Shown here in pieces: positions 1 to 64,000 of a DNA stretch of 64,000 bases. The stretch's first letter is position 1. Each line of letters starts with the position of its first letter. This DNA comes from Paralichthys olivaceus (lineage: Eukaryota > Chordata > Actinopteri > Pleuronectiformes > Paralichthyidae): NCBI RefSeq assembly GCF_024713975.1, contig NC_091103.1, positions 4,096,001 through 4,160,000 on the forward strand. The letters run 5' to 3'. A program made the translations under genes and the position numbers. The notes beneath the pieces are model-generated. The model was not told the DNA's origin, made no database searches, and was given only the letters and a program-made list of their open reading frames with translations.

Positions 1-317
1 GAGTTCAAGATATTCTTCAATAACTTTTTTTCTGAAGGTCATAGAGTCTTGGAAGTTGGTTCCATCTCCACTAATGTGACACTGCCTGATCCATTGAGAC
101 CATCCCCGAGCTTCTACGACCTTTGGAAATGGTGAAACCACCAAATCTCCCCAAAAAAGTACAAGATATTTTTGAATAACTTTTGTTCCGAACGTCCTAG
201 AGACTTGGGCCTTTCATGATTCATAAAGAATAGCCTGCCACGCGACCACACCGAATTTCAGCACGTTTCGAGCAAGCAGCGCGGAGTTATTCACCCTATG
301 GTGAATATGGGTTAGGG

Positions 318-389
318 TTGCAATGAGGGTTAGGGTTAGGGTTGTGATTAGGGTTAGGGTTAGGGCTGTGCTTAGGGTTAGGGTTAGGA
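318..389 (+). repeat. 24-bp minisatellite of telomere hexamers (example from one satellite unit)
   Basis: Three 24-bp blocks follow each other. Each is a 6-nt variant word (ttgcaa, ttgtga, ctgtgc) followed by three TTAGGG-type hexamers, the first here being tgaggg and the last ttagga. The same 72-bp patch recurs in most units of the array, for example around 927, 1536, 3763 and 5590. A shorter TTAGGG patch introduces the second monomer of each unit. The strand running left to right is the G-rich one. Confidence 0.95.
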
Positions 390-2829
390 ATGAATACCCA
401 TTGGAGATCAGGATATTCTTCAATAACTTTTTTTCTGTAGGTCATAGAGACTTGGAAGTTGGTTCCATCTCCACTAATGTAGGTATGCCCGATCCATTGG
501 TACCACCCCCGAGCTTCTACGACCTTTGGAAGGGGTAGGGTTAGGGTTGTGATTTGTGTTTGATTTTTGGGTTGTGATTAGGGTTAGGGTTAGGGATGAA
601 AACCTATAGGAGTTCAAGATATTCTTCAATAACTTTTTTTCTGAAGGTCATAGAGTCTTGGAAGTTGGTTCCATCTCCACTAATGTGGCACTGCCCGATC
701 CATTGAGACCATCCCCGAGCTTCTACGACCTTCGGAAATGGTGAAACCACCAAATCTCCCCAAAAAAGTACAAGATATTTTTGAATAACTTTTGTTCCGA
801 ACGTCCTAGAGACTTAGGCCTTTCACGATTCATAAAGGGTAGCCTGCCACGCGACCACACCGAATTTCAGCACGTTTCGAGCAAGCAGCGCGGAGTTATT
901 CACCCTATGGTGAATATGGGTTAGGGTTGCAATTAGGGTTAGGGTTAGGGTTGTGATTAGGGTTAGGGTTAGGGCTGTGCTTAGGGTTAGGGTTAGGAAT
1001 GAATACCCATTGGAGATCAGGATATTCTTCAATAACTTTTTTTCTGTAGGTCATAGAGACTTGGAAGTTGGTTCCATCTCCACTAATGTGGGTATGCCCG
1101 ATCCATTGGTACCACCCCCGAGCTTCTGCGACCTTTGGAAGGGGTAGGGTTAGGGTTGTGATTTGTGTTTGATTTTTGGGTTGTGATTAGGGTTAGGGTT
1201 AGGGATGAAAACCTGTAGGAGTTCAAGATATTCTTCAATAACCTTTTTTCTGAAGGTCATAGAGTCTTGGAAGTTGGTTCCATCTCCACTAATGTGGCAC
1301 TGCCCGATCCGTTGAGACCATCCCCGAGCTTCTACGACCTTCGGAAATGGTGAAACCACCAAATCTCCCCAAAAAAGTACAAGATATTTTTGAACAACTT
1401 TTGTTCCGAACGTCCTAGAGACTTGGGCCTTTCATGATTCATAAAGGGTAGCCTGCCACGCGACCACACCGAATTTCAGCACGTTTCGAGCAAGCAGCGC
1501 GGAGTTATTCACCCTATGGTGAATATGGGTTAGGGTTGCAATTAGGGTTAGGGTTAGGGTTGTGATTAGGGTTAGGGTTAGGGCTGTGCTTAGGGTTAGG
1601 GTTAGGAATGAATACCCATTGGAGATCAGGATATTCTTCAATAACTTTTTTTCTGTAGGTCATAGAGACTTGGAAGTTGGTTCCATCTCCACTAATGTGG
1701 GTATGCCCGATCCATTGGTACCACCCCCGAGCTTCTGCGACCTTTGGAAGGGGTAGGGTTAGGGTTGTGATTTGTGTTTGATTTTTGGGTTGTGATTAGG
1801 GTTAGGGTTAGGGATGAAAACCTGTAGGAGTTCAAGATATTCTTCAATAACTTTTTTTCTGAAGGTCATAGAGTCTTGGAAGTTGGTTCCATCTCCACTA
1901 ATGTGGCACTGCCCGATCCATTGAGACCATCTCCGAGCTTCTACGACCTTAGGAAATGGTGAAACCACCAAATCTCCCCAAAAAAGTACAAGATATTTTT
2001 GAATAACTTTTGTTCCGAACGTCCTAGAGACTTGGGCCTTTCATGATTCATAAAGGGTAGCCTGCCACACGACCACACCGAATTTCAGCACGTTTCGAGC
2101 AAGCAGCGCGGAGTTATTCACCCTATGGTGAATATGGGTTAGGGTTGCAATTAGGGTTTGGGGTTAGGGTTGTGATTAGGGTTAGGGTTAGGGCTGTGCT
2201 TAGGGTTAGGGTTAGGAATGAATACCCATTGGAGATCAGGATATTCTTCAATAACTTTTTTTCTGTAGGTCATAGAGACTTGGAAGTTGGTTCCATCTCC
2301 ACTAATGTGGGTATGCCCGATCCATTGGTACCACCCCCGAGCTTCTGCGACCTTTGGAAGGGGTAGGGTTAGGGTTGTGATTTGTGTTTGATTTTTGGGT
2401 TGTGATTAGGGTTAGGGTTAGGGATGAAAACCTGTAGGAGTTCAAGATATTCTTCAATAACTTTTTTTCTGAAGGTCATAGAGTCTTGGAAGTTGGTTCC
2501 ATCTCCACTAATGTGGCACTGCCCGATCCATTGAGACCATCTCCGAGCTTCTACGACCTTCGGAAATGGTGAAACCACCAGAACTCCCCAAAAAAGTACA
2601 AGATATTTTTGAATAACTTTTGTTCCGAACGTCCTAGAGACGTGGGCCTTTCATGATTCATAAAGGGTAGCCTGCCACGCGACCACACCGAATTTCAGCA
2701 CGTTTCGAGCAAGCAGCGCGGAGTTATTCACCCTATGGTGAATATGGGTTAGGGTTGCAATTAGGGTTAGGGTTAGGGTTGTGATTACGGTTAGGGTTAG
2801 GGCTGTGCTTAGGGTTAGGGTTAGGAATG

Positions 2830-3053
2830 AATACCCATTGGAGATCAGGATATTCTTCAATAACCTTTTTTCTGTAGGTCATAGAGACTTGGAAGTTGGT
2901 TCCATCTCCACTAATGTGGCACTGCCCGATCCAGTGAGACCATCTCCGAGCTTCTACGACCTTCGGAAATGGTGAAACCACCAAATCTCCCCAAAAAAGT
3001 ACAAGATATTTTTGAATAACTTTTGTTCCGAACATCCTAGAGACTTGGGCCTT
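2830..3053. repeat. Hybrid satellite unit lacking 206 bp
   Basis: The copy between the anchors at 2651 and 3054 is 403 bp instead of 609. It begins as monomer 1 (gagatcagg, ctgtagg, gagacttgg) and continues as monomer 2 (gtggcactgcccgatcc, gtgagacc). The switch falls between about 2890 and 2919. The missing length equals the offset between monomers 1 and 2 in a normal unit (413 versus 619), which fits unequal exchange between the two monomers. Confidence 0.9.
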
Positions 3054-4271
3054 TCATGATTCATAAAGGGTAGCGTACCACGCGACCACACCGAATTTCA
3101 GCACGTTTCGAGCAAGCAGCGCAGAGTTATTCACCCTATGGTGAATATGGGTTAGGGTTGCAATTAGGGTTAGGGTTAGGGTTGTGATTAGGGTTAGGGT
3201 TAGGGCTGTGCTTAGGGTTAGGGTTAGGAATGAATACCCATTGGAGATCAGGATATTCTTCAATAACTTTTTTTCTGTAGGTCATAGAGACTTGGAAGTT
3301 GGTTCCATCTCCACTAATGTGGGTATGCCCTATCCATTGGTACCACCCCCGAGCTTCTACGACCTTTGGAAGGGGTAGGGTTAGGGTTGTGATTTGTGTT
3401 TGATTTTTGGGTTGTGATTAGGGTTAGGGTTAGGGATGAAAACCTATAGGAGTTCAAGATATTCTTCAATAACTTCTTTTCTGAAGGTCATAGAGTCTTG
3501 GAAGTTGGTTCCATCTCCACTAATGTGGCACTGCCCGATCCATTGAGACCATCTCCGAGCTTCTACGACCTTCGGAAATGGTGAAACCACCAAATCTCCC
3601 CAAAAAAGTACAAGATATTTTTGAATAACTTTTGTTCCGAACGTCCTAGAGACTTGGGCCTTTCATGATTCATAAAGGGTAGCCTGCCACGCGACCACAC
3701 CGAATTTCAGCACATTTCGAGCAAGCAGCGCGGAGTTATTCACCCTATGGTGAATATGGGTTAGGGTTGCAATTAGGGTTAGGGTTAGGGTTGTGATTAG
3801 GGTTAGGGTTAGGGCTGTGCTTAGGGTTAGGGTTAGGAATGAATACCCATTGGAGATCAGGATATTCTTCAATAACTTTTTTTCTGTAGGTCATAGAGAC
3901 TTGGAAGTTGGTTCCATCTCCACTAATGTGGGTATGCCCGATCCATTGGTACCACCCCCGAGCTTCTGCGACCTTTGGAAGGGGTAGGGTTAGGGTTGTG
4001 ATTTGTGTTTGATTTTTGGGTTGTGATTAGGGTTAGGGTTAGGGATGAAAACCTGTAGGAGTTCAAGATATTCTTCAATAACTTTTTTTCTGAAGGTCAT
4101 AGAGTCTTGGAAGTTGGTTCCATCTCCACTAATGTGGCACTGCCCGATCCATTGAGACCATCTCCGAGCTTCTACGACCTTCGGAAATGGTGAAACCACC
4201 AAATCTCCCCAAAAAAGTACAAGATATTTTTGAACAACTTTTGTTCCGAACGTCCTAGAGACTTGGGCCTT

Positions 4272-4874
4272 TCATGATTCATAAAGGGTAGCCTGCCACG
4301 CGACCACACCGAATTTCAGCATGTTTCGAGCAAGCAGCGCAGAGTTATTCACTCTAAGGTGAATATGGGTTAGGGTTGCCATTAGGGTTAGGGTTGTGAT
4401 TAGGGTTAGGGTTAGGGCTGTGCTTAGGGTTAGGGTTAGGAATGAATACCCATTGGAGATCAGGATATTCTTCAATAACTTTTTTTCTGTAGGTCATAGA
4501 GACTTGGAAGTTGGTTCCATCTCCACTAATGTGGGTATGCCCGATCCATTGGTACCACCCCCGAGCTTCTGCGACCTTTGGAAGGGGTAGGGTTAGGGTT
4601 GTGATTTGTGTTTGATTTTTGGGTTGTGATTAGGGTTAGGGTTAGGGATGAAAACCTGTAGGAGTTCAAGATATTCTTCAATAACTTTTTTTCTGAAGGT
4701 CATAGAGTCTTGGAAGTTGGTTCCATCTCCACCAATGTGGCACTGCCCGATCCATTGAGACCATCTCCGAGCTTCTACGACCTTCGGAAATGGTGAAACC
4801 ATCAAATCTCCCCAAAAAAGTACAAGATATTTTTGAATAACTTTTGTTCCGAACGTCCTAGAGACTTGGGCCTT
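4272..4874. repeat. 603-bp satellite unit missing one telomere hexamer
   Basis: This unit is 6 bp short. The patch after the variant word ttgcca (4376-4381) has two TTAGGG hexamers (4382-4393) where other units have three before ttgtga. The length difference is thus a single hexamer. Confidence 0.88.
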
Positions 4875-7800
4875 TCATGATTCATAAAGGGTAGCCTGCC
4901 ACGCGACCACACCGAATTTCAGCACGTTTCGAGCAAGCAGCGCAGAGTTATTCACCCTATGGTGAATATGGGTTAGGGTTGCAATTAGGGTTAGGGTTAG
5001 GGTTGTGATTAGGGTTAGGGTTAGGGCTGTGCTTAGGGTTAGGGTTAGGAATGAATACCCATTGGAGATCAGGATATTCTTCAATAACTTTTTTTCTGTA
5101 GGTCATAGAGACTTGGAAGTTGGTTCCATCTCCACTAATGTGGGCATGCCCTATCCATTGGTACCACCCCCGAGCTTCTACGACCTTTGGAAGGGGTAGG
5201 GTTAGGGTTGTGATTTGTGTTTGATTTTTGGGTTGTGATTAGGGTTAGGGTTAGGGATGAAAACCTATAGGAGTTCAAGATATTCTTCAATAACTTTTTT
5301 TCTGAAGGTCATAGAGACTTGGAAGTTGGTTCCATCTCCACTAATGTGGCACTGCCCGATCCATTGAGACCATCTCCGAGCTTCTACGACCTTCGGAAAT
5401 GGTGAAACCACCAAATCTCCCCAAAAAAGTACAAGATATTTTTGAATAACTTTTGTTCCGAACGTCCTAGAGACTTGGGCCTTTCATGATTCATAAAGGG
5501 TAGCCTGCCACGCGACCACACCGAATTTCAGCACGTTTCGAGCAAGCAGCGCGGAGTTATTCACCCTATGGTGAATATGGGTTAGGGTTGCAATTAGGGT
5601 TAGGGTTAGGGTTGTGATTAGGGTTAGGGTTAGGGCTGTGCTTAGGGTTAGGGTTAGGAATGAATACCCATTGGAGATCAGGATATTCTTCAATAACTTT
5701 TTTTCTGTAGGTCATAGAGACTTGGAAGTTGGTTCCATCTCCACTAATGTGGGTATGCCCGATCCATTGGTACCACCCCCGAGCTTCTACGACCTTTGGA
5801 AGGGGTAGGGTTAGGGTTGTGATTTGTGTTTGATTTTTGGGTTGTGATTAGGGTTAGGGTTAGGGATGAAAACGTATAGGAGTTCAAGATATTCTTCAAT
5901 AACTTTTTTTCTAAAGGTCATAGAGTCTTGGACGTTGGTTCCATCTCCACTAATGTGGCACTGCCCGATCCATTGAGACCATCTCCGAGCTTCTACGACC
6001 TTCGGAAATGGTGAAACCACCAAATCTCCACAAAAAAGTATAAGATATTTTTGAACAACTTTTGTTCCGAACGTCCTAGAGACTTGGGCCTTTCATGATT
6101 CATAAAGGGTAGCCTGCCACGCGACCACACCGAATTTCAGCACGTTTCGAGCAAGCAGCGCGGAGTTATTCACCCTATGGTGAATATGGGTTAGGGTTGC
6201 AATTAGGGTTAGGGTTAGGGTTGTGATTAGGGTTAGGGTTAGGGCTGTGCTTAGGGTTAGGGTTAGGAATGAATACCCATTGGAGATCAGGATATTCTTC
6301 AATAACTTTTTTTCTGTAGGTCATAGAGACTTGGAAGTTGGTTCCATCTCCACTAATGTGGGTATGCCCGATCCATTGGTACCACCCCCGAGCTTCTACG
6401 ACCTTTGGAAGGGGTAGGGTTAGGGTTGTGATTTGTGTTTGATTTTTGGGTTGTGATTAGGGTTAGGGTTAGGGATGAAAACCTATAGGAGTTCAAGATA
6501 TTCTTCAATAACTTTTTTTCTGAAGGTCATAGAGTCTTGGACGTTGGTTCCATCTCCACTAATGTGGCACTGCCCGATCCATTGAGACCATCTCCGAGCT
6601 TCTACGACCTTCGGAAATGGTGAAACCACCAAATCTCCCCAAAAAAGTACAAGATATTTTTGAATAACTTTTGTTCCGAACGTCCTAGAGACTTGGGCCT
6701 TTCATGATTCATAAAGGGTAGCCTGCCACGCGACCACACCGAATTTCAGCATGTTTCGAGCAAGCAGCGCGGAGTTATTCACCCTATGGTGAATATGGGT
6801 TAGGGTTGCAATGAGGGTTAGGGTTAGGGTTGTGATTAGGGTTAGGGTTAGGGCTCTGCTTAGGGTTAGGGTTAGGAATGAATACCCATTGGAGATCAGG
6901 ATATGCTTCAATAACCTTTTTTCTGTAGGTCATAGAGACTTGGAAGTTGGTTCCATCTCCACTAATGTGGGTATGCCCGATCCATTGGTACCACCCCCGA
7001 GCTTCTGCGACCTTTGGAAGGGGTAGGGTTAGGGTTGTGATTTGTGTTTGATTTTTGGGTTGTGATTAGGGTTAGGGTTAGGGATGAAAACCTGTAGGAG
7101 TTCAAGATATTCTTCAATAACTTTTTTTCTGAAGGTCATAGAGTCTTGGAAGTTGGTTCCATCTCCACTAATGTGGCACTGCCCGATCCAGTGAGACCAT
7201 CTCCGAGCTTCTACGACCTTCGGAAATGGTGAAACCACCAAATCTCCCCAAAAAAGTACAAGATATTTTTGAATAACTTTTGTTCCGAACGTCCTAGAGA
7301 CTTGGGCCTTTCATGATTCATAAAGGGTAGCCTGCCACGCGACCACACCGAATTTCAGCACGTTTCGAGCAAGCAGCGCGGAGTTATTCACCCTATGGTG
7401 AATATGGGTTAGGGTTGCAATGAGGGTTAGGGTTAGGGTTGTGATTAGGGTTAGGGTTAGGGCTGTGCTTAGGGTTAGGGTTAGGAATGAATACCCATTG
7501 GAGATCAGGATATGCTTCAATAACCTTTTTTCTGTAGGTCATTGAGACTTGGAAGTTGGTTCCATCTCCACTAATGTGGGTATGCCCGATCCATTGGTAC
7601 CACCCCCGAGCTTCTGCGACCTTTGGAAGGGGTAGGGTTAGGGTTGTGATTTGTGTTTGATTTTTGGGTTGTGATTAGGGTTAGGGTTAGGGATGAAAAC
7701 CTGTAGGAGTTCAAGATATTCTTCAATAACTTTTTTTCTGAAGGTCATAGAGTCTTGGAAGTTGGTTCCATCTCAACTAATGTGGCACTGCCCGATCCAG

Positions 7801-9396
7801 TGAGACCATCCCCGAGCTTCTACGACCTTCGGAAATGGTGAAACCACCAAATCTCCCCAAAAAAGTACAAGATATTTTTGAATAACTTTTGTTCCGAACA
7901 TCCTAGAGACTTGGGCCTTTCATGATTCATAAAGGGTAGCCTGCCACGCGACCACACCGAATTTCAGCACGTTTCGAGCAAGCAGCGCGGAGTTATTCAC
8001 CCTATGGTGAATATGGGTTAGGGTTGCAATTAGGGTTAGGGTTAGGGTTGTGATTAGGGTTAGGGTTAGGGCTGTGCTTAGGGTTAGGGTTAGGAATGAA
8101 TACCCATTGGAGATCAGGATATTCTTCAATAACTTTTTTTCTGTAGGTCATAGAGACTTGGAAGTTGGTTCCATCTCCACTAATGTGGGTATGCCCGATC
8201 CATTGGTACCACCCCCGAGCTTCTACGACCTTTGGAAGGGGTAGGGTTAGGGTTGTGATTTGTGTTTGATTTTTGGGTTGTGATTAGGGTTAGGGTTAGG
8301 GATGAAAACCTATAGGAGTTCAAGATATTCTTCAATAACTTTTTTTCTGAAGGTCATAGAGTCTTGGACGTTGGTTCCATCTCCACTAATGTGGCACTGC
8401 CCGATCCATTGAGACCATCTCCGAGCTTCTACGACCTTCGGAAATGGTGAAACCACCAAATCTCCCCAAAAAAGTACAAGATATTTTTGAATAACTTTTG
8501 TTCCGAACGTCCAAGAGACTTGGGCCTTTCATGATTCATAAAGGGTAGCCTGCCACGCGACCACACCAAATTTCAGCACGTTTCGAGCAAGCAGCGCGGA
8601 GTTATTCACCCTATGGTGAATATGGGTTAGGGTTGCAATTAGGGTTAGGGTTAGGGTTGTGATTAGGGTTAGGGTTAGGGCTCTGCTTAGGGTTAGGGTT
8701 AGGAATGAATACCCATTGGAGATCAGGATATTCTTCAATAACTTTTTTTCTGTAGGTCATAGAGACTTGGAAGTTGGTTCCATCTCCACTAATGTGGGTA
8801 TGCCCGATCCATTGGTACCACCCCCGAGCTTCTACGACCTTTGGAAGGGGTAGGGTTAGGGTTGTGATTTGTGTCTGATTTTTGGGTTGTGATTAGGGTT
8901 AGGGTTAGGGATGAAAACCTATAAGAGTTCTAGATATTCTTAAATAACTTTTTTTCTGAAGGTCATAGTCTTGGAAGTTGATTCCATCTCAACTAATGTG
9001 CCTCTGCCCGATCCATTGGGACCATCCCCGAGCTTCTACGACCTTCGGAAATGGTCAAACCACCAAATCTCCTAAAAAAAGTACAAGATATTTTTGAATA
9101 ACTTTTTTTCCGAAAGTCCTAGAGACTTGGGCCTTTCATGATTTATAAAGGGTAGCCTGCCACGTGACCACACCGAATTTCAGCACGTTTTGAGCAAGCA
9201 GCGCGGAGTTATTTACCCTATGGTGAATATGGGTTAGGGTTGCAATTAGGGTTAGGGTTAGGGTTGTGATTAGGGTTAGGGTTAGGGCTGTGCTTAGGGT
9301 TAGGGTTAGGAATGAATACCCATTGGAGATCAGAATATTCTCCAATAACCTTTTTTCTGTAGGTCACAGAGACTTGGAAGTTGGTTCCCTCTGAAC

Positions 9397-9663
9397 CATG
9401 GCTTTTCAAAGTGTGGTGTGTGCCTCCCCTAGGGGGCGCCAGAGTTCTTCAGGGGGGTGCGATTGTGGTGATGTGAGGTGTTAAAAAAAGCACAGATGTT
9501 TGAAATGTTTAAAAAAGATGTTCTAAACGTACAGATGTTGGAATGTGTATAAAAAGTTGTTATAAAAGAACAGATGTTTGAAATGTGTAAAAATGTGGGG
9601 GAAGGCAGTTGTTTATTTGCTCTACGAGGGGGGGCTAACTCTCCCACACTTTGAAAACCCCTG
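9397..9663. mobile_element. hAT-like non-autonomous element (MITE)
   Basis: A 267-bp segment is bounded by inverted ends. The left end is 'catggcttttcaaagtgtgg' (9397-9416). The right end, read on the minus strand from 9663 to 9644, is 'caggggttttcaaagtgtgg'. Next to the left end is the C/G-rich 'cctagggggcgcc' often seen in fish hAT derivatives. The interior has no coding capacity and holds short repeats of 'acagatgtt(t/g)gaa(a)tgt'. I could not find a convincing 8-bp target duplication: 'ctctgaac' on the left against 'ctttaagt' on the right. It sits exactly where the satellite stops. Confidence 0.7.
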
Positions 9664-10641
9664 CTTTAAGTGTTTCTCTGATAACCTGAAAGCCAAATTT
9701 TCAATATTTGTTACTTGCTTATCAGGATAATTGTATCCTGTTATTTAACCCAGATAATGTAAAAAAATATTTAAGTTTCTTTAAAAAACACCCAAAACAT
9801 ATAAAGTTCAATGTACAAAAGCTTTACCTGGATACAAATTCAATTTTCGCCACATCTGGCAGATAACTGCAGCAGTGGAGCATGTGACCACATGAAACAG
9901 ACAGTTGATTTGAGGAAACACTTGGTGAAATGTAAGTACACAACTCAACAAAATACGGTAGCACTGATATTACCGTTTTTATGTATTTTAACTTGGAAAC
10001 ATTTAATTCCATAAGCTTGTCTAGTGAATTAATCTAAATGGTAATAAAAAAGATTCAAATTGTCCAGACGCAGCCTCGTCAGTTTGCATTGGATCAATCA
10101 AAAAGGGCCGATCCAATGTTACATGAGCACAACTGAAACATGGAAGCATCATTGTTACTTCTGGTTCTCATGCCCGTTTTGTTTTATGTCATCAAATCCC
10201 AAATGAATACATGATTGGTGCATTCATTTGCTTCTTCCTACATTCACAATTTTGATATAATGGTGTATATATTTTACAATTAAAATTATCACGACTGATT
10301 TTGCTCCTGAGTGAAGGTTGTGGTTTTAAACTCATCATTGGCAGAGAATGACAAACGTGTTATTTTACAGTAGATCAATCATGTGTTTTTTCATCTCTTC
10401 CCCACCAGAGAAATATAATATATTGGCCTTTTTTCATATTGCTTTAGATGAAAATTATATTGCAATAATTATTAGCATTGTTCAGCCCTAATTAAAGCCC
10501 TCACCATATGTATTCCACAAGCTGCCATCAGTTCAGTCAGATGTTCTGTCCGTTTCACCAAACTGTAAACAGGCGACTAGACCATGACTGTTCACCAGAG
10601 GAATTTCCCAGGAAAAAGCAAGCAGAGATTTTGAAGCTTAT

Positions 10642-10871
10642 TTACATGAACGTATAGTAAAGGTTTGATGGCGGTGAAATATATTCACCAGTCAAATGGT
10701 TCAGCCTCATGATGTCGCTGTCAGAATCAAATGCTGTGCTGCACAGTTGGATCTTTTCCTTCCTCTTCTGCCCTGTCCGTTGCTCAGGAGAGCTGTGCAT
10801 CCCTCTTATCTCTAAGTCATTAACTGATGAAAAAACTGTTGTCTGCACATCCCCATGTTGATCTGGAAACA
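10642..10871 (-). CDS. Possible terminal coding exon, gene unknown
   Basis: On the minus strand a pyrimidine-containing stretch ending in 'ccaccacag' is followed by an open frame of about 75 codons to a TAA at 10642-10644. The deduced peptide starts near VFPDQHGD, is mixed and hydrophilic (includes FDSDSDIMRLNHLTGEY) and ends SNLYYTFM. Composition resembles a coding exon more than the short frames around it, but I do not recognise it, see no clear polyadenylation signal just downstream, and found no partner exon. The frame stays open a further 80 bases upstream of the proposed acceptor, so it could also be chance. Confidence 0.25.
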
Positions 10872-11138
10872 CTGTGGTGGATAGAAAGTGTTTATTGAGA
10901 CTTTTCTTGTGGAAATAAGCTTCACTAAAAGTAATCAAACAGATTTTCAAATTTCAAAGCTTTCAATGGAATGTCAGGGTATCATTAGAGGTTTAGTTTC
11001 CATCAGCTTCCCTGAATTTATAACGAGTACCTCTCAATGAAACAAAAACCTCCTCACATAGTTACTTCCAAAACTCAACTTTTATTTCATATACTCACTT
11101 GAAATAACCTTCATTTCTGAGGCAGCTATGTTATTTTT

Positions 11139-11269
11139 ACAGTAGCTCAGACTGGACAAACTAAACACCTTTTTAGTTTTTATAACAACTGAAGCTACCA
11201 CAGGTTCTTCTTCATGTTTGGAAGGTGGGAGGGGTATTTAGCTGCAACATGACACTTCACAACTAGAAT
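11139..11269 (-). repeat. Partial copy of the GGTTCAGTGTGTA MITE family
   Basis: 'acagtagctcagactggac', 'accacaggttcttcttcatg' and 'agctgcaacatgacacttcac' match in order the segment at 53520-53693, a better copy of the same element. The terminal part is missing or degraded here. Confidence 0.7.
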
Positions 11270-11934
11270 TAAGAACCCAATTTTTAATATACTTTAAAAC
11301 AATAAAAGCAAATTGTGGTGACCCTGAAATGCACTAGTGTGGTCAAAACTGACAGATCTATTTTTACCTTCATTGTGAACAATCCTGACCTTCAGCCTGG
11401 GTTTAAGCAGTGGATTAAAAATGGCCTCGTTAGACTGAAGGACTTATTTGCTGATGATATGATAATGTTACTGAACATAAGGTTGTAAAATTTGGTATCA
11501 ACAATAACTGACAACCCTTACGAAGAGAAATTGATATTTGAAGCAGCTGGAAGGATGTCTGTCAGTTTATTTCATAAGGCTTTGAGTTTTGCATCCATCA
11601 CTGATCAGCACCTAGGAGAAGGAACTTTAAGTCACAATTGACAATGAAAACTGGGAAGATATTTGGAGATATAACGAATACATTTCAGTTTGTAATCGCA
11701 CCAAAGAAATGCAATTTATGATTTGACATAGATTGCACATTTTCTCCCAATCATAGACATTATTTTAATTATTAACTCATTGTCCTTGACTCTGATGATT
11801 TACCTGAAATGGAGAGTGCTCCTGGACTTGGTACCTTAATTACATGTACACTGAATATGAAAACAGACCAATTCCACTACCAATTCTGAAATTGTGTGAA
11901 AATATAAATGATATAAGTATTGGAAACTTGTGTG

Positions 11935-12080
11935 ACTTTTCATTGAGGCTGTTTTATAATTCATTGACCTTGATGAAAAAAATCTGGCATTTTTAGAGAA
12001 CTGATATCTTTGTGTGTGTGCAGTTTGGTACAGCCTGGCTGGAGGTATGTGCTCCACTGAGTGTCAGTCTAGTTTGTAGA
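11935..12080 (+). repeat. Dispersed teleost repeat ('gatgaaaaaaatctggcat' family), 3' part
   Basis: The order 'cattgaccttgatgaaaaaa', 'agagaactgatatctttg', 'cagtttggta', 'ctggaggtatgtgctccact' is the layout of a very common fish interspersed repeat whose front half has 'caggattacgcaaaact' and 'tttccacaaaatttggt', seen here at about 45547-45765. Assignment is from memory of such repeats, without a library search. Confidence 0.6.
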
Positions 12081-12424
12081 TTGCTTATAGTGTATGATAC
12101 AAATTTCACCACACCAATTTCAGAAAAAAACTTTATTTAAAAATAAAAAAGTCCTTTTTTTTTTAATCAACTGCCTGATTCAAACTTTTGGCTTTGGTAT
12201 GTTCTTCTTGAGGTTGTATTCATTCCAAACATGCCACAACTCAAACTGAACAGACTTTATCCCACAAAACAGTCACTAGAAAATTGAAGCTACAAATCAA
12301 ATCTTGGAAATATTATGTCCTCTTAACTTTGGGTGATTAGTGGGGGCTCGGACAGGAGTGACATGCTGCTTCCCAGTCCCTGTTCCACACTCATGATGCT
12401 TCCATCCCCTAATCTTGACTGCAG

Positions 12425-12465
12425 ATGCAAATAGTCTGAAAAACGTCCCTACCAAACATTTGCAT
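12425..12465. promoter_or_regulatory. Two octamer (POU2F) sites upstream of pou2af2
   Basis: ATGCAAAT occurs at 12425-12432 and its reverse complement ATTTGCAT at 12458-12465. The sites are in opposite orientation, 25 bp apart edge to edge, about 280-320 bp before the pou2af2 start codon. Both are perfect matches to the canonical octamer bound by POU2F proteins, the partners of the OCA proteins. A third perfect site lies in intron 1 (13417-13424). Function is inferred. Confidence 0.5.
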
Positions 12466-12743
12466 TTAAACAAATAGATAAAGGTCATTTTGAAAAGCTG
12501 CCTCCTCATGACTGCAGTGTGAGGTGGCATGTTCCATGTGTCCCTGCCCTCCTGACAGCGTGGTTAAAGCTCCCAGCGTGGCACGCCACACCACTCAGTA
12601 TGGTGCTGCACACAGGGATTCAACTACTGTAGGCAAATAGAGCAGAGGGACAACAGAGAGGCCTGTCTGTGTGTTTGTGTGTCTGTGTCTATATGTGTGT
12701 ACTTGTGTGAGTGGGTGTGTGTATCAGACTGCTCAACAGCATC

Positions 12744-12753
12744 ATGGACACAG
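12744..12753 (+). CDS. pou2af2: pou2af2 coding exon 1 (10 nt)
   Basis: ATG GAC ACA G followed by donor gtgaga. Phase 1 joins to 'aa tat tcg' of exon 2, giving MDTEYSKRVYQG. The choice rests on phase, the strong donor and the matching tiny first exons of the two paralogues. An upstream non-coding exon or other start cannot be excluded. Confidence 0.72.
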
Positions 12754-12801
12754 GTGAGACTAAATTGTTCATATATTGATGTCTCTCATTCTGTTGCTGA
12801 A

Positions 12802-12848
<47 letters not shown>

Positions 12849-15800
12849 TTTTACTTTTTAGATTAAGTGCATGGGAACAGTTTAAAGTGTATTCTGGATG
12901 ACATTATTGGACGACATCCGTGCAAATCAACAGTCTCCTTTGCTGATGCTAATATCTCATAATAAGTTGATCAGTTAAGTGTCATCAGACAAGGACAAAA
13001 GTCATTTTTGTTTTAAATTTACATATATCCATGTTTGATATTTGAACATTTGTAATGTCATTCATAACTTTAAATATGCAATAACTATTCACAAGATGAT
13101 AGATTTCATAGCTTATCGAAAAGATCCATTCAATCCGTGATCTTTGGTTTTTTTGCATGCAATATTCATCTGCAAATTAAATTTTGCATTCTCATTAATG
13201 GTTCTGCTTCCTAGGAATGTCTCCTTCTCACATGCAAACGTTTGAGATTTATGAAAAGCAACGTAATATCAAATGATCTGCTGTCATGATGCACGCTCAC
13301 AGTATTTCTAATTTTTATTTAAATGTTTGATTCTCTTGCAATACTGTTTTTTTTTTTAAACGCCAGTCTTCCTTTAGTTTGTGAGCAGGTGTTTGTAAAT
13401 TGCATATTTTTAAACCATTTGCATCGACCAAACCAAAGGCAATTTCCATGGCATTTACACACCAATCCCAAAGAGTCATTCTCTTATCCTATATGCATAA
13501 AACTGTGAAACATTCAAATGAACACACATTTGTGGGGATGGATGAAAATTTGTATGAAGTTGTGTTGCAAGTCAAACTGTTTCTGGATTTGTATCCGATG
13601 TGTATTCACACTCTCTTCTTCTGATCTGTCCAGAATATTCGAAGCGAGTGTACCAAGGCGTCAGAGTCAAGCATACAGTCAAAGACCTGCTGGCAGAGAA
13701 GAGATCCCGACAGACAAATGGGCCCAGATACAGTGTAAGCACAATCTCCTCTAAACTGCTCTGCTTTTGTTCCTTCTTGTCTCTTCCCACTTCATTTGTC
13801 TCCCAAACCAAACAGCACGGCCACAGTTGACATTCTGTTGGGCAACACAATTAAGAGGTCGCTTTTAAAGAATCTCTTCTCCTTGTTTACATTTCGTCTT
13901 GTTTTGTGGACCAACGATCCATGGTGGATCCATTGACCGCCTGTACCTCCCCCCTCTGTCTCCGCTCCCCTCAAGTGCTTGCAAAGCCAATCTGTAAATA
14001 GCCGAACGTGGTGTGTGTAGAGAGAGACACAAAGCGCCAGGGCCCATCCTGACCTCACAAAAGAACACTGACACAATGATCGCAACGGCGAAGGCCGTGA
14101 TCTCCCAGAAGCTGGCCCGAGGTGGAGGCAGGGGTGTGGTGGGAGGATTGAGGTGGACGGGGAGCATAGAGAACCAGAAAAAGGGCAGTGTAGGAGGCTG
14201 TCTATGCAAAGTTTGATCCATGCACACCTGCCAGCTGACATTGTCCTCTGCTGTGTTCAGGCTGCAGACAAACCTCCTATTGTTGTCTCAGAAACACACA
14301 CACATGCAATCAGAAAATAGACGTCTGCATGCACAAGCAAGACGGGCTTTTCATTTTCCACAAACTGCCTGTCAAAAGGCTTTCACACAGCAGTGTTCAC
14401 TGTTTGGTTTCTGTTCAGCATCGGCATGTCCACTCTATAGATATGCAGCCCGCTAACCACCGAGGTAATGAGGAGACTGCATGAAACACACAAGAGGAAA
14501 TACAATTAGATTTAACAAAAAGAATGTCCGAAAATGACCCCTCTCTAATTCAGGAGTATAAAAAAAAAAATAAATGTTGAGGTTTGTAACTTGAGTGCAT
14601 GTAGAAGAAAAGATGTCATCCATCAGGTCGATGCACTGTGATGTGGAGGATTCTGAGTGAGAAGAGAGACTGGTGGTGATTTAAACTCAGATTTTGTGGA
14701 GCTGAGCTGATGTGGGAGATGAAACACAGGCAGCAAATTAACGGTAGACTTGTAAATCAAATGAAAAGACCCATGAACAGACCCAAACTAACAATGAAAT
14801 GATCCTAACATTAAGTATCCAGCTCCTGATCCTGTCTCTGATGTAGAGCTCCATTCTTTGCCAAAGATTTTTTTCCCTAAAGATTTCTTCATAACTATAA
14901 CCTCAACTGCATATGACTCAATGTTTATCAGATGACGACATGAAATGTTCTGCTGAGACATTGTTGTCCTGAACATGCTCAGGCTAATTTCTACTCTGAC
15001 ATGAACGGAGCAAAAGCAGAGTGTTTGGAACGTGATGAGCTCCATGTTGGAACAATATGTTCATGCAAGTGGAAGCATTGTGGGTTGGAGAGGAAATAAG
15101 TGTCTCTGTCAGGGGTCAATGAGTCCACAGATGAGACAGCTTCTGCCTTTGAGTCTTGAAAAGAGGAATGAATGAAAAACTCTCTAACCACTGGAATGAC
15201 AGCATTAACAAAATACTTAAAACCCTCTTTCATTTTTAAAAAATATCAAATTATTATAGATTCCAAAACGTTTACAATGAAGAAGCATCTTTAGATAAAA
15301 TAAAATCAGCATTAGAGCGAACTCTATGTAATTCTTGACGAATTAAAATTGAGTTAATAATCAATAAAACACACCCTTTGACTCCAAAACACTGAGGAGC
15401 TGTGCTGCTATAGTGTCAGTCTAATATGATGAGAAGCTAATGGTGGATAACTTTAGATATTGTGATGTCATGAGAGGATGTGTCATAGAGGGGAGATACA
15501 TTCCATCCCGGTGGCTGTCGCAAGGACTACAACCCACCATGGCCTCCATTAAAGAACTACAAAACCCATAGTCAGCAGGGCAGTCAGAACAAGGATTGTT
15601 GCCCAGCTGAACGATATTTAGCTGATCGCCCCAGGGAGGGGGCTGAGAGGGAAGTGAACAGAGCAGATGAAGAAGAGACTCTGAGGTGGAGGGAGAGGCA
15701 GTTCTGTTGTTAGTTGACAATGAAGACAGTGAACGAGAGTTTTTGATTCAAATACGTGGTTTTGTTCGTTTATCTGCTGACTACAAGAGTTAAGTTAACC

Positions 15801-17522
15801 TGTTAAAAGAAAACAGTGGATTTAAGTTGGAAAGCAAAGCCTGTCTGTCTTCATTTCCTGCACCCGCACCTCAAAAGCTCCAAGAGGAAAGATCCCGACC
15901 TCTCAAGACATCACAATATTTACAGCCAAGTATGACTGTTCACTACTTATTCTACCTTTACTCTATGTTTTTATGTTCACTGTTACAGCCAAACTCTCTC
16001 ATTAAGGCAGTGAGACTGTGACTGTTCCATCAACACACAACTTTAAATAATCTGATGCTGTTTTCTTTGGTTAAAGCATTTTCACATTGTCCATAGGGAA
16101 TATAATCAAACTGGCACTCACTCATTTATAATACACACCAGCCATTGTTGTATTATTGTTTTACACACGCTTTCATGACACAGATACAATAACCACAGTG
16201 AGCGTACCACCTGCATCTTGTCCAGCAGAGAAACCAAAAAGAGAAACCTTTTCATGCTAACATTTTTAAACAACACTATGCAACTTTCCCCACTTAAAAT
16301 AGCAGCTTTAATATTAGTTTGAAGTTAAATTGATAAGAAAATGGTTCTGCTTTCATTCACGCTCCTCACACTGAATGTCTGTTCCTGCTTCACTTAACTT
16401 CGGTGAGCGGGTACAATCTCCTGTGAGATGCAATGAACTGACTGACGGTCGTAGCTTCGATTGGTGCCCAGCAAGTTCACAAGTTCAGTATGTTAGAGAG
16501 TGAGAAAAGCCAATGAGGGAAATTGTAAAGCATGGAGTTGAAGAACTGAGCTTAGAAATTGTATTTACCATTTGAAAAGGGAGTATCCTCTCATTGTCTG
16601 AAAGAGACAGGTTTAGAAAAAAGAATTTAATATGGCCCATGTGTAGAAAAATTCACAAAATGCACCTTGACGTTGGTTGCCACCCGTCAATAAACCAAAA
16701 GAGGAAGAAGCAACGCAGAGCTGTATATCAGTTCAAAAGACATAGAAGCCATTAAAACCATCGTTTATCTGAAAATTCAGCCAGGAAACCGTTAAAATAT
16801 GAGGAATTCTAAACAGAGTTTGGTAGATTTGTAACAGCCGCAGCTCTTCTGGTTCAGGAAGCCGGGGATCATGGGTAATATCCTTCATTCCGTTGTGTTT
16901 CAGTTCAGTGAGTGGGACTACGCAGTCGTAGCTCCACTCAAGACATTGATAGATTTAGATTTTCTCAACATGGAAACCATTTGATTGCTCTGACACAGAG
17001 CCACACAGAAATAATCACTGTGTTGCTGCAGAGGGCGCTGTTGCTCGGTAACGGTTACACAGTGAATAAGTTGAACGTGTGTGGTCCATTGATGTTTTCG
17101 AACACACACGGTTCTTCTCACTCCAGAGCCAACCCTGTAAACCAGCTTTGTGTAGCACTGTCACTGCTACTTGAAACACACAGTTAGTGTCTTCGTGACT
17201 GAAGCTCCTGCCCCAACAATGAACAGTTTCACATAGATCCACCTTTATGCAAAATCCAAATCAACTGGGCCTGGACAGCATTTTTATACCTGACAGAGAG
17301 CATGATGGGATGTCACTTGCATTAGTTACTGCTATTTCCTGTTTTTTTACTCACCTTTAATCGTCACCCGTCTGTGTCTGACCTGCAATTCAGCATGTTT
17401 TCGATGCAACGTTCACTTGTGTGATTATAAATGATGCATGAAGACCTAATGATGCACAGTAACATCCATCCACGACTTTCTGATAGTTAATGCTTCTCTT
17501 TCATCCCTGGGAATAAAAGGCC

Positions 17523-17567
<45 letters not shown>

Positions 17568-20500
17568 AACTCTGACCACAGCGAGAGTGTCCTCATGTTG
17601 GAACACGGAGATAATATAAAGATCTTACATCATTTCTCTTTACTCAGAACATCTCTTTTAAAGCGGACTGCCTGAACATGCTGATGTTACATAAATGATC
17701 CACGACGGTGACAAATGAATTTCTGTGTGATGTAGAAGAAGTTCACACTTCACAATTCCTCACCTCGCTAAGAGCTAAAAGCAACACCAATGTTAAATCA
17801 TATCATCTAGAAACTAATTATTTCTGCACGGAAGCATGTCTGATAAAATCAAACACAATGGAATAGAACCAAAATAATATGCAATATGGTTAATTTTCAA
17901 AAATAAAGTTGTGAGAAACTGAGAACTTGTACTTGAACTGTATGTTTCAAGTAAGAATATTCTTTAAAAAGATGTGTGTGTAAACTATATTTATAAATGA
18001 TATCTATAGGAAGAGTTTTTCTGTGAAATAAGGTGAAGTACATCCATCATCATCACCCCCCCCCACCCCCACAAATGCACACACGTTGTCTGACTGTCAG
18101 GGCTTGAGTGTGCTGATTTCCATACGCAGCCTTCAGAGATGCACTGAGCCGTACCTGGGCCACATGAGGAAGTCTTGGCACTGGCAAATCACATTCAAAT
18201 TCTGCCCTCAAAATTTGCTTGCCTCCCTCCCAACACGGGCTTAATATCAACTCTTTCATGCTGGCAATATGCAAACAAGCCTGTCCTGGCCAACCTTGTC
18301 CTTGGGACCCTGCGCTGCACGTCTCTGCACTATGCTCCGACTGAAACTGCAGGAATGAAAAATGATAGAATATGTAAGAACATTACATTAATGTTAGTTA
18401 AATATTTAATATGTTCTTTTAATTGAAGATTATATGGAAATGCTGAGCAAACAGGATGGAACACAGGGATTTCACCTCTCCATTGTATTATTTTCCCTGA
18501 AAGTTAACAAATCGATAGGTTGTCCAGTGAATTTGAAAAAAAATTTCTAAGATACTACAGTGAGATGAGAAATATTAAATAAAATATTGTATGTGTCAGA
18601 GTAAAATTAAAGAGCAACTTTAAATGATCACATGATTATCAACATGTATCATCTTATATCTGACGTATTATTAATTCTTAAAAAAAGAAATACCAGGAAA
18701 AATAAAATAAGAATAATAATACAAACATAATTTTACTTCAGTACTGTAGGACGTAATTTGTTTAACTAATTCTTGAATGTATCATATGTCAATACAGTAT
18801 ATTAATAAATATAAGATAAAAGTAAACAGTTAAAATGGAAAGGAAAAGAGTTGTGCTGGTGAAAACGTAGAATAAAAATCCACAAATTCAGACCAGATGT
18901 CTGGAGCCTCACTCTTCTCTTCTACTTTTAAATATGATCTTACTTTTTGTGTTCACACACGTTTGTGGACTTCTGGTCACTGTTTGAATTACCCTGTGCT
19001 GTCATGTCTTTGCAACACTAAATTTCTATTATAATAGATTTTTGCCATTTAACAATTATTATGATTAAAACAACAATAATAAGAATAATTATTATACAAA
19101 TGGAATCACCCCATCTGTATTATTTATTCTGTGTTTTTGGGATTGTGCTGATTCCTGGGCCTGTACACTGAGTCTATGTATTTGCTGCACTGTCCTCTGT
19201 CGTCCAAGCACAAACAAAGAAAAGATCCTTTACACACATTTTTGTCATTTTAGAGATTTAAAAAAAATTGGTGCTAAATTAGAAATAAAACCAAACCGAA
19301 TAATACAAGATCAAAATCCTTTGTGTGCTTCAACCTCCTCCAGGGTTACTGGGGGTCTCAAGGTTCTGGCACTGTTGAGGGAGACTGGCTGTAAATGGGA
19401 CGAACCCTTCTTGAGCTAACTTGCGCTAACCGTCTAAATTTGGTTGCACTTGTTGAGCCAACATTATTATGAAAAGAGATGTTACAAAAGAACTGTCTTA
19501 ATGAAGGCCAGGGTTTGAAATAAAAAAAAGTGGCATCATGAAATAAAACTTTAATTGGATGAAATGTTATGAAACAAAAGCTCATGACTAAGAACATTAA
19601 AACCTCACGTGAGACTGAAAGAAACACTTTCTCCTTTGTCTCCATTATAAACACCCTCACAGGTTACTCTATTATTATATTACATTGTTAGGTTGCATGA
19701 TTCACTCCCACTCTCATGTTTTTACCACAGGGAGGATCGACCACTCCGCCTTCCTTTGTTCAGATGCCAGGTGAGAATCTGCTGCTCATAGATCTTCATC
19801 ATTCACTCTTCACTTCTGCAAAATACATCTGCCAACACAGTCTCCATCAGCTCTGTCATGATCACTCTGAGTTTTACTACAGACCCCAGTTAATGTTCTG
19901 ACACAACCTGTGTAAGAGCTGTACTCCTGCTGTGAAGATTTGATGTATGTTGTTCCCTGCAGGGTCTCACATGTTGCCCAGCTACTATGGCGTGAGGCGT
20001 CCCTTCATCTCCGACTCAGACTACTGTCCGTCCACCAAGCAGTTCTCCCCTGACGTCTACACCTCCAGCCTCGGAGGTAAACCTCTGGGCTGCGAGCCGT
20101 CCGCGATGACCGGCTACTCCTCCCTCATTGACAGCTACTACCCAGAGGGCTATGGTGATTACCGCAGCGCCGCCGCCTTCTCCAGCTCTGGAGGATCCTT
20201 CCTGCCCTCGTCGGCCCTCTCATCCCTGCTACCTCCCTTCAACGGAGAGTCCTCACATCTGTTTCTGGTAGGAGGCAGTATCAGGGTTTGTGTCAGAAAG
20301 CAGTAATTTACAGCTCTTATCTAAACAAGGTTACAAAGTGTTTCACATAGTCCAGAGACTTTCTTAAATAAGATTTAAAGAGAAACCCAACAGCTCCCAC
20401 TCAGTGAAGAGAGAATGATCATGACCATTCAACCTCACAAATCATATGTGATTAATGCAATAACTCATGGACTTAGGGAAAACATATAAATATGTGTTCC

Positions 20501-22152
20501 CCATAAAAATAAAATAAATGTGTCGGCCACATCACTGGTATAGCAAGTGACGAATGCGTGTGCTAAGTGAAACGAAACAGTTTTGAGGTTCATATGAGAA
20601 CCTGTATTTTGAAAGTTATGAACCCATCTTTTAAAACCTAGTGCATGCTGGTAAAAGCTCCGTATGTTTTCTCTGATATTTAGAGAAAAGCATCCACTCT
20701 TCATCTTGAGAGAGAGAGTTGAGCTTTTATTCTTCTGAAAATACAAATCTGCCGTCATTTGACTGCAGCTCATCTCCGTAGCGTCAAGTTTCAAACAGCT
20801 ACAGTGTGTGATGTGCTTTGCCACATGTCCATTTGGTTCCATGTCCTTTTACATTTGCTAGATAGTGACAGCGAGGATCACCGGTCAGAATCAAACACAT
20901 GCATCTGCATGCATCAGGACGTCCCTACTTCTGGTTGTTTTGTTCATCTGTTTCCGTCAATGCCCACTGTAAAATAAAGGAAAGGTCCCAGTTTGTGTGG
21001 TGTCTGCTTCTAACAGGCGTTAGACGCTGAGACGACCCTGTGCTGAAAATGTGTCTCAGAGCTGTAGCCACTGGTTTTATTGGAAAGGTTTTTTGAGCTT
21101 GAGGCGTTGCGGTGGGCTTTTTTTTTTTTTTAAACGGGATTCTTTCTTTACAACCTGGAGGTATGCAGTTAAACAGATGTGGGGCAAGTGAGGTGGTTGA
21201 ATGAAAGACTGTTGAGTTGCAGATGGGAAATGTAGTCTCCACCACATCTGGCCCTTCATTTTAAAAACTGGATTAACTGATCTTCTTGTTTTGCCACTTA
21301 GAGGCAGTGTAAACAAGCTGTGAAGACAGGTTCTTTTTTGGTGTTGCTGATTGCTCAAGGAGATATGTCTCTGGGTTTTAACGTCTTTTACAGTGTTGAT
21401 GAATTAGTGTCACGGTGTTGTGATTAATATTTAAGTTAAACTGAAACTAAAACAGGAAATGTAATATTTGTTCAATCTTGTAAGAACCACCAGCAGCATT
21501 GTTTTTACCTTAACTGTCACTTTAAAATCCAAAATTGAAAGCATAATTGAATGCAGCATGAATGGCCTTTTCATTGGCATCAGTGAATCAGGGAAAAAAT
21601 AAATGAGATCACAAAAGAGCTGCTGTTCTCATGTAACAGTGCTCCAGTATCTGATGGTGGACGTGGAGGAAATACATGGTTCAATGATTCATCCTCTCCT
21701 CTCTTGTCTTTCCACTTCAGAGAGACTCATGGGAGCAGTCGGTTCCAGAGCCAGTATCCCAGGTGGAGGCTCTCTGTCCTGACAGCCTTGCCTCCGTCAG
21801 CGTCCCGCCCTCCATGCCCAGTCCAGAGCCCCCGGGTAGCCCCTCCCAGTACCGGTCCACCAGCCGAGGCTCCTCCATGTGCTCCGTCCCCGCCAGCCAG
21901 CCCTACAGCCTGCACTCTCTGGAGGAAGCCCACTACCACTCTTTAACCAGCAGCTCCTATATCACCCCCTCCTCCTCCTTCACCTGCCCTCCATATATGA
22001 GCAGTCCTGCCAGCGATCTGGTGTCCAAGATGGTTACGGAGGAGTCCGACGGCCACGGCAGCCTCCCAAACAATGTCGAGGCTCAGGCCTCCTGGGCAAA
22101 AGAGGACGGGGTGAGCCCCTGGTCGCCCTATGAGATCAGGAGGGCATACTGA
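12744..22152 (+). CDS. pou2af2: POU class 2 homeobox associating factor 2 (OCA-T1), five coding exons
   Basis: Joined coding exons 12744-12753, 13634-13734, 19731-19770, 19963-20267 and 21721-22152 give 295 aa. Residues 2-37 form the OCA peptide (YSKRVYQGVRVKHTVKDLLA), which in this family contacts a POU2F POU domain and octamer DNA. Residues 38-152 include PSFVQMPGSHML, SYYGVRRPF and SLIDSYYPEGYGDY, hallmarks I recall from mammalian POU2AF2 (C11orf53). The last exon begins RDSWEQS, continues serine/proline rich, and ends KEDGVSPWSPYEIRRAY. The mammalian protein is of similar length, near 288 aa. OCA-T1 is known as a nuclear coactivator of POU2F3 in mammalian tuft cells; the role in fish is inferred. 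All junctions have GT/AG and phases agree (1, 0, 1, 0). pou2af3 follows on the same strand 3.2 kb downstream. Confidence 0.93.
12805..12844. repeat. (AT)20 microsatellite
   Basis: Uninterrupted AT dinucleotides inside pou2af2 intron 1, about 50 bp after exon 1. Confidence 0.95.
13634..13734 (+). CDS. pou2af2: pou2af2 coding exon 2, OCA peptide
   Basis: The acceptor is 'gatctgtccag' and the donor 'gtaagc'. The 101 nt encode the conserved YSKRVYQGVRVKHTVKDLLA block plus EKRSRQTNGPRYS. The length is exactly that of pou2af3 exon 2. The exon ends in phase 0. Confidence 0.93.
13735..19730. other. pou2af2: pou2af2 intron 2 (6.0 kb)
   Basis: Holds a (GA)n microsatellite at 17526-17560 and a C-rich run near 18053-18071. 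Several open frames occur between 13.8 and 14.2 kb on both strands but have no splice or homology support. Nothing else recognisable. Confidence 0.8.
17526..17560. repeat. (GA)n microsatellite
   Basis: About 17 GA units in pou2af2 intron 2. Confidence 0.95.
19731..19770 (+). CDS. pou2af2: pou2af2 coding exon 3 (40 nt)
   Basis: The acceptor is 'gtttttaccacag' and the donor 'gtgaga'. It encodes GGSTTPPSFVQMP plus the first base of the next glycine. It enters in phase 0 and leaves in phase 1. The 40-nt length equals that of pou2af1 exon 3. Confidence 0.9.
19963..20267 (+). CDS. pou2af2: pou2af2 coding exon 4
   Basis: The acceptor is 'gttccctgcag' and the donor 'gtagga'. 305 nt encode GSHMLPSYYGVRRPF through LLPPFNGESSHLFL. 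The region is rich in Tyr, Ser and Pro, typical of an unstructured activation region. Confidence 0.92.
21721..22152 (+). CDS. pou2af2: pou2af2 terminal coding exon 5
   Basis: The acceptor is 'ctttccacttcag'. 143 codons follow to TGA at 22150-22152. It starts RDSWEQSVPE and ends WSPYEIRRAY. Codon third positions are GC-rich compared with the flanks, as in the other terminal exons here. Confidence 0.93.
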   Translation, partial: RDSWEQSVPEPVSQVEALCPDSLASVSVPPSMPSPEPPGSPSQYRSTSRGSSMCSVPASQPYSLHSLEEAHYHSLTSSSYITPSSSFTCPPYMSSPASDLVSKMVTEESDGHGSLPNNVEAQASWAKEDGVSPWSPYEIRRAY

Positions 22153-22380
22153 CTGGATGACAGGCTACTGGGTCAGAATATAGAGGAAGGTGGAAGTTTC
22201 ACAGACAGTGCAGAGACAATTCTGGGACTTGTTTTGTAAAAAGGACAATTTTAATTGCATCCATAGCATCAAGGTGTCCATATGTCCATATTACAGTGTG
22301 ATGGCAACTTTCCTATTTATTGTCATTTTTGTTTGGTTTATATGATAAAGAGTGGAGAAATAACTTGTGATAAGCTCTAA

Positions 22381-22386
22381 AATAAA
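22381..22386 (+). terminator. pou2af2: pou2af2 polyadenylation signal candidate
   Basis: AATAAA lies 229 bases after the stop codon. A further candidate lies near 23165 (gtaataaagc), so a longer 3' end is possible. Confidence 0.55.
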
Positions 22387-22399
22387 AAATGACAAACAA

Positions 22400-25338
22400 A
22401 AACAAACCCTTAGTGGTGCAAACTGGATAAAATAGGGTTTTCATTTTTGATGGTGTATGATATGAGGATTTGTGTTTGTTTTAAAAAGCCATGTAACAGA
22501 CATTTGAGCCAAACAAGGTTTCTCTGCCAAACAGGGAACTTCTGCAGTGGCTTAGTTGCTTAGCTAATTTGAAAATAATTTATGATCTATCCAGTAAAAT
22601 GTACAGTATACCTGTGATGTATTTGTGTTTAGCTGAAAATACAAGTTGGATTTCAGATCCGTGTGAGAATCATATTTATACTCCAAACTGCAGCTGCAGC
22701 ACCAAGAGCACCAGACACCTCCCTGAGTCAATATTTTCCCGGCACAAACTGTTAGTGGGAATTTCTGAAAAACAAGTGAGCAGATGGATAAATGGTTGAA
22801 AGATGATTATTAAGATGTTTATGGCCGTTTGCGAAGGAGATTGTTAGAATTACCATAAATACAGAACTCCATTTGTTTAGCCTATAAACTTCAGGTGGAG
22901 AAAAATAAGTTAAATCTATGAAGAGCCCGAGATGTTGATGATCTGTCTTATTAATACATGTTACCTGGTTATGGAGTGAACAAAGTACAATCATTCTGAT
23001 TTCTTAAACACGTTAACCCTGTCTATATAGCATTCAAAGACTGGGTGATACTGTGTCACTTACATGAGCTATTTGTATGTTAAAATGTCAGTGAATCTCT
23101 CAAAAATACTATGAATATTTCAAAAAAAGATAATTTCTGCAGAAAACTACAGTTTTAATGTGTGTAATAAAGCATTAATGAAATTTTTTAAATGTTCGTA
23201 GTATCCTGATAGAGGGTCAATTTGCAAATTTGACTATATTCACATATTCACTCAATGTAAGATGTGTTACGAAACATTTATTAAATACATGTTTATACAC
23301 GTTATTCACAGGACAGCTTTTACAAAATGATGAGTATGTGTGAAACTACTGATGACATGATGAAATCAGATGATATCAAAGATTCATCAAATCTTTATGC
23401 ATCAGTTATAGATGCTACATAGACATAAATATAAAAGTCTGATTTACTTTTTTATAGATGTTAAAACCTTGTGTTTCATGGAGCTTTTTTAATCAAGCAA
23501 CTTACAAGTGTGTATCCGACACGTTCAAGCGTATCGTCTCACCACCTTTGTCTCATTCCGTGTTTTTCCTTTTCCCCAGAAATCGACTGTAGTCGCAGTA
23601 AAAATCAAACTATCTTTAAACTGTGTGTATATGGGTTTGATGTTGGATGCAGAAATAAAAGTTGCAGTAAACATGTCATTAGACTTCAGTGCTAGAGAGG
23701 ACAGGTTGGGTTCATGTTCACAGGGGGGAGAGGACATGGTGGTGTTTGAGCACTAGGTGGCGCCCGAGCACCGCGGCTGCAGGAGGAGAGGCGCTGCAGA
23801 GCTGCAGACAGAGGGAGAGAAACGTGACTTTAATGGAGCGTTCACAGAGAGCAGGGGTGAGGAAGAAGAAGAAGAAGAAGAAGAGGCATCGTGTGAGTGA
23901 TGCAGTGAGAGGCAAACTGTGAAAAGTGCTTCAGGTAAACAAAGAACAAAAACTTGAAGACTTGTGACACAAAATGATAAATTGTTTGGTTGGAGTAAAG
24001 AAATGATCAGCACCACTACTGTCACCACTGCAACTAAACACAACAATGATAATAGTATAGATGTGGACGTTAATGATTCAAGATTTCAACTAAAATAAAA
24101 TAATGATTTGATTCATCACCTCGAACCAGCTTGAGAGGTTAAATTGCTGCAGGTGTTTGCAGCTGGCTGAAAATGACGCATGTAAAATATATGAAATATT
24201 TTTTTTATTTGATATAATTTCTAATCTTTTGGTCACTTATCATGTGGGACCAACACATTTCTTTTAAAAAAATTAAGAAGTACTTATCACATTTACATGT
24301 TACAGCATTTTATTGATGCCGATGTGCACAGGGTCAATTGTTGCGGGCTGACGAAAAAATAAAAATAAAAAATTAAGCAAAACGTTTTAAAAAGCAGCCT
24401 TCTATAAATTATTATAAAATTAATTTAAGTTTTCCTTTTCATCCGCCGTGATACACTTGGCTGGAGGGGGATTTGCTGCTGAATTAAGGAATTTAGTTTT
24501 CACACATCGACAGGGCTCCTGACAAAGTGTGTACAATCTGCACAAATGTGTGATTAATATTCTTCTGCACTGAGATTAAAAGTGAGAACAAGGGAGGCTG
24601 GAGACGCACCGAGCTGCAGACTCGTCCCCCCGCTGCCCTCAGCAGGTGAGTGCGCACAGAGCACTTGCTGTATGCGGAGCTGAGGGCCTGCAGTGCCAAA
24701 GATGGCTACGGCCCTTTGCCACGCCCACTTCTTCCCCAGTTTTATGCGTTATTCTCTGAAATAAAGTTTAAAATTATGTTTAAAAATAATCTCGCCACGC
24801 AGAGTGACCCCAGCAAGCGTGTGGTGTGCAGATATGAGTGCATTTGCGGTCCTAAGCCTGCGCAAATGCACCCAGTGCTGTAGTGCTTAATGAGGGGGTG
24901 TGATGCTGTGATATTGCAAAAGGAGGATAAAATTAATAAAAGTATGGTTTCTTTTCGATCGAAGTGTGAAATTCCGATAGATTACATTAAAGTGGATCTT
25001 ATACAATGTCTGTGCGTAGTGATTTTTAGTGAAAAATCGATAAAACTCCATTGCCTCTGAATATTCAAATTGAAAGTAACGCGCAATCAAATCATTGTCA
25101 AATCAATGAGTTCTAGGGGTTTTAAATAGTAGGCATGGAGGGAGAAAATCTCAAACTAATATGTCCACAGCTATATTACAATATTGTTGTATGCTCTGAC
25201 TCCGTTTTAAGACATTTGTGTCGAGATTTTTTAATACTTTTGCACAAATTTCATTCTTGGCCATTTTGCTGAGCCAGAAAAGGACGTTGTGGAGCCCCAT
25301 AGACCTTCTCCAGAGAGCCTCTCCTGTTCTCTTCCATC
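22400..25338. other. Intergenic region between pou2af2 and pou2af3
   Basis: AT-rich, with a (GAA)n tract at about 23860-23885 and a more GC-rich patch at 24600-24900. The consensus-like donor 'cagcag|gtgagt' at 24646 could end a non-coding first exon of pou2af3, but there is no other support. Confidence 0.5.
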
Positions 25339-25345
25339 ATGTCTG
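25339..25345 (+). CDS. pou2af3: pou2af3 coding exon 1 (7 nt)
   Basis: ATG TCT G followed by the consensus donor gtgagt. It joins 'at aag ccg' of exon 2 to give MSDKPRVYQG. Seven bases is extreme, but phase, donor and the family layout all agree. Confidence 0.75.
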
Positions 25346-28300
25346 GTGAGTTTTCATGTCGGATTTTCATCTGGAAATCACTTTTTCGTTGCTTTTTCTC
25401 CTGTATGGGGCAGAAAAGACAAAAGAGAAAAATGTAATGTTTAGTGGCAAAATTTAATGCAAAGCAGAGCCGCACGTGAAGGTGACTGGGGTTTCTTCTT
25501 TTTATTGCAGGTGTAGATTTAATAGCAGTTTGACGGTATTTATAAAGAATGGCCAGCAGATAAATAAACTTCAGTGCATTAAAGTTTGCAGTTTATTGCC
25601 ACATGTCTCCTGGTTGTTTTGGGCGGATCAGGAGCGTCTGCTTTTCTCACTCAAACACTCCTCTACTGCTTTACCGACGTTTTATAGATTCATGTATGTT
25701 TCATTCTCGTGATCGCAGTCTATCAGCACACGTCAGCATATCTGCATGGTCGTTTCAAAGAGTTTACTTTTAATTAAAGATTAGTTACGGGTGGAACAGA
25801 CATTTCAGCCGTTTATACCTTCAGCCATCTGCGTAACAGGACGTTTTAAGTAACCGCGTTGAAGTGGGATGTGTCTGCTCTGTAATTTTGGCCCACTATT
25901 TGCCACATTTAAGACAAACCATGAAGTAGCGTTTAGATGTATGAATATTTATCAGATGGGTTTCGCAGTCGAGGCTTCGTCTCTTATCTAATGACCTTTT
26001 TCCAAACGGCTCGCCACTCCTGAGCGCTTTAAATGACGCCTTTGGGTCTAAATTACGCGCACCTATGCGAGGCGTTCTCTATGTTTCCTTAATCAAGATT
26101 CACCTATAGGAAAACTAAGGTCAATTGCCTATTTAAAAACCATAGTATTTTTACAGTCAAATACCCAGAGTGGGAGGATGGGGTGATTTGAATAAAGTTA
26201 CATGATTACTGGCTAAGAGCTTGAGTTTTGGTTTATAAACAACATAAGTCTGAAATCGTTCTTCATTTTTTTTCCGCCGTGAGACAACAACAACGTGATC
26301 GATGCAAAGCACGAAATAATATTTTGAACTAAAAGACTCCACGCGGGTTTGACTTTACGTTTGCGTAAAAGAGCAGGGATGTTTTAAAGATCGCCGCGGC
26401 GCTGCTTTAAACGTTTCCAGCTTTACTTTAGAATCGACTGTAACTCTTATCAACTTTACCCCAGATCTACATCTGCGATGTGTTAACCGAGAAAAGTTTT
26501 ACGTTTTAGCCTCCGATCGCTTTACTCCGGACTCTCTTTTCCCCTTGTCTTTGTGCGTTCTTTGGCGCTGCGCCTTTCTCCAAATTTAAGAAACGATCTC
26601 ACACACATTTCAATCCTAACATCGATCCAGATTTTATCATCTCTACATTCAAATCGCTCAGATCTGCGTTTATGATCAGAATCGTACACTTACGGTTTCT
26701 CATTTTGTGCCGCTTTTCCTTTGTTTCCTCGTCTGGACGGGCTGGATCGTACACACACACAGGGCGCAGCTAACTACTCGGCTGACGGCGTAATAGGACA
26801 CGCCGAGCCATGCCGTAAAGAGCGAGCCGTGGCCGGGAGCACCAGGGGGGCTCAGGCAGGGACAAGCGGTCAAAAAGTAGCCAGAGCCACAGCGCGCCCT
26901 GAGCACCGATAATGCGCTTTTACGCACGAATTATTCGGACACAAATGTAGACATCGAAGCGCCACATATGGTTTTAACAATGTATTGTTTATTATATCAT
27001 GCTGTGCGTCTGTGACCAACATATTCCCACATAAAAAGTCTGACATTCAACAGTTTAATAGGAGGAAAATAGGGCAACTTAGTCACGATTGTAAGTGAAC
27101 AGGAGGGAGAAGTTAAATGTGAAAGTGTTGGTGACATATAGGGAAAAATCCACGACATTTTATTTTCATGTTTTGAGTTTGAGGGGGAGAAAGCACTTTG
27201 TGGGCTGCAGATGGAGGAGGGGCTGAGCAGTGGTGGAGAGGAGCCTGTTATTGTCTGTTATTGTCTGCTGCTTAGTAAACATGAGCGGCATGCTGTTCTC
27301 TTCATCCAGATAAGCCGAGGGTGTACCAGGGCGTTCGTGTGAAGACCACGGTCAAAGAGCTGCTGCAGAGGCACAGAGCCCGGGAGGCCAACAGCAAAAA
27401 AGTGAGACAGGTAAAACCCCCTTCCCACCTCACCCCACCTCTCTCTCTCCCTCTCTCTCTCTCTCTCCCTCTCTCTCTCCATCCTGCTGCCACTCTACCA
27501 TTTTTACACACAAAGCAGGAGAGCGACAATAAACGGTCCCTGTCAATGACTGGCAGATAAGCACGCACATCCTGACAAATACACAGAGTCTAACTCATTC
27601 AACGCCAACTGTCCTGATAAAAAAATATCTAACACTGTTGTCTCCCTCCTCTCCCTCCTGATGGACAGATTGGACCGATATCCCAGGGTTGCTTGGATCT
27701 CCAGGATCTTTGCGCGACCACTTTTGCAAGTAAGTTCCCTCGTGGCAGCAACAGTAAAAGATCTGTGCTGATAAAAGCCATTAAATTTACAGATCTGCAG
27801 CAGCTTATGGCTCCACCCTGAGCTGTAGCCGCCACAGGCGCCCATATTTAGAATGTAGCCCACAAATTGGAGAGTGCAGATTTGCATGCAGCTACGCAGC
27901 TCTTCAAATGCGTTGGCTGCTGGAGCGATGACATTACTCTCTGGTCTTTAAGGCCTATTTAAATGTCTTCCCGTGGTCTGATTCCACACAGAGACTCGTG
28001 CAGCTTATTCGAATGCACCAGTGGCCATTTATTCTCCCAAGAATATTAATATAAATGTCCTCAAACTTTGGAACGCTTCTGTCTGTCTGCCAGATGTTTA
28101 GATTGGGATATACTCCATGGATGTTGTACTGAACCCGCAGTCCACCATGTAGGCTTTATGCACGTCAACGTTTTGTTTATTTTTTGCGATATTTACGCAC
28201 AATCTCTCTTTCAGACGTAAACCCGTCAGGTCGCTATGTGCTCCCCCCTCCGTCCATCACTCCAGCGGATCAGAGCAGCTGTGGCGCGCGAGCTCTCCAG

Positions 28301-29535
28301 CTGCGAGCCGCCCAGTTCCAGGTACCTGACAGCTCGTGCAGCATCCAGATGCAGGGCGACGCATTTAACGACATCCATCAGCAGGTTAGGGACATGACGT
28401 ATCCCAGCAACTGCTACAGTGACAGCAGCAACACAAACAACAACGATAACAACAACAACAACAACAACAACTGCAACAGCATCGGTGGCGGCGGTTACAA
28501 CACCTCCCTGCCTCCCTCTCACTCCCTCTCGCTGCAGTGGCATTATGGACTCTCCCCAGAAGGCGAATATTATGGGCATGAGTTGGTACGTTTCTCACAC
28601 AGACACAGACACAACTCCACGAATGAACACAAGAAGACAGTGTTTTTTAAGGAACTGTAATTACATGTCAGTTATAAACCTGATTTTATCTGCAGTTCTA
28701 ATCTCTGGGGTCTTATCTGAGCAGCTAAACAAACAATCATTACAAAATCATTGCAATTAAATCTCAATGTGTAGTTGACAACAATTAAGTGCTGCGCTGT
28801 AATTGAAACTGCAAAAAAGAAAGACAGACAAATATTAAAACAGACCAATTAAAGGTCTGGCATACATGTTTATCATTAGCATAGATGTTAGGGTAATGAA
28901 TTCAGCATGTGCCACTTTTTATTTGTGCAGCCTCTCTCAGAGCATCTCATTTTGTGTTAAAATGCAGAATTGAGTCATTTTAGATATGAACATCTCACCT
29001 GAGGATCATATTTTTTTCAGTATCTTTAATAAAGGAATAATTGTTAAAAGAAAAACACCACTCACAGGCGTCCCTGCTTGAGCCTGTGGCCTCTACTGTC
29101 AGTATTGATGTCACATCACATGACATGACATTACAAAGTCATGCTAAAAATAATCCTCACCATCCTGCACGTCTTCTTCTCTTTCAGGCTCCCAGCTCCC
29201 CACCAGAGTCGAGGAAGCTCTGCAGCCCCGTGGATCACAACAGCTACTCGCCGCAGGACTCTTTCTCCTCCTCCTCCTCCTCCTGCTACGACTCGCCCAC
29301 CAGGATGGAGTCCAGCCACCATGGCTTCGCCTCAGAGCACTACCACTACCAGCACTGCAACCTCCAGAACTGTTACTGCCTGCCCCACTGTTGGCCAGGC
29401 CAGCAGGAGAGCTTCTCTGCCCCCGAATACATGCCTTACTACAACCCCACAGACTATCCGTACCCCTGCACAGTGGAGGAGAACTATTTCATGAGGGATA
29501 TGCAGATCCCAGAGATGTGCTACAACGTGCTATGA
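25339..29535 (+). CDS. pou2af3: POU class 2 homeobox associating factor 3 (OCA-T2), five coding exons
   Basis: Joined exons 25339-25345, 27310-27410, 27669-27729, 28215-28585 and 29188-29535 give 295 aa. Residues 1-36 are the OCA peptide: MSDKP, then RVYQGVRVKTTVKELLQRHR. Mammalian POU2AF3 (COLCA2) likewise starts MSG.P.VYQGVRVK, which decided the start codon. The middle has LPPPS, a long asparagine run and SLSLQWHYGLSPEGEYYG. The last exon is serine/tyrosine rich with a CNLQNCYCLPHC cysteine cluster, similar to a CYC..C feature I recall near the end of the mammalian protein, and ends EMCYNVL. OCA-T2 is known as a POU2F3 coactivator of mammalian tuft cells; the fish role is inferred. Exon phases match both neighbours. 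Identity is strong for the family, good for the subtype. Confidence 0.9.
25830..26940. promoter_or_regulatory. CpG-rich segment inside pou2af3 intron 1
   Basis: CG dinucleotides are clearly denser here than in the surrounding AT-rich intron, especially 26340-26420 (gatcgccgcggcgctg) and 26750-26935. No convincing exon is visible on either strand. It could be an internal promoter or enhancer of pou2af3, or a promoter for an antisense transcript. In human, COLCA1 is transcribed divergently from the COLCA2 region, which makes the second option worth testing. Confidence 0.4.
27310..27410 (+). CDS. pou2af3: pou2af3 coding exon 2, OCA peptide
   Basis: The acceptor is 'ctcttcatccag' and the donor 'gtaaaa' after 'agacag'. 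101 nt encode KPRVYQGVRVKTTVKELLQR and HRAREANSKKVRQ. An alternative donor (gtgaga) lies 9 nt earlier. The later one was chosen because it restores the 101-nt length of pou2af2 exon 2; both keep frame. Confidence 0.9.
27439..27480. repeat. (CT)n microsatellite
   Basis: CT-rich simple repeat with CCT interruptions in pou2af3 intron 2. Confidence 0.9.
27669..27729 (+). CDS. pou2af3: pou2af3 coding exon 3 (61 nt)
   Basis: The acceptor is 'cctgatggacag' and the donor the consensus gtaagt. It encodes IGPISQGCLDLQDLCATTFA plus one base. Phases 0 in and 1 out are needed to join exon 2 (phase 0) to exon 4 (phase 1), and they match exon 3 of the paralogues. The acceptor is weak in pyrimidines. Sequence homology to mammalian exons is not obvious to me, so the call rests mainly on phase and donor. 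Confidence 0.72.
27880..27887 (-). promoter_or_regulatory. Octamer site in pou2af3 intron 3
   Basis: A perfect ATTTGCAT (ATGCAAAT on the minus strand). A single 8-mer can occur by chance in a window of this size. Confidence 0.25.
28215..28585 (+). CDS. pou2af3: pou2af3 coding exon 4 with polyasparagine
   Basis: The acceptor is 'caatctctctttcag' and the donor 'gtacgt'. 371 nt encode VNPSGRYVLPPPS through EGEYYGHEL. Between about 28435 and 28475 an (AAC)n tract encodes a run of asparagines broken by one Asp. Such a codon repeat is prone to length polymorphism. Confidence 0.9.
29188..29535 (+). CDS. pou2af3: pou2af3 terminal coding exon 5
   Basis: The acceptor is 'cttcttctctttcag'. 115 codons follow to TGA (29533-29535). 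It begins APSSPPESRKLC, contains a TCC-repeat serine run and CNLQNCYCLPHC, and ends IPEMCYNVL. Confidence 0.93.
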   Translation, partial: APSSPPESRKLCSPVDHNSYSPQDSFSSSSSSCYDSPTRMESSHHGFASEHYHYQHCNLQNCYCLPHCWPGQQESFSAPEYMPYYNPTDYPYPCTVEENYFMRDMQIPEMCYNVL

Positions 29536-29734
29536 TGAGAGCGTCTGCAGTATTGTTTTGTCTTCCTGCTGTAAATATGATTCAGTTTGTTTCAGTGTGC
29601 TCTTACTAGCTTGTGATGTGATGGAGTGAATATGATGAATGCTGAATAGATGGAAAGGGTGATATTTTTGTATCAAATATTGTTTTTTACTACACTTAGA
29701 TTTATTTTCATACACACAACTTGTTGCTGTACTA

Positions 29735-29740
29735 AATAAA
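29735..29740 (+). terminator. pou2af3: pou2af3 polyadenylation signal candidate
   Basis: AATAAA lies 200 bases after the stop. TG-rich sequence ('gtgctcatgttcacttgtgg') follows at 29762, a usual downstream element. Confidence 0.7.
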
Positions 29741-30740
29741 AAAATGTTTTGAACTCACCGACGTGCTCATGTTCACTTGTGGAGTAAGAGTGGGGATGAG
29801 TGTTATTTTTTTACATTCATCAGTGTCTGTTCCTGCTCAACAACTCTTATGTTATTAATTATTGTTTGTTATGCTTGTGTCATCGCTCTTATTCTATCTT
29901 CTATGCTGCAAAATGTCTCCTTCAAATCATAGAAGCCACAACGTGGATGGGGAGAAGAATCACAGACCATAAAGGTGAGGTGGGGCTGAGCACTTTGCAC
30001 TGAAGCAAAAACAAATCCTGCAACATTTAACCTGTGGGGAAAATGTTCACCTGGTACCTGTCGATGCAGGGAACCCACTGATATGTTGTAGTCAGCAACG
30101 AGTCACTAAGCATCACGTGCAACCTTGGGAAAATGTTCAAACAACTTAATTTGGTGTATTTCCATGGACAGCATCGACACCAAGAACAAGAGGTTACATA
30201 ACAGAACCACAGAGCAGGACATGAAACATACAACACGCATGATATTCACCAGAGAGAGCTGCAGCACTTCTCTTCAGTTTATGTAATGAACACATGTCGG
30301 TCACATGTCTCAGCTGATTGTGCTACAGGGACATTAAAGTTAATTGTAAGAGCTGTTGGGTTTCTCTCTGAATTTGAATGTCTGGACCGGAGAAATTTTT
30401 AGTGGCCTGTAAACAAACACATTTTAAACCAACACAACAAGTATATGTTTATTCATTGTTTCCCTTTAATATGTGGTCACATCTGACACAGGCACATCAC
30501 AAAGTGCATTAAAAAACAAAACAATTAGAAAATGCTTTAACTGAACAGAATCTGAAGAGGTTTCGATACTTTATTCCACCTTTGAAAAATAACATTTTGG
30601 TCATATCATATAAAGTGCATAAAAAAACAAAACAGTGCTCAGTATTAGCAATAACGTGTTTCCATTTAAAAATTCCAAGAAATATTTTGGTCACATACTG
30701 CAGACACATCACAAATTGCATTTCATAGAATAAATAAGAG

Positions 30741-30796
30741 CAATCAAAGCAATCAAAGCAATCAAAGCAAACAAAGCAAACAAAGCAATCAAAGCA
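30741..30796. repeat. 9-bp tandem repeat (caatcaaag)
   Basis: Six imperfect copies of caatcaaag / caaacaaag. Short direct repeats without unique spacers, so not a CRISPR. Confidence 0.9.
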
Positions 30797-31046
30797 CAAA
30801 CCCATAACGAGTGATAACAGTAACTAACATATGGCTGTCCCTCGTCCGTCCATAGCGCGGCAAAGTTCTCTTCCCACTTCACAGTGTCATCTGTCATCAC
30901 ATCCGGGATTTCTGCCGGGAATACGATGCATTTGCGGAGCGTCGGAAAATGCAATGCAGGCTAAGCGGAGTGTTGCATTCATGGTCTGTACTATTGTAGG
31001 AATTTCGGTTTTGTCCACGTTCCCTGCAGGACCCATTTGAAAAGGC

Positions 31047-31203
31047 CTGGCCTAGACCTTACTATGTAAAGTGCCTCGAGATTATGAATGTTATGATTTA
31101 GAACGATACAAATAAAATTGAATTGAATCAGAATCAGAATCACTTTTATTGCCAGGTGTGTGAACACACGAGGAATTTGACTCCGGTTTCACTTAGCTCT
31201 CTT
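31047..31203 (+). mobile_element. L2-type LINE 3' end and adjoining fish repeat
   Basis: 'gtaaagtgcctcgagatta', 'acaaataaaattgaattgaa' is the usual 3' tail of teleost L2-like LINEs. It runs directly into 'cagaatcagaatcactttta', 'gaggaatttgactccggttt', another very common fish repeat. Naming is from memory of such tails. Confidence 0.65.
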
Positions 31204-31757
31204 AGTACAAACACTTAAAAAACAAACACATAGAAATAAACAAGAACAAAGACAAAAACAAAAACAAAAGCTATGTTCATGTAAAAAAGCTAAATAGGTA
31301 AAAATAAGTAAACATATATATACATAAATATCTGGTGTGAATGACATCCTCACTGACCTGAGCTGTGATCATGTGACTGTGAAGGTTTCTTGGATTCTCC
31401 CAGTAAAATGTAGACTTCCATGAGTAAACTGGCTCCCACAGGCAGCTCTCCGATTGCTTCAATTGTCGTATTAAAAAAAAATGCATCCGTCCGTCCGTTT
31501 ATCCTTCCATCCATCCATCTTTTATCCTCTGAGGGTTGTGGACGGCTTTCTCTAAAACAAGTGAGACAGAAAAAGAGACACTGTACAATCAACATCAGTC
31601 TGTCTTTGCTGTCGTGATTGAAAGAAAAACACATGTGAATTTAACGTTTGCATACAAAATGTTTCTTCAACCTAAAAATAAAAAATAGTGAAAAAAGGTT
31701 TTAGCTTTGTGCTTCTCTGGTGTCCCCACGCTGCAGACTCATTGGTGTGGTAAGGGT

Positions 31758-31783
31758 GGGGGGGGGGGGGGGGGGGGGGGGGG
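31758..31783 (+). repeat. G26 homopolymer
   Basis: Twenty-six G in a row. The length in an assembly is likely to be approximate. Confidence 0.9.
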
Positions 31784-34539
31784 TCAGACGGAGGGCATGG
31801 AGACACCAGCCCCCTCCCTTACAGTGGAGGCTGCTGTTGTTGTTGTTGCTGCCAGGGGGGAAAAAAATCTGGTAAAGGTTCCCCTGGGGTCAAAGCCATT
31901 ATTGTGTGAAAAGAGCACATCATAGGAGAGTTGATCTGAAATGAATACAATGAGTGTATTAGCTCTCAATTTTCACATTCAACACTCAACATTCTCTACT
32001 CTTGGATTTCTAAAGGTCAGCTTTTTCCAAGAAAGTGGAAGCTTAACTTTCATGCTCTAACATTCTCTAACAGGCAGTGTTTTCTGGCGTGTTTATCTAA
32101 CATACTTGTGTAAACTTGATCTTCACCGCAGTTGACAACTAACTTGTCCCTAACCTTACAAAGCACCGACAACAGCATTTTTCAGCATAATTTGGGATTT
32201 CACCCCCTGAGCCTAACTGAAAGCTGAACGTGAGAGTCATAATCACCATGAGAGTTCAGGGCTCTTGGGCATTCAAGTAAAAAGCAACGGGGAATGTTGG
32301 GCTCCTAACTGACACCAGGAGAGTTCAAACAGATCAAGATATGATCCACCCAAACCTGATCTGTCTGCAGCTCTTCACTCTGATCTCATACTGTAAACAA
32401 GCCTGCATTCTGCTGAGGTCCACTCCTGCAGCGTTGTCGAGACTGGCAGAGTGGTTCAAGGCTGCACAAGAGCTCTGTGTGTGTGTGTGTGTGTGTTGTT
32501 GTTAACATGTTTCATCCCTTCAGGTGTTTGATAGGACTCTGATAGCATCTGTTGAGAAAGCAGTGAATTAGTGGCTCACACCGTCTAGCCTATTGTGAAG
32601 TTTCAGTCCATTTATCCAAACACCATCTCCTTATCAGTCCGCTCTCAGTGATTGAGGGAAGGCTAAACCTTGATTCTCAGTAAAGGGAGGTCACTGATCC
32701 AGAAACCAGAACAGAATTAATGCACAAGTACTGCATTGTGCAGGGAACCAGAGGGAATCTTGAGCAGATGTAGTTTTTAAACATACAACTTATGACTTAT
32801 GACCACAAACTGCTTGAAACTTGATGGCCCTGCAGTGTTTGGTCGCCTGAGGGTCCCGGGGCCCCCAGGACAGCTGCCTGCTTTGCATGATTGGTAATCC
32901 TGCCCGACAAGATAACAGTTTCAACCCAATTATCTCAACCACTTTCTTTGGCAGTAAAACGAGAGTTGGAGCAGCTTCTCTTGCTGCAGAAGATTATGTA
33001 CACACATCTGCAAAATCGTCATAGTAGTCCTGTCATGCTCATGTTAATAAACAGTGCAGCTAATATAACCTCATTCTTCCAACTGTCACTGTACTAGAAG
33101 CTTCATGTTTTACGTGCTGCAGTTTTCTCCTCCGCTCTGACCTCCTCCTCAGATGTCTGGGCTTTCTCAGGCATCACTTCAGTCCAAGGGTCAGCTTTTG
33201 TCCGAGGACCTCTCTGCATTCATCCTTGCCACAGTACTAAACAGTCCTGTCTCTGCTGAGAAACCTCCTGTAGTGTGATGCTGCTATCTCCATGCTTCAC
33301 CAGTGGGATGGTAATGACCAGATGATGCACATGGGTTTACATTTTTATCTAATTAGAGTTCTTTAAATGCTATTTAACAAACTCTACGCAGGTATTTTAA
33401 TACAGAGGCATAAAGGCTTGATTGATGTGGTGCTGGGATGGTCGTCCTGATGGCAGGTTTTTCTGTCTCTGCAGAGGATCTCTGAGGCTTTGTTAAAGTA
33501 AATCCATGCAGAACCTCTCAGTTAATTTTGTGGGTAATTAACCGTCTCTGAGTAAAATGCCTCCAGATGAAATTAGTTAGACTGTGTTTATAGTTGTTTG
33601 TTTCTTTTTAAAGAAATTATTGCGTGAAATTCCTTGAATTCTGTCAGGAAAGTGGATTCAGAAGACTTCTGCATATCAGCAACAGCCATCTTGTTTTTCA
33701 CAAAAATGCATTATGTCAAACCCAGCTGATTTTAGATGAATGGCTGTGATTGGCCCAACCTGCCTCAAGTCAGATGGCAATCTAGCTGAATGGGAGAGGG
33801 TGGAGGGGTAGACACCTTTGCAAGAGCAAATGAGCACGTGTTGGTTTCTAGACCAGGAGCAAGACCCATCAGATTGGCCAACAGCTACATTGTTAGGAAG
33901 AGTCCTGGTGATTTCACACTTCATCCATTTGACAGTTATTGAGGTCACTGTGCTCGTCATAGCTTTAGAAGTGGGTTTATACACCTGCTGCACCACAACT
34001 CTATCCTGAAGGTCTACTGTGATAAGGATTTTTCCTAACATGCACCTTGTATGTGCCTACAGGTGAGCTTCAGTGAAGTTCAGCCTCCATTTGAAGTGCC
34101 GCAGCAGAGGATTTAAATGATTTTGAAAATTAGCTAATTCAGTTTTTGCAAAATTTGTGCAGTGCCATTCTAAATCTGCCTGTGTGGAATTCATTGCTCT
34201 CATGGCGTGTGGTAATGCTGGTTGCAGCTTTCTTTCTGAAACCTGTAGTCATTGAGCCGCTGCCAGACTCAGTCCACAAAACCCTGAAGCTGCACCACAG
34301 ATGCACTAATGCACGAATAGCTTTTCACCTAAGGTTTAGTGACGCTGGACTCAGTACACAGATTCCTGAATTGGAAAATGAGTTCTCATTGTTGTTCTTG
34401 TTGACAATGTGACTTAAATTGATGAGTTCCAGCCACAAATACAGAGCACTGGTCACCCGTTTATTAAAAGTTTAATAATATTGAATGTACTGTGTGTCTT
34501 TGTCGCGCTAAATTCAACTCTGCACTTCCATGGGCACTT

Positions 34540-34735
34540 GAAAAGAGTGAAGCTGATAAGACGAAGGGTTATCGAGATACTGTATGTGTTCCACATATAC
34601 CGACAGACTGACAGACTTCTGGTAATATTAGACAGACCAGTGCAAACATTAATAAGTCAACTAGAAATGAAATGCATGTCAAATACAGACAGACAGACAC
34701 ACAGACAGATGTTTGTGGAATAATTAGATGAGCTT
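34540..34735 (+). repeat. Dispersed repeat, 'agctgataa..acagacagatgtttgtggaat' family (degenerate)
   Basis: Shares 'gaagctgataa' and the closing 'gacagatgtttgtggaatta' with the better copy at 50512-50712. Confidence 0.5.
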
Positions 34736-37695
34736 TTGAGATTAGACTGTATTATAGATTTAAAATAAAATCTACAACACTGAAGACCTCCGCAAGCCCC
34801 TGTATCTGAACAAATCTCATCATCACCAAAACTCATCCTCACTTTCACCAACAGGAAGCTACCTCCTGTATGTTACCAACGCCAAACTGTGACATAAGAC
34901 TCCTGATACTGTTTTGAAGATGTATATGACTTTTCTGACAGTTGAGGGTCACATGATCTGAATACAGCAGTTTTGATATGAAATAGTGAGGTAGGTAAAA
35001 AACGGGGGTCATCAATGTTTAACAGAGGTTCTGTTCTATTTTGGTACATCACGAGTGAATGTGATAAGTAACACAATACTATTTCATATCAAAGTGGATG
35101 GTATGAACATTTTCTAATGAGACCAGTCATACACAAAACCACAAAAAATCCAAATGAACTGAGAGATACCTTTCAATGTCAATGTTTTTTTTATTTCTGG
35201 GCATGTTTCACACCGAAACTTGGCACGTAAGGCTTTCGCTCAGTGTCATGACTTGTCATCAGATGATGAAGCAGCAGGAAAAGTATGTCAAATATTTTTT
35301 TTCCTGCTGGTGTCTTATGTCATTAAAATGGCAAGTTGTATCCAGTTATGAAAACTGAAGCGTGAATAGTTTCTGCAACAAGTTGTCCTTGACCTCTGGA
35401 GCCTGATGGGTCATCTGTGCCAAACAAGTTCAGTGCATTGAGAAGACTGACTGAGTGTTTGACCCTGATCACCGCCAGGTCGTCGAATTCCAAACAAAAC
35501 ACACAAACTGAAAACCAGAACCTCAAAGGGGGCTTTGTGTTTTCCTCCTTCCTCAGGTGTTCGTGTGTATACTAAGTGTATATCCGCAGATCCTGTTGGC
35601 TAATACAACAGCTGAACCAGCGCCTGTGGAAATCCCCCTGCACAGGCTTGCTAGTACCAGATCAGTGCGAGGAAACTCCCACATTCAGGTACCAGCAGCG
35701 CGTCTCAGACAGCTTTTATTTGATGATATCAATGTTTGAGCATGCCGACAAAGACAACAATCTTTTTCATTATGGCAATTTTTCATCTCCATAACAACAG
35801 TGTTCTTTCATTTATAGGCAACAGAGCACTGTTCACTTAGTTATTGATCTGCAGGAAGTGTCTGTGTGAGTGTATAGTGTTTCTATTGTGTAACATCGGG
35901 CCAATAACGACGGAGTGACTTGTCAAAATATTATAGAAATACAATTGAATTCAACAGCATTAAATATGTCACGGAGGAAATCATAAGAAAAGCTTTCAGT
36001 CTATGTGTTTCAGCCTCTTTTCACAACATTAGATTGTGATTAAAACCAAATTTACTGGAAAAATACACTTCAACACACATCAGTGTTATAACACAACGAA
36101 CAAATTCAAGTCCACGTTCAGTAAATCATTTATCAAAGGAGATTCTGTCATTTCAGGGCGTTCTACACTGACGTGTTTAGTATCTTTGATGGTGAAATAT
36201 CGTGACTGACGGCTGATGGTGTGTATCAGCTGGACCTTGGTACTGCAGCTCCACACCTCCATCACTTCTGCACACACTCTGGTTCCAAATGATGCCGAAA
36301 TATTTGGAAGGCAGTGCAACCTGTACATTCAGCCTGTTTGTTTCCTACAAAATACATTTAATGTTGCATTTCATTTGGACAGAAACATAATTGCAGGAAG
36401 CTAAACAAAGGCTCCAAATCAACACGTTGTTGTTCACTGTACGGCGATGCTGCTGTTTACCTTCTTTTGACTCCTTTGAAGTTCTGTGATCAGATTTATT
36501 GCATCGTGTCCTTTGTGTCTAGACACAGTGCGTCTTTCAAACCTTGTTAATATTTAAGCAACAGCATCAGAACCTTCCCACTGAATCTCAACAATGGGTA
36601 TGTATGTAACAACAGAAGATAAGAAAACACTTCCAGTCATTAGACTTTGGCAGCGTTTCAAATGGAGCCTCATCACAGTTGAAGAAAAAGTGGATGGTGT
36701 ACAGTGTAAATAACATCACAATGTATTTCGCAACATCTGATTGAGCCTTTCATTTGTGTGTATTCATATCAGAAGGTTTTTCTTTATTGAGTAAGTCAAG
36801 GGCTGTTTGGAGAGATAAGAGAGAATGTGTGTCGACAGGTAACACACTGTACAGCTGCACTGAGGAGGTGACGAGAAAGTCTATTTACACATCAAACAGG
36901 CGGGAAATGGAGGGTGAACACACCTGAGATAGTGTTTTCTGTTTGGGAAGTAGGATAGTCATCTTAATCAAATACTTTATTCCTGATACTAAAGAGCTTG
37001 AATCAACCTGTGTTCAGTTAATCAAAACTCCTTTGTGTCTTCTGTTTGGTGTCTGGTAGCACTTTCTAAAGTACGTGGTGATTAGTAATGCTTTATTAAA
37101 TTAAATGATGGCTGCTTGAACAGACACTAGTGAAATTCTCGGGGCAGAGTTTTACCTGCCAGGTGTTTTCAAATGAACATTTAATTTAAAAACACCAGAG
37201 GCAGATAATTGTTAACCCTTTCTTTATTTAACCACTACATTCCTGGCATTGAGGCGCTGCCGGCATTACCCTTCCCATTAGATAACTGTAAAGATATCCA
37301 TACACAAGAACAGGTGAGAAAACGACATAACATGCAGGCTTATTTGTAATTCACCATCTTGATCATGTGCTGCTGAAGAAGTGTGGCTGAAAGCTGAGCA
37401 AGAAGAACGGGCCTTGGCATGACTGTGCTGGTTCCAGTACCACTCCTGTTGTTGATGTTGTGCCTCCCCCTAAGAGCTGCATTTCTTCACGGATCAAAAA
37501 CCGAGATAATTCTGTTGTTCGGGCAGCGAGAGCCACGATAGTCGCAGATGTTGGAGATTTCATAGATAGAATCCCTTTGAGCTTTTATTTCCCAAAAGGT
37601 CAAACTACTGTTAATTTCCTGGAGACTTACGGTACATTAACCATAATCCTCCTTAACGTGAAAACAACTTTATATCCCTGACCTGCCCTGACCTG

Positions 37696-37722
37696 ACACA
37701 CACACACACACACACACACACA
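37696..37722. repeat. (CA)n microsatellite
   Basis: About 13 CA units. Confidence 0.95.
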
Positions 37723-38397
37723 AAGGGACAAAGAAAGTGGAGGTAATATGAATTAGTGTGTATCCAGTTTAAAGTCAGCAGGATATAAAAAAGACTACTA
37801 ACACACATCTCTCTGGGCAAATGCCTCCAAACAGGAGTCAAACTCTGATGAGTTTAACTCTCTGTTGTTCTAAGGGTCATATACTCCTTGTTAATCAAGT
37901 GCACAACGGGGTTTGACGTGGTCTGATGGCACAGAAGTTAAAATATTAACAAACCACTTGAGCCACTTAAGAGGCAAAATCAACTTGGCTCTTTACCACT
38001 GAGGTATTGACAAAGTGAGTCACTTGTATTCTGACTCACTCACATTTCATCTTCATTGCAACCGGACACAGTTCTCTGCTCTGACTGTGTCTTCAGATTT
38101 TGTTTAAACAAGATGTAACAGTGGGAAGATTTCCAGTTACCCCAGTTAGTTGACTTTGTGGCCACTATCATAATTTCAATAACTGTAACTTTGTTTGGCA
38201 CAGGGATTTGTACTTAAACAAACATTAAGATGGCAAACTAGTTATTTTATCAGCAAAATGTGCATGTGTGAATTAACTTTACTCAAATCATTGATTAAAT
38301 TATTACAGCAAACCTGATGATAGCAACATTAGGAATACAAGAGGAGAGGAGGTCTGTATGTGTTTCCTGAGCTGTGTCTCTGATTTTCTCTTGTCTC

Positions 38398-38660
38398 TCC
38401 TCTAGCTCCAGCCTGATTAAACCAATCGGTCCTCAATGAGGTGCACCTGACGAGTGGACTGAGGTTCTTTAAAAACTTCTGTGTCAGGATCAGAAGTGAG
38501 TCTTCCAGTGTAAAGACTGCTGGGCCTCAGCGTGGGATTTTAACATTGTGTGTATTGTGTTTGATAATAAATCCCATGGTTCTGCAGTTTTAATTCGTGT
38601 AGTAATTCTACCTCAGTGCTCCTGCTGGCTGATGTATATTTAATTGTGGCATTTTAAATA
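38398..38660 (+). mobile_element. Possible solo LTR or LTR-like fragment
   Basis: A TATA-like 'tttaaaaac' and, about 95 bp later, AATAAA ('gataataaatcccatggttc') lie in a compact segment with 'caatgaggtgcacctgacga', a layout common in fish Gypsy LTRs. I could not define TG/CA ends or a target duplication. Confidence 0.3.
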
Positions 38661-38716
38661 ACCTTGGAGAAAATAGCAAACTGAACAGTCTCACCACGCG
38701 ACCGACTGAGGTGCTA

Positions 38717-38806
38717 TTCTGGAGCTGTCGCTCACACAATCGTCCTCAGGAGGAGGAGGAGGAGGAGGAGCAGGTTGTGTCTGTGATTGTTTCGACAGCT
38801 CCAGAA
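38717..38806. repeat. 14-bp perfect inverted repeat around a (GAG)n tract
   Basis: TTCTGGAGCTGTCG at 38717-38730 is exactly reversed as CGACAGCTCCAGAA at 38793-38806, with a 62-bp loop holding (GAG)n at about 38749-38770. The loop flanks also pair loosely ('cacacaatcg' against 'cagacacaac'). Confidence 0.85.
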
Positions 38807-39881
38807 CGGCAGCTGCTCCATTTTTAAAGGCAATTTGTTTCGTTTTGTTCAATTTATATTGGTGGTTTAAAATTTATGGTAAGCAAAAGATGTCAAAACA
38901 AATGGTTTGTATCTGGCTGTTTATGGGAGACCCAAGTGGCAAAGTCTCCTTCCAGAGTGCATTTTTAACCTCCTTGGGTGCAAGATTTGTGGCATCCTGG
39001 GGCAAAGGCTCCAAGTGTCCTGTCCCTGCATGTTATCTAAGGTGCTGCACAGGCATGTTTCCACAGTGCCTCCTGGCCAAGATGGAGAGTTTTAAATGGA
39101 CTCTGTTGTTCAGGACACGTGGCTTTGTCAGACATCTTCCAGTTCCTGTTCACTTTTCACACACTTTCTGTTTTGTCGTTCTGTCCATGAATTCAGGAGG
39201 TTGCAGTCCTAGAATTGATGCAGTCCGTCGCAGATTATCTTAGAATACAGCTACTCAGAGCATTTGTTTAGTTGTTTTCGTAATTTGTAGCTCTGCATGA
39301 AAAACTGAACCAAACCCAACTTCTTCTTCATATATCCCCATCACGTGTGTGGTATGAGAATACTTTCTCTCCTGTGATACATTCTCAGGTCGTTCCAGGA
39401 GTGGGATTTGACAGATGAGTACTTGAAGATGTCAGTTTCCCACCTGGGGGGAAGAAATCTCCAGAGACCTTCACTGGCATGAGCAAGCAGGAGCACCTGA
39501 GTGAAGATCCTCAGCTAAGATCCACTGCTCTCTTCTCTGTTAAAATGGAGATAATGAGGTTTGCTTTAAACAACAAGGTTCATTTAAGCAGAAGCATCTC
39601 CCAGAGTTTAAAGTCGCACCAAGCAGGTACATACAGCAGAGAGATGTTGCTGCAGTTGAACAATATGATGTTCAGTGCCATGAAAAACATGCAGCACAAT
39701 GTTTTACACAACAACTTGAAGAATATGAGGTATTTCATTTTAAATAAAGATCAATCCTGGTGCAGTTTTAAGTTTATTCCCATGTCTCCACCTGGTTTGA
39801 CACCCTTGTGATGTCCCAGTGTGAATGGAATTTTCTGAATATAGGACTTAATTATTTTTATTTTTGTCCTTCTGTTTGTCC

Positions 39882-40300
39882 TAAAGGTTCAGTGTGTAAG
39901 ATTTAGTGGCATCTAGTGGTGAAGTTGCAAGATTTAGGTGAAAGGGATTTATTGGCAGAAATTACCAATAAAATAATCCTAGTGATGTTTTCACCAGTGT
40001 GTTTCATCTTAATTGTACAAATTGTTGTTTTCTTTACCCTAAAATGGGCCCTTGTTCATTTATATACTTTAAATTTACATCACCCTCTCCTTCCAAAAGT
40101 GAAAAAGAACCTGTGGTAGCCTTAAGTTGTCATAAAAACTGAAAAGGTGTTTAGTTTGTCCAGTCTGGACTAATGTAAAGAAAACTACAATTCATATAAT
40201 TTAGATGAAATGAACTAGTGAAAACATCATGAGGATTATTCTACATTAAATTTCTGCCAATAGATCCCTGTCACCTAAATCTGACACACTGGAGCTTTAA
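39882..40300. mobile_element. Fold-back MITE, GGTTCAGTGTGTA family
   Basis: The left arm has 'aaggttcagtgtgtaagat', 'aaagggatttattggcagaa', 'ataatcctagtgatgttttc'. The right arm read on the minus strand has 'agctccagtgtgtcagattt', 'acagggatctattggcagaa', 'ataatcctcatgatgttttc'. The two arms are thus long imperfect inverted repeats. Interior 'gtttagtttgtccagtctgg' matches copies at 11139 and 53520. No coding capacity. Confidence 0.8.
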
Positions 40301-40314
40301 ACTCTTTTGATTCA

Positions 40315-40322
40315 ATGCAAAT
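40315..40322 (+). promoter_or_regulatory. Octamer site near the MITE right end
   Basis: Perfect ATGCAAAT; another lies at 41241-41248, 0.9 kb beyond the pou2af1 3' end. Chance occurrence is quite possible. Confidence 0.2.
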
Positions 40323-41780
40323 CATCAGCTCAGTCTTGTTAACTGACATTAATGATGACAGATTTATTGACCAAAGCAAACACCTCAAGGCTCTGAAGGC
40401 AGCACTTATATTAACTGGTCCCCAGAAAATGTGAGTCTTTGACATAATTTCAACTTCTTCTTCTTCTTCTTCTTTAAGTTAATAAATCAAATTAAGTTTA
40501 AGAAAAGCAAAAACAAAGAATAAACTCAGAGCCCTGTGGTTGTAAGACTCTACCACCTGTTCAGTTTCAGTCTACGTGTTTGTTTTCCAGCTTCAAAAGG
40601 TCACTGTGACCTTTGACCTTGTCGCTGTAATCTAATCTGTTCATCTTTTAATTCTAACTGACAATTTTGAAGGCAAATGTTCGAGACTTCAAAAATGTGT
40701 TTTGTGATGGCACAGATAACTTCACCTTTGACCTTACAATACCCAAATCTAATCAGTCAATCCGTAAGTCTAAGTGAACACTAAACTGTAAAAACATCCT
40801 ATCAAGGCGTTCTTGAGATATCTTGTGAGATAACAATGGGACAGATGGATGGTAAAGGCGAAAAGTTAAAATAGAAACCCATCAATATGATGGATTTTGG
40901 CTGTAATTGTAAATAAATGGAAGAGGTGCAACTATGAACATGGTTTAATAAATGTTGTTTTTGGTCGTCGGGTCTATTGGTTCTGGAAAAGAAAGATAAA
41001 AATGAACTGATCTTACAACGTGTTTAATCACTAAATTAGATCATGAGAAGTGTTTTGGAAACGGATGACTGCTGATAAATGCTGATATTTAGTGTAACTA
41101 GGGTTTAACCAGAAAATAAGGTTATTCTATGAATCATTACCCAAACTGCCGCTCATAAACTGCCAACATACTTGATAGAGCGACTATTAGGTTTAACTTT
41201 GACCTACCTCTTGGCATTGTTAGCACAGTTTCCCTGTGAAATGCAAATTACCCACTTCTTGGCACTGTCCACTGAGGATCACAGCGACATATATTCCAGT
41301 TTGCATTGACACGGCCAATAGTTAAGCTTAAGAGAAATGAACTGACCGACAGTTGGAATTCTATAGTTTGATTTCTGTTGTTTGAAGACCTGCCCCTTAG
41401 GGAAGGGTAATGATAAAAATATCAGAGTAAGTCAATCAGAGACAGCGTAGGGATGGGTCTTCACACACCTTGGGCGGGAAATAAATGTATAAGTATGTCC
41501 GGGGTTTCCTGATAATAAATGAGATGGAAAGGACGTGAACCTATCCCAGGTCAATTAAGCCCCTTTTCCACTGGTCAAAAAACCCACAAACACTCATGAA
41601 CATCTGGCTTTTATCTGTTCACCTGGGTGAACGCATTAATTCAGCAAAACAGAGCTTTGGTGACATCAAACATGACGCACCAGAGGAAAAAAAAACATAA
41701 TTTCAATATAAATCAATAGATATTAAGACTAGATTGTAAGATAGTTTTTTTTTTTTACAAGACAGGACCTCAATGTTCTT

Positions 41781-41786
41781 TTTATT
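41781..41786 (-). terminator. pou2af1: pou2af1 polyadenylation signal candidate
   Basis: TTTATT on the plus strand is AATAAA on the minus strand, 383 bases beyond the stop codon. It is the nearest canonical signal I see. Confidence 0.55.
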
Positions 41787-42168
41787 GTACTGTGGTGGCA
41801 TCTATAATCAAATGAATCTATAATGAACCAAAGTACCAGAAATGAAGTTTCACACACAGCTGAGGCGTTTGGGGCCTGAGGCTCTGGGAGCTTTGCCCAG
41901 TTTGTCCATTTGGTATTTCAGCAATGACTTTTTAAAATTACTTTGGCCACAGCTACAACAACAAGACCAATGTTGAAATAAACTGAAATGAGAATGACAC
42001 TAGCGGTGCAATGCTGAAACAAATTGCATCCATCATTAAGATCAGAAATCACACCTGTGAATAAAAATGTATGTAAGATATTTCTAAAAGAACACGGAAA
42101 AGAACCCTGGGAAAAACACAAAGAGCACAAATACAGCTCTTCACACACAAAAATGAACACTCATAGTT

Positions 42169-42597
42169 TTAGACATTGGGTATGAAGAGTGAATTGCTGT
42201 ATGAGTCTTTTTCTTCCACTTCACCATCCTCCTTGGGATCCTCTAGAAGTTTATCCAGTAGGTTTGGTGATCCCGGCTCAATCCCCAGATCTTCATCCAG
42301 AGACTGGTCTTGTGGTTCAGGGTTCAGATCTGAACGCTGAGCGAGGTCAAGGATCTGGAGCTGAGGATCTGCACCCTGGGCCTCCAGCTGAGGGATCATG
42401 GTGGTCACAGACATGGACAAGGGCATGTGCACCAGAGGTGGGCCGGACAGGGCTGCTGAGACTGGGGCGAACTGGACCCCCGGGTTGGGCATAGTAGATA
42501 TGGTGGTGAGGGGCTGGGTCCAGGGGAGGTAGGTCAACCCTGAGTCTGGGAGCTCCATCTGAGGGAAGGAGGCCGGTGCTGGGGCCACTGGTATGGT
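42169..42597 (-). CDS. pou2af1: pou2af1 terminal coding exon 5
   Basis: The minus-strand acceptor is 'gatctgtctgtag'. 142 codons (TIPVAPAPASFPQMEL to SYSNSLFIPNV) follow to TAA at 42171-42169. Carries the proline-rich stretch and the acidic C-terminal region. Confidence 0.95.
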   Translation of the reverse strand, partial: TIPVAPAPASFPQMELPDSGLTYLPWTQPLTTISTMPNPGVQFAPVSAALSGPPLVHMPLSMSVTTMIPQLEAQGADPQLQILDLAQRSDLNPEPQDQSLDEDLGIEPGSPNLLDKLLEDPKEDGEVEEKDSYSNSLFIPNV

Positions 42598-43967
42598 CTA
42601 CAGACAGATCAGCAAATGAGAATAAAAATGTTGCTGTTGATCACCAAGGAAATAAAACTTGCAAAGATGCAAACACACTTAAAACTTTATATATATACAC
42701 ATTGTTATGAGTGACTCTACTGAGCATGAGACAAGACAACCATAGGCTTTACATAAACAAGCACGACGTGTCTCCACTTCCTCCCACTTTCCAGAAATGA
42801 AGCCAGATCCAAACACTGCATCCTGCACATGTGGATCTAGAGTCTGCGCTGTAACGATTGGAGGATGAAGCTGTGGTCCCACCCTTTAAAAAAGCACTTG
42901 ACCAATCGTGAGTTAGTCTCAGCTGTCAATCATGATGTTTCACTCTGTTTTTACAGCATCATTTACATCATTGCTGTTGAAAAACGTGGTCATTCATTTA
43001 TTTAAAAATCCAGGGGCCTCTGAGCTCTTTTTCTCAGCCAACGAGCTCCTGCAAGACAGAAAATATTTGTCTTGTCCTGTCTGTCGCTTGGAACTTTTTG
43101 ATGTAGTGTATTTTTTGTACGTTTACTCATGTGAGGGAACAATCAAGAGAAAAATTCATAGATTTATATTAAATGGTAAATGCTCTTTATGTATATATCT
43201 CTTGTCTCGATAACTACTACTTGATAAGTTTTTGCCATTCACATACACACTCATATCTGCAGCCCCGTCTCTGTGCAGTAGATCATCAGAGATGCAGACC
43301 CTCACTTAAAAACAAACACTATTGTAGGAGACGGGGCTGTTCCTCACTTTCAAAATTGAATTTACTCACCCCAAAGTTAGTGAGCAGCGGTGTGTGTGTG
43401 TAGGTCAGCATGGTGTAGCTGGGGCACAGAGTCTGCATGTACAAGTCTGCGGTCAGTGTGGTGGCTGGGTAGGCCAGAGTCTGAGCTGAGGGTTCCTGCT
43501 GGTTGTATTCAGGTGAGGACCAGGGTGTTATGGCAGGCTGCAGGCCAGCGCAACTGGCCAGGAATGAAGGTTTCCCTCCCGTGCACTGCTGCCCTCCATC
43601 TGCTGTGCTGCCACTGCTGCTGTCAGAGCCAAAGGCGACTGGATTACAAACAGAGGCTGAGTGTCAGTCTTTGAAAAAACATGCACATGCTTCACTTGCA
43701 GGAATCAGTTCAGATAAATATGTTGTCAAATACCTTGTGTGTATGATGTCAGGTTGTTGCGTGCGACCTCATCCTAAAAAGAAAATATGACATAAATTCT
43801 AAAAAAGTGTGTCGAGCATTTCAATAATGGCAGTAGAACAATTAGCACATGTTGCTGCTGCAGAGTGGGACCATGTTGATGTATAAATATCTGCTATTTA
43901 CACTTGTACCGATCACGTCCAGGTGTGAGCAGCAGAAGAGATTACAACTGTTGTGTCTGTGTGTGCG

Positions 43968-44049
<82 letters not shown>

Positions 44050-47000
44050 TGGGCTGATTCGGGGAACTGTATATAGCTCAGGGCTGGGTGTATTATTTGG
44101 GGTGTGATTATGGGATTCACTGTACGTTGCTGCAGTTTGTATTTATTGCATTTTGAACATGATTTAGGTTTTAAGTTTCTGTGTCGACCTGCTGGAGGGA
44201 ACCAAAGCTAATAATCTAAAATGCATGTTGACTGTGCATCAACCCTGACAGATATAATCTTGCAGTCTTACTTACTTGTGCTCATGGAGAACACATGGCG
44301 TAGTTAAAAGCTCAGGAAAAAAGTAGCAAGAGGAACTTCAGTTGAGTTGAGTTTTTTTGCCATAAAAAATAATTTTTGATGAGTTGCATTATGGTCTGTT
44401 GAGAAGAAGGTCAGACAGAGGTCTGTATCTCTTCTAAAGCTTTTGAAATATCACTGCAAAATGGTTTAATAGTAACTGTTCTTGAGTATAAAATCATATC
44501 CCATATTGAAATGATGAATGAAATATAGTTGATTGGTTTGTTTGTTTGTTGGTTGGTCGGTCGGTCCACCATTGTTTTTAATCATTTATCTTGACTGAAT
44601 GCACCAGCTTGTTTAATTCAGTAAGAACACAATTCACCTATTTAATTGCATAATAACTGTGTTCCCATCTACATGTCATTCACTGGGCGGAGCAAGAATT
44701 ATTTTTTTCTACATGCTTGTTTGACCATGTCTGACATTTTGGCAGCTTTTACACGTTGATCCCGAAGAAGACACAATTTACCCTCAAGCTCAATGACTCT
44801 GTGCTGCACTCCCTCTCTTTCTTCTGTTTCCTCGCTGTGCTGAATGTGCCCCCCAGGAAGTTCATCATGCAGAACCACCACATCTATTTCTGAAAGATAC
44901 GCGTATGCATGGTTGAAAAAAATGTAGGTTCACTGTAAGAGTGTGAAAAACAGGTGGCAGTTAAGTGCAATATAGAGAAACTGCAACTGAGAAAACTGTC
45001 AGAGGTAATGAGGGAGGCAGGGGCAGCAGTGACAGTACTGACAGCTTGTAACAGTGTTTGGGCGGTGCTTGGCTCGAGGAGCAGTGAAAGATCGCATCAT
45101 GCCGCCTGCAGGCAGTCAAGGGGCATGTGCTGTAAGGTGCCTGCAGGGCTGCAGAGGTACAGGGGAGCTGGTTAGTGTTACAGCTTTGACAGCAGGCTCA
45201 GACTCAGTCATTACACCACAGGCAGATTTTTTGGCATCCACGAAAAGTTAAAGCTCTTTTCGACAGATTTGGTCCTGGTAAATAAAATCAATAAATCTGG
45301 AGATCATTAATGTGAAACCTGACACCCACTGTGATAAGTTATGTGCTGACTGGGTGTGTTGGCATTTCAACAATGCAGATTTGCAAAGAGCAGGATTTCA
45401 AACCAAAGTCTTGTGGCTGCACAGTGGTCTTCTTTACATTAAGTCAGCCCCCTGCCCTTCACATCAGGTTCAGCTATTTGAAAAAACGAGACCCACCCTC
45501 TGATTTAAAGGGGGAAGCTTTTTCACATTAATTGACACTAGTTATCTCTGCAAGGGCAGTTATGTTTTCATGGCCATTAGAATTCTGTTATTTAGCAGGA
45601 TTACGCAAAACTAATTAATGGATTTCCACAAAATTTGGTTGGAGGGGAGGGCAACGGAACAATATCTTCGGAGAAGGTTTGGATAAAGGAGTTCCAGGAA
45701 ATTCTGTATTTTACATGGAAAGATAAGATCTTAGTCTTGGCAGAGGTATGCACTCCCTGAGCATGCTCATAGTTCTGCTTGTATTCTTCACGGCATTAAG
45801 AAAAAAAACAAAAAAAGAAAGAATCAGCCATCTTTATTTAAAAAATGAGTGTCCTCATTACTGTGTGTATTCTGCAGACTGTTGATATATTTCTTTGGGA
45901 GAAGAGTTGTTGACAGGTTTGTGAATTATCCAGAGCAATGGGGTCACATGTCAAACCTGGACAGATGAAACCACAAGAGGTATTTTTATAGCCTCCCTTT
46001 AATAACTTAAGCTAACAGTGCTGGGTTGATTTGTGTATGCCAGTTTTTTTTACCTCCCCAAGAGGGTTTTGTTTTCATTGGCTATTATCTATCTGTCTGT
46101 CTGTGGGATTATAACTAACTAAAGCAACGATTTTCATAACATTTTGTGGCAGGGTGGAGCACGAGCCAAGGAAGAAGCAATTACATTTTGGTGCAGATCC
46201 GGGTAAAAGGCCGGATCCAGGATCACCCAGGATCACCCAGTGTCACCTGGGATTGGACCCCGTCCCTTGCAGCCCTGAGCAGTATATGATGGATGGGTTT
46301 GGCTTTTTTCTGACGATTTTACAAATTTCTCAAGAAATGAAGTGGCCAACCAGCCCCGGCAGACATAGGCACTAGCAACAAAGTTCCTCTGCTCTGCTGA
46401 AACACATAGGGGTGTCTGCTGAAATCCTAGCACAGAGGGCCCATGCCATAGAACTGTTAAACACCAGAGATGAAAAGTGACAATCCTATGATGAATGATT
46501 CAGCACAAAAAAAACATGTTCAGGCTCAGGAAATGAAAATGTCTGCAGGCACCTCTAAAGCTCAACTTCAATTAAGTTGTTATATTTTATCAATTATTTG
46601 TTTAAGTGAAATAACAAATTGCAGTTCGACAGAGGGTTATGTGCTGCAGCTATAGTTTTTTCTTGGCTGAGCACAGTTAATTCCTGGAGTTTCTGCCACT
46701 CACAGTGACATGTAATCAGATATAAAACCGTAGCCTTTTTTTCTGTAGGGTGGTGTTCATTTGATCCTCTACCTCGTCACAAGATGGCAATAATAATCCT
46801 ACAGATAATAAAGATTTCAACCACTGGAATCATTTGAAAATCTGGGCATTTAAAGACAGACAGACTCACAGGTCAGGAGAATGGATTCTGCTCATATATG
46901 GAAGTTAAGGATCCTTTTGGCTGATGTCCATGTATAAAAGATATCTTCATGCTCCACAGAAATGTTCCCACAGTGAAATGTGAGTGTTATTGATTACACT

Positions 47001-47501
47001 TTGGATTCTATTGGAACATAACATATTTCATGCGTAGCATCAAGTCAGGTTTCATGTTTTTCTTCCTCCCCCTCTCTCATTGCAGGGTGTGTATGTGGAC
47101 AGTTTGTGCGAACGTGTCGAGTCATTCCTCTGCTGGTGTGGAGGAGTAATACATAGCATGTGGGAGGGCTCTCTGGCAAGGCTGCAAGTTATTTTGCATA
47201 GGGCTGTGTGCCCAGCCCTGGAGCCATACAGGTAATGGTTGTAACTGTCATGGAAAAACACCTGGATTATATAAGGTTAGAATCCCCCCTCCTCGCTCAG
47301 GGACAATCATGGGGTCCTGACTGCTCCTCTCCCCACGCAGACCCTTTTCTCCCCCCCCCCAGTTTTTCACAATGCCATGTTGTTCCATTTGGTTAAAATA
47401 ATTCCCCACACAACAAATCTGCAACAGCAACTCAACAGAATTCACCTCTGCAACCAACGACCTGCATCTGGTGCAGATCATTTGATGTCTGTGAGACAGA
47501 C

Positions 47502-47534
<33 letters not shown>

Positions 47535-50500
47535 GAGCGTAAGGATTATCGGGGGAATTTGTCGTCATGATGGTTCAGATGAGTGAAGAATGAGACTGAG
47601 GTTGATAAATCATCACAATCAAGGAAACGTTATTAGAAGTGAAGCTTTTTCAGACAATATCCACACGTCAAATAGAAAATGCCAAAACTGTTGATTGCCA
47701 TGGAGACTGTTTTACCCCAGAAAGAAATCAAGACCAAGCTTTCACAGACAGAATCCTGACAAAGTAAATCCTGCACTTTTCCTTTACTTAGTACAAACGC
47801 TCATTCGTAGTGTATTTTCTGGATCCTCTGCTCTTTCCAAACACAGCATTGATTTGCGGTGTCAGATTAGTCCGTCTGTACATGACCCTGAGGAAGCATT
47901 GCTCTGTTTTCAAATAGTAACAATAAATTGCCCACTGCAAATTTGTTTAATGGCTCATCAAGGTACAAGGGAGAATGTGGTTTAACAGTTCAGGTTCTTT
48001 GGAAAAGGTGGAGGTGGTGTTGTGTAAATATATGAGGAACGATGCAGACATCATTCATTGTCACTTGAATCTACAAGACTTCTTATGAATCAAATACAGA
48101 TCTATTACAAGTCCATACAGGCCAGAGAAATGTATCATTTAAATACTGAAAGTTGGTAAAAAAAAAAGAAAAAAAAGATATGAAGGAAATAAAAAGTCAC
48201 AGAATTCCCTCCAAAGTATATCAATTTAAGTACAGTTAAAAATGAACTTGTTGAACTTTAGCTAATTTAGAAAAGATGAAAGTTATGCTAACAGAAATAA
48301 TGAATTCACTCCTAAATGCGAAACACTTCCTGAGTTTGATTTCAGACTGGGTTTCAAAGTCTACATCAGTGTTTCCTGTTTTGTTACTGTGTGATCAGCA
48401 CAGTACTTCTGATCTAAAAGTGAGGCTGAGGCAAATAGCACTTAATAAAAGCAACATAACATGTCAAAATCGAGTTGAGGCTTAAAATGTGGATGACTGT
48501 ATAGACTTTTTAATGAACTCTGTATTATGTCATGTGTCACAGTGCCCTCACCGCAGCAGGGGGAGCTGTCTTGGTGCTGTGCGACTCCAGACTCCTCTTC
48601 CTCCTCAGCAGCTCTTTGACCGGGTCCCTTACTCTTACACCTTGGTATGGTCTGGACCTGGTCAGTGCTGGTGTTGGTGCTGGAGAAGGAACAAAAACAA
48701 AATGTGAAACTACATGGAGGATCAATCTTCTGCTGTTGTGAGCCAATCTGTGTTCTGGGTTCATAGAGTTCATGAGCATGAACCACAACATCACCCACCT
48801 TGAACTTCTTTATCCAAAAACAGAATATTTGACAATAAGTCACTTTTAGGTGCTGCTATGCCCAAAAAATTGGAAAAGGTTTTCATTTTGTTGCCACAGC
48901 AGCTAAATATTATACAGTCAAAAGCTCCAGAACAGCTTTTAATAGACTTTATTGTTGGGTTATGTCAAAATGTATGTATATATATGTATTGCAAAAGTAT
49001 TCTAAGTACTTATTTGTGTATGTTTAAGAAAAATGCAGATGACAGAAAAAATGTATAAACATACAAACGCAAAAAAGAAATGAATCAAAGAAAAATGTAT
49101 ATGAAATAAACATTTATATATATAGCATCTTCATTTAATATATATATATATATAATTATTTTATTTTGTTTTCTAATATTTTTGAGAAGTAAAATCAAAG
49201 AAACCTCCCAAGTTAGAATTACATTTATTCAGTAAATCTCGTGCAATAACTCAGCCACAGCGTTCCTCTCTGTCCACCAGAGCAGGGCAGTCATTACTTC
49301 ACAAGGCACTTGAAATAGTAAGGTTCTTACAATAGGTGCTTTAAATAATATAGAGAGAACCCCTTCAGTTCCCACAATGAGCAAACACTCGGTGAAAGTC
49401 ACTTTCATCTAACTCAACAACATATTTCGATAATATTTGATTAGTTGCATTCTAATGTCTTTGGAGGAATCGGCTGTGTTTGTTGTTTCTTTGTGAACAC
49501 TGCTGTCTCTAGCGCTGACAGTTTTTCTTCCAGGAAATAACACCGCCAGTTGCCGGTGGAGCCACACTGACGGAGACTTGAGGCTATATGGTCTCCCTGT
49601 ACCAGAGCGGCCCGGGGCCACAAAATAAATGAGAGTAATGGCGACACTTATGGAAATATATGATCAGCTATCAAACCATCTACAGGTCAACTATGAGCCC
49701 TGTGGCTCAGTTTGTCTTATGCTGGGCTGCAAAAACATTTTGGAGAAAAAAAGACTTTCCATAAAACAGCCTACTGCCTCATTTAAATGTACCATTTTCT
49801 TTGATCGCTGATGTGAAATCACTCCCAGCAGAAAATTTTAGATAGACAGAAGATCCTGTGGAATTTACGTCAAACTGTGATTAAATTCTGAATTTGTAAA
49901 TATGTGCACTTAGGCCATCAGAAATGTTGTGGCGTGTACTCAGGAATATGGTTGTTGTCATGATAGGAAAAAAAAGGTGTGTGGTCATATTTTTATGGTC
50001 ACCCCCCCCCCCCCCCCCCCGCGAGTTTTTAGTTGTGATTATAGAATATATTATAGGGACGCCAAGGTTTGTGTGTGTGTGTGTCTTGTGGGCGTGGCCT
50101 TCCACTCCTGGCACCTGGTCATTCTGCACACCTTCCATCTGCTCGTCAACCCTGCAATGCAAATACCCTGTACTCCTGCCATTCCTCGCCAGACAGTTCC
50201 ACCAGCTCAGTCGGTATAAGCTGCTTTGAACAAACCGCTAGTTACTCTAGTTACTCTAGTTACTCTAGTTACTCTTGCAAACTACTAGTGTTCATAATAC
50301 TCCTTCATGTGGCCAGGACTTCGTTGCCAGTGTCGCCTACCACCGCCTGCTGTGCCTGCCTCCCCCCTCCAATTAAACAAACACCCTGACAGAAGTCAAA
50401 TCTGATCTGCCCATGTGACTGTTCCTATTGTACAACTCAAGTCCCATTCAAACAATGACTGGGATTACTGGCATGAGATCACTCAGGAGGGTGTTGCTGT

Positions 50501-53244
50501 TGCTTTGGTAACTGACGAGTGGGCTATTTTTCAATTGGACCCATGTTGAAAGTATCATGTGTCCAAATCGCACAAAACTTGGCACTGCACTTTCCTGGGC
50601 AATGAACAATAGACATGCAAATATGAAGCTGATAAAAATGCGTTCCATATGCAGCCAGACAAACAGAAAGTCTAACTGTGAGACAGACAGACGTTTGTGG
50701 AATTAGAAGGTACTCGGTTTGACTGATTGCACACATCTGGGCGACAATCATCAGCTCAGACAGAATGAGTTTTTGTTCACCACCATGACAGTTCCCTGCC
50801 TTCTCCTCTGACCTTTATCCTGTTACTGTTGTTTCCGTCTCTCCCAGTGAGAGAGGGGGAGACCTGTGGTCCAGACTGCTGCTGTGTCTGTCCTCTATAA
50901 CCCTGGCTTTAGAACAACTTGACCTGATCTTGTCCAGACTCCTACACTGAAAAAACAAAACATATACATTCACAAAAACAGATTCCAGACAATGTTATTA
51001 AGGTAAATACGATATGAACTGAATGACCCGCTTTATATTTATTCATTTTAAAAAATCTGTTCATATCTAAAGAAAAATGTTGAGATGTTATGAAAAACTT
51101 AATGTTTATTATGTAAATAGAACTTTGAAAAATCTGTTTAATTCTACCCATTCTGTACAGCTGAGTACTGATTTAGTGATGAAATGAATCATGCATAAGT
51201 TGTCTTAAGAAAGTGCTTTTCATTTGAAAACTACATGGTTATTATGTCTGGTTTACTAGTGTTGTCTCCTTTTGGAATTACTTTAACAGAATGTTTCCTT
51301 AATGAGAAGAGGCAGAGAAGAGCAGCAGTCTGGTCAGGTTTGCTGATTGAATCATCTTTATCAAGCTAGCTTACAGTGGTGGGATGTAACCAAGTACATT
51401 TTACACATATCTTTACTTTACTTCAGTAGATTAAGTGTACTTTTCAATTTTACTCCACTACATATGTCAGCAAATATCTGTATTTTCTACTCCGCTACAC
51501 CTTTACAATGTACTGTCACACGTTCACAGATGAAGAAACACTGTAAATGGATTCAGAAGAGACTTCCATCAAAACTCAGCCATACTAATACTTAACCATC
51601 GTATTAGGGAATAGGCTGCACTTATAAAGTACTTTTACTGTTAATACTTAAAGTATATTTAAGTGGAACAATGTCTGCAATACTTTTACTTGAGTACATT
51701 TTTGTTGGTTTATGTATACTGATATGCCCACCCACTTCCAATAGAAAGGTAAAGTGCCTTCAACAAGCACTTGAATGCTTCATACTGTACATGACGTTAT
51801 GTATGAGACTAAGGCCGGGGGGGAAGTCAGTCAATGATTCCTTAAAATGACCAAATATTTGTTGTCATGGTAAAAACGTTATGAAGACCTATCCATCCAA
51901 ACAACCCCCTCCTACTGCAGACTTTGTCACTCTGTATACTGGGTCACCAGACCTCCTCCTTTTGCCCCTGTCAAAATTATGACCTCCAGAGGTTACATAA
52001 CAATAAGATGTTCGTAATAAGGTGCTGCACAAATCCCCTGTGGCGTCTCTTTTCACAGCAGAACAGTCAGGACTGGTACAGTGTGAAGCTGGTGTGAAAT
52101 TGCTCAATGTGGCGTTACAAGAGCAACTCTAGAAGGTCAGGAAATAAGGCTGTCACACAGCCAATGGTAACAACAGATTTGTAAAGATTCCTGGCACAGG
52201 ACTGAAGGAGTGTGCTGCAAACAGGGGAGTGGTTCTTATCATGACAAGTGATTTTTCAACAGTGCAAACGAAAAACCCCACAAAGACAAATGGTGCAGAA
52301 TAAAAAATAGGTTGATATATAGTAAATGATCTCTAAATTGAAAGTTATCTAAATAGAGGCTGTTGTTTTTCATACCCCTCCATTTTAAGTAAATCTCACA
52401 CATGAGCACACACAGACAAATAATCACCATGGCACATGCACGGGGACGTGACGCAAAAGAGGAAGCTCCACAGCTGTGCCGTCTTTTGCTGTAGCAGAGG
52501 TCTGTCTCCATTTTGCATATCAAGATTACAAGCCAATAGAATTATAGAGCCAACTTCCAAAATACCATCTTCCTCTTTCCAAAAGAGTCACTAGCTACAA
52601 TACTGATCCTGACATAGTTCACAACAGGAAGGATTATCGTTAGTGTTCCAAAAATCCCCCGATCATTCAGTTAGGTAGGTTATGGTGGGAGAACCACAAC
52701 CTGTGTAATGGTTATGGCTTTACCACATCTGTCTGATAAGCAAAAAAATAGTGGTAAATGAAGTTTCAACTAATAAAGTTACAACTATGGAAATGAATTA
52801 AGTTCAGCAAAATCAAATGTTTTCATCCCAGCAACCACTCATCACCTTTAGTAATCAACTCGCTCATTATCCACCGAAAACTGCAGAAATTAAATTAAAT
52901 TACCTTCTCAAAATGACATGACGCTTTTATCTGAAGCGACTTCCAATAAGTGCATTCAACCATGAGGGTACAAACCCAGAACAGCAAGAATCAAGTAAGT
53001 AAATGTAAACCTCAACGTGAAAAACTGAATTCAACACACTGTACATAGGTTTCGGTGAAACATCTTGCTGAAAACATTTTTAAGACTTTTTTTTACCTCC
53101 TTCACTTAAGTCAAACTAGGTTTAATCACCCAAATCATAGACTGTACATCAGTAAACGTTATATCAATGACAATCAACATTACGGTTCATGTAACTCATG
53201 TAAACAACAAATGATGTGATGTACTTACATTTCTCCCAGTGCAT
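42169..53244 (-). CDS. pou2af1: POU class 2 homeobox associating factor 1 (OCA-B / BOB.1 / OBF-1), five coding exons
   Basis: Minus-strand exons 53244-53229, 48679-48552, 43773-43734, 43638-43370 and 42597-42169 give 293 aa. The start reads MHWEKSP, like the MLWQKP start of the mammalian protein. Residues 14-33 (RPYQGVRVRDPVKELLRRKR) are the OCA peptide that in mammals clamps OCT1/OCT2 POU domains on ATGCAAAT. The middle has ITPWSSPEYN and LTADLYMQTLCPSYTMLTYT, matching the mammalian TPYTEY and DMYVQPVCPSYTV region. The end has GLTYLPWTQPLTT and an acidic LLDKLLEDPKEDGEVEEKD, like the mammalian IDKLL-acidic tail. The human protein is 256 aa. The nuclear coactivator role in B cells is established in mammals. 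The gene converges on pou2af3 across a 12.6-kb gap between stop codons. Confidence 0.95.
43370..43638 (-). CDS. pou2af1: pou2af1 coding exon 4
   Basis: The acceptor is 'tttgtaatccag' and the donor the consensus gtgagt, both on the minus strand. 269 nt run AFGSDSSSGSTADGG to HTPLLTNFG. Contains DLYMQTLCPSYTMLTYT, the best match to mammalian OCA-B outside the OCA peptide. Confidence 0.94.
43734..43773 (-). CDS. pou2af1: pou2af1 coding exon 3 (40 nt)
   Basis: The acceptor is 'ctttttag' and the donor 'gtattt', on the minus strand. It encodes DEVARNNLTSYTQ plus the first base of a valine. Phase 0 to 1. Needed to join exon 2 to exon 4 in frame. Same length as pou2af2 exon 3. Confidence 0.85.
43957..44047. 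repeat. (GT)n microsatellite
   Basis: About 40 GT units with a few GC interruptions. Cysteine/valine and threonine/histidine frames across it are artefacts. Confidence 0.97.
44699..44889 (-). CDS. Possible terminal coding exon inside pou2af1 intron 2, gene unknown
   Basis: On the minus strand the acceptor-like 'gcgtatctttcag' is followed by an open frame of about 63 codons ending in TAA at 44701-44699. The peptide is strongly charged: IDVVVLHDELPGGH, then EETEEREG, then VIELEGKLCLLRDQR and VKAAKMSDMVKQACRKK, and looks like a helical or coiled-coil C terminus. It shares strand with pou2af1 but is not in its frame plan and does not resemble any OCA protein. It may be the last exon of a nested gene, a transposon-derived exon or a decayed copy of an exon from elsewhere. 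I do not recognise the family. Confidence 0.35.
45547..45765 (+). repeat. Dispersed teleost repeat ('caggattacgcaaaact' family)
   Basis: 'agcaggattacgcaaaacta', 'ggatttccacaaaatttggt' and the closing 'cttggcagaggtatgcactc' are in the order typical of a common fish interspersed repeat. The middle is deleted. Confidence 0.65.
46045..46245 (+). repeat. Second copy of the same dispersed repeat family
   Basis: 'cccaagagggttttgttttc', 'ctgtctgtctgtgggattat', 'ggagcacgagccaaggaaga', 'ttttggtgcagatccgggta'. It preserves the middle part that the copy at 45547 lacks. Confidence 0.6.
47511..47537. repeat. (GA)n microsatellite
   Basis: About 13 GA units in pou2af1 intron 2. Confidence 0.95.
48552..48679 (-). 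CDS. pou2af1: pou2af1 coding exon 2, OCA peptide
   Basis: The acceptor is 'tgttccttctccag' and the donor 'gtgagg', on the minus strand. 128 nt encode PTPALTRS, then RPYQGVRVRDPVKELLRRKR, then SLESHSTKTAPPAA. Phase 1 in, 0 out. Within YQGVRVRDPVKELLRRKR the Arg-Asp replaces the Lys-Glu of mammals. Confidence 0.95.
50002..50020 (+). repeat. C19 homopolymer
   Basis: Nineteen C in a row in pou2af1 intron 1. Confidence 0.9.
50085..50395 (+). mobile_element. Possible LTR-type fragment with a 9-bp tandem repeat
   Basis: 'gggcgtggccttccactcct', 'ctcgccagacagttccacca' and 'gcctgcctcccccctccaat' recall fish LTR elements. Inside lies agttactct repeated four times (50240-50275). Ends and target duplication were not found. 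Confidence 0.25.
50512..50712 (+). repeat. Dispersed repeat with 'cacaaaacttggcactgcac'
   Basis: 'atgtgtccaaatcgcacaaa', 'caatagacatgcaaatatga', 'gacagacagacgtttgtgga'. It resembles a known kind of fish interspersed repeat and its 3' end matches 34690-34725. Confidence 0.55.
51374..51705 (+). repeat. Dispersed percomorph repeat ('agtggtggaatgtaactaag' family)
   Basis: Starts 'agtggtgggatgtaaccaag', contains 'ttactccactacatatg' and 'ctactccgctacacc', ends 'tacttttacttgagtacatt'. This run of tac/act-rich words is one of the most frequent repeats in spiny-rayed fish. A short related piece is at about 60668-60770. Confidence 0.75.
53229..53244 (-). CDS. pou2af1: pou2af1 coding exon 1 (16 nt)
   Basis: On the minus strand ATG CAC TGG GAG AAA T followed by the consensus donor gtaagt. 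The final T joins 'ca' of exon 2 to make serine: MHWEKSP. The match to the MLWQKP start of mammalian OCA-B and the phase 1 donor decided this exon, 4.5 kb from exon 2. Confidence 0.88.
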
Positions 53245-53303
53245 TCTGCTTATCTTGCTAATACGCTATAGTCAAACTGAAGAAAATCAAAGTGGCGGGT
53301 TGA

Positions 53304-53318
53304 GTGACGTGCTTTATA
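53304..53318 (-). promoter_or_regulatory. pou2af1: pou2af1 core promoter: TATA box and CRE-like site
   Basis: On the minus strand TATAAAG (53318-53312) lies about 68 bp before the ATG. It is followed at once by CACGTCA, a CRE-like half site (TGACGTG on the plus strand, 53305-53311). A TATA at this distance predicts a 5' UTR of some 35-45 bases. Inferred, no transcript data. Confidence 0.5.
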
Positions 53319-53519
53319 ACAACTGGCTAACAGTCCCCTGGGATGTCACAGTTTCTTCAACCATAAATCTCCCTGATGTATTTAGTTTCACTGCTGGTGC
53401 TATTTAAGTTGAATCATAAGTATGAGAGATATAACCTTTTTAAAAGAGTAATGCGTCGGACCCCCGGGACGGCAAAATGAAACACTGCTGAAGATGATGG
53501 AGCATTATGGTAATGTTCT

Positions 53520-53693
53520 TTACAGTAGCCCAAACTGGACAAACTAAACAGCTTTTGAGTTTTCATGACAGCAGAAGTCTACCACAGGTTTTCTTACATG
53601 TTTGGAATGGGAGGGTGAGGTGAGGGGGTAATCAGCTGCAACATGCAACTTCACCACTAGATGTCACTAAATTCTACACACTGAACCTTTAAG
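53520..53693 (-). mobile_element. GGTTCAGTGTGTA MITE, right part
   Basis: Ends 'ttcaccactagatgtcacta', 'ctacacactgaacctttaa', the reverse of the left end of the element at 39882. It lies only about 0.2 kb upstream of the pou2af1 TATA box. Confidence 0.8.
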
Positions 53694-54204
53694 TTAAACA
53701 GTGGTTCATGGTTGCAAACAAAATAACATTTATAAATGAATAAGAATCGAGAATTGATTTGATTTCGTCACTTTACAAGAGACTCCACCAGTCAAGCTCT
53801 TTATACAGGTCTTGGGGAACATGATTGCATTCCTATGTAACATTAAGTAAGATCAGAAACATGATACCAAATTAGGTTGATGTGTCGAGCTAGAGTCAAG
53901 ACATGGTTAGCCTGGTTAGCATAAAGATGGGAACCATGGGGAAGCAATAAATCAGAGCTGGATCTCTGAATTTTTCTAAATCAGAGACCAGAATTAACAA
54001 AGAGGAGCCAATTATATGTCCAACATCTATGCACAGTTCCTGATTCAGTAAAGTGCACATTCAACTCATTGCTTGTTTACTGTTAACTCTAGAGCTTTGA
54101 GTAAAGCCACACATCACAAAATATAATTTGAGCGTCTCTTCATTCAAGCATATTCTTTAATTGAAAAAGCCACCGAAAATTTGAATTTATTGCCTGTATT
54201 TTGG

Positions 54205-54302
54205 GGTTTAGCATCTTGCCCAAGGATGTTTTGGCATGAGCTGGGATTCAAGCTACTGACCTTCTGGTTGGAGGACAAACACTCTACCCCCTCAGTCACC
54301 AA
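54205..54302. repeat. Possible tRNA-related SINE fragment
   Basis: 'cttgcccaaggatgttttgg', 'gagctgggattcaagctact', 'ccttctggttggaggacaaa', 'actctaccccctcagtcacc' is a recurrent fish repeat that, read on the minus strand, resembles the A- and B-box arrangement of a tRNA-like head. Confidence 0.5.
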
Positions 54303-57300
54303 AATTGTTTGTAAGTGACTGTTTTCCTTATTTTTGATGCCTACTGACAGGTCCGGGGCACTTCAGGGGCAAACCAGCTTAGTAAGCGGGCGGGGGCCAG
54401 TGCCCCACTGGGTCTCCGTCTGCATATGAGTTCATTATTCATGACCTTTGTTTAACACAATGTTCATATTGAGCCTTTGTTTATCAAAACCTGGGGGGAA
54501 AAAAACAGATAAACCTAACCCAAAACCTATACTGCACCTTTTTAAATTGTTTCACTGTGTGCACAGGGGAATTAAACCCACATGATACAACATGTTAAGT
54601 AGTTAGTGTTGATCTGCAAATCTCTCCCTCTCTGATAGAGCCAAGTTCGCTGTTTGCTGTTTCTGAGCTAACAGTGTCCTCACCCTACCTCTGTACTTAC
54701 AATACACATACATACACACAGCTATGAAATAGTGTAGGTTGCTGTGAGTGAATGTGCAAGATATGCTTCACACACAGAAAACAGTTCAAGCATATCACAA
54801 ATGAGCCTTTAGGTAAAACATAAAGCGCATGAAGACAAATAATTACAGAGCCTTTTGAAATATTTGTCCAAGGTGGCTAATGTGTTACTACAGTGCCACA
54901 TGGAAACTCAAGACACTCCTGCTTGAAAGGCAAATAGGTGAACTTGCCAATATAAGTCGGGGCTTGTTCAGGAAGCATTGTTCATAATCGACACCTTTTT
55001 AAAACTACTTGTGAATTTATGTGTTCACCACTGGAGAGGAGCCAACAGGGGAGAGCTATGAGCCCTGCAGCTAATCTATCTGGCTGTAGGAGCCCACACT
55101 GACCTGTTTAGGAATGTGAATGGAGAATTAATCCAGCTTGTGTGTGCGTGCTACACAATCAGAAGATCTTAATAAGAGACAACAGGTTTTAGTTACTGGA
55201 AAATAAGAAGTGAGTCAATGTCAATGTGCTGATTGAGGTTCACGACCTGGTCAAAACTGATACCATGGAGAGGCCAGAATAATCCAACAGAGATCGACTC
55301 AGAAACAAGAAAGTTTAACTATGATTGAGGGTAAAATGTTTTGTTTTCTTACTTTACAAAGATTAATGTTCTTCTTGACACCTGTGTGGAATTAGCCAGG
55401 CACTATTCTCCTGAACAGATATAATGTAATATACAATATGCATGTATACAGTGGCATATACAGTTATGTGTGAGGATGGTCAACAGGTTCTCAACATGCT
55501 CTGTATGCATTTTTGTTTCAAAGGGTTTAACTTGAGGATCCTCACTTCTCCAAGCAACTGGATTAGTATCGGGCAGGGAAACATGGTATTGGAACATGTC
55601 TTATGCGCATCACAGCTAACATGCACCCATGACCGAGGGTGAAGCCCCAAACTTGCCGGGCATGTCAGGAAACAATCCTCAGAATCGTCACTAACCAAAG
55701 ACATGGTCTCCTCCAATGCAGAGCAATGTCAGATGTCTGGAAATCAACAATAGAGTGATCGATTAACTTGCCTTCAGTTCAGGCTGTGCACATTCCCTCG
55801 GTTGTTTTTATTATCACGTTCACTTAGTAATGCAGTATAATACAACAGTTCTGTTTTTAATGCATCTGTTTGACAGGTTTTAATGTATGACGTTTTAATT
55901 TAAACTTGGCAAACATGGCAAATTATAGTGCAGGTGTCCTATGAATTATACTATGCAAAGTGTTCCTCATGTTTTGTCAACCTTAATTTGTATAAATGGC
56001 ATAGATCTTTCTTCAGATTTAGATTAATAATTTGCATATAAACCTATGTACTTATGGCCAATGAGAGAGGACTATAGTTAGAAACACTTCAGGAGACCGA
56101 GCAGTGGCACATCTGCCAAAACTGCCATAAGAATAAACGCTCTGTCCAGTTAATATCTGTATATAATGTCTGTGTCAGTGGACAGAGAAGCACCGCCTGA
56201 TAAAAACAAACCACAACAAATGGAAAACAAATGCTCTGATCAAATTAGAGGGCAGAAGATCTTCACATGGAGTTGAGTTATAAAAACACTCAAAATCAAA
56301 CTTCCTTTTCATTTTAAGTGTTCTGTTCAAGCAGTTCAAGTTCATTGTCATTGCCTCTAGATAAATATATGTATATGTGTATATGCTTATAATTTCTCCT
56401 ATAGACCATGGTTCACACATTTATACGTGATGTGTGTTGACTATAAAAATATGCGGCCATAACCGTTAAAGATTAATGTTTTACAGCCCATGTTTTCAGA
56501 AAGGCACCAGGCAGTTGTCTTTCCAGTCATTTCATTGTGATTAACTTCCTCTTTCTGGGGCTTGGAAGACAGTTAGCTCAAGATCAAAGATTCCTCTGTA
56601 ATATAAAACATGAGATTACAAAACCTTTTTTTTTTAATTCATAATTATATTGTGAATTTAAAATGTAAAATTCCAGATTTATATAAAATGTTTACCAATC
56701 ACAAAAGATAATTCTGGAGGTCAAAGTAATTCAGTCTGTGTGTAAAACAGGCTCAGTTCTGTGAAGCCATCAGAGCTAAAAACAAGCATATTAGATTATA
56801 ATCTGTCCAAACTCGTACGAAAACTCCAGCACAGATGTTGTTGTTTGTGTCCACTGGAGTCAAGTTGCACAATGTTGCCGACAGTTTATATTTCTTTCAG
56901 TTTAAACAGTAAAATTATATTGCCTTAGGTCTAATCTCTTCATCTGGAGTTAACCCCTCGTCCAAAAAAAATTGTTTGATGTCGAATTCATCTCGTGAGA
57001 CTGGTTGTAAACGATTGTACATCACCTGATGTTACAAAGAAGCTGAGCAGGATCTATTTACACTCCCCTCCTCCTCCACTCGTTACGTTTTTCTCATTTT
57101 ACCTCCGTCCTCTGGAGTTTTATCTTGTTTCTTGCTCACCGTAAATCATATGCAACACACACACATGTCCACGTAGAAATATTGGATCTGGCAGTTTAAC
57201 ATTAGAAATAAAAAGCACCTTTTTTTCTTTTTCAAAATGTTATTGTCACCATCAACACAGAGGACAGCTGCAAAAATCTGGTGACTAAATTCAGTCTTGG

Positions 57301-57840
57301 GCTAATGCTGGGTTCTGAAACTGGCCCGCATGGGTTAGTCCACGTACAGCAGTGGTGCAGGAGGGAAACACCTGCATGCTCTTCAAGGTTCACTGACCAG
57401 CAACGCTCAAAAACCACATGCAGACACTTAAATGAGAGTTTGACATGTCTGTGTGTTTTCAGTGTCAAACTGACTGATAAATTCAAACTGATTTTGAATC
57501 CTAATTTGTATTGTAGGTTTTAAAAGCAAAGCAAATGACACTTATCTCATCTTTGATATACAGATGAACAAAGTTGCCCTTTTTTTTAATTTTTTTAATT
57601 TTGATGAACATTGTTGATAAGAAACCTTTTTTTTTAATCAGTTTGAAGATGTAAAGTAAACATTTAAATCACACAGGTTAGTGTGAGTCCTCAAGATCCT
57701 GGTAATGTAAGGAGGCTAAAATGACTCCGCCACGTCCGTAACTCTGCCTCCATCCCTTCCTGATCATCAAAAGACAGAGAGAAACGACTATGAATTGCAA
57801 TTTCAGACCAAGCTTCAAGTCCTTCACTCCACAATGTCCT

Positions 57841-58010
57841 GAGAGGGACTCATTTTTACATTCCTTGAAGGCTGCATTGGTTCTTAGGTTCTTCTACACA
57901 GGTCAGATAAGATCAGGTAAGGTTAAATATTTAGGTGCGATAGTTAATTAAGGGTTAATTTATTACCCCAATAAGTGTCCCTAACGCTTCAAGTGTCTGT
58001 GTGTCTGTGT
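57841..58010 (+). repeat. Local duplication, copy 1
   Basis: From 'gagagggactcatttttaca' through 'ggttcttaggttcttctaca' and 'caggtcagataagatcaggt' to the TG-rich tail. It matches copy 2 at 59242-59400 in the same order and orientation. Confidence 0.9.
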
Positions 58011-59241
58011 GAGCTTTTCAAAGACGTGAGAGCTCTGCTTCATGATGGTTCATAATGGTGTGTTCATTGTGTTCCGGTAACAGTCGTGTGGGTTTGTTTC
58101 GGGAGTGTGCGTCTGTCAGAGTGCAGATAACTGGCCTGGAGGAGTGTGTGAAAGAAAGAGTGGAGATGCAGAAAGAGAACGACCAAAACGTGAAAAAAGA
58201 AATTGAGCAACAGTTATTAAATTTGTCAGTTTGGCCTGTGGGCTGGGTTTCAGAACTGATCGTATCTCCGCTGCTTTCAGTACACTTTAAAGACCCGGGC
58301 GCCTACCTTCATCTACTGACCGAAAGACAGAGGATTCCTGTCTCCGCCTCATCAATAACTCCAATACTGACAACCTGATGTGTAAAAAGACACTTGAGGT
58401 GACTCCTTCAGAAGTGTGACCCTGCGCTCAAACTCTCTGTCAATCACTGACTCATTTAAAAAATGACTTACAAAGGCAAAGACAAAAGACAGAGCTGAAC
58501 ACTGTCAACAGTAAACATGTCAGGTCAGATAACATCTTGTGACGCATAAAAGAGAAACTGCCTGAGGACCCAACAGTGCACACAGAGTCCTCTAGGCGTC
58601 GTCCAAGAGCTGTCCTGCTCACACGTGGTCAGTTTTTAAAGTTGTGTAGATAGAACGGCAGCAGTTCACGTGTCCATTCAGATAGAAATTCACCATCGAT
58701 TCAGGTTGAATATCATCATGTTGAATCTGGGGTGTTCTTGAAAAACGTAAATTGGTGAACGAAGCAGAGGGAAACACAGTTTAATGGGAATTATATCAAA
58801 TTATTAGATGCATTGCGACAATTGTCTCATAGTGACAAACCTGGAACGGCAAAACAGTTCCACTCATCATTTCAGGGACTTTTATTGCTTTGGCTTTAGG
58901 GAAGGTAACTTTAATGTTTTAGAGGAGCTTTAATGATTTAAAAACTCCCTTTCAGTGGGTACCTGTTTTTCCTGCTCAGCACCAAACAGCAGACAGACAC
59001 AGTTAGCGGCTGTGATGAACACAGTGGAGGATATACACAAATATAAGGCAGTGGAGAGCAAGGTAATAAAATGTTGGTTTAGAAACATGACTCCAATATA
59101 ATCACGTCTGCTGGATGTGGATTTTGATAATATACTGATTAAATGTCATCGTTGCTATACATACAGCTTGTTCCTCTTCCTACACACAGAGAACGGACTC
59201 CAACAAATTTAGTGTTTCGTTAGAATGGGCACGAGACTCCA

Positions 59242-59390
59242 GAGAGGGATTCATTTCTACATTCCTTCAAGGTCCATTGGTTCTTAGGTTCTTCTACACA
59301 GGTCAGATAAGATCAGGTAAGGTTAGATATATAGGTGTGATGGTTCATTAAAGGTTCATTACCCAAATAAGTGTCGCGTAAAGTGTGTGT

Positions 59391-59400
<10 letters not shown>
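59242..59400 (+). repeat. Local duplication, copy 2
   Basis: 'gagagggattcatttctaca', 'ggttcttaggttcttctaca', 'caggtcagataagatcaggt', 'aataagtgtcgcg', then a GT run. Lies 1.4 kb from copy 1 with scattered substitutions. Confidence 0.9.

Positions 59401-59424
<24 letters not shown>
59383..59424. repeat. (GT)n microsatellite
   Basis: About 20 GT units with one CT interruption, expanded from the TG-rich tail shared by both copies of the local duplication. Confidence 0.95.
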
Positions 59425-59428
<4 letters not shown>

Positions 59429-59557
59429 ATGCCAGGCTCCGTCTCTGCATGGTTGTGGCTTGTGTGTACATGCCAGGCCTCACAGGACAAACACGCTCCA
59501 ACCTGCAGGGCAAACAAATCTACTCTGGGGGCTGTGTCTTCACTTTCCTCTTTCAAC

Positions 59558-59585
59558 CTCTCTCTCTCTCTCTCTCTCTCTCTCT
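59558..59585. repeat. (CT)n microsatellite
   Basis: About 14 CT units. Confidence 0.95.
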
Positions 59586-60431
59586 AATGCATACACAGTA
59601 GCCTTAGCGCTCATGTGCAGGTTATGTAAGTCAAGCCGTACCGTGGGATGACAGTGCTCGCTGGCCCTCCACCTTTGCAGAGGATCCAGACTCGGGCTCA
59701 GCCGTCCTGACAGAGACACTCAGAGGAGAGAAAGTGCTTACACAGCTGCTGCTGTTAAATAAGCTGTCAAACAGAGCGAAGACAAAAGAAAATCCAGCAG
59801 CTAGTGTTCGTACTCACTTGTGACGCTCTGAGAGGCCAAGCTTGCAAGTTCATAAGTTCATGGCATAATGAGATAGTGAAATTAATAGTTAACGAAAGGA
59901 AAATCACGACAGCTGAAAGAAGAATGAAACAAACCCGGAAAGTCCCCTGCGGCAATTTACTATGTTAATATTTATCTCACAAACAATAACATGACTTATG
60001 CACAGAGAGATATTAAAATCACTCTTCTTTGATTGAAGGTCCTTTCATGAGCAGTGTTTGTTCTATGTGTGGCACAACAAGGAGCAGCACATACTGATGG
60101 AAACTGGAAGAAAATTAAAAATCAAAGAGAGATTATAGTTCAGGGGCGGTGTGTAGTTCACCTGGTGGAGCTGCCGCCCCATACCGAGGCTTCAGATTGG
60201 ATGCATTACAACAGCTCGGCCATTTTTCTTCCTTTACAGACTTGTATTGTTAAGCTTTCCCTCCATTACAACATTACCTTTGTGAGTGAAGTCATAGAAA
60301 TTGGTGGTGTTGCATCGGGCTGGGTTATTTTGAGCTTTGTTTATAATATTCTCACTCCTTCGTGTTTGAAAATGGGTTGGACACAATATTGAATCCCATA
60401 CATGTCTATCAATACTACAAATTACTATCTG

Positions 60432-60545
60432 AAGGTTCAGTGTGTAGGATTTAGTGACATCTAGTAGTGAAATTGCATATTGCAACCATCTGAAACCCAA
60501 CTTGCCTCACCCTCCCAATCCGAGCGTGTAGGAGAATCTTTGGTA
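60432..60545 (+). mobile_element. GGTTCAGTGTGTA MITE, left part
   Basis: Begins 'aaggttcagtgtgtaggatt', 'agtgacatctagtagtgaaa', the same end as the element at 39882. A more decayed left end ('aaggtacagtgtgtagaatt') follows at about 61053-61120. Confidence 0.75.
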
Positions 60546-63159
60546 AGATTCAGACAAAGCCTTCTCTAGAGCCAGTGTTTTGGTTTGTCTTTTCTGGGCT
60601 TCTAGAAACTGGTGCTGCGTCATGACTTACAGGATGCAGGCTCCTGGTGTAGATACCCTCTGCTCTGAGCTGTGATGGAATGCAGCCAAGCACATTTACT
60701 CCAGTGCAGTTATTAGGTATTTCACATTTAAATGATTTATTTTGGCATTTGTATTTGATAGTGCAGTGAGAGAGAGTAAAGGAAGAAAACACAATAACTG
60801 AGCAACCTATGGATTATTTCTATTTTTATTCCACTTCAACTTCAAACTTCATTTGACAGGGAACTGTTCTGTCTGTTATGTTTTATCATAAGTTTAACAA
60901 CCTAACAAAACTTAAATTTCAGCACCATGACCAGTTGCAGTGTTTAAGTGCCACTTACACATTCACTGGTAATAAAACACGTTATGTTATATAATGTTTA
61001 CAGCAGTGAACTCACAGGAGCCATTTTCTTCATTCATTTTAAACGTTTACTTTAAGGTACAGTGTGTAGAATTGGATCTTTAATTGACATATTGTAACAT
61101 TTAGTGACATTAGTCATGGAACTTCCCTATTTGGTTTCCAAGGAAGGGTATGGGAGACTGTGCCAGGTGTTTTCACAATTTATCGTCGTTAAAGATCAGC
61201 TTCCCACAGAACTGTCCAGGCCACATTACCACACGCATGTACAGGGCAGGCGGACAGGTTCCTCACATGCTGCACGGACTTGTCCCACTGTTCTATTATT
61301 ACAGAGGAACACCGAACAAGGGCGAAGACAGATTTTTATGAAACTTCAGCACTCTGTGGTATAACCAGCAGATGAGTCACAGGCCAGGTTAGGTCAGGAG
61401 GCAGCGAGAAGCTTTGAAGTTAAAAAGAATGACTAATAAATCCGAAATATATACAGTTATGAAAATAAGTTCCTTTGCAAGAGTGACTCATATTTTAGTA
61501 GTGGGTGGTTTGTCATTCATATTTTGGGTGTAACAGAGGGTTAGGAATGTACTGGACTCACATTGAGTTGACTGATCCAAAAAACTTCCAGAAGGTTCTA
61601 CCTACACATGCTTTGAACTTTAAATGTCCTTGTATGTGGGAATCATGTTATGAGTTATTTATTCATTGAGAACATCGAAGAGGTTTAAGTTAACTACGAG
61701 GAAGCAGCGCTGTGTTGGCTTGTCTTCAACAACAGATCAGAAAGGTGTGTTACAACCACCCGTGACTCAAAAACGTTGCCCTGGGCAGCAGTGAAAGTAT
61801 TCAACAGCTACTCAAAAACCCATTAAATGAACGCTACCTGCACCTCTAAACAAGTGAGGACTTGTAAAGTTACTGAGAAAGTAAACCATGACTTAACACT
61901 CTACACACACGCTGTACAACCTGTTTCATATTCTATCAAGGCATTGTGGCGCACACAATGTGTCGTTTACCCACTGAGCTGCATTGAATTGTCTATTATC
62001 AGTCAGAACTTGTGTTTCATTGTGCGTATGTGTGTTTAGAGGCAAACCCACTACTCAAACTGTTGCTACACCAGTTGAAAGACTATCGACAACGGCCTCG
62101 ACAAGTGAAACCTCACACAGGTCAAGCAGATGGGTTAAGAATAAAGATTAAAGAAAAGTATCAACATCATTTCCATGAGTTGCCCAAACAATACAGGAGC
62201 AGATTTTTTTAAATGCATATACACTACTGCCCTCTGGTGGTAAAGTCTCATTACTACAACTTAAGCAAACAACCACCTTGTAGGAAGATTCAGAAACACT
62301 CGATGGCGCCAGAGAGCTTGACAAAAACTGTTCACCGCTGCCCTCAGACCACCACACCTCACTTAACGTGCAGCTTGATGAGAAGATGATGCAAGAGAGG
62401 CTGTAGGTTTGGTTGTAGCAGCCAGTGGAGACGTGGTTTCACGGTCATGATCAGCCAAACACTTACTCACACACTGCATTGAGATGATTCTAATGAAAAG
62501 TCAGGGATGGATTAGAAGCCAAAAATAAAAAAAGCCAGACTTCATCACTGGGCGCTGAGAAGTCTCTGTTTTGCTGTTCAGCTCCTTTGGATCGGGTTAT
62601 ATCATATTTTTCATGGGGACATGCAGAAGGGCAGAAGGGCACAGGTAGAGCTGCCTTTAGGCAACACACGGTAAGCCCTATAATTACAGTACATCTCGAA
62701 CCCGGGGGGAAGTCTACTGAGCTCTACGTGAAGATTAAAATGAAAAGAAGGTAGAAGGGTGAAGATAACAGGCTTACAGCACAGCACATACATGAAATGA
62801 CTCTTTGACAAAGGAGGTATTGTATGTGAAAGGCAGAAAAAAAGGATGCTTTTGAAAAGAAATAAAACACTGGTCCGATGAGGGTATTTCATCATCCAAA
62901 AGCATGAATACTAAAATCAGATATCATATATATTACAAGCAGAGGAGCTTCGAGGTCTGACTATCTACCATTCAGAGCTTTGGACCAGCAGAGGAACCTG
63001 ACAGACTGAGGTTCGAGGCGTGATATGAGCACACTGAGGCCGTTGTAAAAGCAGGCACTTGTTTCTCCCAAAGTTAGAATACGATCAAATAATTTGGCAT
63101 CAGGACGAGCAGCTTCCTCACATCATCTTTTATCATCGTTTAAATATATGAGGTACACG

Positions 63160-63275
63160 GATAGTTTCAAGTTTCATTTGTCATATGCCAGTTAACACAG
63201 GGTCAACGCCACAGTGAGAGGTGTTGGACAAGAAGAAACCAGTCAGCTCAGCAGTGCAATAGTTAAATTAATATA
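63160..63275 (+). repeat. Dispersed fish repeat ('tttcaagtttcatttgtcat')
   Basis: 'gtttcaagtttcatttgtca', 'tatgccagttaacacagggt', 'gtgagaggtgttggacaag' is a familiar fish interspersed repeat. Named from memory only. Confidence 0.5.
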
Positions 63276-64000
63276 AACGCGAGTTAGAGAGAGCTTACTG
63301 ATTTGGTGTCTGTATTGAACTGGTTGTGACACTTACACTGGAATCTGCTGTGATTGGTCTTTTCTGTTTTCATTTCATTACTTTTCCTGTTTGTATGTAT
63401 ATAATACACAATGTCAATCACAGTGTATATTCAGGTAACTATTGTATGTGTAACATCCAGTTTTTAAACACTTATAGTGGCGACTGAGTTCAGTTCATGG
63501 AATTTTGAAGCACGTAGTCACTGGAATGTGATGCACACACATTAGTCAATATAAAGAAAACAAATCTCAAATTAGTTCCACTTATCATAACATCATTGCA
63601 TCTATTGGTATCACTGGTATTATCTTTATTACCTTCATGGATTCACTGTGTACATTGCTCCTGAAGGGTTTTAATTGCAGTTTACTTGCAATGAAAAACT
63701 CCACTGTACCTACCGATTCCTCAATTATGTTTTGTGTCTGTTTGTTATTTTATTTGTTAGCAGGATTATGAGTACTGATTATAAGTGCTGAACTGATTTA
63801 TTATTTATGAACCGATTGGTGGTGGGATGGAGCATGAGAGAGAAGTGAAAAAGGACACATTACATTTAAATCTATTTCTATTCTTCTAACCCCTTTCATC
63901 AACATTGTGAGATTTCTATGTATTTGACAATTGTGTCAGGAAATCTGTGATGGATGTAAAATAAAATCAGACATATTTGTGGTGACATCTTTGAGTTTGT

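Follow-up and report, generated by a model that had tools for sequence, protein, structure and literature searches.

IkappaB-zeta (NFKBIZ) is a dual coactivator of NF-kappaB and POU factors. The human OCT coactivators form a cluster on chromosome 11 and partner with POU2F3, according to the accessible part of PMC13043367, in which OCA-B is said to have arisen in jawed fish, with a lamprey orthologue not found and the source gene unnamed; a reporter assay of catfish OCA-B described there was negative. The exact OCA motif, derived from human proteins, is (R/K)xYQGVRVKxxVK(D/E)LLxx(K/R)R (PMC9576728, available excerpt), and a motif of this kind is also carried by IkappaB-zeta, its origin not being given in the available portion of PMC12807641.

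The window, a 64,000-nucleotide stretch of Paralichthys olivaceus DNA, includes pou2af2 (OCA-T1, + strand), pou2af3 (OCA-T2, + strand) and pou2af1 (OCA-B, - strand) within 12744..53244. The same three genes are clustered at human 11q23.1 (POU2AF2/POU2AF3/POU2AF1), in the same order and on the same strands (+,+,-). As an arrangement the cluster is conserved and already known, and its main use is as a clean set of fish genes for studies of tuft cells and B cells; what is new is a neighbour gene and a common exon plan. The evidence is the sequence of one fish genome, from which the gene models are predicted. The coding exons are:

12744..12753, + strand, pou2af2 coding exon 1, 10 nt, ends in phase 1; no rival of that donor strength within 6 kb
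13634..13734, + strand, pou2af2 exon 2, OCA peptide, 101 nt, phase 1 to 0; top hit among solved structures is 9pfp_B (POU2AF2), E 3.3e-13
19731..19770, + strand, pou2af2 exon 3, 40 nt, phase 0 to 1
19963..20267, + strand, pou2af2 exon 4, 305 nt, phase 1 to 0
21721..22152, + strand, pou2af2 terminal exon 5, 432 nt; stop TGA at 22150-22152
25339..25345, + strand, pou2af3 coding exon 1, 7 nt, ends in phase 1; no rival of that donor strength within 6 kb
27310..27410, + strand, pou2af3 exon 2, OCA peptide, 101 nt, phase 1 to 0; top hit among solved structures is 9pfn_B (POU2AF3), E 3.2e-10
27669..27729, + strand, pou2af3 exon 3, 61 nt, phase 0 to 1
28215..28585, + strand, pou2af3 exon 4, 371 nt, phase 1 to 0
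29188..29535, + strand, pou2af3 terminal exon 5, 348 nt
42169..42597, - strand, pou2af1 terminal exon 5, 429 nt
43370..43638, - strand, pou2af1 exon 4, 269 nt, phase 1 to 0
43734..43773, - strand, pou2af1 exon 3, 40 nt, phase 0 to 1
48552..48679, - strand, pou2af1 exon 2, OCA peptide, 128 nt, phase 1 to 0; top hit among solved structures is 1cqt_I (OCA-B), E 6.7e-9
53229..53244, - strand, pou2af1 coding exon 1, 16 nt, ends in phase 1; one of two candidates, with a weaker donor

All 15 exons (15/15) were rebuilt with GT-AG borders, and each sequence model has five coding exons, end phases 1, 0, 1, 0 and a single open frame, encoding 295 (pou2af2), 295 (pou2af3) and 293 (pou2af1) aa. An earlier note on this DNA had described three OCT-coactivator genes that are tandem relatives with the same phases, and this is supported. 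The tiny first exons, where a model built by eye is least secure, stand up when ATG-plus-donor candidates up to 6 kb upstream of exon 2 are compared by donor strength. The first exon of pou2af3 has residues in common with human chain 9pfn_B (MSEKP vs MSDKP) and that of pou2af1 shares W and K with 1cqt_I; the alignment of pou2af2 to 9pfp_B begins downstream of exon 1. Exons 4 and 5 of all three genes are stop-free in the frame used, while shuffled-base copies are open in 0.75-7.6% of 2000 shuffles; in exon 5 of pou2af3 a second reading frame is open as well.

All three fish OCA peptides match all three human solved chains (9pfp, 9pfn and 1cqt), with the peptide's own orthologue ranking first in each case and the chains of the other two paralogues found at phmmer E of 4e-5 to 9e-3. 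The presence of OCA-T members in a fish, asserted previously, is upheld by the matches of pou2af2 and pou2af3 to the human OCA-T1 and OCA-T2 chains. The tree of OCA peptides that had been proposed as a check (neighbour joining, 26 columns, 500 replicates) grouped each gene with its human orthologue: pou2af2 with OCA-T1 in 496 replicates, pou2af1 with OCA-B in 476 and pou2af3 with OCA-T2 in 408. Over the same 26 columns, fish-human identity is 92%, 73% and 73% for pou2af2, pou2af3 and pou2af1. One-to-one orthology with the human members is thus found by solved-chain matches and the 26-column tree. Since each fish peptide best matches its own human orthologue, the duplications are older than the fish-human split, and a recent fish-specific triplication is ruled out by the pairing of each gene in the OCA tree. 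On this sequence comparison, the cluster is almost certainly the fish orthologue of the human chromosome 11 OCT coactivators, derived from duplications that predate the fish-human split. The exact OCA motif is fitted by pou2af2; in pou2af3 the last (K/R) is His, and in pou2af1 the Lys after YQGVRV is replaced by Arg, a departure at one basic position in each. The Pfam model PF17721 matches residues 51-295 of pou2af2 (276.8 bits), and PF09310 matches residues 9-216 of pou2af1 (114.4 bits) and reaches 25.6 bits on pou2af3 against a cut-off of 25.7, such that Pfam alone would miss the latter.

The sequence that follows the OCA peptide is strongly diverged. In post-OCA alignments of pou2af2 and of pou2af3 with pou2af1, the scores were reached by 101/300 and 153/300 shuffles and are not above shuffles; the pou2af2-pou2af3 score, reached by 11/300, is marginal. 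Hence the view that the tails are almost unalignable holds for the pairs with pou2af1 and is less clear-cut for the third pair. The tail of pou2af3 is also strongly diverged from the human one (24% identity over 131 positions), which its terminal exon 5 matches at E 7e-4 as a single comparison. With intron phase frequencies assumed as 46/33/21%, four common phases in three unrelated genes have a chance of about 4e-4; two of the four introns flank the homologous OCA peptide, and the remaining two alone give a chance of about 0.02. The earlier note regarded the phases as the best evidence of relatedness. The cross-paralogue matches of the OCA peptide are stronger, and the same plan is also predicted for nuclear IkappaB genes.

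Around the cluster, queries for five neighbours of the human cluster, RDX, BTG4, SIK2, PPP2R1B and FDX1, were unmatched in the window and in the 80 kb on each side of it; only the right flank is informative, because the left 80 kb is all satellite. Genome searches with the OCA peptides of pou2af2, pou2af1 and IkappaB-zeta returned window genes only, and these searches also missed the fourth gene described below. At Rfam gathering thresholds, structured RNA gave 0 matches in the window. A paper on a 3'UTR motif (PMC12781889) was rejected as unrelated to the locus, as its available part concerns a human POU2AF2 SNP tested in zebrafish.

The cluster had been called a complete family of three. This is not upheld as it stands, given the published OCA motif of IkappaB-zeta and a predicted gene that, as a difference from human 11q23.1, adds a fourth linked OCA gene in the fish. 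The predicted gene begins 4.9 kb beyond the end of the window, in head-to-head orientation to pou2af1; it combines an OCA peptide with ankyrin repeats that most resemble those of IkappaB-zeta, which has the same two parts. Its exon model extends to C11:4173744, and the first four introns have predicted phases 1, 0, 1, 0. The OCA peptide, KVYLGVRVKMPVRDLLRNKR, matches that of pou2af2 at E 1.7e-5 in a 30-kb search, with a score reached by 0/200 shuffles, and differs at one position from the motif as published, with Leu in place of the Gln of YQGVRV. In the OCA tree this peptide has no settled place, grouping with OCA-B in 256/500 replicates and with OCA-T1 in 148/500. The gene is not known from mammals.

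The ankyrin repeats of the fourth gene have 9bor_A as their best solved match (E 1.3e-37) and group with IkappaB-zeta against IkappaB-delta and BCL3 in 96/100 replicates. This placement fits a copy of nfkbiz that arose in the teleost duplication and was brought beside the cluster by rearrangement, as do the rearranged-looking flanks, satellite of 89 kb or more to one side of the locus and macroglobulin-type exons to the other. Such an origin is nonetheless rather doubtful, as the gene branches, weakly, outside the pair of 9bor and fish nfkbiz (0.80 in FastTree, 59/100 in IQ-TREE) and has a more complete OCA peptide than the closer nfkbiz in the genome, a gene that lies on C24 and not beside pou2af1. 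A further difference from IkappaB-zeta is the retention of a basic residue at the position where Ile is noted for IkappaB-zeta by PROSITE (PMC12807641, available portion), the column being matched through a human sequence.

Parts of the exon plan extend to other nuclear IkappaBs. Fish nfkbid (IkappaB-delta/IkappaBNS, C13) has an OCA-like helix, TVKKLLEEKRRRE, encoded by an exon predicted to run from phase 1 to phase 0; next come a short 0-to-1 exon and a 1-to-0 exon, as in the POU2AF genes. The short third exon is predicted at 31 or 34 nt in nfkbid and 25 nt in the fourth gene, whose model also has a 47-nt exon, compared to 40, 40 and 61 nt in the cluster. In nfkbiz, an exon with half an OCA peptide is all that is seen of the plan. 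The phase match could be a coincidence and the nfkbid and nfkbiz helices the product of chance, with a true motif confined to the fourth gene and the published IkappaB-zeta. A 1,0,1,0 run in a single gene has a chance of about 0.02 under the assumed frequencies, the nfkbid and nfkbiz peptides are without the YQGVRV strand, the plan in nfkbiz stops at one exon, and an inner donor of about equal strength in nfkbid exon 2 (5.8 vs 5.6) would end that exon in phase 1 and skip exon 3. Coincidence is nevertheless improbable, given that the OCA-helix scores of the fourth gene, nfkbid and nfkbiz each beat all 200 dinucleotide shuffles and that the best non-OCA stretch (outside the six OCA-type exons) reaches 22.0 in the window and 19.0 in the loci (266,856 bases scanned, overlapping copies included), versus 28.0 and 24.3; the IkappaB-zeta motif, moreover, is published (PMC12807641, in the part available). 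From its sequence, nfkbid would not be expected to bind the octamer complex.

The OCA-plus-ankyrin neighbour of the cluster hints that two protein families share an origin, and there is evidence, short of proof, that the POU2AF coactivators and the nuclear IkappaBs share their 5' halves by descent. On the fuller proposal, POU2AF1-3 and the nuclear IkappaBs (zeta, delta and the fourth gene) would form one family derived from a single OCA-plus-ankyrin gene. The common 5' exon set would comprise an OCA exon (1 to 0), a short exon (0 to 1) and a further exon (1 to 0); the ankyrin exons would have been lost in the POU2AF genes and the octamer-contacting strand in nfkbid, and the fish locus, in which an OCA-ankyrin gene stands head-to-head with pou2af1, would be a surviving junction. 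The human members lie at 11q23, 19q13 and 3q, on partner regions of whole-genome duplication. This proposal is advanced tentatively, with doubt slightly outweighing belief; the odds are lowered because the reading frame does not require exons 3 and 4 in the fourth gene, a direct splice of exon 2 to exon 5 being in frame too. That same latitude favours exon shuffling, in which a copy of the OCA exon entered an ankyrin gene, or such copying happened several times independently, leaving one exon in common and no common ancestral gene. Exon shuffling also agrees with the OCA exon being the only alignable one, the tails being unalignable beyond a marginal level even among the three POU2AF genes, and a linked OCA gene could pass 5' exons to its neighbour. 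It is somewhat unlikely, as the predicted match runs beyond the OCA exon to the short 0-to-1 and the 1-to-0 exons of the fourth gene and nfkbid. Should the single-family origin be true, POU coactivators may represent one half of an ancestral gene and NF-kappaB co-regulators the other, and the linked OCA-ankyrin gene together with the common 1,0,1,0 plan would offer a checkable answer on the origin of OCA-B. No statement of a common POU2AF/nuclear-IkappaB origin was found in the literature searched, a scope that left most subscription papers outside, and none of the literature matches listed named POU2AF1 alongside the symbol NFKBID or NFKBIZ.

Gene content, exon plan and orthology of the cluster are read directly from the DNA; for its proteins, we infer binding, expression and cell type from their relatives. 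All three proteins carry their OCA peptide at the N-terminus, with its whole coding sequence on one phase 1-to-0 exon, and continue into a diverged tail. Judging from homology with the solved complexes, the OCA peptide would clamp DNA together with the POU domain of a POU2F octamer-binding factor; the tail may recruit co-activators. The same genome encodes pou2f3 (C15), pou2f1 (C10) and two pou2f2-like genes (C13 and C20), assigned by homeodomain identity and, for the pou2f2-like pair, by elimination. The products of pou2af2 and pou2af3 most likely serve pou2f3 in tuft-like chemosensory cells, and that of pou2af1 probably serves pou2f1/pou2f2 in B cells. The suggestion that the cluster bears on whether a chemosensory programme exists in fish is overtaken, since intestinal tuft cells that express pou2f3 are already described in zebrafish (PMC13381698, available text); the cluster is consistent with such a programme and is not a test of it.

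Two further features were seen at the locus:

25501..27000, no strand assigned, CpG-rich stretch within the first intron of pou2af3; observed/expected ratio 0.95-1.29 per 500 nt vs a mean of 0.39
12425..12465, no strand assigned, inverted consensus octamer pair ATGCAAAT/ATTTGCAT, about 0.3 kb 5' of the pou2af2 ATG

For the octamers at 12425 and 12458, P is about 8e-4 for at least two in 600 bp, a value uncorrected for the place having been picked after the fact; the pair is suggestive of a possible autoregulatory site.

The three pou2af genes of the OCT-coactivator cluster were rebuilt directly from the DNA of the window (C11:4096001-4160000), whose gene content points to a teleost, each as five coding exons in a single open frame with GT-AG at the exon borders:

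12744-22152, plus strand: pou2af2 (OCA-T1 gene)
25339-29535, plus strand: pou2af3 (OCA-T2 gene)
53244-42169, minus strand: pou2af1 (OCA-B gene)

The cluster is real, was read correctly in the earlier note and is of an already known type. Coding exons 1-4 end in phases 1, 0, 1, 0 in all three genes (the plan), and the claimed exon lengths were reproduced (10, 7 and 16 nt for exon 1, 101, 101 and 128 nt for exon 2, and 40, 61 and 40 nt for exon 3, in the order pou2af2, pou2af3, pou2af1). Tiny first exons are the riskiest part of such gene models. When all ATG-plus-donor candidates within 6 kb upstream of exon 2 were scanned, the chosen one had no rival at its own donor strength in pou2af2 or pou2af3; in pou2af1 there was one other. 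Residues encoded by exon 1 of pou2af3 and pou2af1 are also present in the human structure chains; for pou2af2 the alignment begins only after exon 1. Exon 4 of pou2af3 encodes a poly-asparagine run from a short AAC repeat (28436-28471), and intron 1 of this gene (25501-27000) has a CpG observed/expected ratio of 0.95-1.29 in three consecutive 500-nt pieces; just two other pieces after position 9500 exceed 0.75.

In phmmer searches of solved structures, each fish query had three matches with the expected orthologue at the top (3/3): pou2af1 with OCA-B (1cqt_I, E 6.7e-9), pou2af2 with OCA-T1 (9pfp_B, E 3.3e-13) and pou2af3 with OCA-T2 (9pfn_B, E 3.2e-10). In Pfam, pou2af2 matches PF17721 (276.8 bits) and pou2af1 matches PF09310 (114.4 bits), while pou2af3 scores 0.1 bit below the PF09310 cut-off. 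A tree of the OCA peptides, the check that had been suggested, pairs each fish peptide with its human orthologue in 496 (pou2af2), 476 (pou2af1) and 408 (pou2af3) of 500 replicates (26 columns). Since the pairing is gene by gene, the triplication is, on these peptides, older than the fish-human split. Outside the OCA peptide the proteins had been called almost unalignable by eye, which holds for both pairs with pou2af1 (no better than shuffles) but not cleanly for pou2af2-pou2af3, where the result is marginal (11/300 shuffles).

What raises the finding above the known kind is the apparent sharing of the plan with nuclear IkappaB genes. From the gene predictions, the plan appears common to both families, with one nuclear IkappaB gene next door on the same contig (C11):

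from C11:4164891, plus strand: predicted fourth gene, 4.9 kb beyond the window end

This gene lies head-to-head with pou2af1, 15.6 kb from the pou2af1 start. Its exon 2 encodes the OCA peptide MYDSEKVYLGVRVKMPVRDLLRNKRLAQ (matched by the pou2af2 peptide at E 1.7e-5 when 30 kb were searched), and its further predicted exons encode ankyrin repeats, with IkappaB-zeta as the top solved match (9bor_A, E 1.3e-37). A six-sequence tree, in which two rows are provisional sequences and one of these has a missing stretch, groups the gene with IkappaB-zeta against IkappaB-delta and BCL3 (96/100) and places it outside the pair of 9bor and fish nfkbiz with weak support. The OCA peptide alone gives it no settled position among POU2AF peptides. 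The first four coding introns have predicted phases 1, 0, 1, 0, with an exon 3 of 25 nt. Because exons 3 and 4 were first chosen by eye, the 2,956-nt stretch was scanned mechanically: at a donor score of at least 8, the chosen pair is the only one that keeps the reading frame; lowering the limit to 7 admits one competing pair of different phase, and no exon fits on its own. Joining exon 2 directly to exon 5 would likewise keep the frame, so exons 3 and 4 are not forced.

Two other nuclear IkappaB genes, nfkbid (C13) and nfkbiz (C24), were reached through an ankyrin search of the genome (588 Mb, 25 contigs). In nfkbid, a predicted phase 1-to-0 exon upstream of the ankyrins encodes TVKKLLEEKRRRE and is followed by a predicted exon of 31 or 34 nt (0 to 1) and one of 188 nt (1 to 0); the mechanical scan of the intron yields two candidates for the short exon, and the one that fits is the 34-nt form. 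The OCA-like exon also contains an inner donor that scores about as well; if used instead, it would bypass the short exon and lead into the 188-nt exon in phase 1. In nfkbiz, a phase 1-to-0 exon carries TVKELLMLKR, without the strand:

C24:9855197-9855282: OCA-half exon of nfkbiz, seemingly retaining no more of the OCA peptide than its helix half

A single exon then leads to the nfkbiz ankyrins, and the plan is thus present only in part. OCA-helix scores of 29.8 (nfkbid), 25.7 (nfkbiz) and 32.0 (fourth gene) were reached by 0/200 dinucleotide shuffles of each. With a profile that includes the fourth gene, nfkbid scores 28.0 and nfkbiz 24.3, the latter only slightly above the real background (outside OCA-type exons, the highest score is 22.0 for the window and 19.0 for the loci). 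Judged from these exons, nfkbiz may have lost octamer-complex binding that the fourth gene kept, or an upstream nfkbiz exon may have been missed.

The preferred reading, held at a little short of even chances, is that the 5' halves of POU2AF and nuclear IkappaB genes share descent, via ankyrin loss or OCA gain. In the accessible text of the sources, an OCA motif is reported in IkappaB-zeta by PROSITE (PMC12807641), and a review states that IkappaB-zeta binds POU factors (PMC11393961). Trout is described, in the available portion of PMC10299181, as having two copies each of nfkbiz, nfkbid and bcl3, with nfkbiz adjoining eed; 'pou2af' has no occurrence in that portion. No mention of a linked OCA-ankyrin gene, or of the shared exon plan, turned up in the literature searches.

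By analogy with homologues, the OCA peptide would bind the POU domain on octamer DNA, with the remainder of each pou2af protein presumed to be the activation part. According to the sections available of PMC13043367, OCA-T1 requires adenine at the fifth octamer base, and catfish OCA-B gave no enhancement of Oct2-driven transcription in a reporter test, a result that counts against simple transfer of the mechanism to fish. Three consensus octamers (ATGCAAAT) lie near the pou2af2 start, all within 1 kb:

12425, plus strand: octamer
12458, minus strand: octamer
13417, minus strand: octamer

The first two, 0.3 kb 5' of the pou2af2 start codon, form an inverted facing pair, and the window outside the satellite holds 9 octamers versus 3.8 expected. 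The facing pair, spotted after the fact, may reflect pou2af2 autoregulation.

A search for POU2F partners with a POU2F3 homeodomain query gave 28 matches in the genome, and four places with an intron-split homeodomain were retrieved for comparison. The gene on C15 has 92% and 86% identity to the two halves of this query; that on C10 has 81% and 76% and is closest to Oct-1. Second-half bit scores are equal for the two, and the pou2f3 assignment thus rests on identity. By elimination, the remaining two (C13 and C20) seem to be pou2f2-like. The cluster had been thought to bear on whether a fish tuft-cell programme exists. Such a programme is not new, since pou2f3-positive tuft cells, lost in rank mutants, are already published for the zebrafish intestine in the part of PMC13381698 that was available; 'pou2af' does not occur in its main text.

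Flanks of 80 kb were retrieved on each side of the window. The left one continues a satellite:

window 1-9370 and all 80 kb to its left: satellite array, unit 609 bp (82% self-match at that shift)

In each of the eight 10-kb pieces of the left flank, 15-mers from the satellite part of the window cover 99-100% of the sequence. Telomere-like GGGTTA occurs 16 times per kb in the satellite, whereas the window elsewhere has 0.18 per kb. The array is at least 89 kb long, lies internally in a 26-Mb contig, at about 4.1 Mb, and ends 3.4 kb from pou2af2. On the right, a minus-strand open frame of 418 aa without a Pfam match (within C11:4180001-4190000) contains DWMTEKVD, a putative ATF4/ATF5 motif, and the plus strand carries alpha-macroglobulin-type thioester-domain exons (PF07678).
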